In this document: in pieces, positions 1-64,000 of the stretch
How positions within the stretch are numbered: position 1 is the stretch's first letter
Layout of the letters: each line of letters begins with the position of its first letter
DNA from: Closterium sp. NIES-65
Lineage: Eukaryota > Streptophyta > Zygnematophyceae > Desmidiales > Closteriaceae
Length of the DNA: 64,000 bases
Assembly: GCA_948144175.1 (NCBI GenBank)
Contig: CANXME010002012.1
Location: 62,001 to 126,000 of the forward strand
Direction: 5' to 3'
The notes under the pieces: model-generated
The model's input: the letters and a program-made list of their open reading frames with translations, nothing else
What the model was told of the DNA's origin: nothing
Database searches by the model: none
Position numbers and translations under genes: made by a program

Positions 1-924
1 GGAGAGTCGATGGAGGGGATGGGGTTCCGAGCTGGCAGGACAGGAAACTGCCAGGCGCATTCTGGATCCCCCGCCCATCCCTTCGATGGCCCAGAAAAGT
101 GGGTGTTCGCCACGACAGCGAGCCCTCCGAGGTTCGGAGGGGATCGTCAGGCTCGACAGGATTTTGTCGGTCTGACCGGCCCTAAAACCCTGATTTCACC
201 CCTTTTCGAAGGTGCAGGGCGGATTCCAGATCCCCCGCCCATCCCTCTGAAGGCCCAGCAAAGGCGTGGCGAACAGGGCCGAACTGTAGTGTACGGAAAA
301 CGTACGCGCTGGACCCGCCCTTATGCCGTTTTCACGGTTGCGGTTCGGCTGCTTGGTCGTTGTAAGCCCCTCGCTATTGCCAACCTACTTGTTGGGTGGG
401 TCTGACTTCACCCTGCGATTTCGGCAGAGTCGCACCGAGGACCAAAGAAGCCGACTGACGAGCTTGACCGGCGTGGTTACCATCCCTCGCCAGCCATTCT
501 CTTCGCAGTGTGTTGTGAGGCAACTCAATGCTACCATGGTAGGGAGTAAAATCCTGCTTTCCAACGCACTCCCAGTAAATCTCCCATCATTTTGGAACAT
601 TTTAGGACAGGCTTACGGAAGTATCAACCTACCTACCACCCAAGCAGCTAGCTACCCACCTTTAGCGATCAACTATTTGCGGCACAACCTTCCTGCTGTG
701 GCTAGTTGGTTCCACTTGTTGCGTAGATTTGTTTTGTTCGACTGTTGTCGGAGCTTTAGGTTTCTGCAGAGTTTCGCCTCCTCGATTTCATCAGAGTTGT
801 CCGTAGGTGCCTCACAACAGAGATTAAGGCGGACTCTGGCCAAGACCTTCTGGTTTTCTCTGCGCCATACCGGTAGAAACGGGCTGAAACCGGTTGAGAA
901 AGGCAGTGCTTGTGCTCCGGCGGC
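1..924. other. Upstream region of the TPR gene, no gene recognised
   Basis: No convincing coding exon is seen. Open frames here lack recognisable motifs. One tandem duplication is visible: a segment around 58-100 recurs at about 217-260 (both contain GATCCCCCGCCCATCCCT), a period near 160 bp. It resembles the exon-edge copies seen in the genes of this window, so the left edge may cut through another gene. The stretch just before 925 would hold the promoter and 5' leader of the TPR gene; I cannot point to a clear TATA box. Confidence 0.4.
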
Positions 925-3900
925 ATGAACGGCGGTGCGAGCGACAGTCGCAAGGCCAACATGGTCAATGCGGCGACGACTTTCAAGGTGCGACGTTCGT
1001 TTCAGCTGATTTTTTTAGCCTTTCAAAAGTCGCCTCGTTCAAGTAGAACGGGTTTCAAGCTGCCGACGATCGTAGTTATGCTCAATGTATCGGAATCGGC
1101 GATGACGGACTGAAGCCTTTTTTTTTAAGGTTCAAAATTTGCGGGTCTTGCACAGACAGTTCAACCATTTGTCACAACGGCCACCAATCGTATTGGAATG
1201 CACATTCTGTTCAAACATGGTACATACATGTTCATTTTTTTAACGTGAGCTGTATAATAACATACCGCGTACGCTAACATCCTGGTTCATGCTCTCATTG
1301 CGCATTACTTACGCGGTGCGCGAATCGCGAAGTATGTAGGCCCCACGTAAGTTCGTCTTTGAATTTATGTCCCTTCGCCTGCTCATTCCCCCCGTTCCGC
1401 TAAACCTCGCGATCTTCACTCTCACTATGCATCTGCGTTTCAGAATTTCCAATTCGACTTCGATCTCGGGGTGTCGTCTGGATCCGGCATCGGAGGGGGC
1501 GGAGGTCGGTTGGGAACGGCAGGCGGCAGTCTCAAGGACCAGAAGCTCGGCGGCGGTTTGGTGAGTCGGTCAACTACGGAACAGATTAGTTGTTCGGTTG
1601 TTGGTAACCCGGTCGCTTTCGCACTGCTTGTTTTCTTCTGCTCGCTCGGAGGTCAATGGGGAGCGGCAGGCGGCAGTCTCAAGGACCAGAAGCTCGGCGG
1701 CTCGGTGAGTCAGGCAACTGCAGAGCAAATGAGTAACCGGGTTACTGGTAACCAGAACCACGACTAGCAGCAGGGGAGGCAGCAAGCGATTCTTGAGGCG
1801 TCTCAGAAGTCGTTGTCTCAAAGGGAGAGGTCAACAGCAGTATCCAGTCTGTCTTCTAGCGCCTCTCATGCTTCGCTCACCCCCGTTTCTCCTGCTCTCC
1901 GCCCCTTCCGCGCTCCTCCGCCCTCTTCCGCCCCCCTCCCGCCCCCCCTCCGCCCCCCACCGCACCCCTCCGCACCCTCCGCCCAATCTTTCCCCCTTCC
2001 GCTCAGGGTGGCGGAGGACGACCAGGCGGGGGGGGCGGTTACGCGCAGGGCGCCACCTCGTGGTCCACAGGCGGAGGCGGAGGGGGAGCAGCGCGCGCGC
2101 CCCCCGCCTCCGCCAGCTCCTATGCGCCGAGCGCCCCAGGCGCGCAGGCGCAGAAGCAAGGGGGAAGCGGAGGAGGACCCAGCTGGGTCCCTCTGGGGCA
2201 GTCCGGAATTGGCAGTGGGGGGAGGGGGGGAAGCGGGTATGGGGGGATGGGGATGGGGATGGGGATGGGGATGGGGGGAATGAATGCCAAGCCTCTTAAC
2301 TCCTCGCTGTCGTCATCTGGTGCGTCAGCAGCAGCTGCAGCTGCCAGCAAGGCGGATGACGTGTTTGCCAGCCTGTGGAGCAGTGCCACTGCCTCCGCGC
2401 GACCCGGGGCGTCCACGTCATCGTCCACGTCAGCGTATGGAGGCGCCGCCAGGGACAGCGCGGGAGGGGCATCTGGGGGAGGTAGATTTGGGGGAAGTGG
2501 AGGGGGAGGGGGAGGGGGAGGGGGAGGATTTGATCCGTTTGGTATGGGCGATTTACGGAGCTCCGTTCCCAAAGCTGGCTCGTCAGGAGGAGCAGGTGGT
2601 TCAGGCAGTGGATTTGGTATAGGATCAGGATCAGGATCCGGAGTGGGAGCAGGTGGAGGTGCAGGATTCGGAATGGGTAGTGGGATTGGCAGTGGCGGTG
2701 GTGGTGGGTTAGGCGGTCAGCCCATGAGGGGCAGCGGCGTTGGAGGCCCTTCACTGCGCGCCTCTGCCCCATCTGCCGCGTCTGCTGCCACTTCTGCTTC
2801 CTCTGCTGCCTCTGCCGATCCGTTTGCTGCTTCCTGGCCGGACCCTTTCGCCACCGCCACCAGTAGCAGTGGCAGCGGTGGTGGTAACACTGGCAACATG
2901 AACAGTAGCAGCAGCAGCAGCGGCGGCGGTGGCATGGCAGGGGGAGGAGGAGTCAGAGCCGCATCCGCGTCTGCAGCAGACCCGTTTGCAAACTTCTCCG
3001 CCTCGTTCCCTGCCCCACGCGCCGCTGCCTCCTCTGCTGCTCCCCCTCCTGCTGCCTCTGCTGCTTCTGCCGCCGCCGCCGCTGATCCGTTCGCTGCCTT
3101 CTCATCCAACTTGGGGAATTCGCGGCCCCCCAGCAGCTCCCAGCCATCTGCTGCAGCGTCAGGGTCATTCGACCCTCTAGTAGACATGCTTTTCAACCCC
3201 AAGCCCTCTGCTGCTGCTGGTGGCTCTGGTGGTGGTGCTGGTGCTGGTGCCGGTGCTGGTTCTGCTGGTGGCTTTGCAGCGGCCAGCAGTGACAGCAGCA
3301 GCAGTTTCTTTGGGGCGAGCGCAGGTGGTGTTGATTTTGGGAACCAAGACGCCGGTGATTGGGGAAGCTTCGGGGACGCTTCTGCTTCCGCCTCCACGGA
3401 AACCACTGTAGAGCTAGACGGCATCGGGCCGCCGCCAGCGGGAGTCACTTATAACGCAGCGCTCAATAAGGGGACGGAGTTCTACAAAGGGGGGCAGTTC
3501 GCGGACGCGATCAAGTGGCTGGTGTGGGCGGAGCAGCTGGCGGAGAGAGGGGGGGCGGCGGGGGGAGAGGGTCTGGTGGCGGTGTTGAGTGCGCGGGCAT
3601 CATGCTACAAGGAGGCTGGCGAGATGAAGAAAGCCGTTGCAGATTGTACCAAGGTGAGTATGGGAGGTGCATGGGTGGATGGTGCATGGGTGGATGGTGC
3701 ATGGGTGGATGGTGCATGGGTGGATGGTGCATGGGTGGAAGGTGCATGGGTGGATGGTGCATGGGTGGATGGTGCATGGGTGGAAGGTGCATGGGTGGAT
3801 GGTGCATGGGTGGATGGTGCATGGGTGGAAGGTGCATGGGTGGATGGTGCATGGGTGGATGGTGCATGGGTGGATTGTGCATGGGTGGAAGGTGCATGGG

Positions 3901-4789
3901 TGGATGGTGCATGGGTGGAAGGTGCATGGGTGGAAGGTGCATGGGTGGAAGGTGCATGGGTGCGGATGCGATCAAGTGGCTGGTGTGGGCGGAGCAACTG
4001 GCGGAGAGAGGGGGGGGGCTGGTGGCGGGCTGACTGCGCGGGGGTCGTGCTACAACAGGAGGGGGGAAGGGGGGGGGGGTGAAGAAGGCACCTTGCTGAC
4101 TGCAGCAAGGTGAGAAGTGGGGTGGGAAGGGAGAGAGGGAGGGGGGAGAGCAGAGGACGATGGGCTGCAATTGGCCCCTCTGCTCACACACTGCCGGATG
4201 GGGTCCAAGTGTGTGAGCCTTAGTGATTCCATCTCCGCTCTTTCCCCGTCTCCCTTCCCCCTCCCTCCCCACATGATGATGCTGCAGGGTTTTTTTTTAG
4301 AATTCTAAAGAAAAAACCCTACGAGGCAATGAAGGAGTAGAAGCTGGGAGAGCCTGACCTGACCTGCGCCTGCTCTCCCTTCAATTCAGTGCCCCTTACC
4401 CACCCCCACAGGGGATCAGAGAGCGGAAAATACAGCTGTGTTTAAGTCGACTCAAAACACGGCTCATTTAGAGTTGACTCAAGACACGAGCTCGAGGCAG
4501 TAAATGCAGAGGGCGTGTCTGTACGAGGCGACGGAGGAGTACAAGTGGGGGTGGCCGGCTGACCTTCTCTCACTTCTCTCTGTCTGGCCTACCCTTACCC
4601 ACTCAGGTACTGGAGATTGAACCAGAGAACACGGCAGTGTTGATGCAGAGGGCGTGTCTGTACGAGGCGATGGAGAAGTACAAGCTGGGCGTGGCAGACC
4701 TGCGCCTGCTCTCCCGCCTTGACCCCTCCAACCGCGCCATTGCCACGAGCCTTAACCGCCTCAACAAGGCACTTGCTGCTCTGGGGTGA
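925..4789 (+). CDS. TPR protein with DPF-motif, Gly/Ser/Ala-rich N-terminal region (four exons)
   Basis: Proposed exons are 925-987, 1444-1560, 2007-3653 and 4607-4789. All junctions are phase 0 with GT-AG ends, giving about 669 residues. Exon 2 encodes an FDFDLG motif and a SLKDQK motif near the N-terminus. Exon 3 encodes a long Gly/Ser/Ala-rich segment with repeated DPF motifs (DPFG, DPFAAS, DPFATA, DPFANF, DPFAAF); DPF is the motif class bound by clathrin-adaptor appendages. The C-terminal ~130 residues form TPR-like helices (NKGTEFYKGGQFADAIKWL, RASCYKEAGEMKKAVADCTK, then LMQRACLYEAMEKYKLGVADL). This N-terminal FDFDLG plus C-terminal TPR plan resembles a conserved plant family. A scaffold or adaptor role, possibly in vesicle traffic, is inference. 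Introns 2 and 3 hold decayed copies of exon ends, and intron 3 holds a minisatellite. The short first exon is the least certain part. Confidence 0.78.
1651..1704 (+). repeat. Decayed copy of TPR exon 2 end plus splice donor
   Basis: This repeats the last third of exon 2 (around 1515-1560, the GGSLKDQKLGG-coding part) about 150 bp downstream and includes a GTGAGT donor. Splicing it in after the nearest AG would add 53 bp and shift the frame, so it is most likely an intronic remnant. Confidence 0.75.
3660..3961 (+). repeat. 15-bp minisatellite (GGTGCATGGGTGGAT) in TPR intron 3
   Basis: About 20 tandem units of 15 bp, with T/A variants at the last base, start just after the GTGAGT donor of exon 3. 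Because 15 is a multiple of three and no unit holds a stop, all forward frames stay open. If the intron is retained, the exon 3 frame continues as GAWVD/GAWVE pentapeptide repeats to a stop near 4082. The next exon rejoins the TPR frame only if the intron is removed, so I treat this as intron. Confidence 0.85.
3962..4109 (+). repeat. Decayed copy of TPR exon 3 end plus donor
   Basis: The sequence repeats the DAIKWLVWAEQLAERG-coding part of exon 3 (around 3507-3550) through to a CAAG|GTGAGA donor, but with frame-breaking changes. It lies in intron 3 beyond the minisatellite. Two further partial copies, of exon 4, lie in the same intron at about 4318-4384 and 4503-4549. Confidence 0.75.
4286..4320. 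repeat. 35-nt near-perfect palindrome beside an exon 4 copy
   Basis: A long dyad is centred on TAGAATTCTA, with arms AGGGTTTTTT and AAAAAACCCT. It ends where the decayed copy of exon 4 begins. It belongs to the class of short palindromes described under findings. Two further TTTAAGTCGACTCAAA-like dyads follow at 4441-4456 and about 4467-4484. Confidence 0.7.
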
Positions 4790-4937
4790 TGACAGCAGCA
4801 GCAGGGGCTGGAGGAGAGGGGCAATAGCAGCAGGTGCAGGGTTGGGTTTGGGAATGTTTAGGCTGAGAGCTTTGGGAGATAAGGGGTGTGTCAGGGAAAG
4901 GACGGGGAAGCGTGGGTTGAGGTGATTACTGGCTGCG

Positions 4938-5401
4938 GGTGGCAGACCTGCGCCTGCTCTCCCGCCTTGACCCTTCCAACCGTGCTGTTGCCACGAGCCT
5001 CAACCGCCTCAACAAGGCACTTGCTGCTCTGGGGTGATGACAGCAGCAGCAGCAGGAGGGGGAGGAGGAGGAGCAGCAGGAGAAGGTGCATCGTTGGTAT
5101 TTGGGTTGGTTGGGCAGAGAGCGGTGGGGGAAACAGGTGGGTTATGGTAAGGATATGGGAGCTGCCTAAGGTGAGCGCAGCAGCATCAGGGGTTGGGGTG
5201 TGGGAGCTCCCACGGATGTGGTAGCTGCCCTGGGGTGCGAGCAGCATCAGCAGGGGTTGTTGGAGGAGCAGTAGCAGCAGGGGTGGTGTGGGAAGGCCAG
5301 GGATAGGCATGGTTGGGCAGATGAGTAGGATATGACAGGGGTGGCAGAGCTAACAGCACCGCTTCTCACCCATCTGGACCCCTCGAACTGCACCGGCCGC
5401 T
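4938..5401 (+). repeat. Downstream copies of the TPR terminal exon
   Basis: Positions 4938-5040 repeat the last ~100 bp of exon 4 (4688-4789), including the stop codon and the CAGCAGCAG stretch that follows. A shorter, more decayed copy is at about 5338-5401. The first copy keeps an open frame to the stop, but it lacks an acceptor in the right place and lies beyond the functional stop. Confidence 0.7.
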
Positions 5402-6258
5402 GCAGCAGGCTGTACCAGTTCAAATCAGGCCAGTGCTTGCAGTTACTACGAGGGGGTGTGGCAGGAGTTCTGTGGAACAGTAAGCGGCAGTGCCGCGCCG
5501 CCTATCCTTTCAGGCTGAAATGGCAAGTGCTTGTGGCTGGAATCACGTGGGGTGGACTGGTGAAGGGTCGTTTTGGGTTGGGAATGGAGGTAGTTGTGTG
5601 ACTGGAGAGAAGATGGGGGTGGGGTTTAGCTGTAAAAAAAATCTGTTCTAGGATTATGTAATTGCAGGACAAGGCAAGAGAGCTTGGTTAACAGGAAGGG
5701 GGATCTCACTAGTTGCCTACTTTGTAATGGCAAACATTTTCATTTCAAGAGGCTGAAGTTCGTTGCCTACTCCACACTTGCAAGACAAATTGATAACTAT
5801 GGTTGCCCGCTCTTTTAGTAAATATTTTCATTTGCACATTATGATACATCCAATTGTTGTAGCAAAGATATGGACACATCTCCTTATCCAAGAAGACAGC
5901 ATGCATTTCATAAGTCAGGGTTCAAAGGTTTGGGGAGCCATTATGTCTAGAGGCATCCCAAAGCCTTGAACCCTACTCAAACTTTATGCCCCCCATCAAA
6001 CCAAATCCAGCTACGGTAATTACCCACTACATTGTCCCTGGCAACTACGCCAGGGTTACGTTACCCAGCAACTTTCAAACAACTAATTCCGGCAGCGATT
6101 CTGGGAAATGGCGTCAGAAGCCGCAGCACCAGCAAGAGCCGACCTTGTTCCCCTGTCCACTCTGCTTCTCGTTACCACGCTTCTCCCTCATGCGCAACTC
6201 AAGCAACCAGCACATAGAAATTTCTTCTTGTTCTTGTTCCTAATCCCTTCTCATCGCC
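5402..6258. other. Gene-free spacer between convergent TPR and DUF220 genes
   Basis: I see no coding exon, repeat or RNA gene. The stretch would contain the 3' ends of both flanking transcripts. Its base composition is more AT-rich than that of the genes on either side. Confidence 0.5.
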
Positions 6259-7362
6259 TTAAGCCTTGCCCTTCACGAGCTTATAGACGCGCGACGCGAG
6301 CCAGATGGATTCCGCGTTCTTCGCGACAGCGACGCCAGCAGCAGCTCCCGCAACCGCGCCGGCAACCGCGCCAGCCATGGCCCCCGCAGCAGCAGCGGCC
6401 TTTACGTCAGCTCCTTGCTTCTTCTTGTTCTCTCCTCCCTGCATCTCCTGCTCCTGCCCCTTGCTGTTCCTAATCGCCGCGGCTTCGCGCTGGAAAACTT
6501 TAAGGACGTCTTTAGTAGCCATCTGCAGAACGATGTGGATGCACCGCTTGAAAAGGTCGGGCGGCGCGACGGACGGCTGCACCACCTGATGCAGCACGAG
6601 CCGCGATGCCACGCGCGCGCCGTCGGCCGGAGTCGTCGCGCTCGTCGTCGTCGTCTTCGCAGCGAGATCTGCGGCGGAATCACGCTCTGGGCTGCTGCAG
6701 GCGCTGCTGCTATCCCAGTCGCTGGCCGGATGGAAGGTATCGGAGAGCGGGGAGGACGGAGCGGAAACGGTGTCGGAATCGGTGGAAGCGGAGGAAGTTG
6801 CGAAAATGGTGGAAGTGGCGGAGGTGGCGGAAGCGGCGGAGGCGGAGGCGGCGGCGGAGGCAGGAGTGGCGGAAGCGGGGACAACGAGCGGCTCGACCTG
6901 CCAGAAGCCCTCGAACTTGCGCATGAGACCGGGGCGCGTTAGTTCGAAGGACATTTTGCGGTTCGGGCGGTCGTGCTCCATGCGCATGTGCGCGTCGAAT
7001 GTGCCTGTAAAGAAGGGCAGCTGGAAGGCGAACACCATGTCCATCTCGAGTTCCTTCACCCCGTTATTGTCACTAATAACCCGCTCGTTCTTAACAGACT
7101 TGATGTTCTTAAAGACGCGGCTGTTGTGCGGGTCGCATACGATGGAGAAGACGACGTCTGGAGGAAGGCCGACGGTCGCGACTCCGTCGAGTTGACAGAG
7201 AGCGTTAGAGCCGACGGAAACCGTCATCGAAGGCGTCTCGTCGACCCAGTCGGGATTTTGGAACCACGCGGCCAGCTCAGCCCGCATCGCGTCTTCCCAA
7301 GGCTCGGAGACCGAGGCAGAAACGGCAACGGTCTGCTGAGTAGCAGCATCAGTAGCACCCAT
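6259..7362 (-). CDS. DUF220 / START-like (SRPBCC-fold) protein, intronless
   Basis: A single exon encodes 367 residues ending with TAA. The only in-frame ATG ahead of the conserved part is at 7362, in a good context (ATCATGG). Residues ~25-160 (WFQNPDWVDE, GLPPDVVFSIVCDP, ELEMDMVFAFQLPFF, MSFELTRPGLMRKFEGFWQV) match the plant DUF220 family, a START-like helix-grip fold that would hold a hydrophobic ligand. The conserved fold resumes only near residue 250 (LVLHQVVQPSVAPPDLFKRC) after a ~90-residue Ser/Ala/Thr/Pro insertion. The C-terminus has an Ala/Gly-rich hydrophobic stretch that could be a membrane segment. Ligand and location are unknown. Unlike the spliced genes nearby, it shows no partial copies of itself. 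Confidence 0.82.
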   Translation of the reverse strand: MGATDAATQQTVAVSASVSEPWEDAMRAELAAWFQNPDWVDETPSMTVSVGSNALCQLDGVATVGLPPDVVFSIVCDPHNSRVFKNIKSVKNERVISDNNGVKELEMDMVFAFQLPFFTGTFDAHMRMEHDRPNRKMSFELTRPGLMRKFEGFWQVEPLVVPASATPASAAASASAASATSATSTIFATSSASTDSDTVSAPSSPLSDTFHPASDWDSSSACSSPERDSAADLAAKTTTTSATTPADGARVASRLVLHQVVQPSVAPPDLFKRCIHIVLQMATKDVLKVFQREAAAIRNSKGQEQEMQGGENKKKQGADVKAAAAAGAMAGAVAGAVAGAAAGVAVAKNAESIWLASRVYKLVKGKA

Positions 7363-9426
7363 GATGGAGTGGTGATGATGTGGTTTACGATGGTAGCGAG
7401 TGATGCGGAATGGACAGCGGAGCTTGAGCGGGAGTGCGGTTGGAGATGGAGATGGACGGCGGAGACTGTGGCAAGGTGCGGAAATGAGACAAAAGCTCAA
7501 GAAAGTGGTGTCGGAGAGGAGTTACAACTGGAGTCGGATGAAGGTGGAAAGCTTCTCCCTTCACCTAGAATGGATCTGAGGGAGGACTGGTGGATGAAGT
7601 CGAGTTGGAACTTGGAAGGCGAAAAGACTTGAAACTTTCGGATGGGAAGTTAGAACATGTGGAGGGATTTTGTAGTTGCAGTTGACAGACTGTCGTTTGG
7701 AGCTTGATTGGTTGACGCGCCGATTCTCTCCTTCCGGAGTGGTTCAGAATTTCGTCGGTGGATGGACAAGCGGCTTCGCACGCGATTTCGCTTGCCCACG
7801 GCGTTCCGAAACGGCAGGCGCACCGTGAGAATTGTTTGTGAGTGACTCTACGGAACGGAAGGGGAGGGGGAAGAGGTCGCAGCGGTGATCTACTGTAGCG
7901 GGTTGAAGAAACAAAAACATTCTGACTCCGTGCAGCGAGTTGGGAAAGAATGGAAACCCCAGACTCCCAGACAGGGCTGTCGATTCAAGGGCATTTTCCC
8001 TTAATGCCCTGAGCATTCTGGGTTATGTTCAGCGCAGGTCGACCATTTTAAGGGTTCTATTTTACTGGCACCCGTGCCAGTTAAGGACATCGTTTGGCCC
8101 TTCCCCGGACGCGTTAAGTGCTCAATCTGGGCCGTCCCCTGAATCTAAGTTCTACTTTCGATTCCGCAGACCCCCCCCCCCCAAAATCTTGCGAAATACC
8201 CCCTCCCCCTACCCCCCCTTTCCATGAAAGTTGCACAATAAGGCGCCAGGTGGAGGATGTTTCACTCGATTTCCATCCAATCTAGTGTGTGTGTAGTGTC
8301 GAAGTCAGCAGATGATTAGAAATGCAGTAGGCAGTGCAGCTATAGTTGTAGTTGGAAATTGTGACATACAGGTTGACTGGAGTAGTTAGTAATGAAACGT
8401 ATGTGATTTTCTTGTATAGGACGCTGTTTAGGTTGGTAAGTACACAACACTTTGGAGCCTGGATTTCAAGTTTACACTTCGGCCTGCACCCGCGACCGTT
8501 AAGGGCAAAAAATTGGTCACCTCGCTGAAAATCAGGGTCAGAATTTCAGCAGCTGAGGGCCTCAAGTTCTGCCCCCAGGGATATCGACAGCCCTGCTCCC
8601 AGACCAGCCAGAATTGCTGCCATGCCTTTGTCAAGGCTCGGATTCTGTTTGCCACGGGCAGCGCGAGTGTGTGTAACGTGGAGGTAGCAGATAGGGACAC
8701 AGCCATGTGTCAAGCCTGTACGTTTCTTTCTGAAGTTCTGCCCGAATCCCAGCCCGAACCAGACAGTGTCCAGAACTTGGCATGCTGGTCATTGAAAAAC
8801 CTGGCTACCTGGTTATTGAAAACAAATCACATTTCATCCTGTGTGTACTCGAACACTACTACTTTCGGAAAAATCGTGGGTTCACATTCCAGACACCATT
8901 TTCCCGAGGCAATGCAACGGGTGTGGTATGGCCTGCGTCGATTAGATAGTGGTTGCGGCGCTGTAGAGCTGCCCGAAACATGTAAAAGCCACTCCCGCAA
9001 GCTTGCATGAACGGCGCGCCTGTCGGCTTGCAGTTTGTCGATGTCAATGAAAGATGACGTTTCCGTGATTCTGATGGCAAATTAGTCGGCTGCAGTTTGG
9101 CGAAACTGGTGGTGGTGGGATGGCGATGCTTTTACGCGTGTGGGAGAGGCGCGACACGCTCCTGGATGGCACGAGAAGCTGCTGGGCAATTGTCTTTTCT
9201 TACCCGAAGAGTTTTCCACTGCCGTGTCGGTTCATTGCTTGCTTTGCCGTCGGTTCGGGACTCAGTTCGGGGAGCTGACGGTAGGCTTCCGTACCGCATC
9301 CCACACCAGGCTAGCCACGCCACGACGGCAACCAACCACAATCCAATATACTCCACATAGACTCGGTTCGCAAATGGTGTACAAAGTCCAACATTGACAT
9401 GTTGTGACACTTGCACTTATTTCACA
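7363..9426. other. Intergenic region with no recognised gene
   Basis: The stretch lies between the 5' end of the DUF220 gene and the 3' end of the F-box/kelch gene. Open frames such as 8513-9010 show no known motif and look like chance. A C-run at about 8170-8181 is the only simple repeat noted. Confidence 0.45.
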
Positions 9427-12400
9427 TCACATCACCACCACAAGAAGAGCATCCGGAACAAGTTTGGACAGGGCCAAATCTCCCCCCATATGCAACCAAT
9501 CAACCTTGAGCTCTTGCTTTTTGTATGCATTGTTACTTGCCCTCTCCTCTTTCTCTTCAACTGGCCGTTGCATTTCAACCTCACTGTTTTCACTGCTTAA
9601 TGTCTCCCAACCCTCCTGCTCTCCATCCAAAAAACTTCTGCCCTTCGTGCATGTTCCCCGCAGACCTTCCTTGCTTATCGTCCCCGTCACCACCTCCAAA
9701 CCCCGGCCTACCACAAAAAGACGATTGTTACCATCCGCGGCCATGCGCAGGGGTGGGTGGAGGAAGAGGGGCAAAGGAGGGCCGGTGACCAGCTGCCACT
9801 TGTCAGTAATTGGGCAGTAGGAAAAGAGCCTGGCGGCAAGGGATCGCAGGAATTAATGGGATGGATGGGGGAAGAGAGGAAGGGGGGAAGGGAGGAGGTG
9901 GTGATTGAAGGGAGAGGGTTTGAAAAGAAGTGAGACGAGGAAAACAAAGATGCGGTGGTGAGAAGGAGAGGACAAAATTTCGAACGAATGGGCAGATCAT
10001 TGGGAAAGACTTTTGAGGCGCCTCAAAAGAACGAATGGGCAGATCATTGGGAAAGGGGCAGATCATTGGGAAAGGGGCAGATCATTGGGAAAGGGGCAGA
10101 TCATTGGGAAAGGGGAAGCAAAACCGAACCTTCACCTGAAACAACTCACCTCCACCGCTTTCCGTGAAGGTGAGTTTTGAGACGTCTCACAAACCTCCAC
10201 CCCTTTCCATGAGAGAGAGGACGCCTCAAAACCTTCACCCTTTCCCATGAGAATGAGTTTTGAGACGTCTCACAAACCTCCACCCCTTTCCATGAGAGAG
10301 AGGACGCCTCAAAACCTTCACCCTTTCCCATGAGAATGAGTTTTGAGACGTCTCACAAACCTCCACCCCTTTCCATGAGAGAGAGGACACCTCAAATCCT
10401 TCACCCTTTCCCATGAGAGTGAGTTTTGAGACGTCTCACAAACCTCCACCCCTTTCCATGAGAGTCACAAGCATGCCATGCACCACTGCACTTCACCTTC
10501 TCCTGCTAAGTCTGAGTCGCTCTTGAGACTCTCAAAAGCGACCCATGAGAGTCATAAGCATGTCATGCACCATGGCATACCCTCCTGCCCATGCTCTCAC
10601 CCAACAACAAACCTCACAAGCCACCACCCAGCCCAGCACGACGGTACCCACACTGGTGCCATGACTCAACGCACCTCCATGCACCACAGATCACCGCGCA
10701 CGACCACCTCACATACCATTGGCACGCACCTGCGAGTCTTCCCATCATGCACCAGAGTGACAAGTGAGCCGTGCACCACAGCACTCACTCCAGTCCGCGC
10801 CCTAACCTGAACAGGACCACACCCCTGATGTCACCCACCAGCACCGCACAACACCGCCTTGAATGCCCCCACCCCGCACCTGCGAGTCTTCAACTCCTGC
10901 ACCAGGGAGTGATTTTTGAGAATCTAAAAAATCACCCACAAGGAGCACAAGCGTGTCATGCACCACCGCACACACTCGTGGGCATGTTCTTACCCAATCG
11001 GAGGCATGTGCGTACCATTCCCAGGCAAGCTTTCTGCACACCACAGCGTGACAAGGCACCTCACATGCCCTAGAACGCACCTGCGAGTCTTCCCCTCGTG
11101 CACCAGGGTCACAAGCGTGTCATGCACCACAGCACTCACGCCTGTCCATCCCTCCGCCATGCCTTCAGGCATCGGCTCCCACACTGCTGCAACGCCACTC
11201 CGCCCCACGCCTTGCCCTTCCGCCCTGCCCTGCCCCTCCGCCATGCCTTCAGGCATCGGCTCCCACACTGCTGCAATTCCACTCCGCCCCACGCCCTGCC
11301 CCACGCCCTGCCCCACGCCCTGCTCCACGCCCTGCTCCACGCCCTGCCCCACGCCCTGCCCCACGCCTTGCCCCACGCCCTCCCCCACGCCTTGCCCCAC
11401 GCCCTCGCCCACGCCCTGCCCCACGCCCTCCCCCACGCCTTGTCCCATGTTTTGCCCTTCCGCCCTGCCCTGCCCCACTCCCATGCCCTCTGGTCCTATG
11501 ATTTCTCCTCCTGCACTGCTTGCTTCCCGTCTACCCCCCTCTCCCCCCTCTCCTCCTCGTCCCTCTCCTTCTCCCAGTCCCCGGCCAATCAAAGCACCCC
11601 CGTGTCTCCTTTGACCTCTAAGCCCCTCCCTTTCCGTTTCCTGGATGAGCTTAGAAAGAGGACAGGAGAACCCACGGGGCGAGAAGTGAAACGGCCACTG
11701 CCACCCTTCCGTCAAAAAGAGGGTCTCTCCCAAACTCGCCGCCCCAAAGCTAGAAAATGCCAAAGGCAGCGGTGGGATGGACTGCCACGTGTCAGTCTCT
11801 GGTTGGTAGACTTCAGCTGATTTGATCTCCTCGAGCTCTGCTGCATTGCCTCCTGCCACTATTATTTTTCCACGGGCAGCCCAGGAGCCAAAAAATCTGC
11901 GGGGAGTGATGAGGTTGGCCAACTGGGTCCAGCGGGCAGTTTGAGGGTCGTACCTGAAATTGCGGATAGGGAGATGGAGAGGGGGGTGTGAGGAGGGTGG
12001 GGGGAGTGGGGGGACGAATAGGAATGGCAGGCGTGCTACAGCACATATAAAATGATGCCAGAGATAAATAAAGAAAAAGGAAGAGAAAACAAGCGAAGAT
12101 GTGGGAGGGGAGAGAGTCACGGCATAATTCAGTGACCAAAAAGCTGAACAAAAAACAAGATCTGTTAAACAAGCACGGAGGGCGTTATGCAATGCACATA
12201 AACAACCAACTCAGCTTACATGGGTGAGCAGAGCAGTGTGTCACTTCAAATCCAGTCATAGCCTCACCTTTTTGTTAACACAAACATGCACACACAAATC
12301 ACACCTGACTCGTGCAAAACCTTTTCTTTGCCCCTCACCTGAAAGTGTCAGCCAATGGAATTTTGCGGTCAGCCCCTGTTCCTCCAATCATGTAGAGACA

Positions 12401-13489
12401 CCTGTCAAGTCCCACACACCCCACTCCCGAGGCTTCCCATTGGCTAGTGCCACGTGGGTGAGGGAGTTTCCGCCATCCAGCGCTCTCTGCAAATGCGTGC
12501 CACTCGAAATGTTTTCTCGGCTGCCCGACTGCCCGGACGAACAGCCACGGCTCGAGGCGATTGGCTGCTGTTCGAAGGCGCAGGCAGCGGGGGCTGTCTA
12601 GAAACTCTTTCCATGCCTGGTTCACTTGCCTGGGAATAAAGGATACGGTGATGAGGTAGCGGGGGGCGAATAAAGGGATTGGGGGAGGAGGAGGAGAGGG
12701 AGACGAGCAAGAAGGGGCAGGTAATACAGTAACTAACATCGTCCCCTGCCCTTCCAAAACATAGGTGCAGCTCGGGTTCAACAAAGTTGCAACAAAGGTG
12801 GAACCAAAGTAACGGAAACAGGACTCTCTAAAAAAACGCACCCACCCACCAACCCACCCACCCATGCACACTCGATCGCCCTCTCCCTCTCCCTCTCATT
12901 CCAAACTCAAAATTCTGATCGACCAGACACACGCACACGCACGCATGCCATACCTGCATTGCTGTAGGAACGCTCGCGGAAGCCGGATGAGGCATAACTC
13001 CGCCACGTCATCTGGTAGCCCTGGAAGGAGAGGCTGCCACGTGGCACTACAGACGGAAAGCGCCTCCCCTTTGCGCTTACACAGGGGGCCGGCGCTCTGT
13101 TCATTTTGGAAGGCGCCGTGATTTTTGGGAGCGTAACTTCCGCGAGCTTCGCGGGCATGAGGTGTAAGCGGATTAACAACTGCTGACGTGTCTTGTGACA
13201 GAAAGTGAGTTGACGGATCGGCTACTACCGGCTCGTGTGACAATCTGACAAGATGTCGTGCCTCGAAGTTCTGCACGGCGCGAGCCGTGCTAACGTCAGA
13301 CGGCTGCTGTGGGGGCGCCGTCTGCTGCAGCCGGCTAGCCGCCCATTTCCGCCAGTTGACGGCCGTCAACTCGCCGAAGACAGGTCCTGATTTTCCGACG
13401 GGGCTGTGCGGAAGATTCGACGCCAAAATTTGTGAAGATTGCGACGCGAGAGCGGGGCCGTCGGGGTTATCGACTACAGCGGATGACAT
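9427..13489 (-). CDS. F-box/kelch-repeat protein
   Basis: Exons read on the minus strand are 13489-12954, 12629-12339, 11953-11676, 11186-11081 and 9829-9427, all phase-compatible with GT-AG ends, giving about 537 residues. If 11953-11081 is read as one exon the product is about 700 residues, with a Gly/Val/Gln repeat inside a kelch blade. The F-box is at ~153-195 (LPGLPDDVAELCLIRLPRAF, then VNQAWKEFLDSP). Kelch blades follow: MIGGTG, YDPQTARWTQLANLITPRRF, VYQPETDTWQSIPPLPLAF, FLTEGWQWPFHFSP, EGWTGVSAVV, then LFSYCPITDKWQLV and NNRLFVVGRG in the last exon. The order matches plant F-box/kelch proteins, substrate receptors of SCF ubiquitin ligases; the substrate is unknown. The first ~150 residues have no recognised domain. 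The C-terminal ~75 residues after VVGRGLEVVTG are unlike the usual family end, so the last exon end is uncertain. Confidence 0.8.
9983..10117. repeat. Palindrome flanked by exact 26-bp copies, then a 19-bp tandem repeat
   Basis: A perfect 20-bp palindrome, CTTTTGAGGCGCCTCAAAAG, occupies 10010-10029. It lies between two identical 26-bp copies starting AACGAATGGGCAG (9983-10008 and 10030-10055). The second copy continues into about four tandem 19-bp units (AGATCATTGGGAAAGGGGC) up to 10117. It lies in the last intron of the F-box/kelch gene. Confidence 0.9.
10145..10465. repeat. 83-bp tandem array with palindromes between ~41-bp half units
   Basis: TTTTGAGACGTCTCACAAA recurs from 10175, 10258, 10341 and 10424, an exact 83-bp period. 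Midway in each unit is a second, half-lost dyad (GAGGACGCCTCAAAA). Between dyads lie similar ~25-bp segments (CCTCCACCCCTTTCCATGAG or CCTTCACCCTTTCCCATGAG), so the true unit is a short segment plus a palindrome. The array is in the last intron of the kelch gene. Confidence 0.9.
10456..11080 (-). repeat. Multiple decayed copies of a kelch exon edge
   Basis: Sequence coding the VVHDTLVTLV / GKTRR end of kelch exon 4 (11081-11140) recurs in decayed form at about 10460-10490, 10548-10577, 10730-10790, 10875-10990 and 11081-11140 (parent). Palindromes 10516-10542 and 10909-10935 lie between or inside copies. All lie downstream of the parent exon on the coding strand, in the final intron. Confidence 0.75.
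11183..11460 (-). repeat. 12-bp minisatellite and copy of kelch exon start
   Basis: A run of GCCCCACGCCCT-like 12-bp units fills about 11281-11455. Beside it, the VWEPMPEGMAEG-coding exon start with its TTGCAG acceptor is present twice (from 11186 and again about 70 bp upstream on the coding strand). This supports an intron here rather than a coding insertion. Confidence 0.7.
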
Positions 13490-14980
13490 TGGCGCCGGGT
13501 TTCAGCGCGCCGCGCCTTGACGATGCCCGCGCGCCGAATGGAACCTCAGGAACGGCTGCGGAGGGAGAAACTAAAAATGGGCTGATTAATCGTGAAGGGA
13601 CGCCGAAATGAGGAACAGGAGAAAGTGGAGCTACTAATGAGCAGTGCTTTTTTATATTTGCCTCTGAGCTGAGATGTTTGAGATGGATGGGGAGTTCGGG
13701 AATTTGGGAAACAGGAAAGAACGAGCACAGGGGGTGAATAGAACATAAACGTCAAATGACGACTGGCGAGAATGGTCTGGTTACCAGTTCTGTTTGATGC
13801 AAATGTACGAGTGGCTGATGCTCCAGTCATATGTCATTTACGAAGCGTGATTTGAAATTTGGTCCAATAGGAAACTTGATGCTTCTGTCGAAATTGCAAC
13901 CAGAGACGAAAAGCCTTGCAAGGGGATGATATGTGTCGTGCGACTCGCCCTGAGATTGCCGAAATAGTCGCTGACGGTGACATGCACAGGCTCAGACAGG
14001 TCTCTGGATCGTGAATGTGACGGACTGACTAGTTTGTCAAGAACAAAATAATGGTTCCAAGTATTTCTGGGGAGAGTGAGGAAGCTATGAATATGTGAAC
14101 CTTTGAGAGTGGAGAATCTCTGAATCATTTCCATCACTTAGACAAACCTTTTAGCGTGGATACGAAGAACCTGTCAGGCACATGCCACATGGCTCCAGCA
14201 CACATCCCGCCACGCGGCATCCAGTCAGCTTTGTGATCGTGTGGACGGATCCATCCGCGTTGACAGAATCTGGACAGCCACACACCGTCTCCACGCCTCG
14301 TCATCCATTCACATCCAAAATCCATCAACCGTGCAAGAAAACCACTATCTCAAATTAATGACCGTTCGATTCAGGAAGGGCGCTTCCGTTGGAGAATACT
14401 CACCCTTCGTTCATATCCAACATCCATCCTAGAATGAATTGGAGAAGCGCGTGTTCAAGCCGACGTACTAGCAAAGCAAGTCTCAAAATAGGTGCCACAT
14501 GAGTTGGAGAAGTGCGTGTTCAAGACGAGGTACAGCTATCGCTATTCGCAGCCTGTGTAAATCGAAAAAATTGGGGATCGTTTTGCTTCGCGAGACGTCT
14601 TATTGAACGTCTCCTCTCGATCTGGTTTTAGAACCCGCGGGCATGACAAGAGTAGGCAAAATTAGGACCAGAAACACACACCGAGGCACTAATCAGCTTC
14701 AAAGCGTTAGCGACGTTTACGGAGAATAGAAGCCCGCTACCGCACGCCAGCTTCGCTCCATTCTGCTGCATTGTGCGAGCCGCGTGCCCACATTGCTAGA
14801 TAGACTACCGTGCGGCAGCTTTGCTCTATTTTTCTTCACAACCAAACTCAGCAGTCCCCAAGAGCCTTCTCGCACGCACGCCAGGAACGTATCGCATCCT
14901 CTTACATCCGAATTCGCTTAAAGCGGAAACCTGCGCAACGTCATCTCGTTAACCACCCTCAGGCTGCATTAGAATCAGCC
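13490..14980. other. Divergent intergenic region (F-box gene / rubredoxin gene)
   Basis: This 1.5-kb stretch separates two divergently transcribed genes and would carry both promoters. No coding exon is identified. A 69-bp tandem duplication is visible (GTTGGAGAAG-type motif near 14433 and again near 14502). A dyad with arms GAGACGT / ACGTCTC lies at 14592-14613. Confidence 0.5.
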
Positions 14981-17507
14981 ATGGCTTGCGCAGTCCCCCT
15001 CACTCACTCCCTCGCGTCGGCTCCTCACGCCGTCGCCGCCGCCGCGTCTCCCGCTGCCACCAAGCCGAAATCCGCGTCGCCGCTTCTCGCAGGCAACGTG
15101 GGGCTCCGCTCGTCCCGCGGCGCGATCTCGTCGGCGGCTGTCAGCGTGTCTGGCGCGGCACCGTTGGCACTAACGGGCGGCGCCTCCGGGCCGCCGCGTG
15201 TGACTATGGCGAGCGCGTACATCTGCCGGGACTGCGGGTGAGCGCTTGCGTTAATTTGTTGCCGTGCCGCCTCGAGGCGACTCAGATTACGTATCAGCTT
15301 TTTATTTTCTTCGTCTCAAATAGCGTGGAATTCGCATCCGCATGTCGCTTCCCCCCTCCCCCGCCCCACCCCTCTTCCCCCCGCCCTTCCACATGCGACC
15401 CTGTCTCCCTCCCTGCGCGCGTCTCTCTCGCTCCGACGATCCGCAGATACATCTACAACTCGCGGTCGCCCTTCGAGAAGCTTCCAGACACCTACAAGTG
15501 CCCAGGTGAGGCGCCTCGAAGAATTAGACTCCTATTATTGCCCAAAATGCGACCTTTTGTGGAAAATTCCACGTGCGTTTCCGCCTCCTTTCGAAACCAT
15601 TTAGTAATTTAACAAAAATCCATACACGATATTGACCACAAGATCTGTGGTTTAAGTTCCGTGTTGAGCTCCTTTTGCGATGCCGAAGCTGTCTATACGC
15701 GATACTGCTAATCGATAACCCAATTGATGTGCTCCGTCACCCCAGCACTCCTGTCGTTGTAAGTTGCATTATTGTTTTCAGATACCAGAGTGGTAACAAG
15801 TGCGCCTCTCACCTCCGCAACGCCCTTGTTCCATTCTTTGTGTCACTGTTGAGCTTTTTTTCGAAAGTGACACAAAGAGCAGTAAAGCGTGCGCAGCTCC
15901 TTCTCTCTAGCACCTTCCGCAGATCTCCGGTACTTTCGTCTTGCGCATAACATTACGAGAAATGTGCCCCTTGCACCCACTAAAAGATCTCACCCGTCTC
16001 CCACCCCCGCTCCCTCTCCCCTCCCCTCCCCTTCTTCCGCACTTCCCGCCCCCTTCCCCGCCTGCGCCCCCGCTATTCCTCCGCCTCCCCCCCCCCGCCG
16101 TACACTGCGCCCGTGGCCTCAAATCCAACTCTTCTCCGCACTCTCCCCCTCCTTCCCCGTCCCCCCCCCATAAAGTGTGCTCCGCCCCCAAGCGCCGCTT
16201 CAAGCCGTACACTGTGCCCGTCGTTCTCACCCACTCTCCCCCTCCTTCACCCGTTCCCCCCCTTCCCCCTCCCACGTCCCCCCGTCCGTCCCCCTCACCC
16301 TCCGCCAGTGTGCTCCGCCCCCAAGCGCCGCTTCAAGCCGTACACTGCGCCCCTCGCCTCAAATCCAACTGCTCTCACCACTCTTTCCCTCCTTTTACCC
16401 CTGCCCCGCGCCTTTCCCCTCTCCACCTTTCTCCAGTGTGCTCCGCCCCCAAGCGCCGCTTCAAGCCGTACACTGCGCCCGTCGCGCGCAACGCCAACGA
16501 CCTGGCGGTGCGGAAGGCGCGCAAGGCGGAGCTGCAGGGCGGGGGAGGCGGGTGAGTTGGGGGATGGGGCGAGAAGGGGGTGCAGGAAAACGAGTGACAA
16601 CGGGGGGAGAAAGGGGAGTGACGGGGGAGTGAGGAGGGAAGGGGACGTGTGGGAGTGACGGGGGAGTGAGGAGGGAAGGGGACGTGTGGGAGTGACGGGG
16701 GAGTGAGGAGGGAAGGGGACGTGTGGGAGTGACGGGGGAGTGAGGAGGGAAGGGGACGTGTGGGAGTGACGGGGGAGGAGCCGTCAACCACTCCTCTCAA
16801 AAGGTGTCGTGGGCCTTCTGAACGTGGCGAACGTGGGAGCGTAGGGGGAGTGTTGTAACGTGGTGAACGTGGGAGCGTAGGGGGAGTGTTGTAACGTGGT
16901 TACTTTTGAATCGACTCAAAACAGAAATCACCTCGGGGGGGGGGGGGGGGGGGGGGGAAGAGCCGTCAAACACGCCTCTGAAAGAGGCAGGAGTCAGGGC
17001 ATGGAGAGGTGCAGAGGAAGAGCGGAGGTGGTGGGTATGCAGAGGGGAAAGACCCACCTCTCCTTGCCCTGATTCCTGCCTCTCCTCTTCCTGATTCCTC
17101 CTGTTTCTCTACTTGTGCTGTCTCAACAGTTTCCCCTCTCTTCGACCACCTCCTTGCCATTCAATTCATGCTGCTCCCTCATTCCCATACTATCCTACCC
17201 CCCCACCGTCACCCTTTTCCCCACTGCCCTGATCTTGAGGAGCCGTACAATTACCCTACCTCCTTTCCATTTGATACCTCATTCCCTACTAACCAACCGC
17301 CCATTCATTGCTACCTCCTCACCCTTATCCCCACTCTCCTGTTCCCCATCCTCCTACTTCCGCATCCTCCACCCCCCCATCTCTGTCTCCCCATCCTCCC
17401 CCCTATATCCTCGTTCTCCCGCTACCAGCGCCTCGCTCCCAGTGCTGGTGGCGGGCATGGTAGCAGCACTTGTTGGTGTAGCTGTCTACCTTAACTCGGC
17501 CTACTAA
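14981..17507 (+). CDS. Plastid-type rubredoxin with C-terminal membrane anchor (four exons)
   Basis: Exons are 14981-15237, 15447-15505, 16437-16551 and 17429-17507; phases and GT-AG sites agree, giving 169 residues ending with TAA. Residues 1-~75 are Ala/Ser-rich, acid-poor and transit-peptide-like. The rubredoxin domain has iron ligands Cys82, Cys85, Cys104 and Cys107 (YICRDCGYIYNSRSPFEKLPD, then YKCPVCSAPKRRFKPY). A short basic linker leads to one hydrophobic segment (~146-164, LPVLVAGMVAALVGVAVYL) at the end. This is the plan of membrane-anchored plant and algal rubredoxins; one relative, RBD1, is tied to photosystem II assembly. Thylakoid location and an electron-transfer role are inferred from the family. 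The start of exon 3 has two more acceptor-bearing copies upstream, but only the third copy reads into the conserved tail. Confidence 0.88.
15836..15877. repeat. Hairpin with 12-bp arms in rubredoxin intron 2
   Basis: Arms CTTTGTGTCACT and AGTGACACAAAG are perfect complements separated by 18 bases that include TTTTTTTCGAAA. The loop differs from the TTTTGAG family, so I list it separately. Confidence 0.85.
16097..16436 (+). repeat. Upstream copies of rubredoxin exon 3 start with acceptors
   Basis: The exon 3 start (acceptor AG then TGTGCTCCGCCCCCAAGCGC) occurs three times, from 16176, 16319 and 16437. A partial copy of its 3' part is near 16097. Each copy carries an AG acceptor in the same phase and a pyrimidine tract. 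The first two run into CTCAAATCCAACT intron-like sequence without a donor, so the copy at 16437 is taken as the real exon. Confidence 0.85.
16617..16777. repeat. 37-bp minisatellite in rubredoxin intron 3
   Basis: Four full units plus a partial one begin at 16617, 16654, 16691, 16728 and 16765 (AGTGACGGGGGAGTGAGGAG start). They are almost identical. A poly-G run of more than 20 bases follows at about 16936-16958. Confidence 0.9.
16773..16985. repeat. Duplicated segments around a TTTTGAATCGACTCAAAA dyad
   Basis: Similar segments (GGAGCCGTCAACCAC at ~16777 and AGAGCCGTCAAACAC at ~16959) and a duplicated ~50-bp unit at 16818-16900 flank the dyad at 16904-16921. The arrangement matches the palindrome-at-junction pattern seen elsewhere in the window, though the copies are less exact. 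Confidence 0.6.
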
Positions 17508-18395
17508 GTATCGCTGACATCCAAATTTGGGTACCGCATGTGCTGCTGCACTAGTTGATTCATTACTGTCTGTCTCAGTGGATCCATTTTTTTGTCATGT
17601 CTATTCCAGGAGAGCAATACATGATCTTTTGCAAGTTCAAACGTTGGGGTACCCATACATATCAACCCTTACCCACTTCTGCACCCCTGCATAACAGCAG
17701 GAAACACAAAAAACCCTGTTTTTTTTTATGCATTCAATATGCTTACTTGAGATAGCATACATGTTAGATGTATGAAGGAACCTGGGTTCTGTAGCATAGG
17801 TAGATGGAGGGTCATTTTGAAGCCTGCCATTCAAAATATAATCCAGGTCCTTGCACAAGTCTCTTCTCCATCACTGGAACGGCAACCTAACCAGGCCCCA
17901 AATTATCAGGGTAAAATACCCTGTTTGCCCTGATAAGCGGCCGTTTTTTCCCAGTTACCCTTGCCGAATCAGCCTATGGAAATTTTTACCCTAGTGGAAA
18001 AAGGGTAAGGTTTTGAGTAGACTGATAACAATTTCGGCTACCCTGCCGGTTTCAGGGTGCGCTGCACATTACACTGATACCGAATCATCTGTACGGAGGA
18101 TACATTCAACCCCGTCAGGTTTCGTTCTTGCGATTTTTCGACACCAAGGTAAATATCTAACAAGCTGGGACACAGCGCGCTGCCACAACAGTGCAGTCTA
18201 TACTTATGGCACGATATAAACATTTTTACACTACGAACAGTGTATCAACAATTTTCCCTGACACAAAAAGTGTATCTGAAATTTTAGGCTGCTGCCATCA
18301 GTGTACGGGAAGTAAAACCCTTGGGGTCAGGGTACTGGGGGCCTGAAACCCTGAGTTGCAAGAGTGGCCCAAAACCAATTTTGGGCCCTCAACCT
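17508..18395. other. Intergenic region with a possible short inverted-repeat element
   Basis: No gene is recognised. Around 17906-17940 the sequence holds TTATCAGGGTAAAATACCCT and then CCCTGATAAG in inverted orientation, and further TACCCT/GGGTAA motifs continue to about 18060. A similar motif (ATCAGGGTAAATCACCCTTA) occurs at 52333. It may be a small non-autonomous DNA element; ends and TSD are not resolved. Confidence 0.35.
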
Positions 18396-18714
18396 TGGGC
18401 TGAAATGCACTAGGATCGTTTGTAGAGTTAAAGTATGAGTAAATGATGTAATAGCGGAAGCGTTGAATAAAGTCCTTGAACCACCTTGCGCTGGTATGTG
18501 CGGGCAAAGTAAGTTGATTAAAGCAAAGAGATACAGGAATATATATGAGTACAGAGAATATGAAGAGACATTATAACTACTTTACTGTTGCGGTTCGATA
18601 CAGTGCGACTCGGGCAACTGCTCAATGTCGAGTCAGTTGCATGTCCTTGCTGTCGCGCTGCATTTGTCATGTCAAAGGTCGCTGACCCTTGACTTTTTTC
18701 GTAACCTCCAGCGG

Positions 18715-20340
18715 TTACGTTAACCTCCGAGGGTTGACTCGCGGTGCTTCGATTTGAGTTGCTTCGCTTGTGTCTTGGAGTTTCGATACGACAGAGGCGC
18801 TTAAACTATTTGTTCCCAACACTCCCCTTCGCTTCTGGAGTGTCGCTGATGGTGACGTGGCTTGTCCAGTCAGTAGCATGCAGTACTCGAACTTCTGTTT
18901 TCCGAGCTTCTTGGTCAAGGAGTCAGCTGCCATCTCGGACGTGGGACAGTAGGATAGATTGAGTTTCCCTTTCTCGATTTCGTCTTTCACGAAGAAATAT
19001 CGCAGGGCGATATGCTTCGTTCTGTTCGCGAATCCGCTCTTGTTGGCGATGCAAATCGCAGATTGGTTGTCGCAGAATAGAGTGAAGTTGGGTAACTCGG
19101 CTAACTTTGCTTCTTCCAGCAGCTCGCGAAGGTAGAGTCCTTCCTTGGTGGCTGAGCAGAGTGCGATATATTCTGGTTCAGCTGATTAGAGAGCGATTAG
19201 TTCCTGCTTGCTCGATTGCCAGGAGATAGGTCCGATAGGTTCGAGGCGGTAGATGTAGCCAGTGCGGGAGCGCCTGTTGTCTGAGTCGTTGGCGTGATCG
19301 GCATCGACGTAGCCGATTAGTTTCGTCGGTGTAGTCGTGTTCTTGTAGTATGTCAGACCGATCGATGAGGTGCTTACGAAGTAGTGGAGAGCGCGGTCGA
19401 GCTCCGCCAGATGTTCTGCTTCGGGTCTCTTGAGGTAGGTAGTGAGTTGACTTGCGGAGTAGGACAGATCTGGGCGGCAGGTGACGGCTGCAAAGAGGAG
19501 GCAGCCCAGCTTCCTCTGGTAGTCGCGTATTCCGGCGGTTTTGAGTAGAGCGGAACCTCCCTTGTCGTTCCCTGCCGTGTAGCGGTATGGCGTGGAGTTA
19601 GTAGTAGGTGTGAGCGCGAAGCGTTTGGCGATAGTGTCGGCATATTTTTCGGCGCTGAGATAGATCGCATTCTCTTCTTCACGGATGTTGAGTCTGAGGT
19701 ACTGAGTGACGGTAGAGGAGACCGTGAGTGTGAGGTCCCTCTTCAGCTCCCCTTCAAACCAGGTGGTGACGTCGTCAGTGGAGCCGATGTAGAGCAAATC
19801 GTCGACGTAGACGATCAGCAGGATATAGTCGGCGTTTTTGGTGAATCGATACATTCCTTGGTCGTGAGGAAGTTGGCGGAATCCGATGCGAGTGAGACGG
19901 GTGTGTAGGTGCTGTTGCCACAGCCGCGGGGCTTGTTTGATTCCGTAGAGCGATTTTAGTAACTGACAGACTTGGTTAGGTTCCCCGTGGGTACCATGTG
20001 GAAGTTCGATGAAGATTTTGGCGTCGACGGGTGCGTAGAGGAAGGCGCTAGCGACGTCGATTTGCCGTAGTTTTCTTTTCTTCATGGCGGCGATCGCGAG
20101 GAGGATTCGGAGTGAGGTGTGTCGGCTAACCGGGGCGAATGTCTCGGTGAAGTCCCGTCCGTGTTCCTGATCGAATCCACGCACGACCCAGTGTGCTTTG
20201 AACTTATCGATTGTGCCGTCTGCCTTCGTTTTGATGCGGAAGACCCATTTCCCGGTGAGGATGGTCTTGTTCCTTGCCACACTAACGGGAACGACTTTCC
20301 AGGTGTTACGTTCCTCAAGTGCCTTTAACTCTCTGTCCAT
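18715..20340 (-). pseudogene. Element 1 reverse transcriptase / RNase H, broken
   Basis: On the minus strand the RT starts at MDREL and contains GKWVFRIKTKADG, DVASAFLYAPVD and the catalytic YVDDLLYIG. RNase H motifs follow (YVDADHANDSDNRRS, then CDNQSAICIANK and RTKHIALRYF). One in-frame stop at about 19186-19188 separates the RT from the end of RNase H. Confidence 0.9.
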
Positions 20341-20344
20341 GGCT

Positions 20345-21085
20345 TCACGCCATTTTTCCCTGTGTTCCCCCCCCTAGAGCATGCTGAACCGTCGCAGGCT
20401 CTTTAGGAAGAGCGTTGCCGTGGACTGCGGTGACGAGGCCGAGAATCTGTAGTCTAGTCTGTGAGTAGCGAGGGAGTGTTGTATCCTTGGGATAAGCTAC
20501 TTCATCTCCCGCTTCTGGGTCGGGTATGAAATTCGGCCCTATTCTTTCTGCTTCGTTGGTGTTGACTGTCGGAGGTGTTACGTAACCATTGTCGGCGAAG
20601 TGGTAGAAGACTTCGGCGTTGGCACCTTCGCGAGGATTTTCTTCATCCATGGGGACGTTGTCGGAGTAGAACGGGAGAGGTCCGGCTTCTTCTGATGCGT
20701 TGTAGACGTTCTGCTCGTCCCAGTCCGCTTTGTCCGCTGCTGAGGCGAAGGCTCGGTCATCACAAAAGCCAGGTTGTTGATGTTGATTCCCGCGTGCGTA
20801 GGATGAGCCATCAAGACTCATGGGCGTCATGTTGTTGTTGTTGTTGCTGATGTTTGATTTCGCAGGTGCTCCTTGCTGATGCTGCTCGTAGAAGGACATG
20901 AAGGAGAAGAATTTCTCCATCATGCTTGGATCGAAGCCCGCGCCTTGGTTTGCCGGTGTTTCTGTAGACCCAGCTACTGGTCTCGTTGTTGTCCCCTCCT
21001 CTGTCTGTAGGCCAGAGGCAAGAGGTGGAGTAGGGGTAGTACCGGGAGAGCCGTTGGAGGAGCTCCTCTCCTTTCTAGCAGACAT
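20345..21085 (-). pseudogene. Element 1 gag-like N-terminal frame
   Basis: The frame encodes 246 residues starting MSARKERSS, rich in Asn, Gln and acidic residues, without a zinc knuckle. It is put out of frame with the RT downstream at a G8 run (plus-strand C-run, ~20370-20380), after which the EKWREAMDREL linkage typical of copia polyproteins is still readable. It is probably the fused remains of gag and a linker after internal deletion. Confidence 0.65.
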
Positions 21086-21624
21086 GTCTTCTTGATGTAT
21101 TGAGTGTTGAAGAAGAGTGACTTTTTAACTCTAACTGCTCTCATACCATGTTGGGCTGAAACGCACTAGGATCTTTTGTAGAGTTGAAGTCTGAGTAAAT
21201 GATGTAATAGCGGAAGCGTTGAATAAAGTCCTTGAACCACCTTGCGCTGGTATGTGAGGGCAAAGTAAGTTGATTAAAGCAAAGAGATACAGGAATATAT
21301 ATGAGTATAGAGAATATGAAGAGACATTATAACTACTTTACTGTTGCGGTTCGATACAGTGCGACTCGGGCAACTGCTTAATGTCGAGTCAGTTGTATGT
21401 CCTTGCTGTCGCGCTGCATTTGTCAGGTCAAAGGTCGCTGACCTTTGACTTTTTCGTAACCTCCAGCGGTTACGTTAACCTCTGAGGGTTGACTCGCGGT
21501 GCTTAGATTTGAGTTGCTTCGCTTGTGTCTTGGAGTTTCGATACGACAGAGGCGCTTAAACTATTTGTTCCCAACAAACCTAACCAAAGTGCACATTGCA
21601 CCCACATGCTTGAAACACGTCCAA

Positions 21625-23633
21625 TCACATCACCCGTTTCACCTTCCCACACAGTGCGTCCACGCTCTTAGCATGACCTGTGGCAGCGAACCAGCCCAAC
21701 GTAAATTGCATATTCATTGAAGCGGTAAGCCCTTCCTTTTCCACTGGGCCGTTTTCATACGCTGTACTAAAGGTGTAGCGCTTGCGGCGACCAGCCTTGT
21801 CGCTTGTTACGTTAACCCAGGTCACCGGAAAACAATTTATTTGTAAGCAGGAAGTGCCGCTGCCTATGAAAGGGCTGGTTCCCCCAGATTTTAAGTTCAT
21901 CGCGAGCACTCTGTAGGAGACATAGTAAGTAGTTGCAGAGTACCTGTAAAGCGGACACGGGAGTTGGCAGTCTCGGAAAGGCGTGAGGACATGAGAGTAC
22001 CATATCAGTCATGCTCCCTCCCAAGCTTCAAATCGCAAGCAAGACCCCAGCGAGATCAGCCAAAATCAGACCAAAATCAGATGAAAATCAGCAAAGAACG
22101 GCCATAACAGAGGAGCATTGGGAGCACTTGCACCGGAGTGGAAAAATACGCTAGGTGATGAGCACAGGTCCACTGGAGGAGCCAGAAACCCGAACCCCCT
22201 TTGAGACTCGTTAGTGTCTGAGAATCCGCAGCATCAATTCCTCACTGATGGCTCACTAGTTCTTCCGCAAACGAGTTCTTACCTCGTCGCCTTTTGAGGC
22301 GTCACAAAATTTGAGACAGCATTGATTCCTCGCCTCACTGATGACTCACAAATTTTGCGGAACGAGTTCTTACCTTTTCGCCTTGATGACAATTTTCTCC
22401 GATGCTCCGGCGTCGCCCGTTACCTTTCCATTGGTCTTCGTAGGTGTCAACTTCACCAAGTATTTCACTGTATATGAAAAGGGAGGTGAGGGGGGGGGGG
22501 GAATAATGCTGGTGAGCCAATTAGGGTTGAGAAGATTCCCAACAAATCACACGTTAGCATTCGAGAAGCTTTTTTTTTTCAGTCAACTCAAAACACACCA
22601 ATCAGGGTGAAGAAAGATCTTTAGAAGCTGTGCTTCCATACAATGGCACTTTAGAAGCTGGAAACATCATCTGCAAGCATAATCATGCTTGCCGTGCGTG
22701 CAAGCAATCATTTGACTATGTTACTAAGGAGCGGCGCATGGAGTGAAGGCAAGCCGCGGCACTCGACGCTTTTTGAGTCGACTGGAAATGCATATCACCA
22801 AGCGTGCATTTAATTGATTAAATCCATGAGCAGCGCATTCAATCAAGGCGAGCTCATGCAATCAACTAAGGAGCAGCCTCTAAAGAAGGTTGCTTGTGAG
22901 ACGTCTCAACACCTACCGTCTTTCACGTTGTATGCGTGCAACAATCGACTAAGCCAAGAAGCAGGTCATGCAGTGAAGGCAAGCGGCACTCACTGACGTT
23001 CTTCCCTTTCCAAACCAGATACGGAAGATTGCTTGTGAGACGTGGCTTCAGGAGCACCTTATGCAAGGAAGGCAAGCTCATGCAATCGACGAAGTCAGGA
23101 AGCAGCTCTTTCAGTGAAGGCAAGCGGCACGACACTCACTGACGGTCTTCCCTTTTTTCACCAGCGGCTTGGACTGTGCGGCGAAAGGTACAACGGCGGC
23201 GCCGTTGCTCGGTGGGTCGAGTGGCGCGAGGGATGAAGCGGGGGACGCGCCGCCGGTAGTGAAGAGCGCCGCACCTGGAGGGAGGGAGGTAGACAGACAG
23301 GCAGACAGGCACGCACGCGGGCAGGCAGGCAGGCAGCACGAGAGAGCATGACCTTTGAGTCGACTTAAAAGGCAGGCAGGCAGCACGAGAGAGCATGACC
23401 CGCAAACGTCGACTCAGCCGCCAGTTTTCAAAAACCCTAAAAGTTATCCAGCGGTTGTGTCTGTCCGCGACTTGCTAAAGCAGCGCCGCTGAAAATTTCT
23501 CGCGTCATCTACAATGTGGCATGAACCGAGTAAGTGCAACACGAGTGGCACGAACTGAGAATCCACATGCTCACGGTTAGTAGTAGAAGAGCCGCTTACA
23601 GAGGAGGACGCAGAGGAGAAACGCGCGCTCCAT
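21625..23633 (-). CDS. Small secreted protein of unknown family (four exons)
   Basis: Minus-strand exons are 23633-23600, 23274-23140, 22467-22374 and 21943-21625; every junction is GT-AG and in phase, giving 193 residues. The start MERAFLLCVLLCAALFTTGG is a typical signal peptide, split by intron 1. The mature part has a Pro/Ala linker, then GKTVMKYLVKLTPTKTNGKV, a Lys-rich stretch (KIVIKAKRYSATTYYVSYRV) and a C-terminal part with three Cys (SCLQINC, ALCGK). Alternating polar and hydrophobic residues suggest a beta-rich domain. I do not recognise the family. Export to the cell wall or medium is inferred from the signal peptide only. Introns 2 and 3 carry copies of the exon 2 and exon 3 ends with donors. 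A retrotransposon lies ~50 bp past the stop. Confidence 0.62.
22225..22385 (-). repeat. Duplicate of exon 3 end of the secreted-protein gene
   Basis: The exon 3 end and donor (coding strand GGCGAAAAG|GTAAGAACTCGTT, 22362-22385) recurs at ~22267-22290 as GGCGACGAG|GTAAGAACTCGTT. Surrounding CTCACTGATG-type sequence is also duplicated. A TTTTGAGGCGTCACAAAA dyad (22292-22309) lies between the two copies. Confidence 0.75.
22855..23150 (-). repeat. Tandem copies of exon 2 end of the secreted-protein gene
   Basis: The AAGGGAAGACCGTCA|GTGAG exon 2 end (near 23140) recurs as AAGGGAAGAACGTCA|GTGAG near 22993. A third, weaker unit is near 22900. Units of ~130 bp share GGCAAGC(T/G) and CATGCAATCGACTAAG-like motifs. 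A TTGTGAGACGTCTCAACA dyad occurs at 22894-22911. Confidence 0.7.
23324..23400. repeat. Palindrome between exact 30-bp direct copies
   Basis: Identical 30-bp copies (start GGCAGGCAGGCAGCACG) are at 23324-23353 and 23371-23400. Between them is only TTTGAGTCGACTTAAAA, which with neighbouring CC/GG forms a 21-bp dyad (23352-23372). It lies in intron 1 of the secreted-protein gene. Confidence 0.92.
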
Positions 23634-24673
23634 GGCTATGCCTCGGGAAGATCGACACAGTGCCTGGGGAAGATCGAGACGTTCAACGTGGCTGCTGCGG
23701 GTTCTCGGTGGATTGACAAATTCAACGTGGCCTCGGACTTACTATGGAGTCGGACTTGGTTCTAAGTGAAGTGCCTCAACTACTAGCTGGTAGGGGCCTC
23801 ATTATAGAAAAACACGCGTGAGTCGTGCCGCAGCGCGACAACCGGAGCTATGCAAGACCTGCGTGCGCGAGGCAAGCTGCACGAGGCAAGCTGCGCGAGG
23901 CAGGCTGCGCGAGGCAAGCTGCGCGAGGCGCATGTGGAGCGACTGATCTCAACCGCCATGGTTGCCTCCCCAAGGCCCACGTCGACATGCCGCGACGCGG
24001 TCTATTGTGGCAACCCCTTGCGGTGACATTGACGGCACCCCCTGGGGGTGCTTTTTAAGATGGCGGGAGAACCGTTAGTTCCCGTAACAGCCGCCTTCGC
24101 CGCATTCGGCTGAGAGAACCGTTAGTTCCCAAAACTCGGTGCGTTAGCAATAGAGGGAAGACGTCGCCCGAATCCCTCCACGAAAACACGTTCGCCCTTG
24201 CGGGTTTTCCTCGGAGGGATTTTCGTTTTCCCGCAGTTGCCTAGCAGGGCACGCGAGGGGCGGGAGCCACCCACCCCCCGCCCGAAACGAGCCTCGCCAG
24301 CTCGGAGTGACGCGAGGTGGTCCCCCTCGAGCTAGCGTTGACCCCACGTGCTCCCCCCCGTCTGCACAACCCCGCCTGCACCAACCCCCCTGTCCGTCGA
24401 GTAAATCCGCATCCGTCGACGGATTCCATCTCGACTCGACCGAAAGTGGTGCAGAGAAAAGCGTGGCATAAGCGCCCCACAGACCAATTCGGTACAGAGC
24501 ACAGCTGCAACTGAAATAAAAGCGTATACGTAAACAGATAAATACATAAGTTTCAATGGGCAAACTTGATAAGGAATAGGAGGCACAAAAAAAGGGGACA
24601 TTCCCTACAATTCTCATTAATACTTATATCATCAATTTTAATCTTATTCATGCGCAGCTGCCAGGTAGAACAT
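23634..24673. other. Upstream region of the secreted-protein gene
   Basis: No coding exon is recognised. A 14-bp minisatellite (CGCGAGGCAAGCTG) lies at about 23866-23935. The phrase GAACCGTTAGTTCCC occurs twice (about 24070 and 24117), again a short tandem duplication. The left end of element A begins at 24674. Confidence 0.45.
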
Positions 24674-25033
24674 CTGTAGTGGAGTAGACAATATGGGGTA
24701 CAACACTTCTAGGTTTTCCTACTGTGAAGAATGAGAACGAGGATGAATGAACTATGAATGAAGTGAGTACATATAGGAAACCCTAATTGGGTTGTACCCC
24801 CTATGGGATACCCCACTATAGCCTACACAACAGCATAAGCTATAATGTTCTGACACACCCCCATAGGCAAAGTGGGGGAGAACAAGGGGTCACAAGACCA
24901 GTCAAGCAAAGCTCAGGGTGGATTACAAAGTCACCAAACAGTCCGAGCACAAGGTCAAGGCCACAAGGCCAGTTCACAAGCAAAAGGAGACATATATATA
25001 TATATATATATGTATACACGAGTACAAGCAAGG

Positions 25034-26338
25034 TCAAGAGGTGAGCAAGTGAGGTAAGACAGGTACAAGTCCCAGCTGAGTGCAGAAGCGCTGATGATCA
25101 CAAGGCGGAAGTGCCTTGGTGAAAACATCAGCAGTGTTGGCCTCAGAGGCCACGTAAGCAAGTCGCAGCTGACCACGCTGCTGCAGCTCACGAGCAAGGA
25201 AGTAGCGGAGAGCAATGTACTTTGTTCTGTGCTCCAAGCGCTGCTCTCGACACAAGGCCAGCATGGCCTTGTTGTCTACGTACAGCACTGGAGGAGAACG
25301 AGGCGGCTCTCCAAGGTCACTCAGCACGTAGGTGAGCCAGCGAAGCTCCTGTGCAGCCATGGCCCCGGCGTAGATCTCAGCCTCACAACTGGAGCCGAGA
25401 ACTGAAGACGAGCGAGTAGCCCTCCACGAGACAGAGCCAGAACCAAGACTGAAGGTGTACCCCTGTGACGACCGTTGTGTAGCCTGGTCGTCAGCCCAAG
25501 AAGCGTCCGCGTGGCCAATGAGGACCACTGGACTCCGCCCTCCAAGCACTAGCCCCATGCCCGACGTACTGCACAAGTAGTGCAACACCCTCTTCGCTGC
25601 ACCCATGTGCTCTGGTCGGTGTCTCCCAGGAGCAACATAGCGTGCAAGAATGCTAAGAGGGTATGCAAGGTCAGGTCGAGTGCAGGTCATCAGGTACATG
25701 AGGCAGCCAACAAGCTCTGGGTACTGGCCACTCGACTCTACGGACTCATCCGAAGGCAGAGCTGAGAGCGAGTGGCGAGTAGCCAGAGGAGTGGCCTGAG
25801 GCGAGGAGTACGTGAAGCCGAAGCGCTGAAGGACCTGCTGCACCATATGTGACTGAGTCAAGGTAATGGTGCGGCGTGCTCTGTCGCGAGTTTTCTGCAA
25901 GCCAAGGTAGCTGCGCAGTTCACCCAGGTCTGTGCACGTGTGTCGCTTCAGCAGCTCGGACTTCACGTAGGCGAGTCCAGCAGTGTCAGCTGTGGCAAAG
26001 ACCAAGTCGTCGACGTACACGAGGATGTAGAACGGCGGCAGAGAAGTGTCGGTGCGCAGAAACAACGACGGGTCAGCAGTAGAGGGAGCAAACCCAAGAG
26101 CCGCAAGCGTAGTCCTCAGTGTGTCGTGCCACTCACGCGGTGCCTGGCGGAGACCGTAGAGTGGCCGTCGGAGGCTCCACTGGGTGCCAGGAGGGAAAGT
26201 CCCAGTGAAGCCAGACGGACGGCGCAGCCAGATCTCCTCGTGCAGGCTGCCCTGCAAGAAAGCAGTGCTGAAGTCAAGAGAGTGAAGCTCATAGTCGCGC
26301 TGAGCGGCTATGTGCAGCAGCACCCGAAGAGTAGTCAT
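25034..26338 (-). pseudogene. Element 2 reverse transcriptase and RNase H
   Basis: This open 434-residue frame contains the RT motifs LDFSTAFLQGSLHEEIW, YGLRQAPREWHDTL and the catalytic YVDDLVFA. RNase H follows with HADASWADDQATQRS, SSCEAEIYAGAMAAQELRWL and YVDNKAMLAL, and ends LLTS. It is itself intact but cut from upstream pol by a stop just before it (~26383), in the DFS-QQGVDCFQ region. Confidence 0.9.
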
Positions 26339-26560
26339 CTTCGGGGTGGGAGAGAAAGTCTGAAAGCAGTCAACTCCCTGTTGCTAACTGAAGTCACGAG
26401 CGACGTACCGCGCCTTGAAGATAGGTGGAGAGCCAGGCGGCCGCTTCACCCTGAAGATCCACATGCCACTGACGATGTTCGCCCCAGGAGGGGGAACCGC
26501 GTCAACGTAGGTGCCTGTGGAGTTCCAGGAAGCCATCTCTGCATCCATAGCTGCCTGCCA

Positions 26561-27781
26561 CTAAGAGGAGTAGGGACCCTCTACAGTGTCCGCGTAAGAA
26601 CGCGGAGTAGGGATGTCTAGTGCATCCGGGTCTCCCTCAGGGGCAAGTAGTACGGACGCGAGATGAGGTGAAGCAGCACCCAGACACTGGAACTCCTCCT
26701 GCCTGTCCTCAAGGACGTCCGTGCCAAGAGCACACTCACCCCCGACGGACGGAGGACAGACAGACGCAGACTCAGCAACAAGACTAGCAGCGTAGTCCAG
26801 ACGACAGCGAGCAGCAAAGTCGACGAGCTCAACAACAAGAGCAGACGCAGCAGTGGACTCAAAAGAGGGGTCACTGATGACAGTAGCAAGAAGACGCATG
26901 ACAGTAGGACTGGCAGCACGAAGAGAGTCCGACTCCGGGTCGGCAAGCGCAAGAAGAGAGGACTCAGGAGGAGAAGGCAAAGGGGCATGCAGAGGAGCAG
27001 TGGACGGACGCAGAGACATCCGGTGCGTGCCAGGGACAGGAGGAGGACGCTGACGCGAACTGCGACCACTAGCACGAGCAGCACGAACAGGCGACGCGGG
27101 ACGAGACGCAGGCTCACGACGCTCAGCAAGACCTCTAGTAGGACCAGCGTAATGAGAGGGAGCAGGCAGTGGGGAGGTGGGCTCTAATAGTGACTGCGAC
27201 GGGACAGGCGGTGGACACTCAACCGAAGGAGGAAGACCAAGAACCTGTTGAAGGAGCGGAACGAAGTACGGCCGAGGCCGTGCGGGGACTCCAACCACAG
27301 CAGGGACAGCACCAACACCCTCATCGGCAGCACCAGCGCCAACACCACCTCCAGCGGCAGGACCTCCAGCCGCAGGACCTCCAGGCGCACCAGTAGCAGG
27401 ACCACCGCCAGGACAGACAGCAGCAGTCTCACCACCAACACCCTCAGCAGCTCCAGCTCCAGTGGGACCCGCAGGCCCAGCAGCTCCGGGACCAGCGGCA
27501 CCAGCACCCTCAGCGGTCGAAGAAGCTCCAGCACCAGTAGTACGCCTCCAGCGGCGAGCAAACCACTCGCGCAGCTCCTGTGGAGAGAGCGGCTCCCGCC
27601 GAGACGGAGCAACCTGAGAACCTCCAGGCCCAGCACCGCCAGACGCCACAAGGGGAGGTCCAGCACCCGCAGGCTCCGCACAACCAGGCTCAGCAGCCCC
27701 AGACGCAGCACCCCCAGGCTCAGCAGCTCCTGACGTAGCACCCCCAGACTCAGCACCCCCAGGCTCAGCAGCTCCAGACAC
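26561..27781 (-). pseudogene. Element 2 pol linker region (Gly/Ala/Pro-rich)
   Basis: The 406-residue frame between integrase and RT starts with degenerate GGAEPG-type repeats, passes through Ser/Pro-rich sequence and ends PYSS at a TAG. Element B keeps CAG at the equivalent codon and continues WQSAMDAEMASW into the RT. It is therefore part of one polyprotein, not a separate gene. Confidence 0.8.
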
Positions 27782-27808
27782 AGCACCCCCAGGCTCGGCA
27801 CCCCCAAG

Positions 27809-29656
27809 CTAAGCACCCACGCGCAGAACACCCCCAGAGTCAGCACCCCCAGGCTCAGCACCCGCAGCAGGACCAAAGTCACCAGCAACCTCGACCGGCT
27901 TGACTGCGTCTACCTGGGACACATTTGAAGTGGCAGGAACCTGAGGGGGGAGGGGGTCTACCGGGGGGGGACCTGGCACAAGGAAGTCCGGTGGTGGGGG
28001 GAGGGAAGGAGTGCGGTAGGGGAAGAGGCGGTAGAAGGGGACTGACTCGTCGAACGTGACGTCCTGGGAGGACAGAACACGACGAGAGGAGGGGTGGTAG
28101 AACTGCCACCCTGGAGCGTCTGGGGGGAAGCCAAGGAAGACACAGGGAGCAGCATGAGGGGACAGCTTGTCCGCAGACAAGTGGCGGACAAACGCCCGAG
28201 ATCCCAAGACACGGAACGCAGACGCATCGCCGACCTTCCCAGTCCACAGGAGGGCCGGGGAGGTACGGACCTTCCCCGGCCCGGAAACCCCGGGGTGAAG
28301 GTTGATCTGATGCGCCGCGTACCGGACCGCAAACGGCAACAGAAAATGGGGGGCAGCCGCATGCATCATGGACGTACCGGCAACGTCCATGACCATGCCA
28401 ATGCGGCGCTCAGCAATCCCATTTTGCTGCGGAGAGTCCGGAAGCGTAAAGGTCTGGCGGATGCCCTGTGCACGATAGTAGGCTCGTAGAAGGCCAGAGG
28501 AGAACTCTCCGCCTCGGTCAGAGTGCAGACGCAGAACAGGAAAGTCTGAGCCGAAGCTCCTCCTGAGCTGGAGACGAGCTGCGCGGATCCAGTCGATCAA
28601 CACCTCAGTGACATCACCCTTGCTGCGCAAGGGGAAGACTGTGGTGAAACGCGAGTAGTCGTCAACCACCAGCAGAAAGTAGCGCTCGTGACCCTGTCCA
28701 CGGACGCGGGCCTGGCCCCACACGTCCATGTGAAGCGTCTGCAGAGGAGCCTCTGTCGGAGGAAACTGTGAGGAGTGGGGGGCAGCCCGGAGGCGCCCCT
28801 CGACACAAGGGACACAGGAAGGTCCTGGCCCCGAAGGAAGGGGAGGGAGAGACCGGGGAAGACCAGAGACAAGGACACGGGAAGCCATGTCCCTGAGACG
28901 GGGCAAGGAGGGGTGGCCAAGACGGTGGTGCCAGAGGAGAGTCTCGTGAGACAGGAGGCGACACGAGCAGGGGGCAGACTCAGGACCAGACCTGGACGCA
29001 GCATCAAACACCTGACGCGACGCAGCTACCTGGCCAGTCACAGGGACAGGAGGAGACTCAGTGGTCAGGGTGTAGAGGCTCGACCCCGGCCGACGGGAGA
29101 ACGTGGCCAGGTGCCGACCTGTGCGCGCGTCTGTGCAGTGGGTCACCCGCTGACTCGCAGGAGTAAACTTGTGAACCCCCGCATCCTGTAGGGCAGCACC
29201 ACTCACCAAGTTCGTCGAGAACGAGGGGAGGTACAGACCAGACAGGGCGCCCGAGGGGGCAGCTGGACACGGTAGGACAGTGGAGAAGTGAGAGAGGACA
29301 GGACCCCCAGAGGGGTCAGCCAGGGAGACCGCAACCGGCCGGCCAAGCGGCGTGAGTGTGGTGCGGTTCCGAAAGAAGGAGCGAGAAGCCCCAGAGTCAA
29401 GTGTAAAGGTGAGGGAGGCCGAAGCCGACGTGGTACCTAAGAGCGCAGCCTCACCAGTACCTGAGAGCGCAGCCTCACCAGCACCCGAGAGCGCAGCAGT
29501 GTCACACGCACCTAGCGCAGCCGTACCAATGCCCGGGTTGGGCGGGAAACACCGGTAACAGTCACCCTCATCACTAGTAGACACAGCATACATGGCAGCA
29601 AGGATAGCATCAAAGTCTAGCTCAAAGATCGCCACACCAGCTCTAGAAAGGTCTCC
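27809..29656 (-). pseudogene. Element 2 protease and integrase
   Basis: The frame follows gag after a TGG-to-TGA stop (relative to element A). It carries the aspartic protease motif FTLDSGASRSFF, the integrase zinc-binding part (HHRLGHPSLPRL, CVPCVEGR) and the DDE core (HMDVWG, YFLLVVDDYSRF, LHSDRGGEFSS, QQNGIAERRIGM). It stops at a TAG near 27809. Confidence 0.9.
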
Positions 29657-30922
29657 TCAGCGGGGGATCTCAGAAGCGTCAGGGAACTGCTGACGCCAAG
29701 CGTCCGTCAGGCGGCCAAAGCAGCGCCGGGTGGAGTGGGCACCCCCACACTGCTCACCCGCGCGGTCGCCGCTGCGAAGAACGTAGGTGCACGGGCTAAA
29801 GCCTCCACCACTCTGACTCTGCGTGTACCACTCACGGAGTTGCTGAGGCGTGGGGACGTCCCGAGCACGCTGCTGCTGGTGCTGCCGCGGACCACCACTA
29901 GAGCCGCTCCGCTGCGGGGCACTACCCCGACCAGCTCCACCTCCTCCGCCACCACCGCCTCCACCTCCGCCACTACCACCGCCTCCGCTCCCACCGCCTC
30001 CGCCGCCACCACCTCCGCCGCCGCTGCCGCCGCCACCGCCACCACTCCCGCCACCACTCCCACCGCCACCCCCACTCCCTCCGCCGCCTCCACCGCCACC
30101 TCCACCGCCCCCGCCAGCTCCACCCGCGCCCTTGCCCCCCTTGCCCTTGCCAGGGCGGCGTCTCCCGCTAGGGGCAGACGCCGCGCCGACCGACTCAAGA
30201 CCAAGCAGGTCGGCAGCAGCAGCAGAGGCAATAGAGGGCAGCAGGGGGGAAGGAGAACACCCCTCAAAGATGGGGGTGCGCGGGTCACCACGAGAGGCTC
30301 CTACAGCGACTATGCTCTTCTCCGCCGCTAGGAGGGCCTTCTCGAGGAGGTTGACAGTGAGGGTGGTGGGACAGACTGAGAGGAAGTGGTCCCTGACTAC
30401 GCGAAGGGAGTGAGGGAGACGAGTGACTATGTAATAGAGAGCAATGTACATGGGGGGGGGGTTCTTGGCGCAGAGATCAGCAGCAAGGGCGGCGCGGTAG
30501 CGAGTGTCACTAGTGCGGAGGTGCGTAATGAGGTCAGCGATAGTGGGAAAGGCAGTGAGATCAGGAAAGAGGTACGGTAGCATGAGACGGCTTTGTGCAG
30601 CAGTGGCAGGAGAAGAGTAGTGCGCAACGACAGCGTCGTACAAGGTCTGAGCACTCTTGTACTGACTAAAGTGCGCGCGCTCAGTGGTGGGCAAGTGGCG
30701 ACGCACAGCAAGACGTGCAGCAGCATCGCGGGTGGCCCACTGAGAGCGAACAGTGGGGTCAGCATCAGCAGCAGGAGCAGGAGAGGCGCCAGAGGTGAGG
30801 TCAAAGAGGGAAAGACCGTCCGCCCTATCGCACTGTAAAAACAACTGCAAGTCGTCGACCCAGACCTCAAAGTCAATGGCTCGACCCTCAGCGTCAAAAG
30901 CGAGGACACTGGGGGTAGCCAT
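29657..30922 (-). CDS. Element 2 gag protein
   Basis: An intact 421-residue frame starts MATPSVLAFDAEGRAIDF. Residues 1-~200 are the helical copia gag domain (VWVDDLQLFLQ, DLTSGASPAPAAD, LITHLRTSDTRYRAAL, MYIALYYIVTRLP). A ~100-residue poly-Gly/Ser stretch follows, then a CTYVLRSGDRAGEQCGGAHS-type Cys/His segment at the place where a zinc knuckle is usual; spacing differs from the standard CCHC. It would assemble particles around the element's RNA. Confidence 0.88.
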   Translation of the reverse strand: MATPSVLAFDAEGRAIDFEVWVDDLQLFLQCDRADGLSLFDLTSGASPAPAADADPTVRSQWATRDAAARLAVRRHLPTTERAHFSQYKSAQTLYDAVVAHYSSPATAAQSRLMLPYLFPDLTAFPTIADLITHLRTSDTRYRAALAADLCAKNPPPMYIALYYIVTRLPHSLRVVRDHFLSVCPTTLTVNLLEKALLAAEKSIVAVGASRGDPRTPIFEGCSPSPLLPSIASAAAADLLGLESVGAASAPSGRRRPGKGKGGKGAGGAGGGGGGGGGGGGGSGGGGGSGGGSGGGGGGSGGGGGGGGGGGSGGGGSGGGGGGGGGGGGAGRGSAPQRSGSSGGPRQHQQQRARDVPTPQQLREWYTQSQSGGGFSPCTYVLRSGDRAGEQCGGAHSTRRCFGRLTDAWRQQFPDASEIPR

Positions 30923-31009
30923 GACGACAGACTAGCAGTGCAAGCAGTGGGGAAGGGCACGGAGTAGCACTGGGGCGGTGCCATGCTCACCAGATAGGGC
31001 AGGTCGGGC

Positions 31010-32110
31010 GGTCCGGTAGTAGGGCGGCTCGGCAGCTCCTGGGCGGCTCGGCTGCTGCTGGGCGGCTCGGGTGCTGCGGGGCGGCTCGGCTGCTGCTGGG
31101 CGGCTCGGCAGTTGCTGGGCGGCTCGGCGGCTCCTGGGCGGCTCGGCTGCTGCTGGGCGGCTCGGCTGCTGCTGGGCGGCTCGGCAGCTCCTGGGCGGCT
31201 CGGCTGCTGCTGGGCGGCTCGGGTGCTGCGGGGCGGCTCGGCTGCTGCTGGGCGGCTCGGCAGTTGCTGGGCGGCTCGGCGGCTCCTGGGCGGCTCGGCT
31301 GCTGCTGGGCGGCTCGGCTGGTGCTGGGCAGCTCGGCTGATGCTGGGCGGCTCGGCTGATGCCGGGCGGCTAGGCTGCTGGTGGCTCGGTAGGGCGGCGG
31401 GTGGGCCGCAGGTAGGGCGGCGGGTGGGCCGCAGGTAGGGCTGCGGGTGGGCCGCAGGTAGGGCGGCGGGTGGGCCGCAGGTAGGGCGGCGGAGGGCCGC
31501 AGGTAGGGCGGCGGAGGGCCGCAGGTAGGGCGGCGGTAGGGCCGCAGGTAGGGCGGCGGGTGGGCCGCAGGTAGGGCGGCGGAGGGCCGCAGGTAGGGCG
31601 GCGGTGGGGCCGCAGGTAGGGCGGCGGGTGGGCCGCAGGTAGGGCGGCAAAGGGCCGCAGGTAGGGCGGCGGGTGGGCCGCAGGTAGGGCGGCGAAGGTC
31701 CGCAAGTAGGGCGGCGGTAGGGCCGCGTAGGTGAGGCGGCGGGGCCGCGACGTAGGGGCGGCGGAGCCGCGTAGGTGGGGGCGGCAGGGGCCGCGTAGGT
31801 AAGGGCGGCGGGGCCGCTCAGGTAAGGGCGGCGGGGCCGCGTTGCTGAGGCGGCGGGGCCGCGTAGGTTGGGCGGCGGGGCCGCGTAGGTGAGGCGGCAG
31901 GGCCGCGTAGGTGAGGCGGGGGGGCCTCGATGTAGGGGCGGCGGAGCCGCGTAGGTGAGGGTGGCAGGGGCCGCGTAGGTAAGGGCGGCGGGGCCGCTCA
32001 GGTTAGGGCGGCAGGGCCGCGTTGCTGAGGCGGCGGGGCCGCGACGGAAGGGCGGCGGGGCCGCGTAGGTGAGGGCGGCACAACGGGCCGCTAGGGGCGA
32101 CACGGAGGGT
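31010..32110 (-). repeat. GC-rich leader repeats of element 2
   Basis: Between the primer site and gag lie two blocks: GGGCGGCTCGGCTGCTGCT units (~31015-31380) and GGGCCGCAGGTAGGGCGGCG units (~31385-31735), then looser GGCGGGGCCGCGTAGG units to ~32090. Long frames through these blocks are a result of the repeat periods and composition. Elements A (32530-33270) and B (44530-45290) have related leaders. Confidence 0.8.
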
Positions 32111-32529
32111 CGCTAAAAAAAAAAAGGGCGCGCCTCGGGGCGCGCTTCGGTGGGCCCTAGAAACAGTCCCTAGGAGGGGACCTGCTCTGATACTATGTGA
32201 AGAATGAGAACGAGGATGAATGAACTATGAATGAAGTGAGTACATATAGGAAACCCTAATTGGGTTGTACCCCCTATGGGATACCCCACTAAAGCCTACA
32301 CAACAGCATAAGCTATAATGTTCTGACACCTACTTGTACCCACCTCTTTCGTAGTTCATTCATTCCTCATTATTTCACATGGTATAGAGCAGGTTCCCTA
32401 GTGGGAACGCTTCCTTGGGCCCACCACTGAATTTTTTTTCTGACCGGAGCGCCAGACGCTTCTGCCCGAGGCGCGCCTTGTAGGCCGCCCTTCCGTCGAG
32501 GTCCCTTAGAGGCCCCTCCCACATCCCCC

Positions 32530-33290
32530 CGTGCCGCCCCTCGCAGCCCCGTCGCCGCACCTACGCGGCCCCGAAGCCGCCCCTACGCGGCCCCGTCGCC
32601 GCCCCTACGCGGCCCCGTCGCCGCCCCTAGTGGCCCCGTCGCCGCCCCTAGCGGCCCCGTCGCCGCCTCTTCCCCTACGCGGCCCCGTCGCCGCCCCTAA
32701 ACGACCACGTCGCCGCCCCTAGCGGCCCCGTCGCCGCCTCTCCCCCTACGCGGCCCCATCGCCGCCCCTAAGCGGCCACGTCGCCGCCCCTACGCGGCCC
32801 CGTCACCGTCCCTAGCGGCCCCGTCGCCGCCTCCCTACCTACGCAGCCCCGTCGCCGCCCCTACGCGGCCCCGTCGCCGCCTCCCTACCTACACGACCCT
32901 GTCGCCGCTCCTACGCGGCCCCGTCGCCGCCTCCATACCTACGCGGCCCCGTCGCCGCCCCTAGCGGCCCCGTCGCCGCCCCTACGCGGCCACGTTGCCG
33001 CCCCTAGCAGCCTCGTCGCCGCCCCTAGCGGCCCCTTCACCGCTGAGCCGCCCAGCAGCTGAGCAGCTGAACCACCAAGCCGCCGAGCCGCCCAGAAGTC
33101 GACCCGCAGAGCAGCCGAGCCGCCCAGCAACCGAGCCGCCGAGCCGCCCAGCAGCCGAGCCGCCGAGCCGCCCAGCAGCAAAGCCGCCGAGCTGCCTAGC
33201 CGCCCAACAGCCCAGCCGTCGAGCCGCCCAGCAGCCAAGGCGCCCAGCCGCCCAGCCGCCGAGATGCCCTGCCGTCGAGCCTCTACTGCT
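32530..33290 (+). repeat. GC-rich leader repeats of element A
   Basis: Repeated CCCCTACGCGGCCCCGTCGCCG units run to ~33030, then GAGCCGCCCAGCAGCCGAGC units to ~33270, directly before the gag start at 33359. The position equals that of the leader repeats in element 2, in the same orientation relative to gag. Confidence 0.8.
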
Positions 33291-33358
33291 CCTACCGCCG
33301 CGCCCCGGCCCTACTTACTCGGACTGATGAGATCACTCCCTGCTAGGCCACTGCAGTC

Positions 33359-35430
33359 ATGGCTACCCCCAGTGTCCTTACCTTTGACGCTGAGGGTCGT
33401 GCTGTTCACTTTGAGGTCTGGGTCGATGACCTACAGCTCTTCCTACAGTGCGATAGGGCAGACGGTCTCTCCCTGTTCAATCTCACCTCTAGTGTCTCTC
33501 CTGCCCCGCCTGCTACTGCTGACAGCACTGTTCGCTCACAGTGGGCCACACGCGATGCTGCTACCCGCCTTGCTGCGCATCGCCACTTACCGACCACTGA
33601 GCATGCGCACTTTAGCCAGTACAAGAGTGCTAAGACCTTGTACGACGCTGTAGTTGCACGCTACTCCTCCCTTGCCACTTCTGCGCTTAGCCGCCTCATG
33701 CAGCTGTAACTGTTCCTTGACCATGCTGCATTTCCCACAGTCGCTGACCTCATTACGCACCTTTGCACTAGTGACACTCGCTACCGCGCTGCGCTTCCTG
33801 CTGAGTTCTGTGCCAAGAACCCCCCCCCCCCATGTACATCACCCTCTAGTACATAATCAACCGGCTCCTTGACTCCCTTCGCTTAGTCACGGACCACTTC
33901 CTCTCAGTTTGCCTCACCACACTCACCGTTGACCTCCTCGAGAAGTGCCTCCTAGCAGCAGAAAAGATCATAGTCGCTGTAGGAGCCTCTCGTGGTGACC
34001 CTTGCACCCCCGTCTTTGAGGGGTGTTCCCCCTCCCGCCTCTTGCCCTCTGTTGCCTCCGCTGCTGCGGCCGACCTCATTGGTTTCCAGTCAGTCGGCGC
34101 TACGTCTGCCCCTAGCGGGAGACGCCGCACCGGCAAGGGCAAGGGGGGCAAGGGCGCTAGAGGGGCTGGCGAGGGCAGTGGAGGAGGTGGTGGAGGCAGT
34201 GGAGGGGGTGGGGGTGGTTGTGGGAGTGGTGGCGGGGGTGGAGGTGTCGGTGGCAGCAGTGGAGGCGGTGGAGGCGGCGGCGGTGGCGGAGGGAGCGGAG
34301 GCGGCGGAGGTGGCGGAGGTGGCGGAGGCGGCAGAGGTGGCGGAGGCGGCGGCAGCAGTGGTGGAGCTGGTCGCGGCTCTGCGCAGAGGAGTGGCTCCGG
34401 TGGTGGTCCGCGCTAGCAGCACTAGTGCAGTCGTGAGACCCTGTCCCCTCTGCAGCTTCGTGAGTGGTACGCTGCGCGTTAGCGTGGTGGGGGTACTGGT
34501 CCCTGCACCTACGTCCTCCGCACCGGCGACCACGTTGGTGAGCAGTGCGAGGGCCCGCACTCCACCCAGCGCTACTTCGGCCGCCTGACGAACGCGTGGC
34601 GTCACCAGTTCCCTAAGGCCTCGGAGATCCCTCGCTGGGGAGAGCTGTCTAGGGCGGGGGTTGCTATCTTTGATCTTGACTATGATGCTATTCTTGCTGC
34701 CATGTATGCTGTGTCTGATAGTGTTGAGGGTGACTGTTACCTGTCTGTTCCGCCTGACCCGAGCATTGAGGCTGCTGCTCTAGGTGCTGGTGAGGCTGAT
34801 GCTCTAGGTGCTAGTGCGTCTGCTGCCCCAGGTGCTGGTGAGTCTGCTCTCTCAGGTACTACGTCGGCTCAGGCCGTAGACACCTTCACCCTTGACTCGG
34901 GTGCTTCCCGCTCCTTCTTTTGAGACCGCACCACACTTACGCCACTTAGTCGGCCGGTTGCAGTCTCCCTGGCGGACCCCTCTGGGGGACCTGTCCTCGC
35001 TAGCTTCTCCACTTTCTTACCGTGCCTTGCAACCCCCTCTGGCACCCTGTCCAGTCTCTGCCTCCCCTCGTTCTCTACAAACTTGGTGAGTGGAGCTGAC
35101 CTACAGGATAGGGGAGTTGACCAGTTCACTCCTGCGAGTCAGCGGGTGACCCACTGCACGTGTGCTCGGACAGGCCGACACTTGGCCACGTTCACCCGTT
35201 GGCCGGGGTCGAGCGTGTACACGCAAACTACTGAGTCTCCTACGACTGCTGAGTCTGGTCAGGTAGCTGCGTTGAGTGAGGTGTTTGCTGCAGCGTCCAG
35301 GTCTGGTCCTGAGTGTGCTCCTTGCTTGTGTCGTCTCCTATCCCACCAGACTCTCCTTTCGCACCACCGCCTTGGTCACCCCTCCCTGCCTCGTCTCCGA
35401 GGCATGGCCTCCCGTGTCCTTGTCTCTGGT
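33359..35430 (+). pseudogene. Element A gag and protease region, broken
   Basis: The frame starts MATPSVLTFDAEGRAVHF and is stopped at ~33706 (TAC to TAA relative to B). The gag C-terminal part and poly-Gly region lie at 34042-34416, and a Cys/His-like segment follows with stops at 34414 and 34480. Protease (TLDSGASRSFF) is near 34890, with a TGA at 34921. The pre-integrase segment (HHRLGHPSLPRL) ends where element C interrupts it. Confidence 0.85.
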
Positions 35431-35431
35431 G

Positions 35432-36940
35432 TGTCAGAATGTTATCTTATGCTCTAGCATGTAGTGGGGTGCTCTATAACGAGTACAACCCTTCTAGGGT
35501 TTTGCTATTTGTATCCTCATTCTTGCTAGTTCAACCCTCTTCTTTCTTCTAACTTTGTCATGCTATCAGAGCAGGTCGATCCCCTTGGATCGATCCTGTG
35601 GGTGGGTTACCACCTCCACGCTTCCGCTACAATTTTTCCTTCCCGCCGTACGCCCCGAGGCGCGTGGCGGTTTTCTGCCCGCCGTGCGCCCCGAGGCGCG
35701 CGGCGGTTTTCTGCGCGCCGTGCGCCCCGAGGCGCGCGGCGGTTCTCTGCCTGTTGTGCGCCCCGAGGCGCGCGGCGGGCTTCTGCCCCGTCGTTCGCCG
35801 CGTCCCCCTCTGGAGGCGCCGCGACGGGCGACGGGGACCCGTCGCGGCCCCACCGCCCCACTTCGCGGCCTCGCCGCCTTACGTCACGGCCCCGCCGCCT
35901 TACGCTCGCGGCCCGCCGCCCCACTTCGCGGCCCCGCCGCCTCACGTCGCGGCCCCGCCGCCCCACTTCGCGGCCCCGCCCCCCTTCTGTCGCGGCCTCG
36001 CCGTCCCACCTTCGCGGCCCCGCCGCCCTACACCTGTGGCCCTACCGCCCTCCTTGCGCCCCGGCACCATTTCCCGTCGCCGGTCGAGGCGACCCTCGGG
36101 GGCCGCGGGGGAGGGGGGCGAGCGCCGCCATCCCACCCTGCCTACCCGCCATCCCACCCTGTCAGTGTTAGGGTTTGGGGGTGGCAAGTAGGGGGTGGCG
36201 AGTATGGGGGTGGCATTTCCTCGTTCCTCCCTTTGCTCCTCCTCCTCCTTCGTCTCCCACTGTTGCAGCTGTCGCTGAGGGGGGTGGATGTGTGGGAGAC
36301 TGGGGTTTAGGGTTTAAGGGGGGTGCGTGGGAGTGGAGCTAGGGGTGAAGCAGCGGGTGTGTGTTTGGGAAGTGGGACTGTTTGGGGAAGTTGCACGGAG
36401 GATGCCGTCGTGTCGCCAGCAGCACCTGTAGTCCGGCAACTTTGTCCGGTAGCCCAGTTGTAGCCAGCTGTGCCAGCCGCCCCTGGGTCCGTTGCTCGTC
36501 TGCCGCTATTTTAGCCGCGGGGCCTGTTACTCCTGTATTCCGGGGGCTTCGCCCGGTAGCCGCTGTGCCAGTCTGCCTCCTGTTGCCCGTGTGTCTGCAG
36601 CTTCAGCCGTCGCCTCCTATCTCCTCTCCCCTCACTCTCTCTCCTCCTCACTTGCCCGTTGTGACTACCACTAGCTTTGCTCATAATTGTGAACTCTAAA
36701 CTATTGCTTCTTCAACTTGTGCTCAGAGTGTGTGGTGACATTGTGATCCACCCTGAGCTTGTACTGCTTTGCTTGCTCTGCTGATTACACCCCACTTTGG
36801 CTATGGGGGTGTGTCAGAATGTTATCTTATGCTCTAGCCTGTAGTGGGGTGCTCTATAGCGAGTACAACCCTTCTAGGGTTTTGCTATTTGTATCCTCAT
36901 TCCTGCTAGTTCAACCCTCTTCTTTCTTCTAACTTTGTCA
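35432..36940 (+). mobile_element. Element C: non-autonomous LTR element inside element A
   Basis: LTRs are 35432-35560 and 36812-36940 (129 bp, TGTCAG...TTGTCA). A primer site TGCTATCAGAGCAGG follows the left LTR and GGCTATGGGGGTG precedes the right one. Flanks are TGGTG and TGGTC, one base short of a perfect TSD. Rejoining A's sequence across the insertion restores its integrase region. The 1.25-kb interior has no copia domain: it holds CGCCCCGAGGCGCGCGGCGG repeats, GC-rich units and a CT-rich tail shared with element D. Confidence 0.9.
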
Positions 36941-39900
36941 TGGTCTCCCCCGGTCTCTCCCTCCCCAACCTCCGGGGCCTGCCCCTACCTGCGTCCCCTG
37001 CATCGAGGGGCGACAGCGCGCCGCCCCTCACTCCTCAGAGTTTCCTCCGACAGAGGCTCCGCTACAGACTCTTCACATGGACGTGTGGGGCCCTGCCCGC
37101 ATCCGTGGTTAGGGTCACGAGCGTTACTTCCTGTTGGTGGTTGACGACTACTCGCGTTACACCACAGTCTTCCCCTAGCGCAGCAAGGGTGACGTGACTG
37201 AGATGTTCATCGACTGGATCCGCGCAACTCGTCTCCAGCTCAAAGAGAGTTTCGGCTCGGATTTTCCTGTTCTGCGTGTGCACTCTGACAGAGGCAGGGA
37301 GTTTTCCTTTGCCCGTCAGGGAGCCTTCTGTCGAGCATAGGGCATCCGCCAGACCTCACGCTTCCGGCCTCTCCACAACAAAATGGGATTGCTGAGCGCC
37401 GCATTGGCATGGTCATGGACGTCGCTCGTACGTCCATGATCCATGCGGCTGCCCCCCATTTTCTGTGGCCGTTTGCGATTCAGTACGCGGCGCATCAGAT
37501 CAACCTCCAGCCCCGGGTCTCTTTGCCAGAGACTTCCCCCACCTTACGGTGGACGGGAAAGGTTGGCGATGTGTTTGCGTTTCGGGTCTGGGGATCTCGG
37601 GCGTTTGTTTGCGACTTGTTTGCGGACAAGCTGTCGCCCCGTGCTGTTCCCTGCGTCTTCCTTGGCTTCCCCCCTGACGCGCCTGGATGGTAGTTTTACC
37701 ACCCCACCTCGCGACGTGTTCTGTCCTCCCAAGACGTCACCTTTGACGAGTCGGTGCCTTACTGCTATCTCTTCCCCTACCGCATTGCACCCCTCCCCGA
37801 ACCGCCGCTCTTCCTTGCGCCAAGCCCTCCCCCGGTAGACCCCCTCCCCCTTCAGGGTCCTGCCCCGTCAGGTGTGTCCCAGGTAGACGCAGTCGAGCCT
37901 GTCAACGTAGCTGTTGACTCTGTTGCTGCTACAGGTGCTGAGCCTGCGGGTGCTGGGTCTGGAGGTGTTGGACGTGAGGGTGCGGAGCCTGGGGGTGCTG
38001 AGTTGAGGGGTGCTGAGCCTGGGGGTGCTGAGTCTGGGGGTGCTGAGCGTGGGAGTGCTGAGTCTGGGGGTGCTGAGCCTGGGGGTGCGGAACCTTGGGG
38101 GTGCTGGGTCTGCTCGTGTGGCTGCTCGCGATGCTTCGTCGAGGCGGGAGCCACTCTCTCCATAGGAGCTGCGCGAGTGGTTTGCCTGGCGATGGAGCCG
38201 TGCTGCTAGAGCTAGAGGTAGTACTGTTGGTGCTGGTCCCGGAGGTACTCGTACTAGCGGTGCTGGAGCTGCTGGGTCTGGGGGTGCTACTTCGGCTGCT
38301 GGAGCTGGTCCTGCTGGAGGTACTGCTGGAGCTGCTGGCGGTACTGGAGCTGCCGGCCCTGTTGGAGCTGGAGCTGCTAGGGCTGTTGGCGCTGGTGGTT
38401 GTGCTGGCGCTGGTGCTTCTGAGGGTGCTGGAGTTGGCGCTGTTGGAGCTGGAGGTACTGCTGGCGCTGGTGCTGCCGCTGGGGATACTGGAGCTGTCCC
38501 TACTGGTTCTAGAGGCACTGCGCGGCCGCGGCCGTACTTCGTTCCGCTCCTTGAGTAGGTTCTTGGTCTCCCGCCTTCTACTAGTCCTGCCCCTCCCTTA
38601 GGGTGTCTGTAGCTTGTCCAGCCGCAGTCACAGTTACAGCCTGCCTCCCCACTACCTGCTCCTTCTCCCTACACTGGTCCTATTGGAGGTCTTGCGGAGC
38701 GTCGTGAGCCTGCGTCTCGTCCTGCGTTGCTTGTTCGTGCTGCTCGCACTAGTAGTCGTGCTCCGCGTCCGCGTCCTCTTGCCGTCCCAGGCACACACAA
38801 GATGTGGCTGCGTCCTTCCACTACTCCTCTGCGTGTCCCGTTGCCGTCTCTTCCAGAGTCATCTCTTCCTGTCCTTGCTGACCCGGAGTCTGACTCTCTT
38901 CGTGCTGCCAGTCCTACTATCACACGTCTCCTGGCTATTGTTGTCACTGACCCTTCCTTTGAGTCCACTACTGCGTCTGCCTTGGTGGCTGAGCTTGTCA
39001 ACTTCACTGCTCGCTGTCGTCTAGACTATGCCACTGGTCTTGTTGCTGAGTCTGAGTCTGTCTATTCTCCGTCCGTCGGGGGTGAGTGTGCTCTTAGCAC
39101 CGACGTCCTTGAGGACAGGCAGGAGGAGTTCCAGTGTTTTGGTGCTGCTTTGCCTCATCTTGTGTCCACGCTGATTGCCCCTGTGGGAGATCCGAATGCA
39201 CCAGACATCCCGACTCCTCGATCATACGCTGAGGCGATCAAGGGTCCCTACTCCTCTTAGTGGCAGTCAGCCATGGACGCAGAGATGGCTTCTTGGAAGT
39301 CCACAGGCACCTACATCAACGAGGTTCCCCCACCTGGGGCGAACATCGACAGTGGCATGTGGATTTTCAGCGTGCAGCAGCCGCCGGGTTCTTCGCCTGT
39401 CTTCAAGGCGCGTTACGTGGCTCGAGGCTTCAGTCGGCGGCAGGGAGTTGACTACTTTCAGACCTTCTCTCCCACCTCGAAGATGACCACTCTTCGGGTG
39501 CTGCTGGACATAGCCGCGCATCGCGACTACGAGCTCCACTCTCTTGACTTCAGCACAAATTTCTTGCAGGGCAGCTTGCACGAGGAGATCTAGCTGCGCC
39601 GCCCACCTGGCTTCACTGGGTCGTTTCCTCCAGGTACCCAGTGGAGCCTCCGATGGCCAGTCTACGGTCTCCGCTAGGCGCCCCGTGAGTGGCACAACAC
39701 ACTGAGGACTACACTTGCGGCTCTTGGGTTTGCTCCTTCTACAGCCGACCCATCGCTGTTTCTGCGCACCAACACCTCTTTGCCGCCGTTCTACATCCTC
39801 GTGTACGTCGACGACTTGGTCTTTGCCACTGTTGACACTGCTGGACTCGCCCACGTGAAGTCCGAGCTGCAGAAGAGACATACGTGCACAAATTTGGGTG

Positions 39901-40787
39901 AACTGCGCACCTTCCTTGGCTTGCAGATCACCCGGGACAGAGCACAGCGCACCATTACCCTGACTCAGTCACACATGGTGCAGCAGGTCCTTCAGCGCTT
40001 CAACTTCATGTACTCCTCGCCTCAGGCCACTTCTCTGTCTACTCGCCACTCGCTCTCAGCTCTGCCTTTGGATGAGTCCGTAGAGCCGAATGGCCCGTAC
40101 CCAGAGCTTGTTGGCTGCCTCATGTACCTGATGACCTGCACTCGACCTGACCTTGCATACCCTCTTAGCATCTTAGCATGCTATGTTGCTCCTGGGAGAC
40201 ACCGACCAGAGCACCTGGCTGCAACGAAGAGGGTGTTGCGCTACTTGTGCAGTACGTTGGGCATGGGGTTGGTGCTTGGAGGGCGACGTCGAGTGGTCCT
40301 CACAGGTCACACAAACGCTTCTTGGGCTGACGACTAGGCTACGCAGCGGTCGTCACAGGGTTACACCTTCAGCCTTAGCTCTTGCTCTGTTTCATGGCGA
40401 TCTACCCGCTCGTCTTCTGTTCTCGGCTCCAGCTGTGAGGCTGAGATCTATGCGGGGGCCATGGCTGCACATGAGTTACGTTGGCTCACCTACCTGCTGA
40501 CTGACCTAGGAGAGCCGCCTCGTTCTCCTCCTGTTCTGTACGTAGACAACAAGGCCATGGTGGCCTTGTGTCGGGAGCACAGACTGGAGCACAGAACGAA
40601 GCACATTGCTGTCCGCTACTTCCTTGCTTGTGAGCTGCAGCAACGTGGTCAGCTGCGCCTTGCTTACGTGGCCTCTGAGGCCAACACTGCTGATATCTTT
40701 ACCAAGGCACTTCCGCATTATGATCATCAGAGCTTCTATACGATGATAGGTCTTGTGCCTACTTGGCCTCACTTGCTCACTTCTTGA
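36941..40787 (+). pseudogene. Element A pol (integrase to RNase H), broken
   Basis: Integrase traces (LHMDVWGPARIRG near 37080, QQNGIAERRIGMVMDVA-like near 37390) are followed by a Gly/Leu-rich linker, the RT (LDFSTNFLQGSLHEEI, ILVYVDDLVFAT) and RNase H (YVDNKAMVAL, ending LLTS at 40787). At least eight stops interrupt it, most of them TAG where a relative has CAG (37110, 37338, 37691, 39258, 39675, 40335). Confidence 0.88.
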
Positions 40788-40984
40788 CCTTGCTTGTACT
40801 GTGATCTTTCTTTACCTGCAGTTGCTTGTTTACCTTAATATATGATCTTGCATGTGAATTGGCCTTGTGGCCTTGCTCTTGTGCTCGGATTGTGTGGTGA
40901 CGTTGTGATCCACCCTGAGCTTGCTTTGCTTTGCTTGACTGGTCTTGTGACCTCTTGTTCTCCCCCACTTTGCCTATGGGGGTG

Positions 40985-41110
40985 TGTCAAACTTATATGC
41001 TATAGTCTGTGTAGGCTGTAGTGGGGTAGACAATATGGGGTACAACACTTCTAGGTTTTCCTACTTGTACCCTCCTCTTTCCTAGTTCATTCATTCCTCA
41101 TTCTTTCACA
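40985..41110 (+). repeat. 3' LTR of element A
   Basis: A 126-bp LTR starting TGTCAAACTTATATGC and ending TTTCACA. It is preceded by the polypurine tract CTATGGGGGTG. It is ~95% like the 3' LTR of element B by eye. Confidence 0.85.
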
Positions 41111-44100
41111 ACTGGGGCCAGCCTTTCTAGCATGCTGCAGGGACCCAGTCGTACGAGTACGAAGACGAGGGTTCAGGCGTTACTTTCACCGACCAGCTCG
41201 ACGCTGCTTGGTCGAACAGCATTCGCCGAGACCAGCTCGTTGAGTAGAGCACGCCGAGTAGTGCCCATCGAAGGTTCCCGTCGACCATTAATGTGCATTA
41301 AGTGCCCGTCGGCGTCGTCAATTGGATCCCTTCGAGCAGAGTGTGCGATAGCAATTTCGTCGTCGACCGTCCCGTCATCGACTGGATCCCATCCTACACT
41401 AGTCTTCTCCTGCGTTTTAGAGCACACCGATGTGAAAATAGGTTTTGCGTCGATACGACATAAAGCGAAGTGTTCTCGAAGAGAGTTTGAAAACGAATCA
41501 CTGTCATATGTGAATTACCGACCTTTTCAGGTAGTGTAAATATCCTAGAATATGGAAAGCTATATTTTGTTGAATATATTGGTGTTTCTCTATTTCCTGC
41601 ATAGAAAAATATGGTATGTTTGATGGGGTAATAAAATGCAGCTGCCAAACTCTATTGCAACAATAAGATTGCTTGTGTCGATTGTCCATGTTCAAGACAT
41701 GTATTAACGTGTAGTAAAACTCGAGCATTGTTGATTAGTTATGCAATTCTGAGTCTGGATGCTACAAAGAGAAGTGAAACAGGGTGCTGACGACGATAGA
41801 TTTTCTTGGTCGAGTGAAATAAACGTCTCGACCGTTTTGCTCTGTCTGTCGAAATCTTTTGTTTTGAGCTATGGGAATAATGCGCAGCTCGACAACTTCC
41901 GCGTTGAATGCAGATGCTGACTTGCGAAAATCTAGAAACGGCTTCTGCTGTCGATAATCAATTTCGTTAAACAATGTCTCGGTAATTTTGTTTTCCTGAC
42001 TGTGAAATCGGAACCTTATCGAATGAGTTGTCAGAATGCTATTATCTAGCATGTAGTGGGGTGCTCTATAGCGAGTACAACCCTGTTAGGGTTGGCTATA
42101 TGTATCCCAACTGCTGCTAGTGTAAACCCTCCTTTCTTCTTTTCTCTCTTGCCTAGCTAGCTAAACCCTAGCTCTGGCTCCTCACTATGCTTACTCTCGT
42201 AACATGCTATCAGAGCATCTACGCTCTTGGCCTGTGGGCCCACCTAACTGCTTTCGCTGCTACTCTGTCTGTTGCACGCCCAGTGGTGTGCGACTCCTCC
42301 GCGCGCGGCAAATTTTTGTTCTTTTTTTTTTTCTTTCCGCCGTGTGCTCGGGGCGCGCGGCGGTTTTCTGCCCACCGTGCGCCCCGAGGCACGCGGCGGT
42401 TTCCTTCCTTGGGGACCCGCGCGCGGCCCCTGCCCTGCTCGTCGCGGCGCCCTGAGGAGCATGCGCGGCCCTCGCCCTGCTCGTCGCGGCGCCCTGGGAA
42501 GCACGCGCGACCCCCGCCCTGCTCGTCGCGGCACCCTGGGAAGCACGCGCGGCCCCCGCCCCTCACGACGCGGCGCCCTGGGGAGCGCGCATAGCCCCTT
42601 GCTGCCCCGTGGTGGCGCCCTGGGGGCCGCGCGCCACCCCTGGAGCCGCGCGCGGCCCCTCGCTGCCCCGTGGTGGCGCCCTGGGGGCCGCGCACCGTCC
42701 CCCTTGCCGTCCCCCGTGCTCCTACCCCGTGCCACCCGTTTTAGGGTTTGGGGGTAGGGAGTGTGGGGGTGACGGGTGTGGGGGTGCCGGTTGTGTACGC
42801 CGTCCCCTGCTCCTCCTCCTCCGTCTCCCGTTGCTGCAGCTGCCGCTCAGGGGGGTGGGTGTGTGGGAGCCGAAGGAGTGGTGCTAGGGGGGTGACGTGG
42901 GAGTAGAGTTAGGGGTTCAGCAGGGTGTGTGTGTCAAGGGTGTGGGTCAGTTGGAGGAGGTTGTGTGGAGGTAGCTGTCGTGTCGCCTGCAGCGCCTGTA
43001 GTTCGTCGCCCTTGCTTCGGTAGCCAGTGAGCCTGTTGTACCAGTCGCTAGTGGGTCCGTTGCTCCTGCCGCTCGTCTATAGCCGCGGAGCCAGTCACTC
43101 CAGTAGTCCGTCGCCCTTGCTTCGGTAGCCACTGAGTCAGGCGCTCCTGTGCCCGTGCCTCTGCAGCTTCAGTCGTTGCCTCCCATCTTCTCTCCGTCGA
43201 CAGTACTCTCCTCCTCCTCACTTGCCCTCTGTGATAGCCTCTAGCTTTGCTTGCCATTGTGAACCTGCTCTATGACTGTGTGCTCTGCTGATTACACCCC
43301 ACTTTGGCTATGGGGGTGTGTCAGAATGCTATTATCTAGCCTGTAGTGGGGTGCTCTATAGCGAGTACAACCCTGTTAGGGTTTGCTATATGTATCCCAT
43401 CTGCTGCTAGTGAAAACCCTCCTTTCTTCTTTTCTCTCTTGCTTAGCTAGCTAAACCCTAGCTATGGCTCCTCACTATGCTTACTCTCGTAACATGAGTT
43501 TCCCTACAGAAAGTAATGGAGTAATGTTTCGAGAAGAAATGTGAAAGTGTAAGGGCAAAGTTTTTGAATGTGCCTTGTCGAAACGTTTAGCAAGATCCCT
43601 AAGTATTGTCAAACATCCCGGAAGCACCTCTTGTCGAACATCAAATTTGAGTTTTCGTCGAAGAAAAAATATTTGCCGCGAATTTAAAATGTTGTCAAAG
43701 GCGAGACACCCTTTCAATGCCAACTAGGGCTCTGACTAAGATAGAAAATCGCAGAGCTGAAGTATTGACGCCCTTCCGTTGAGAATTGACACATTTTCGA
43801 CGGAAATACCCCTTCCGTCGAGAACAAAATGGTTGCACAAAAACATTTTTATATTGTATATCTCAATTTTTAGGGCCTTAACTTGTCTGATATTTTGAGT
43901 TACGAAACATTTTTTTAATTATACAATGGTATATCGAGTTGTCTCCCGTCGAGCTCCATCAATTTCTACTCTTGCGGCTAACATATATATTGTCATAAAA
44001 AATACGACATTGAACCCGCGGGATTTGGGGGGTTTTTTGGCCTGGTCAGCCGGGAATGTGTGGGGGCCCGGAGGGATTCCGCGGGTTTTTCGTTTTGCCT

Positions 44101-44280
44101 CGGATGCCATTTGTGCCATGGCGGGCGGGGCGGCATGTGATGACGTCACCCGTGTGTATATAATTGGACATATGGGCGTCGAATCTACAGAATGGCGTTG
44201 GTACTTATTGTCATATCATCATGAGATGTTGCGGGAACTTTTGCAGTTGGTAAAATGTCAATGCCAACACTTGGAGGATT
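41111..44280. other. Host sequence (split by element D), no gene recognised
   Basis: Flanking pieces 41111-42028 and 43495-44280 become continuous when element D and one TSD copy are removed. They are AT-rich relative to the genes and contain frequent GTCGA/TCGAC motifs. A TATATAATTGG stretch occurs near 44157. I see no conserved coding motif; this may be an older, unrecognised repeat. Confidence 0.4.
42029..43494 (+). mobile_element. Element D: non-autonomous LTR element
   Basis: LTRs are 42029-42204 and 43319-43494 (176 bp each, TGTCAG...GTAACA, few differences). A perfect TSD, TGAGT, is at 42024-42028 and 43495-43499. A primer site TGCTATCAGAGCATC and a GGCTATGGGGGTG tract are present. 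The 1.1-kb interior carries GC-rich repeats and a tail similar to element C (CTCCTCCTCACTTGCCC ... CTCTAGCTTTGCTTGCC). No copia protein is encoded, so the element would depend on enzymes from other elements. Confidence 0.92.
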
Positions 44281-45573
44281 CTGTAGTGGGGTAGACTATA
44301 TGGGGTACAACATTTCTAGGTTTTCCTACTTGTACCCACCTCCTTCCTAGTTCATTCATTCCTCGTTTCTTCACATGGTATAGAGCAGATTCCCTAGTGG
44401 GAACGCTTCCTTGGGCCCACCACTGATTTTTTTTTTTTTCTGACTGGAGCATCACTCGCTCCTGCCGAGGCGCGCCTTGTGGGCCGCCCTTCTGTTGAGG
44501 TCTCTTAGAGGCCCCTCCCACGGCCCCTCGTGCCGCCCCCAGCGGCCCCGTAGCTGCCCTTCTAGGCCCCTCGCGGCCCCTAGCGGCCCCGTCGCCGCCC
44601 CTACGCGGCCCCGTCGCCGCCCCTAGCGGCCTCGTCGCCGCCCCTCGCGGCCCCGTCGCCGCCTCTCTCCCAACGCGGCCCCGTCGCCGCCTCTACGCGG
44701 CCCCGTCACCGCCCCTGCGGCCACGTCACCGCCCCTAGCGGCCCCGTCGCCGCCCCTAAGCGGCCCTGTCGCTGCCCCAAGCGGCCCCGTTGCCGCCTCT
44801 CTCCCTACGCGGCCCCATCACCGCCCCTACGCGGCCCCATCGCCGCCCCTAAGCGGCCCCGTCGCCGCCCCTAGCGGACCCGTCGCTGCCTTCCTACCTA
44901 CGCGGCCCCATCGCCGCCCCTAGCGGCCCCGTCGCCGCTCCCCTCCCTACGCGGCCCCGTCGCCACCCCTAGCGGCCCCATCGCGGCCTCTGCCAGACCC
45001 GTCGCCGCCTCTACCGGCCCCATCGCCGCCTCTACCGGCCCCTTCACCGCTGAGCCGCCCACCAGCTGAGCAGCTGAGCCACCAAGCCGCCGAGCCGCCC
45101 AGCAGCTGAGCCGCCCAGCAGCTGAGCCGCCCAACAGCCGAGCCGCCGAGCCGCCCAGCAGCCGAGCCGCCGAGCCGCCCAGCAACCGAGCCGCCGAGCC
45201 GCCCGACAGCCGAGCCGCCCAACATCCGAGCCGCCGAGCCGCCCAGCAGCCAAGCCGCCGAGCTGCCCAGCAGCTGAGCCGCCGAGCCGCCCTCCCGTCG
45301 AGCCGCTACTGTTCCTACCGGCGCGCCCCGGCCCTACTTACTCGGACTGGTGAGATCACTCCCTACTAGGCCACTGCAGTCATGGCTACCCACAGTGTCC
45401 TTACCTTTGATGCTGAGGGTCGTGCTGTAGACTTTGAGGTCTGGGTCGATGACCTCTAGCTGTTCCTATAGTGCGATAGGGCAGACGGACTCTCTCTGTT
45501 CGATCTCACCTCTGGTGCCTCTCCTGCCCCACCTGCTACTGCTGACAGCACTGTTCGCTCACAGTGGGCCACA

Positions 45574-45918
45574 TGTCAGAGGTCCACTGGTGATTCCTGA
45601 TTGATCCTAGAGAAGGGTTACAGGCACATTGGCCTGGGGAGCTATGGGCGCATTGACCCGCTACTTAACAAGCCCTTTTATCCCAATGGTCTAGTGGTTG
45701 GGATTCGGACATGGTATCAGAGCGAAGGTCTCGGGTTCGAATACCGGTGCATGCACTTTCTTCATCCCAGTGTGGGGGGGTGTCAGAGGTCCACTAGTGA
45801 TCCCTGATTGATCCTAGAGAAGGATTACAGGCACGTTGGCCTAGGGGGTTATGGGCGCATTGACCCGCTACTTAACAAGCCCTTTCATCCCAATGGTCTA
45901 GTGGTTGGGATTCTGACA
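45574..45918 (+). mobile_element. Element E: 345-bp micro-LTR (TRIM/SMART-like) element
   Basis: Two 138-bp LTRs (45574-45711 and 45781-45918; TGTCAG...GACA; about nine differences) enclose just 69 bp. The interior begins TGGTATCAGAGC, a tRNA-iMet-type primer site, and ends in a TGTGGGGGGG purine tract. The TSD CCACA is at 45569-45573 and 45919-45923, and removing the insert restores gag as in element A. It has no coding capacity. The LTR end and the interior also hold tRNA-like A-box and B-box motifs, listed separately. Confidence 0.95.
45687..45744 (+). promoter_or_regulatory. tRNA-like A box and B box in element E
   Basis: TGGTCTAGTGG (45687-45697), followed by TTGGGATTC, resembles the D-arm/A-box of Glu/Asp tRNAs. 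GGTTCGAATAC (45734-45744) resembles a B box with one mismatch. Start-to-start spacing is 47 bp, compatible with an internal RNA polymerase III promoter. The motifs straddle the LTR/primer-site boundary. A functional promoter is inference; no full tRNA cloverleaf forms. Confidence 0.45.
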
Positions 45919-47038
45919 CCACACGCGATGCTGCTACCCGTCTTGCTATGCGTCGCCACTTACCGACCACTGTGCGTGCGCACTTTAGCCAGTACAAGAG
46001 TGCTCAGACCTTGTACGACGCTGTAGTTGCACGCTACTCTTCCCCTGCCACTGCTGCGCTGAGCCGCCTCATGCTGCCGTACCTGTTCCCTGACCTTGCT
46101 GCCTTTCCCCCAGTCGCTGACCTCATTACGCACCTTCGCACTAGTGACACTCGCTACCGAGCTGCGCTTCCTGCTGAGTTCTGTGCCAAGAACCCCCCCC
46201 CCCCCCCCCCCCCATGTATATCACCTTCTACTACATAGTCACCCGGCTCCCTGACTCCCTTCGCTTAGTCAGGGACCACTTTCTCTCAGTTTGCCCCACC
46301 ACACTCACCGTTGACCTCCTTGAGGAGCGTCTCCTAGCAACAGAAAAGATCATAGTCGCTGTAGGAGCTTCTCGTGGTAACCCTCGCACCCCCGTCTTTG
46401 AGGGGTGTTCCCCTTCCCCCCTCTTGCCCTCTGTTGCTTCTACTGCTGTGGCCGACCTTGTTGGTTTCGAGTCGGTCGGCGCTGCGTCTACCCCTAGCAG
46501 GAGACGCCGCACCGGCAAGGGCAAGGGGGGCAAGGGCGCTGGAGGGGCTGGCGGGGGCGGTGGAGGTGGTGGTGGAGGAAGTGTAGGGGGTGGGGGTGGT
46601 GGTGGGAGTGGTGGCGGGGGTGGAGGTGCCGGTGGCAGCAGTGGAGGCGGAGGAAGCGAAGGAGGCGGCGGAGGTGGTGGAGGCGGCGGCGGCAGCGGTG
46701 GAGCTGGTCGCGGCTCTGCGCAGAGGAGTGGGTCCGGTGGATGTCCGCGCCAGCAGTAGCAGCGCAGTCATGAGACCCTGTCCCCTTAGCAGCTTCGTGA
46801 GTGGTACGGTGGGCGTCAACGCGGTGGGGGTACTGGTCCCTGCACCAACGTCCTCCGTACCGGCGACCCCGCTAGTGAGCAGTGCGGGGGCCCGCACTCC
46901 ACCCAGCGCTGCTTCGGCCGCCTCACGGACGCGTGGTGTCACCATTTCCGTGACGCCACTGAGATCCCTCGCTGGGGAGAGCTGTATAGGATCGGGGTTC
47001 CTATCTTTGATCTTGATTATGATGCTATTCTTGTCGCC

Positions 47039-50000
47039 ATGTATGCTGTGTCTGATAGTGTTGAGGGTGACTGTTACCTGTCTCTTCCGCCTTACCCAAG
47101 CACTAAGGCTGCTGCCCCAGGTGCTGGTGAGTCTGCTCTCTCAGGTACCACGCCCGCTCAGGCCTTACACATCTTCACCCTTGAGTCGGGTGCTTCCTGC
47201 TCCTTCTTTCGAGACCGCACCACGCTTACGCCGCTCAGTTGGCCGGTTGCGGTCTCCCTGGCGGACCCCTCTGGGGGTCCTGTCCTTGCTAGCTTCTCCC
47301 CTGTCTTACCATGGCCGGTAGCCCCCTCTAGCACCCTGTCAGGTCTCTACCTCCCCTTGTTCTCTACGAACTTGGCGAGTGGAGCTGATCTACAAAACAG
47401 GGGGGTTGACCAGTTCACTCAACCAAGTCAGCGGGTGACCCAATGCACGTATGCTCGGACAGGCCGACACTTGGCCACGTTTACCCATCGCCCGGGGTCG
47501 AGCCTGTACACACTGACTACTGAGTCTCCTCCAGTTGCTGAGTCTAGTCAGGTAGCTGCTTCGAGTCAGGTGTTTGCTGTAGCGTCCAGGTCTAGTCCTT
47601 AGTCTGCGCCCTGCTCGTGTCGTCTCCTGTCCCACCAGACTCTCCTTTGGCATCACCGCCTTGGTCACCCCTCCCTGCCTCGTCTCCGAGGCATGGCCTC
47701 ACGTGTCCTTGTCTCTGGTCTCCCTCGGTCCCTACCTCCCCTACCTTAGGGGCCTGACCCTACCTGCGTCCCCTGCGTCGAGGGGCGACAACGCGCCGCC
47801 CCTCACTCCTCCGAGTTTCCTCCGACAGAGGCTCCGCTGCAGACTCTTCAAATGGACGTGTGGGGCCCCGCCCGCGTCCATGGCCAGGGTCACGAGCGTT
47901 ACTTCCTGTTGGTGGTTGACGACTACTCGCGTTACACCACGGTCTCCCCCTTGTGCAGCAAGGGTGATGTCACTGAGGTGCTGATCGACTGTATCCGTGC
48001 ACCTCGTCTCCAAATGAGAAAGAATTTCGGCTCGGACTTTCCTGTTTTGCTTCTGCACTCTGACAGAGGCGGGGAGTTTTCCTCTGCCCGTCTGACAGCC
48101 CTCTGTCGTGTACAAGGTATCCGCCACACCTTCACGCTTTTGGCCTCTCCACAGCAAAATGGGATTGCTGAGCGCCGCATTGGCATGGTCATGGACGTCG
48201 CTCGTACGTCCATGATCCATGCGGCTGCCCCCCATTTTCTGTGGCCGTTTGCGGTTCAGTACGTAGCGCATCATATCAACCTTCAGCCCCGGGTCTCCTT
48301 GCCAGAGACCTCCTCCACCTTGCGGTGGACGGGGAAGGTTGGCGATGCGTCTGCGTTTAAGGTCTGGGGATCTTGGGTGTTTATCCGCAACTTGTCTACG
48401 GACAAGCTGTCCCCCCATGCTGTTCCCTGCGTCTTCCTTGGCTCCCCCCCTGACGCGCTTGGGTGGCAGTTTTACCACCCCACCTCGCACCGTATTCAGT
48501 CCTCCCATGATGTCACCTTTGACGAGTCGGTGCCTTACTACCGTTTCTTCCCTTACCGCACTGCGCCCCTCCCCCCACCGCTGCTCTTCCTTGCGTTAGG
48601 TCCTCCCCCGGTAGACCCCCTCCCCCCTCAGGGTCCTGCCCCGTCAGGTGTGTCCCAGGTAGACGCAGTTGAGCCTGTCGAGGTTGCTGTTCACTCTGGT
48701 GCTGCTAGAGGTGCTTAGCCTGCGGGTGCCGGGTCTGGAGGTGCTGAGTCTGACGGTGCGGAGCCTCGGGGTGCTGAGTCCAGGGGTGCGGAGCCTGGGG
48801 GTGCTGAGCCTAAGGGTGCGGAGTCTGGGGGTGCTGTGTCTGGGGGTGCTGAGCCTGGGGGTGCTGAGCCTGGGGGTACGGAGCCTGGGGGTGCTGGGTT
48901 TGCTCGGTGGCCTCTCGCGGTACTTCGTCGAGGCAAGAGCCACTCTCTCGGCACGAGCTGCGCGAGTGGTTTGCCCGGCGCTGGCGGTACTGGAGCTGCT
49001 GGGACTGGGGGTGCTGCTGGGGCTGATGGAGTTGGTCCTGCTGGAGGTACTACTGGAGGTGCTGGCGGTACTAGAGCTGCCAGTCCTGCTGGGGTTGGTG
49101 CTGCTGGAGCTGCTGGGAGTGTTGGCGCTGGTGTTTTTGCTAGCGCTGGTGCGTCTGAGGGTGCTGGCGTTGGCGTTGTTGGAGTTGGAGGTGCTGCTGG
49201 CGCTGGTGCTGCCGCTGGGGGTACTGGTGCTATCCCTGCTGGTTCTGGAGGCGGTGCGCGGCCGCGGCCGTACTTCGTTCCGCTCCTTGAGCAGGTTCTT
49301 GATCACCTGCCCTCTAGTGGTCTTGCTCCTCCCTTAGAGTGTCCACAGCTTGTCCAGTCGCGGTCACAGTTACACCCCGCCTCCCCCCTACCTACTCCTT
49401 CTCCCTACACTGGTCCTACTGGAGGTCTTGCTGAGCGTCGTGAGCCTGCGTCTTGTTCTGCGTCACCTGTTTGTGCTGCTTGCACTTGTCGTCGTGCTCC
49501 GCGTGCGCGTCCTCCTGCGGTCCTTGGCACACACCAGATGGCACTACGTCCTTCCACTGCTCCTCTGCGTGTCCCGTTGCTGTCTCCTCCAGACTCCTCT
49601 CTTCCTGTTCTTGCTGACCCGGAGTCTAACTCTCTTTGTGCTGCCAGTCCTACTGTCACGCGTCTCCTGGCTACTGTTGTAAGTGACCCTTCCATTGAGT
49701 CCAGTGCTGCATCGGCCCTAGTTGCTGAGCTTGTCGACTTTGCTGCTCGCTGTCGTCTAGACTACGCTGCTGGTCTTGTTGCTGAGTATGAGTCTGTCTG
49801 TCCTCCGTCCGTCGGGGGTGAGTGTGCTCTTAGCACGGACGTCTTTGAGGACAAGCAGGAGGAGTTCTAGTGTTTTGCTGCTGCTTTGCCCCATCTCGTG
49901 TCCACGCTGATTGCCCCTGAGGGAGACCCGGATGCACCAAACATCCCTACTCCTTGATCATACACTAAGGCGATCGAGGGTCCCTACTCCTCTCAGTGGC

Positions 50001-51520
50001 AGTCAGCGATGGATGCAGAGATGGCTTCCTGGAAGTCCACAGGCATCTACATCGACGAGGTTCCCCCACCTGGGGCGGCCGTCAGTGGCATGTGGATTTT
50101 CACGGTGAAGCGGCCGCCGGGTTCTCCGCCTCTCTTCAAGGCGCATTACGTGGCTCGAGGCTTCAGTTTGCGGCACGGAGTTGACTACTTTCAGACCTTC
50201 TCTCCCACCCCAAAGATGACCACTCTTCGGGAGCTACTACACATAGCCGCTCAACGCGACTACGAGCTTCACTCTCTTGACTTCAGCACAACTTTCCTGT
50301 AGGGCAGCCGGCACGAGGAGATCTGGCTGCGCCGCCCTCCTGGCTTCACTGGGTCTTTTCCCCCTGGTGCCCAGTGGAGCCTCCGGCGGCCAGTCTACGG
50401 TCTCTGCCAGGCGCCCCGTGAGTGGTACGACACACTGAGGACTACACTTGCGGCTCTTGGGTTTGCTCCTTCTACTGCCAACCCGTCGCTATTTCTGCGC
50501 ACCGACACCTCTTTGCCACCGTTCTACATCCTCGTGTACGTCGACGACTTGGTCTTTGCCACTGCTGACACTGCTGGACTCGCCCACGTGAAGTCAGAGG
50601 TGTAGAAGAGATATACGTTTATAGACCTGGGTGAACTGCACAGCTACCTTGGCTTGCAGACCACCCGGGACAGAGCATAGTGCACCATTACCCTGACTCA
50701 GTCACACATGGTGCAGCAGGTCCTTCAGCGCTTCGAATTCACGTACTCCTCGCCTCAGGCCACTCCTCTGTCTACTCGCCACTCGCTCTCACCTCCGCCT
50801 TCGGATGAGTCCGTAGAGCCGAGTGGCCCGTACCCAGAGCTTGTTGGCTGTCTCATGTACCTGATGACCTGCACACGACCTGACCTTGCATACCCTCTTA
50901 GCATCTTGGCACGCTATGTTGCTCCTGGGAGACATTGACCAGAGCACATGGCTGCAGTGAAGAGGGTGTTGCGCTACTTGTGCAGTACGTCGGGCATGGG
51001 GTTTGTGCTTGGAGGGCGACGTCGAGTGGTCCTCACAGGTCACACAAACGCTTCTTGGGCTGACGACTAGGCTACGCAGCGGTCGTCACAGGGTTACACC
51101 TTCAGCCTTGGCTCTTGCTCTATTTCATGGTGATCTACCCGCTCGTCTTCTGTTCTCGGCTCCAGCTGTGAGGCTGAGATCTACGCGGGGGCCATGGCTG
51201 CACAGGAGCTACGTTGGCTCACCTAGCTGCTGACTGACCTAGGAGAGCCGCCTCGTTCTCCTCCAGTTCTGTACGTAGACAACAAGGCCATGCTGGCCTT
51301 GTGTCGGGAGCACAGACTGGAGCACAGAACGAAGCACATTGCTCTCCGCTACTTCCTTGCTCGTGAGCTGCAGCAGCGTGGTCAGCTCCGCCTTGCTTAC
51401 GTGGCCTCTGAGGCCAACACTGCTGATATCTTTACAAAGGCACTTCCGCATGATGATCATCAGAGCTTCTGTAGGATGCTAGGTCTTGTGCCTACTTGGC
51501 CTCACTTGCTCACTTCTTGA
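47039..51520 (+). pseudogene. Element B pol, broken
   Basis: Protease relic (TLESGASCSFF near 47180, catalytic Asp replaced by Glu), integrase with the DDE core (MDVWGPARVHG, LLLHSDRGGEFSSA, QQNGIAERRIGM; open 47852-48718), linker (48836-49870), RT (YVDDLVFAT near 50540) and RNase H (ending LLTS at 51520). Stops include TAG at 49868, 50300, 50603, 50678 and 51068, and TGA at 49955 and 50936. Confidence 0.9.
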
Positions 51521-52766
51521 CCTTGCTTGTACTGTGATCTTTCTTTACCTGCAGTTGCTTGTTTACCTTAATATATGATCTTGCATGTGAACTGGCCTTG
51601 TGGCCTTGCTCTTGTGCTCGGATTGTGTGGTGACGTTGTGATCCACCTTGAGCTTGCTTTGCTTTGCTTGACTGGTCTTGTGACCTCTTGTTCTCCCCCA
51701 CTTTGCCTATGGGGGTGTGTCAAACTTATATGCTATAGTCTGTGTAGGCTGTAGTGGGGTAGACTATATGGGGTACAACATTTCTAAGTTTTCCTACTTG
51801 TACCCACCTCCTTCCTAGTTCATTCATTTCCTCGTTTCTTCACATTTATTACCACTGCTTGTAACTCAGACCCATGTTATCAATTCGGCCCTTGCGAATC
51901 CTCCCCTATCCTTTTACATATTACACAGCAACGTTTTCTACATGCGGAGAACGTGGCACCAGCGACTAGTAACGGAATCGCCGGGTTCCACGCGAAAAGC
52001 GCCGAAAGGTGTGCTACATATGTTTTTTGTAACTCGTAACCAAGCTATCATTTTCCCATGCGTGTGCCTTAGGTTGTAACTCGTTCATCTATTCTCACGG
52101 GTTATGCTTCGCGAGCAATCGATCTGTTCGTATCTTGCCGATATGTGTGCAGATTTGTCGCGATGGCTTGTAAGTTCCTTTTTTTCCCGCCCCTGCCACT
52201 CCTCCCATTCCTTAGTGCATTTTAATTAGTTGCACTATTTTTTTTCCCCAGCCTCCCGATAATCCTCGTCGGCATGCTCACTGCATTACTAGGACTGGTG
52301 GCCCGCGAATCGTGTGGGACGAGGCCTCTTGATATCAGGGTAAATCACCCTTATGGCCCTTACTATAAGGGTGGGTTTATGTGTTCACCCTGATTCACCG
52401 ACGTGATTTCTGCCGCGATTAGCGGCGATTTGCCCGAGTCACCAGAATTGCGCGTCGCCAAGACCGCTCGCGTCGCCAAAGCCACAGTCCCGCAACCTGT
52501 ACCCGTACCACATGCATTTTGCCTGCCTGGCGGTGACACACAATGCCATACAGATGTGCATCATCCAGGAGAGTCCTGCTTGGTCCCTTCCTCCCTCCCC
52601 ACCAGACCCCCACCCACCGACCAGCCGCTCTCACCCAACCCCAACCCAGCCAGTTCCTTTTATTCATCCAGTTTTCCTCCTCGTGGTCTCGTCTAGGGTT
52701 TGCAGACCACGCCTTCCTCCTGCTATTATAAGCATAGCTCCATCATCTACCTCCAAGTCCCTCGTC

Positions 52767-53208
52767 ATGGCTGTTGTCACCAGCGGTGAGGATGACGACG
52801 AGGCTCGTCGTCAGGTCCTGCACTCACCCTCATGAAAGGGCCTTCGCTTTTTAACAGTGCCTTCTAAGCGACTGCTTGAACCAGAGCCCGTCGTTGCCTC
52901 TACTGAGGCTGAGACCGCGCTGGCTGAAGCGGGGCGTGATGTGCACCACGACGCCTGAACTGACACCACGAAAAGCACAACACATGTAATGGAGAATACC
53001 GCTGCTGCTCACAACTGTGCTCCCAAGAAGCTGAAATCTGGTTCGTGTTCGGCACGACAGAAGTGGCGGCAGCAACCTAAGTCGAGTTTCACTCGCGGGG
53101 CTCATGCATACGGTAGCAATGTTCAATGCTGGCAAGAAGCACCGCCCTGCTCAAGAGTTCCTTTCCTATACCGTATTAACTTGTGCTCACTGCTAAGCTT
53201 ATTCTGTT
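52767..53208 (+). pseudogene. Possible decayed coding sequence of unknown origin
   Basis: An ATG at 52767 opens MAVVTSGEDDDEARRQVLHS and stops after 22 codons. Downstream, shifted frames read on with protein-like composition (KRLLEPEPVVASTEAETALA, then APKKLKSGSCSARQKWRQQP) to ~53208, with a stop between. It could be the N-terminal part of a dead transposase. I cannot name the family and the call is weak. Confidence 0.25.
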
Positions 53209-53427
53209 AGAACCAGGCACTGGTGCTATTGCTCTGTTAGTTAGTGCCATCTTTAATATGTAATCCACGCTTAAGTCTAAACATGAAAGGGTGAAAACAA
53301 TGTGCGCACTGATGAGCAAGAGTACCTTTCCAGCTGACACTGATAAAAAAGACTGACATGGCTGACCCACCCTTACTGAAAGACCAACTTCAGTGAACTG
53401 GCCTTGCGAGTAAGAGTGCCCCAAATC

Positions 53428-53772
53428 CTATCCAGAGGCCTGTGTGGGACGCGGCGTCTTCAGCGCGAGAAATGCGGTAAGTGTGGTAGTCTCACCAAGG
53501 CCTCTCTCTGCCTCTGCTTGAGCTTTTAACCATGCACGTTCTAACCCCATGTTGTCTGGAGTCCAACCTGTAACGATAATGTTGTTATGTCTTTTGTTGA
53601 TGTAGTCATCGTGTTTCAGGCCTGATTTCCATGTGCAGGGTTCATGGAAGTCAATAGATGTTTCCACGCGTTTGAACAATACCCAAAAGCTCTCAAGCAT
53701 ATCGAAGGTAATGTTATGAGTGACGGTGAAGGGCCGCTGGTGGTAAGTCGCTGAGGTGGGGAACAAGTACAT
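53428..53772 (-). CDS. Hypothetical 114-residue frame
   Basis: The ATG-started frame (MYLFPTSATYHQRPFTVTHN...) has a balanced, Trp-containing composition (ESFWVLFKRVE, VTGWTPDNMGLERAW) unlike the low-complexity chance frames elsewhere. No motif is recognised and no supporting exons are found. It may be part of the same decayed element as the sequence at 52.8-53.2 kb. Confidence 0.25.
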   Translation of the reverse strand: MYLFPTSATYHQRPFTVTHNITFDMLESFWVLFKRVETSIDFHEPCTWKSGLKHDDYINKRHNNIIVTGWTPDNMGLERAWLKAQAEAERGLGETTTLTAFLALKTPRPTQASG

Positions 53773-54316
53773 GACTAACCAAAGTCTAACGTTATGTCAT
53801 TGTTTTGTTTGCAGGCGTTAAAACGACACATTTTTTCGCCATGTGTGCCCTTCATATAAGATGTTTAGCTACGTATATAAGTACTTGGGTCTAGCTGTGT
53901 TCGTTGTTCTGCTGTGTTATTGCAAAGTGTATACTTCAGAAGTATGTACGCAAATGTCAGAAATATTGTGTTGCAGACGAATGTATACATAAAAAATAGC
54001 AATAACAATCAGCCAGTGAAACGAAATCCCCGCTTGTGCGCTTCAGGCAAAACGGCGGCTTGTAGAAATCAAGTTTCGCACACTTCAAGGTCATGTCTGA
54101 TTGGCCCACATGGCATGTTGCCGTACACATATCGAGAATGACACCTGGCACAAATATCTTTGCTTACGTGGCAAAAAATCTTCACGTACGTACCAGCGTA
54201 CGTACACTTCGAAGTCGAAACTGTACGCAGGCCATGTGGCAGGTGGTGAAACTGCATACATGTGACTGAAATGTATACGCAACGTGTCCAAAGATTGTCC
54301 GATAAGTTGCGGTTGT

Positions 54317-54466
54317 GTTGCGGGAAAGTTGCAGGAATGCAATTTTTTTCGCAACTTTCCCGCAACCACGATCTCTGCAACATTTGACCATCACTAGAAA
54401 GTTGCAAAACCAAGGTATCCAAAAAGTATCCTTTTTGCAACTTTCCCGCAGCTTTCTGGCAAGTCC
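54317..54466. repeat. Linked inverted repeats (GCAACTTTCCCGCA)
   Basis: Perfect 16-bp arms at 54317-54332 and 54351-54366 (GTTGCGGGAAAGTTGC and its complement) enclose 18 bases. A second hairpin, GAAAGTTGCAAAA ... TTTTGCAACTTTC, lies at about 54398-54447 and is followed by another CCCGCAGC. It may be a small foldback element; no TSD is seen. Confidence 0.8.
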
Positions 54467-55437
54467 TTTTTCGCGATAGGGGAGCTAATGAGCGCGACGA
54501 GGAGGGAGATAGCAAGCGCGACGGGAAGGGGAGGGGAGATAGCGAGGGTGGCGGGAAGGGGAGGGAAGATAGAGAGGGCGGTGCTGAGAGAGGTGAGATA
54601 ACATCGCGACTGGGAGGGGAGGGGAGATCATGAGCGCGACGAGGATAAACGAGAGGGCGAAACGAGATGACGAGCCCCGATCGCATGAACGACTAAACTG
54701 ATGAAAGGGAAATCGCGTGGGCGGCGGAACGAAGAGCGCATGCGTTATGAAACAGCCGGAAAAACTTACGCTCGGCCCAGGCTATACTACGCAACCGTGC
54801 GATTTATGCGACTATGACACGAGGGCCTAGGTTTAGAAATCAAGTCTATGCCTTACGAAGCTACTAATTACTTCAGAGCAAAAATGATCAAGCGCAGTGA
54901 TAGTTGTTCACCCAAGCCCACTTTGAACCTCGAGCTGGGCCCAAATCGCTTCGACGTGCTGAGATATTGCCTTGTGATTGTCGTGCACAGAAATGCGACG
55001 TCGCACGTAGAACATCTTTCATTGATTTTGGCGGGAACCAATCACATGAGTTTGATCTGCTATCTGGAACAGTGCAGCCTTGTCAGTTTGGTGTAAAAAA
55101 TGTTTCGCTCAGCATATTTGTCGTTAGCACTCTTCCAAACTGGACCTCCCTTCACTATTTTGCCTGCTCGCTTTGTATTCAGATAGTGTTGTGATTGTCA
55201 AAGGAGTGCGTGGAAGTCAATTGATTACAATGTCACGCCATACAGATGAGAGCAATGGAAAATATAGCGACGACCCTAGCTAGGCCCGGATATCGGAAGT
55301 CGAGGTTGGGGGGCAAAACCTCGCATGAAGGGCTGAGCTGGATAGCTATGATCCAATGAGAATCTGGGGAGAAGGGCCATACATAGGCTTCAGTGGTTTA
55401 ACACCCATAAGACGTTCGACTACAACATTGTTTTTTG

Positions 55438-58400
55438 CTAAGCCTCGCATGTGGGGCTGAGCTGGATCGCCTCTGGTTCATATGTTCCATTGAGAATCTG
55501 GGGGGCGGGCCCGTACGCTCTCACCACTGCTGCACTATTGGTCTGCAGACAAAAGGTTCAACGATATGGGAGGGCAAGAGAAGTTGAGGCTTGGGAAGAA
55601 AGAACATGCGAGCGAGAAATTAGAGCTGGAAGTGAAGAACGAAACCAATAGTTAGGATAAGCGGTATGAAAATTGAGGTGCAATGACACAGGGGATTAAA
55701 GAGATTGAAGGGAATGAGAAGAAAAGGCAAGAGACAAGGTAGCGCTCCGGCCGGGAAAAGGTAGTACCGAGTTGACAGTAGGGATCCAGTTGGCTTCGAG
55801 TGATTGGCCGGGTGAAGTGGGTTGAATGTAGATGGTGAGAGTGCCGTCTGGGTTGTACTGTGCAGTGAGGGAGGGAACAACACGTGTGTGGTTGCACAGT
55901 GGTTGGTTGGGGGGAGGCAAGGAAATTGTACGTGTTTTGAGTCAAACTGAACACGATTCAGATAATGAATGTTGTGCAATCAGCGCTGTAGTGCCGTGAG
56001 GGCAGCCGCTAAGGTTGAGTGGCATAGGGATTAGAATGAGGGCAGGTGGGAAAGATGGAAGGTGGAAGGAAATAGGTTGCTTGGAGAAGTGAGCATGGCA
56101 TTGCAGAGAAGGGGGACATGATGGATTGGATCGCACAAATGGAACGCGCTTGGAAGCATGGTAAAGGGTGACGGATGTGTTTTGCGGCAACTAAAAAACG
56201 GATTGTAAACAGTTGTAAACGGATTGCAGGCCTTGTAAGCGGTGGGGGGACAAGAAGGAACCGAGAGGAGGGATGGGGCTGAAGCATTGCACCAGGTTAC
56301 AGACCAAAGGAGCCCTGGAGAAGGGATTGTGAAGGACAATGCATGCGAACGTGCAACCAGATGTGGTGTGCGGTTGCCTGCACCGAACATGGGGACCTCT
56401 TTTAATATTGTAAGCAGTGTCAGCTACCAGAATGAGTCGAACAGGTTGTGCAAGCAAGAGAGACTCACAATTCAGGCCTGGCACGTGGTCGCGCACACCA
56501 AACTTGGTGACTCCCTCCAGGAGATTGAGATTGGGAGAATTGTAAACAGTGACAGACCAGAAGGAGTTGACTGGGGGAGAGGTGAGGCACAGAAGCCTTA
56601 CTCTAGAGGAGAGACGATGATTGTCGATGAACGTACCAGCAGTCCTGGCATACGGTCCCCAACTCCAAACTTGCTGACTTCCTCCAGAAGATTGAGGTTG
56701 GACGCATTGTAGATGATGACAGACCAGAAGGAGTCGACCGGGGGAGGGGTGAGGCGCAAGCAAGAAAGGCTCACCAAAAGGCCTGGAGTGCGGTCGCCCA
56801 CGCCAAACTTAGTGACTCCCTCCAGGAGATTGAGGTTGGACGCGTTGTAAATGGTGACAGACCAGAAGGAGTCGACTGGGGGAGGCGTGAGGCGCAGACG
56901 GAAGCACTGGGAAAGAGGAACGAACGTATATGGACGTACCAGCAGGCCTGGAGTGCGGTCGCCCACACCGAACTTAGTGACTCCCTCCAAAAGGTTGAGA
57001 TTAGAAGCGTTGTAAATGGTGACAGACCAGAACGAGTCGACCGGGGGAGGGGTAAGGCGCAGGCGGAAGCAGCGGGAGCCTTGGAGACGCGTGAAGGGGC
57101 AACGTGGGGTGGGCATGGAGGAGGGGAAGATGGAGGGCGGCTGAGGTTGCATGGTGGTTGAGTTGTTTGCAGCTGGGGAAGGGAGACTGGGAGGCTGTGG
57201 AAGAGACTCGGTTCCAGTAGCATTGCTGCTAGCTGTGGTGTTGCTGCTAGCTGTGGTGGTGGTGTTTTCAGCGCGGATGTTGCTCATTGTGCTGCTGCTG
57301 CGGACTGTGGTACTGTCTGGAGGGTCGATGGGGTTAATGGGACGAGCTGTGACGTTGCGTGCTGCTGTGATGTTGCTCGGTGAGGAGGGGGGATTCATAG
57401 GAATGCCGGGAGGAGTGGTGGCGTTGGGAGGTGCTGTAGCGTTGGGAGAGGCTGTGGCGTTGGGAGAAAAGGTAGGTGGAATGGTGGGAGGAGTAGTGGT
57501 GTTGGTTGCATTTTTAGCAGAAGGTTGTTGGGCTGCCACAGATGGGGTGACCTGGAGGACGGAGGAAAAGGAGGGGATGAAATGGGCAGGGAGGCAAGAT
57601 AAAAAGAGATCTGTGTTGGAAGCAAACCAAGTCGGAGTGGTGGGAGGAGTGGTGGTGTTGGTTGGATTTGTAGCAGAAGGTTGTTGGGCTGCCACGTGAC
57701 CTGGAGGAAGGGGGAAGACGAAGGATAGTCAGAAAGGAAGGAAGGAAGGAAGGAAGGAAGGAAGGAAGGAAGGAAGGAAGGAAGGAAGGAAGGAAGGAAG
57801 GAAGGAAGGAAGGAAGGAAGGAAGGAAGAAAGGAAGGTGAGGAAATAGATCACTTCTGTGGGTAACAGCCTGCAATGCCTTTCTCAATTGCAAGTGAGAG
57901 CAGCCCAATGAAAAGCAGAGAGGGAAGGGTGGCAGCTCACCGCAGCGAGGAAGGTGAGGAAGTAGACCACTTCTGTGGGCGGCAGCCCGCCAATGCCGCC
58001 CGGGGCTGTGAGCGTGGCTCGGTAGAGAAACTCCGTGTTAAAGTCATGGTCGAGGAGGGAGCGAGATGATGCCCAGAAGTTGTCACTGGGAAGAAGTGGA
58101 TCAGGGTGGTTGGAGAGGAAAACACACAGAGCAGAAGAGGATAAGAAGAGTGGCAAGGTGATGGCTTGGTAGAGGAACTAGGTGTTGAAGCCATGGCCTA
58201 GGAGCGTGCGCGACAAGGCCCAGAAGTTCTCACTGGGAAGAGGAGAAGTCAACCGAACAGTTGGAGACATTAAAGGAATGGAGGGAGCAGAAAACACACA
58301 GAGGCAGGAAGAGGGAGAGGAGGATGGTGAGAGGGTGGCTCGGTAGAGGAGGAACTTGGTGTTGAAGCCATGGCTTAGGAGATAAAATTAATATTTTGAA

Positions 58401-61400
58401 ACGTCTCAAAACATCACTTTTATCATGAGGATCTTGGTGTTGAAGCCATGGCACAGGAGGGTGTGCAACGATGCCCAGAAGTTCTCACTGCGAGAAGATG
58501 TGTCAGATACATGGGAACCAGAAAACCAGAGGTTAGCACAGGTGATGGGGAGAATAGCAAGGGGGTGGCTCGGTAGAGGGTGCGAGACGATGCCCAGAAG
58601 TTGTCACTGGGAGATGACGTGGCAGGTTCTCCTGGGCACTCACCTTTGAATGAGTGAGTGATTCGATCTGAATGACCACATTTGCTATCGTGATGAGCGT
58701 GTCGGTTGTCTGCCTTGCTGCCTCCAGCGCTGTAGCATCTGGGCACTCACCTTTGAATGAGTGAGTGATTCGATCTGAATGACCACATTTGCTATCGTGA
58801 TGAGCGTGTCGGTTGTCTGCCTTGCTGCCTCCAGCGCTGTAACATCCGGGCACTCACCTTTGAATGAGTGAGTGATTCGATCTGAATGACCACATTTGGT
58901 ATCGTGATGAGCGTGTCGGTTGTCTGCCTTGCTGCCTCCAGCACTGTAACATCCGGGCACTCACCTTTGAATGAGTGAGTGATTCGATCTGAATGACCAC
59001 ATTGGCCGCCCTGATGAGTGTGTTGTCGGTTGCCTGCCATGCTGCCTCCAGCGCTGTAACATCCGGGCACTCACCTTTGAATGAGAGATTCGTTGATCTG
59101 AATGACAATGTTCGCTGCCGTGATGAGCGTGTCGGTTGTCTGCCTTGCTGCCTCCAGTGCTGCTGCCTGCTGCTGTGTCACGCTGTAGGGGTCAAAGCCG
59201 TACTGCTGGGTGACGTTGATGGAGGCGAGCTGAGGGAGGGGGGGAGAGAGGGGACGAGCAAGGGAGGGCGGAAGAGAGGGAGAGGAAGGACGTTAGAAAG
59301 AAAGGGAGTATGTGACACTATAAGCCGTGCTGCTGGGTGAAGTTGATGGACGTGAGGTGAGAGAGGGAGGGGACGAGCGAGGGAGGGCAGAAGATAGGGA
59401 GGGGAGTGTGTGACACCGTGAGCTGAGCTGAGACGCGAGGGAGGGAGGGGAGGGGAGGGTGGGTGAGAGGGTGTGGGCACGGATGGGAGTGTGAGAACTG
59501 TAAACGTCTAAGCCATACTGCTGGTCTGAGACATCTCAAAACACTTCTGTTTTCACGTTAAACGGTTGCCAGTTGAGAAATGAGGGACGGGCAGAGAGGA
59601 GCGGGGTGGGCAGAGGGGTACGTGTGTCACCCTGTACAGCGGTTTGGGGTTCAAAACAATACCAGTATTTACAGAAGGATAATGCTGGCGGCAGTGTCCG
59701 CAGCAGCTACCTTCTCACCTCGAGTAAGGAAGCCCTGCCTGAACTCTCACCGTACCTGTAAAGGTCACTCTTTCACAACCCATATCCATACGGACCTTGC
59801 CCTCCAACCTCTCTCCGTGCTGCACCAGCACCAGCACCAGCACCAGCACCAGCATCATCACCAGCGCCAGCAGCATCACCAGCACCAGCACCAGCACCAG
59901 CACCAGCACCAGCACCAGCACCAGCACCAGCATCATCACCAGCACCAGCACCAGCACCAGCATCAGCACCAGCACCAGCATCATCACCAGCACCAGCACC
60001 AGCACCAGCATCATCAACAGCACCACCATCATCACCAGCACCACCATCAACATCAGCACCACTATCATCACCAGCACCACCATCAACATCAGCATCAGCA
60101 TCAGCCTGCTGCCCCCGCTCGTCTCACCATGCGCACGACGCGGTTGTTGGCGCTGTTGTTGAAAGGCGGGTCGGATATGCTACACCGTGCTACCATTTAA
60201 TCTATCCGAACAATGCCATATCCACATCAGCATGCCCACCATCCATCTCACCATGCGCACGACACGGTTGTTGGCGCTGTTGTTGAAGGGCGGGTCAGCA
60301 TGCGGCACTGCACTGCTCTACCATTTACCCTCTCCCTCCCATGCTTAACCTGCCCGTCTCACCATGCGTACGACGCGGTTGTTGGCGCTGTTGTTTAAGG
60401 GCAGGTCCCGCTGAAGGCCCTCGCCAATGAGAGTCATGCGCTGCATGGGCGAGTAGGATGGAGGGCGACGGGAAGGTGGAATGATTCCTTCATTAGACTG
60501 GAGCGGAAAAAAAAGGAACAACAAGCTAGAAATCTGGCTTGAAATGGGATGGTTGAGGAAGGATGAAGATGAACAAGGGAAGGAAGGAAAGTGGGGGGTC
60601 AAATCACGGCTGATCACCTGCACGGCCACTGCTCACCTAGGCAGCAGAACTCACACTAGGGAAGGGAGCACAAGGGTGGGTGCTGCTGACCTGGAGGGCG
60701 TAGGAGAGGTTGGAGCTGGGGAGGTGGGGATTGGGGAGGGTGTTCCTACTAGTGCAGCAAACTTGGGAAAGCATGGCTTGGAAAGAGAAGGCCAGTTGCT
60801 GCTGACCTGGAGAGCCTCGGAGAGGTTGGAGCTGGGGAGGGGCGGATTGGGGAGGGGCGGAACTGCAGACCCGCCTAGTGCCTCTGAGAGTGACTGTAGC
60901 GAGACTTGACTGTAGAGGTCGAGCACTGTAGCAATGTCGTTGGACACGTTTTCTGACACGACCACTCGCATCAGCAGGAGCGCGTCGTTCGTAGGGGACT
61001 GTGGGAAATGGGGGACAGGGAAACGGGAGGGAGGGTAAAAAAATCAGGGAAGTTTGGCATAACCACTCGCATCAGCAGGAGAGCGTCGTCTGTAGGAGAC
61101 TGTGGGTACGGGGAGACGGGGGTAAGGGAGAGAAGGTAAAGAAAGCAGGGAAGTTTTGCACGACCGCTCGCATCAGCAGGAGAACGTCGGCCGTGGGGGA
61201 CTGTGGGTAGGGGGGAAGTAAGGGGGAGAGGGTGGGGAAAGGGATGGAGGAGGGTTTGCACAATGATTCACAATGCATGGTCAGCGCATCTGTGGCGACT
61301 GCCATAAACACCAATGATTGCCTTAAGTCAGTCACCCAAACACCGGCCTAGCGAATACAACCCCAACAGACAGAACTTCATAAATTACCCATTCACGAAC

Positions 61401-63539
61401 ACATCACTCCCACACATGTCACTCACTCGTATCAACGTGGGCGCTAGGTCACCAGGCAGCTCCCCAGCCCAGTTGGGCCCAACTAGAGTGAACGTATTGG
61501 GAGCAAGGGTCAATGAAACGACGCCATTATTGGGAATACTGGTAATCGCACTCACCCGTATGACGGTAGGTGCAAGGTCACCAGGCAGCTCTCTAGCCCA
61601 GTTGGGCCCGACTAGAGTGAACGTGTTGGGGCCTGGTCCGTTGGCTCGGCTGCCGTTCACACTGTAAGCCGGGCCATAGGTTTGGAAGAACCCGATGCTG
61701 CATCCAGAGAAGGAGAGCGAGAATGGGTGGGCGGATCGAGATAAACAGAATCTTGAAGTCGCCTCACAAGCCATACTAGTGGGTCAGTTCCGGGCCCAGC
61801 CTGGCCCGTTGACTCGGCTGCCGTTCACACTGAATGCCGGACCATACGTTTGGAAGAATCCAATGCTGCCACCACGAGGAAGGATCTGTGGTAGGGATTG
61901 AGATGGAGGAGAGCTGAATGGGTCGCTGACGTTCACACTGAATGCCGGGCCATATGCCTGGAAGAACCCGATGCAGCGAACAGAACAAGTGGAGGAGCCT
62001 ACAGAACAGATTGGAGTAAGGAAACGGGGGTTAGACGTCCAGTCAGTGGCCTGGTCTGGGCCATAGGTCCCACAAAGGAGCCTGACACCACCGTCCTCAC
62101 CTGTAGCTGTAGCAACGTTCAACACCACCTATATGACTGCGTCCCTCACCTGTAGTAGCGGCCTTGGCCCATGTTGGGCGTTCGGAACACCATGGGCTGG
62201 TCTCGCAGGTAGAGGAAGGCCCCTCCATACACCGTGTCCACATTGGGGAGCACCACGCCTGGAAGGGAGAAGGGAGGTGGGGAAAGGAAGAGGAGGAGAT
62301 GTGTTTCAGCCTCCCCCATACACCGTGTCCACATTGGGGAGCGCCACGTCTGGGTGGGGTGGGGTGGCAGGGGGGAGAGACGATGAGAGTGATGCAAAAA
62401 AGAAGTGAAAGGTGGATGGAGGAGAGGAAGGCTCCTCCATACACCGTGTCCACATTGGGGAGAGCCACCGCTGGGTGGTTTGAAGGGGAAAAGAAAGGAG
62501 GAGAGAGAGGCGTTGTAATGTTGACGGGGGTGTGCGTCATCCTCTGCATCATTTGAAGGACACAGAAGGATGCATAAGCCACTGGAGGTGCCGACAACAG
62601 CGGTGGTGTTGGCGAAGGAAACAGTCGCATCAAAAGTCACTCTGAAATGAATGATGCATGAGAGGGAGGTCGCAAAGAATAGGCGTGACGCCGTGACTCA
62701 CTGGTGGTGCCGACAACGGCGGTGGTGTTGGCGTAGGAGAAGGCGTTGAGGGCAGCACGGGTGGCCTGCTGGCGGAAGAAGGTGACCAGAGGAGACCCCC
62801 ACACAAACGCCTCCTGCCCCACCGTGAAGTGCTGCACCGCACCCCCCTCCGTGCCATTGCCAGCCCCAGTGAAGTTACCAGCTCCAGTGGGGTTACCAGC
62901 TCCAGTGGGATTACCAGCAGCAGTGGGGTTACCAGCATCACTTCCATTTCCACTGCCTGGAGGGACGATGCCGAGGGGGACTGTGGTGTTACCAGTGCCA
63001 CTGATGCTGCCACCACTGCTGTTCCCACTGCTGTTACTGGTAGGACCAGAGGTAGCACCATCACCACTGCTAGGAGGGACGATGCTGGGGGAGACTGTGG
63101 TGTTACCAGTGCCACTGATGCCAACACCACTGCTGTTCCCACTGCTGTTACTTGCAGGACCAACGGTACCAGCAGCACTGGCGCTAGTGCCATCACTGGC
63201 AGCACCACTGCTGCTCATCTCCCCAGGAAAAGATCCTGGCACACCAGGCCCCTGCTGAAGCCCTCGTCCCCCTCTCCCTACTCTAACCCCATCCATCAAT
63301 CCTCCACCCCTCTGCTGCAGTCCGCCCCGAACAGGTTCCACAGAAGCAGAGAAGGCGCAGATGGGGAGAATCACCAGCAGCAGCAGCGACAGCAGAGCGA
63401 CAGGCAACGCTGTGACTGTAGGCAGGCGTGACTTAAGCGAACTCGGCTGTAATCCTTGCCCCGTGACCTCTTTTCCTAGTCGCAAAGGGACCGTGGATAT
63501 CAGGTCTGAGACACTGTTCATGATGGCAGATGGTGTCAT
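55438..63539 (-). CDS. DUF1254-DUF1214 protein with N-terminal membrane anchor (ten exons)
   Basis: Minus-strand exons are 63539-62702, 62258-62150, 61697-61556, 60998-60807, 60497-60363, 59229-59075, 58085-57941, 57551-56940, 55857-55768 and 55542-55438. All are GT-AG and in phase, giving 840 residues ending with TAG. Residues ~41-63 are hydrophobic (signal anchor or signal peptide). A Gly/Ser/Asn/Thr linker rich in N-x-S/T sites follows. The DUF1254 part starts EAFVWGSPLVTFF, then VVLPNVDTVYGGAFLYLRDQ, GRYYSIGFFQTYGPAYSVNG, TFTLVGPNW and IRSPTNDALLLMRVV. The DUF1214 part has FLYRATLTAPGGIGGLPPTE, then after a ~150-residue Asn/Thr/Pro insertion PPPVDSFWSVTIYN, FGVGDRTPGLLYNPDGTLTI, EANWIP and VRAYGPAPQILNGTYEPEA. 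The domain pair is common in bacteria; its reaction is not established. An extracytoplasmic location is inferred. Nearly every exon has partial copies in adjoining introns. Confidence 0.85.
56270..56900 (-). repeat. Serial copies of the DUF1214 exon 8 end
   Basis: The exon 8 end (56940-57070, coding PPPVDSFWSVTIYN...GVGDRTPGLL plus GTACGT donor) recurs downstream at ~56780-56900 (GTGAGC donor), ~56650-56765 (GTACGT donor) and ~56480-56600. A strongly decayed copy is at ~56270-56320. Divergence grows with distance from the exon: the first copy is almost identical, the second has several replacements and the third loses motif residues. An exon 8 start copy lies on the other side, at about 57640-57700. 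Confidence 0.88.
57729..57835. repeat. (GGAA)n microsatellite
   Basis: About 25 uninterrupted GGAA units lie in intron 7 of the DUF1254 gene. A copy of the exon 7 end (GGAAATAGATCACTTCTGTG, about 57840-57880) abuts it. Confidence 0.95.
58140..58625 (-). repeat. Copies of DUF1214 exon 7 start with a palindrome at one junction
   Basis: The exon 7 start (CAG|TGACAACTTCTGGGC, 58085) recurs in decayed form near 58230, 58480 and 58600 with its downstream sequence. At 58393-58414 the dyad ATTTTGAAACGTCTCAAAAC lies between two copies of a 27-bp segment starting CTTGGTGTTGAAGCC (58355-58381 and 58433-58459). Confidence 0.8.
58636..59066 (-). repeat. Four 107-110-bp tandem copies of DUF1254 exon 6 end
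   Basis: Units begin at 58636, 58743, 58850 and 58957; the parent starts at 59067 in exon 6. Each unit carries, on the coding strand, a TTACAG acceptor-like site, 86-89 bp coding ALEAARQTTDTLIT...IQIES, and a GTGAGT donor. Only ~21 bp lies between one donor and the next acceptor, too short for a normal intron, so the units offer alternative donors rather than separate exons. Confidence 0.93.
59820..60112. repeat. (CAGCAC)n / CATCAT microsatellite in DUF1254 intron 5
   Basis: About 290 bp of CAGCAC hexamers are interrupted by CATCAT, CAACAT and CACCAT. Frames through it read as poly-His/Gln or Ser/Thr repeats and are not taken as coding. Copies of the exon 5 end with donors follow at 60123-60170 and 60241-60290. 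Confidence 0.93.
60650..62640 (-). repeat. Copies of DUF1254 exon 1-4 edges in introns 1-4
   Basis: Copies seen on the coding strand: exon 1 end (SYANTTAVVGTT) at ~62585-62640; exon 2 start (LPNVDTVYGG with acceptor) at ~62320-62355 and ~62430-62470; exon 3 start (IGFFQTYGPA) at ~61800-61870 and ~61925-61980; exon 3 end (FTLVGPNWAGELPGDLAPT plus donor) at ~61425-61510; exon 4 start (SPT..ALLLMR with acceptor) at ~61070-61105 and ~61165-61205; exon 4 end (SSNLS.ALQ plus donor) at ~60690-60725. Start copies always lie upstream and end copies downstream of the parent exon. Confidence 0.85.
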
Positions 63540-63562
63540 GGAGTTGCCTGCTGTTGGTGGAG

Positions 63563-63770
63563 CACCAGAGACCAGAGATGCTGATAATGTCCGATCTTAT
63601 TTCTAGCTGGATTAACCTTTGAGAATTCTCAAAAGTCACCAGGGACCAGAGATGCTGATGATAGGAGCTGTGCGGTCCCCTGTCACTGGATTGGCTTTTG
63701 AAAATCTCAAAAGACAAGAGTCCAGAGATCTGATGAGGAGGAGTTGTCCGGTCTGCTCTCAAGGTGCTGT
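63563..63770. repeat. Palindrome-separated tandem duplication upstream of the DUF1254 gene
   Basis: Three related units start near 63563, 63637 and 63714 (CACCAGAGACCAGAGATGCT type; the first two end CTGGATT). Between units lie dyads CTTTGAGAATTCTCAAAAG (63617-63635) and CTTTTGAAAATCTCAAAAG (63695-63713). The first unit overlaps the 5' leader of the gene. Confidence 0.9.
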
Positions 63771-64000
63771 TGCTCGTGCCAAGGACTCGTCACTGCCTGT
63801 CAAAGAAGCGGCAATCTGGCCCAAGAATATGCAACCTCAAATACCGTGGGAGTTGTTACTGTTGTGCTCGTCTGAGTGTGTAACGCACTTAAAGCCCGCT
63901 CTGACAGGGAACGGTGAGAAAAGGCTGATTGTCAAGTTGCCGAAATGCCAATACTCTGGGATCATAGGACCTGAATGAATAGGTGAAGATTACTGGCTCT
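63771..64000. other. Right edge, no gene recognised
   Basis: No exon or repeat is recognised in this last stretch; it would hold part of the promoter of the DUF1254 gene or a neighbouring gene. Confidence 0.4.

Follow-up and report, generated by a model that had tools for sequence, protein, structure and literature searches.

Miniature inverted-repeat transposable elements are non-coding sequences with inverted-repeat ends around an interior, and they are flanked by a short target duplication of fixed length. Small tandem duplications arising from fill-in of staggered breaks were reportedly the subject of a study by Vaughn and Bennetzen in 2014. In Volvox carteri, short palindromic repeats occur in organelle and nuclear DNA, according to the available text of PMC2670323. 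The sequence analyzed here, a 64,000-nucleotide stretch of nuclear DNA from a Closterium alga (the window), contains a short palindrome that recurs between the copies of direct duplications. The reading that we favor, at a probability of roughly one half, is that this palindrome is an abundant nuclear micro-element, a self-complementary unit inserted at staggered breaks whose filled overhangs leave duplications of ∼25 to 75 bp.

The full palindrome is ∼30 bp long (GGTGAYTTTTGAGNNNNCTCAAAARTCACC), with an 18-bp core, outer arms that are often incomplete, and a center of 3 to 5 bases with nothing else between the arms; the four-base center described by the sequence-only reading stands, and the element is longer than was thought. 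The outer-arm consensus is GTCACC on both sides, with TCACC present in 7 of 36 arms versus 0.7 expected. In the 874-Mb assembly that contains the window, exact TTTTGAGNNNNCTCAAAA has 30,327 copies versus 4 for the reversed control, a figure that includes repeated counting of arrays (14 of the first 50 matches listed fall in three arrays). Array-like regular steps of 37, 42, 53, and 63 bp occur among the genome-wide matches listed. In the window, 19 matches with up to two mismatches were found versus 0.19 expected from shuffled sequence, 4 of the 19 being members of one 83-bp array. The earlier expectation that the pattern would exceed chance was borne out by both comparisons, and the remark that retrotransposons lack it holds for the main retrotransposon stretch of the window (24.9 to 52 kb), where none of the 19 matches lies. 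Some of the two-mismatch matches in the window are doubtful, and a match at 22894 was excluded, since the sequence of its left half recurs downstream in apparent coding sequence. When the window was combined with 30 further loci (364 kb), 15 matches with up to one mismatch were found, whereas 104 permuted arms averaged 0.09 matches and never exceeded 4; the 30-base form with a 4-base center and up to eight mismatches gave 21 matches, compared with a mean of 1.9 and a maximum of 15 for 60 permuted arms.

A layout of copy, palindrome, and copy had been named at five loci of the window, and upon re-reading it proved real at each (Table 1). Two of these loci do carry exact copies, as claimed, each copy being slightly longer than had been given: 27 rather than 26 bp at 9982 to 10055 and 31 rather than 30 bp at 23323 to 23400. 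By gapless comparison, 30 bases separate the left copy from the palindrome at 10456 to 10588. The stretch at 63563 to 63761 comprises three units and two palindromes, with diverged copies (79% at 63607 to 63753). Flank comparison in the window found copies absent or weak at 10914, 16904, and 22576.

Table 1. Palindromes and associated direct copies in the window
Position	Strand	Feature
4440..4484	.	degenerate members at 4440-4457 and 4467-4484, both within a 27-bp tandem repeat
9982..10008	+	left copy, exact 27-bp direct duplication
10009..10028	.	insert ACTTTTGAGGCGCCTCAAAA, 20 bp; exact core 10011-10028, GCGC center
10029..10055	+	right copy, exact 27 bp; last 19 bp continue as tandem array to 10115
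10148..10464	+	palindrome-plus-copy array, 83-bp period; palindromes 10175, 10258, 10341, 10424; ACGT center
10456..10506	+	left copy; gapless 10456-10485, 30 bp at 93% versus 10543-10572; longer with gaps
10516..10542	.	27-bp palindrome GTCGCTCTTGAGACTCTCAAAAGCGAC; core 10521-10537
10543..10588	+	right copy, adjoining palindrome including outer arms
10908..10936	.	extended palindrome AGTGATTTTTGAGAATCTAAAAAATCACC; no flanking duplication found
16904..16921	.	palindrome, 1 mismatch, TCGA center; no flanking duplication found
22240..22290	+	left copy, diverged
22292..22309	.	palindrome, 1 mismatch, center GCGT
22333..22381	+	right copy, diverged; ∼22 bases from palindrome at 22292
22576..22593	.	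palindrome, 1 mismatch, center TCAA; flanking similarity weak, 20 bp
23323..23353	+	left copy, exact 31-bp duplication; edge bases common to insert
23353..23370	.	palindrome CTTTGAGTCGACTTAAAA; 2 mismatches to consensus; TCGA center
23370..23400	+	right copy, exact 31-bp duplication
58349..58381	+	left copy, 33 bp at 91%
58382..58426	.	45-bp insert; core 58394-58411, ACGT center, within outer ATAAAA/TTTTAT inverted repeat; palindrome not flush
58427..58459	+	right copy, 33 bp
63563..63616	+	unit 1 of triplicated stretch
63617..63634	.	palindrome, 1 mismatch, AATT center
63637..63695	+	unit 2 of triplicated stretch
63696..63712	.	palindrome, 3-base center (AAT), 1 mismatch
63713..63761	+	unit 3 of triplicated stretch, diverged

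All figures for flanking duplication refer to the 364-kb sample only. Copy length is variable, about 22 to 75 bp, and at position 5218 of locus L020 exact 29-bp copies lie flush to the palindrome. Flanks were scored first by local alignment, then by an edge-anchored test, and finally by that edge-anchored test after masking of tandem arrays. Compared with random positions, local alignment of 110-bp flanks gave tail fractions of only ∼0.1 for most good loci, and in the unmasked edge-anchored test ∼1 in 10 random positions scores as high; both tests are weak because the genome is rich in tandem repeats. The masked test allows gaps and up to 3 bases of slack, and its threshold of 14.5 was picked after the scores were seen. 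Of the 16 members that are not part of tandem arrays, 9 have edge-anchored direct copies by this test: all 5 whose arms are perfect and 4 of the 11 whose arms carry one mismatch. The corresponding rates are 21 of 600 for random positions drawn from the loci that hold these members, 18 of 800 for random positions from all loci, and 3 of 199 for other 7-bp-stem hairpins. Several of the nine are not strictly flush, having extra bases between copy and palindrome (L020 4559; window 10521 and 22292), and the seven below the threshold include 63617 and 58394, which have duplications with wider gaps. Extra junction bases were seen at L020 4559, L024 7168, and window positions 10521 and 58394, and by eye the outer bases match the target at some junctions (L020 2694, window 63617).

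Interrupted duplications were also collected, with spacers of 12 to 60 and copies of at least 20 bases, array-like cases removed and neighbors merged. There are 49 in the 364 kb, and 11 of them hold the palindrome or its core in spacers of 15 to 57 bp, too small for an ordinary intron. A stem score of at least 6 is reached by 10 of these 11 spacers (the eleventh scores 5) versus none of the 38 others.

The sequence-only reading had also suggested that dyad symmetry itself is kept, and here it was upheld. Of 12 strict members, 10 have a self-complementary center, and within-locus matching of the outer arms reaches 54 of 108 versus 37.6 in shuffled pairs (P = 0.0002). Among 24,964 NCGN centers genome-wide, TCGA accounts for 13,080 and ACGT for 5,047: the square roots of their fractions sum to 1.17, whereas independent sides allow at most 1, and the counts thus fit poorly with independence. 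Covariation of the halves means either that a symmetric variant is copied as an entire unit or that one half serves as template for the other; for the genome-wide covariation, a few symmetric founders could be an alternative cause. Separate addition of two tails to the two ends is unlikely because the variant center base agrees between the halves beyond independence.

One site displays an empty state. At L020 4898, a 19-bp insert and a 35-bp duplication are missing together from three units, which are paralogous and not allelic. This is a direct duplication of <100 bp that is absent in the empty state, as in staggered-break tandem duplication. In the mechanism that we propose, a putative nuclease would make two nicks on opposite strands, 25 to 75 bases apart, which amounts to a long stagger; the palindrome would link both break ends, possibly by a few bases of matching sequence, and fill-in of both overhangs would leave the direct duplication. 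Self-complementarity of the unit would allow both break ends to pair with, or be ligated to, one and the same sequence. A hairpin stage during insertion is a guess.

Of the three options offered earlier, the best fit is a mobile palindrome causing duplication of its target, given the copy number, the specific sequence, and the one empty site; the option of palindromic filler is partly live. Variable duplication lengths and extra junction bases look more like staggered-break repair than like a fixed-stagger transposase, and because the lengths vary and several junctions have extra bases, filler remains part of the explanation. To our knowledge, the duplication length here is more variable than the stagger of any transposase. 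Filler in the strict sense would mean that ordinary staggered breaks were filled and joined with capture of a common palindromic oligonucleotide or a genomic copy, the palindrome having no role in the break, and we consider this possible but rather unlikely. Variable duplication length, the extra bases at some junctions, and the outer bases that match the target at others all agree with it, and fill-in of staggered breaks is an established source of small tandem duplications in the available text of PMC8355091. Yet only one sequence is involved, since the 38 other interrupted duplications lack any comparable palindromic spacer, and 30,327 exact copies would require an abundant and specific donor. 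Filler should also occur without duplication, whereas all five perfect-arm members are duplicated, though only 4 of 11 one-mismatch members pass.

That the palindrome came first, as a fragile site whose flanks were duplicated by replication slippage or template switching, is improbable. The palindrome-plus-copy arrays (window 10148 to 10464; regular steps genome-wide) suggest that palindromes may promote later expansion, but the three paralogous units at L020 4898 have neither palindrome nor duplication, which at this one site contradicts the earlier option of a pre-existing hairpin provoking duplication, and just 3 of the 199 other 7-bp-stem hairpins pass the edge-anchored test. Breaks with hairpin-capped chromosome ends, also raised earlier, would be expected to give inverted flanks after replication, as would snap-back at a chromosome end; the flanks are direct, so that the former is not supported and the latter was rejected. 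Still less probable is a scar, in which a larger inverted-repeat transposon or recombinase-mobilized element made a long duplication and later departed, its ends joined as a palindrome. Arms of 7 to 13 bp and a short center would be reminiscent of a recombinase site or of element ends that have been joined, but when the 364 kb were searched for longer inserts that have such ends and flanks that match, six pairings came up and no clear parent: three lie in the 10148 to 10464 array, two end at 22351 beside the palindrome at 22292, and one, in L022, spans 1,288 bp with one mismatch in each end. No clear autonomous element with the same ends was found in the 364 kb, and we know of no transposon superfamily that makes duplications of 25 to 75 bp. 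Chance, assembly artifact, or a conserved protein-binding motif is very improbable, the shortness of the motif being all that speaks for any of them. Against chance stand the 30,327 copies versus 4; sequence divergence between the flanking copies at some sites (identity of 79% at 63607 to 63753 and 91% at 58349) shows that they are not assembly echoes; and a duplication, as found at L020 4898, would not accompany a binding motif.

Other sources of the sequence were considered and put aside. A telomere-like origin of TTTTGAG was dismissed, since 354 kb of sequence contained neither TTTTGAG nor TTTAGGG as a two-unit run. For an organelle origin, 20 kb of organelle contigs gave one one-mismatch match. 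That match lies in 10 kb of the mitochondrial contig, at the start of a cox3-like frame; 10 kb of the probable plastid contig, a quarter of it N, gave none. No known RNA family reached the gathering score in the window.

Returning to insertion of a micro-element, a stronger version, which we put forward tentatively and at less than even odds, is that this is the smallest nuclear mobile sequence known, a ∼30-bp palindrome without an interior in tens of thousands of copies, with a dedicated cutting activity of ∼30-base stagger, hairpin-stage integration, and seeding of arrays. We know of no mobile element like this nuclear palindrome with flanking duplications. Should the sample prove representative, then in this alga, which is closely related to land plants, a sequence below the size of a transposon has been inserted into nuclear DNA many thousands of times, doubling host DNA each time, and it offers a naturally occurring system for testing how staggered breaks lead to tandem duplications. 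If true, it would be a new route to short duplications, to arrays, and perhaps to copies of exon fragments.

Like miniature inverted-repeat transposable elements, the Closterium palindrome is non-coding and has inverted-repeat ends and a target duplication; unlike theirs, the duplication is neither short nor fixed (about 22 to 75 bp), and a center of 3 to 5 bases takes the place of an interior. The introner elements of Amoebophrya likewise combine inverted repeats (8 to 20 nt) with direct repeats in introns, but in the available text of PMC7789003 the direct repeats are 3 to 5 nt and the interior is the intron, whereas the Closterium unit has no interior and far longer repeats. The LIMP palindromes of Lobosphaera incisa mitochondria are also a repeated palindrome family tied to rearrangement; they are mitochondrial, number 19 copies, and contain AACCA repeats, and target duplication is not described in the available text of PMC4524435. 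The earlier statement that no nuclear element of such form had been described needs qualifying, since short nuclear palindromes, organelle-derived, are already described in Volvox (available text of PMC2670323, as for what follows on this alga). A Volvox-type trait, a family of short dispersed palindromes, is present in Closterium: in both green algae the palindromes lie in introns and intergenic DNA, some of them nuclear, and form hairpins with loops of 3 to 5 bases, those of Volvox being thought selfish. The Volvox palindromes, however, average ∼50 nt, often have TAAA/TTTA loops, and are mainly organellar; their nuclear copies are described as inert organelle copies, and that text does not mention flanking duplication. 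The staggered-break tandem duplications are likewise under ∼100 bp and are attributed to opposite-strand nicks and fill-in; for these the available text of PMC8355091 describes no recurrent junction sequence, "filler" and "palindrom" being absent from its main text. In Closterium, unlike in plain staggered-break repair, the same palindrome recurs at the junction in 11 of 49 interrupted duplications.

The window belongs to the nuclear genome of a Closterium alga, since the matches to one open reading frame (ORF) are mostly Closterium proteins (12 of 15, the other 3 being eukaryotic transcripts), the first with 82% identity across the whole query. All five loci claimed to have a palindrome between two direct copies of host DNA are present as described, with small corrections.

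The palindrome, TTTTGAG-N4-CTCAAAA, is far more common than chance predicts. With up to two mismatches, TTTTGAGNNNNCTCAAAA occurs 19 times in the window and 0.19 times in dinucleotide shuffles. In a nonrandom 364-kb sample, made up of the window and thirty 10-kb stretches, there were 15 matches at ≤1 mismatch and 26 at ≤2; the corresponding means over 104 permuted arms were 0.09 (maximum, 4) and 0.98 (maximum, 11). Ten of the 15 lie in the window, 4 in stretch L020, and 1 in stretch L024; no match at ≤1 mismatch came from the remaining 28 stretches, among which repeat-rich contig ends are numerous. The excess extends genome-wide: the exact pattern is found 30,327 times in the 874,075,685-bp assembly versus 4 times for a reversed control, with about 1.2 expected from the base composition of the window. 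The pattern is self-complementary, so counting on either strand yields the same places. Three tandem arrays (steps of 37, 53, and 42 bp) account for 14 of the first 50 listed places, and further arrays occur among the listed places with a TCGA center (steps of 63, 64, and 77 bp). Regular arrays of exact palindromes with these steps, some of at least 5 units, were seen on contigs C6, C10, C16, and C18. Since arrays add to the count, independent insertions are fewer than 30,327.

Conservation extends beyond the 18-bp core. Pooling both flanks of 18 members, which were hand-picked (one array member and two 2-mismatch members flanked by clear copies were included, the L015 match was not), gave an outer consensus of G-T-C-A-C-C, in which position 4 is A in 25/36 and the others agree in 15 to 19/36; the full palindrome would therefore be about GGTGAYTTTTGAGNNNNCTCAAAARTCACC. 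One perfect copy exists in L020, and it folds as a 13-bp DNA hairpin. With up to eight mismatches and a 4-base center, 21 places match the 30-base form, compared with a mean of 1.9 and a maximum of 15 for 60 permuted arms. Members vary in outer-arm retention, and some carry extra bases.

Flanking copies in the 364 kb were scored by aligning the DNA up to the left edge of the palindrome with the DNA onward from its right edge; internal gaps and 3 bases of slack were permitted. The scored set comprised all matches with a spacing of 3 to 5 and ≤1 mismatch (n = 20), of which masking removed 4 from one array; the match in mitochondrial L015 was retained among the remaining 16 as a miss. At a threshold of 14.5, chosen once scores were known, 9/16 members passed versus 21/600 unmasked random positions at the same loci; other controls gave 18/800 (random positions across all loci) and 3/199 (non-family hairpins with a 7-bp stem). 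About 10% of 1,200 random positions reach this score if masking is omitted, and plain local alignment of flanks was hardly informative. All 5 members with perfect arms passed, as did 4/11 with one mismatch. In some of the nine, extra bases separate copy and palindrome. Seven duplications measure 27 to 35 bp, and the others about 55 to 72 bp by edge-anchored alignment, with gapless parts sometimes shorter.

Of 49 interrupted duplications in the 364 kb, 11 contain the palindrome or its core within the spacer, 2 of these assigned by eye where the spacer is shorter than the pattern. A spacer stem score of ≥6 was reached by 10/11 palindrome spacers versus 0/38 others. As these 38 show, many short duplications in the Closterium genome arise with no recognizable palindrome. 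Introns in part of L020 are likewise crowded with partial exon copies (e.g., a 54-bp stretch present five times), several without palindromes; local duplication is therefore frequent beyond the palindrome family.

L020 carries a gene that we take, from its reading frames, to encode an aldehyde dehydrogenase of the proline pathway. In one of its repeated units, a 35-bp stretch occurs twice around a 19-bp palindromic insert; in three paralogous units, the stretch is single and the palindrome is absent. At another site, exact 29-bp copies adjoin an 18-bp palindrome on both sides, and a related unit lacks the palindrome. We count one empty site as firm, because the alignment of that related unit over the site is partial and a third site aligns uncleanly with an upstream exon across its left half.

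Coordinates of features in the window and in two of the 10-kb stretches
Sequence	Positions	Feature	Remark
Window	1-64000	G000:C1714:62001-126000
Window	6265-7359	ORF, minus strand
Window	9983-10055	Copy-palindrome-copy
Window	10456-10577	Copy-palindrome-copy
Window	14434-14533	35-bp interrupted duplication	Spacer with half palindrome (GTCTCAAAA), perhaps a decayed family member
Window	15835-15880	12-bp perfect inverted repeat TCTTTGTGTCAC/GTGACACAAAGA	T-rich center; outside the family
Window	19-30 kb	Copia-type retrotransposon domains	Frames in the same direction extend to about 51.5 kb
Window	23324-23400	Copy-palindrome-copy
Window	58355-58459	Copy-palindrome-copy
Window	63563-63713	Copy-palindrome-copy	Palindromes at 63617 and 63696
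L015	1-10000	G000:C20:1-10000, on a 152-kb contig	Mitochondrial genes (cox3, nad1, and cob, as read from the frames); frames with repeated short motifs
L020	1-10000	G000:C200:1-10000
L020	2300-7000	Introns with partial exon copies
L020	2688-2717	Perfect GGTGAYTTTTGAGNNNNCTCAAAARTCACC
L020	3735	Site compared with upstream exon
L020	4645, 5106, 5326	Paralogous units	Stretch single
L020	4847	Unit with insert	Stretch double
L020	4960	Unit related to 5218	No palindrome
L020	5218	Palindrome with 29-bp copies

The two halves of the palindrome do not vary independently. Within loci, the outer six positions are complementary in 54/108 cases versus 37.6 with shuffled partners (P = 0.0002; one pair of palindromes, 63617 and 63696, is nonindependent here). 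The sequence-only reading had noted that centers are often self-complementary, as are 10/12 four-base members with ≤1 arm mismatch and 12/14 in a larger hand-picked set. Genome-wide, 24,964 centers read NCGN, with TCGA (13,080) and ACGT (5,047) among them; the square roots of these two fractions sum to 1.17, where independent sides require ≤1, in counts that include array members many times. Each variant is therefore either copied as a symmetric whole or descended from founders that were symmetric, or else one half serves as template for the second.

We put at roughly 0.5 the probability that the palindrome inserts as a self-complementary unit with target duplication. The target would be broken at widely staggered positions, the palindrome would link the two break ends, and both overhangs would be filled in, yielding copy-palindrome-copy in a single event. 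Small tandem duplications are known to arise by fill-in of staggered breaks (PMC8355091). That the palindrome is plain filler, merely captured during break repair, seems the less probable account, although variable duplication lengths and extra junction bases favor end joining; by eye, the target at the junction sometimes appears to match an outer arm (L020 2694 and window 63617). A dedicated or self-promoting process is favored by copy number, sequence specificity, and the scarcity of alternatives.

Among the literature matches listed for Closterium genomes, introners, nuclear palindromes, target duplications, and filler (open-access papers, preprints excluded), no such palindrome family appeared. 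A paper on Closterium genome size reports many duplicated genes, and "palindrom" is absent from its main text (PMC10407611). Of the systems listed, the nearest relatives are the palindromes of Volvox (PMC2670323) and Lobosphaera (PMC4524435).
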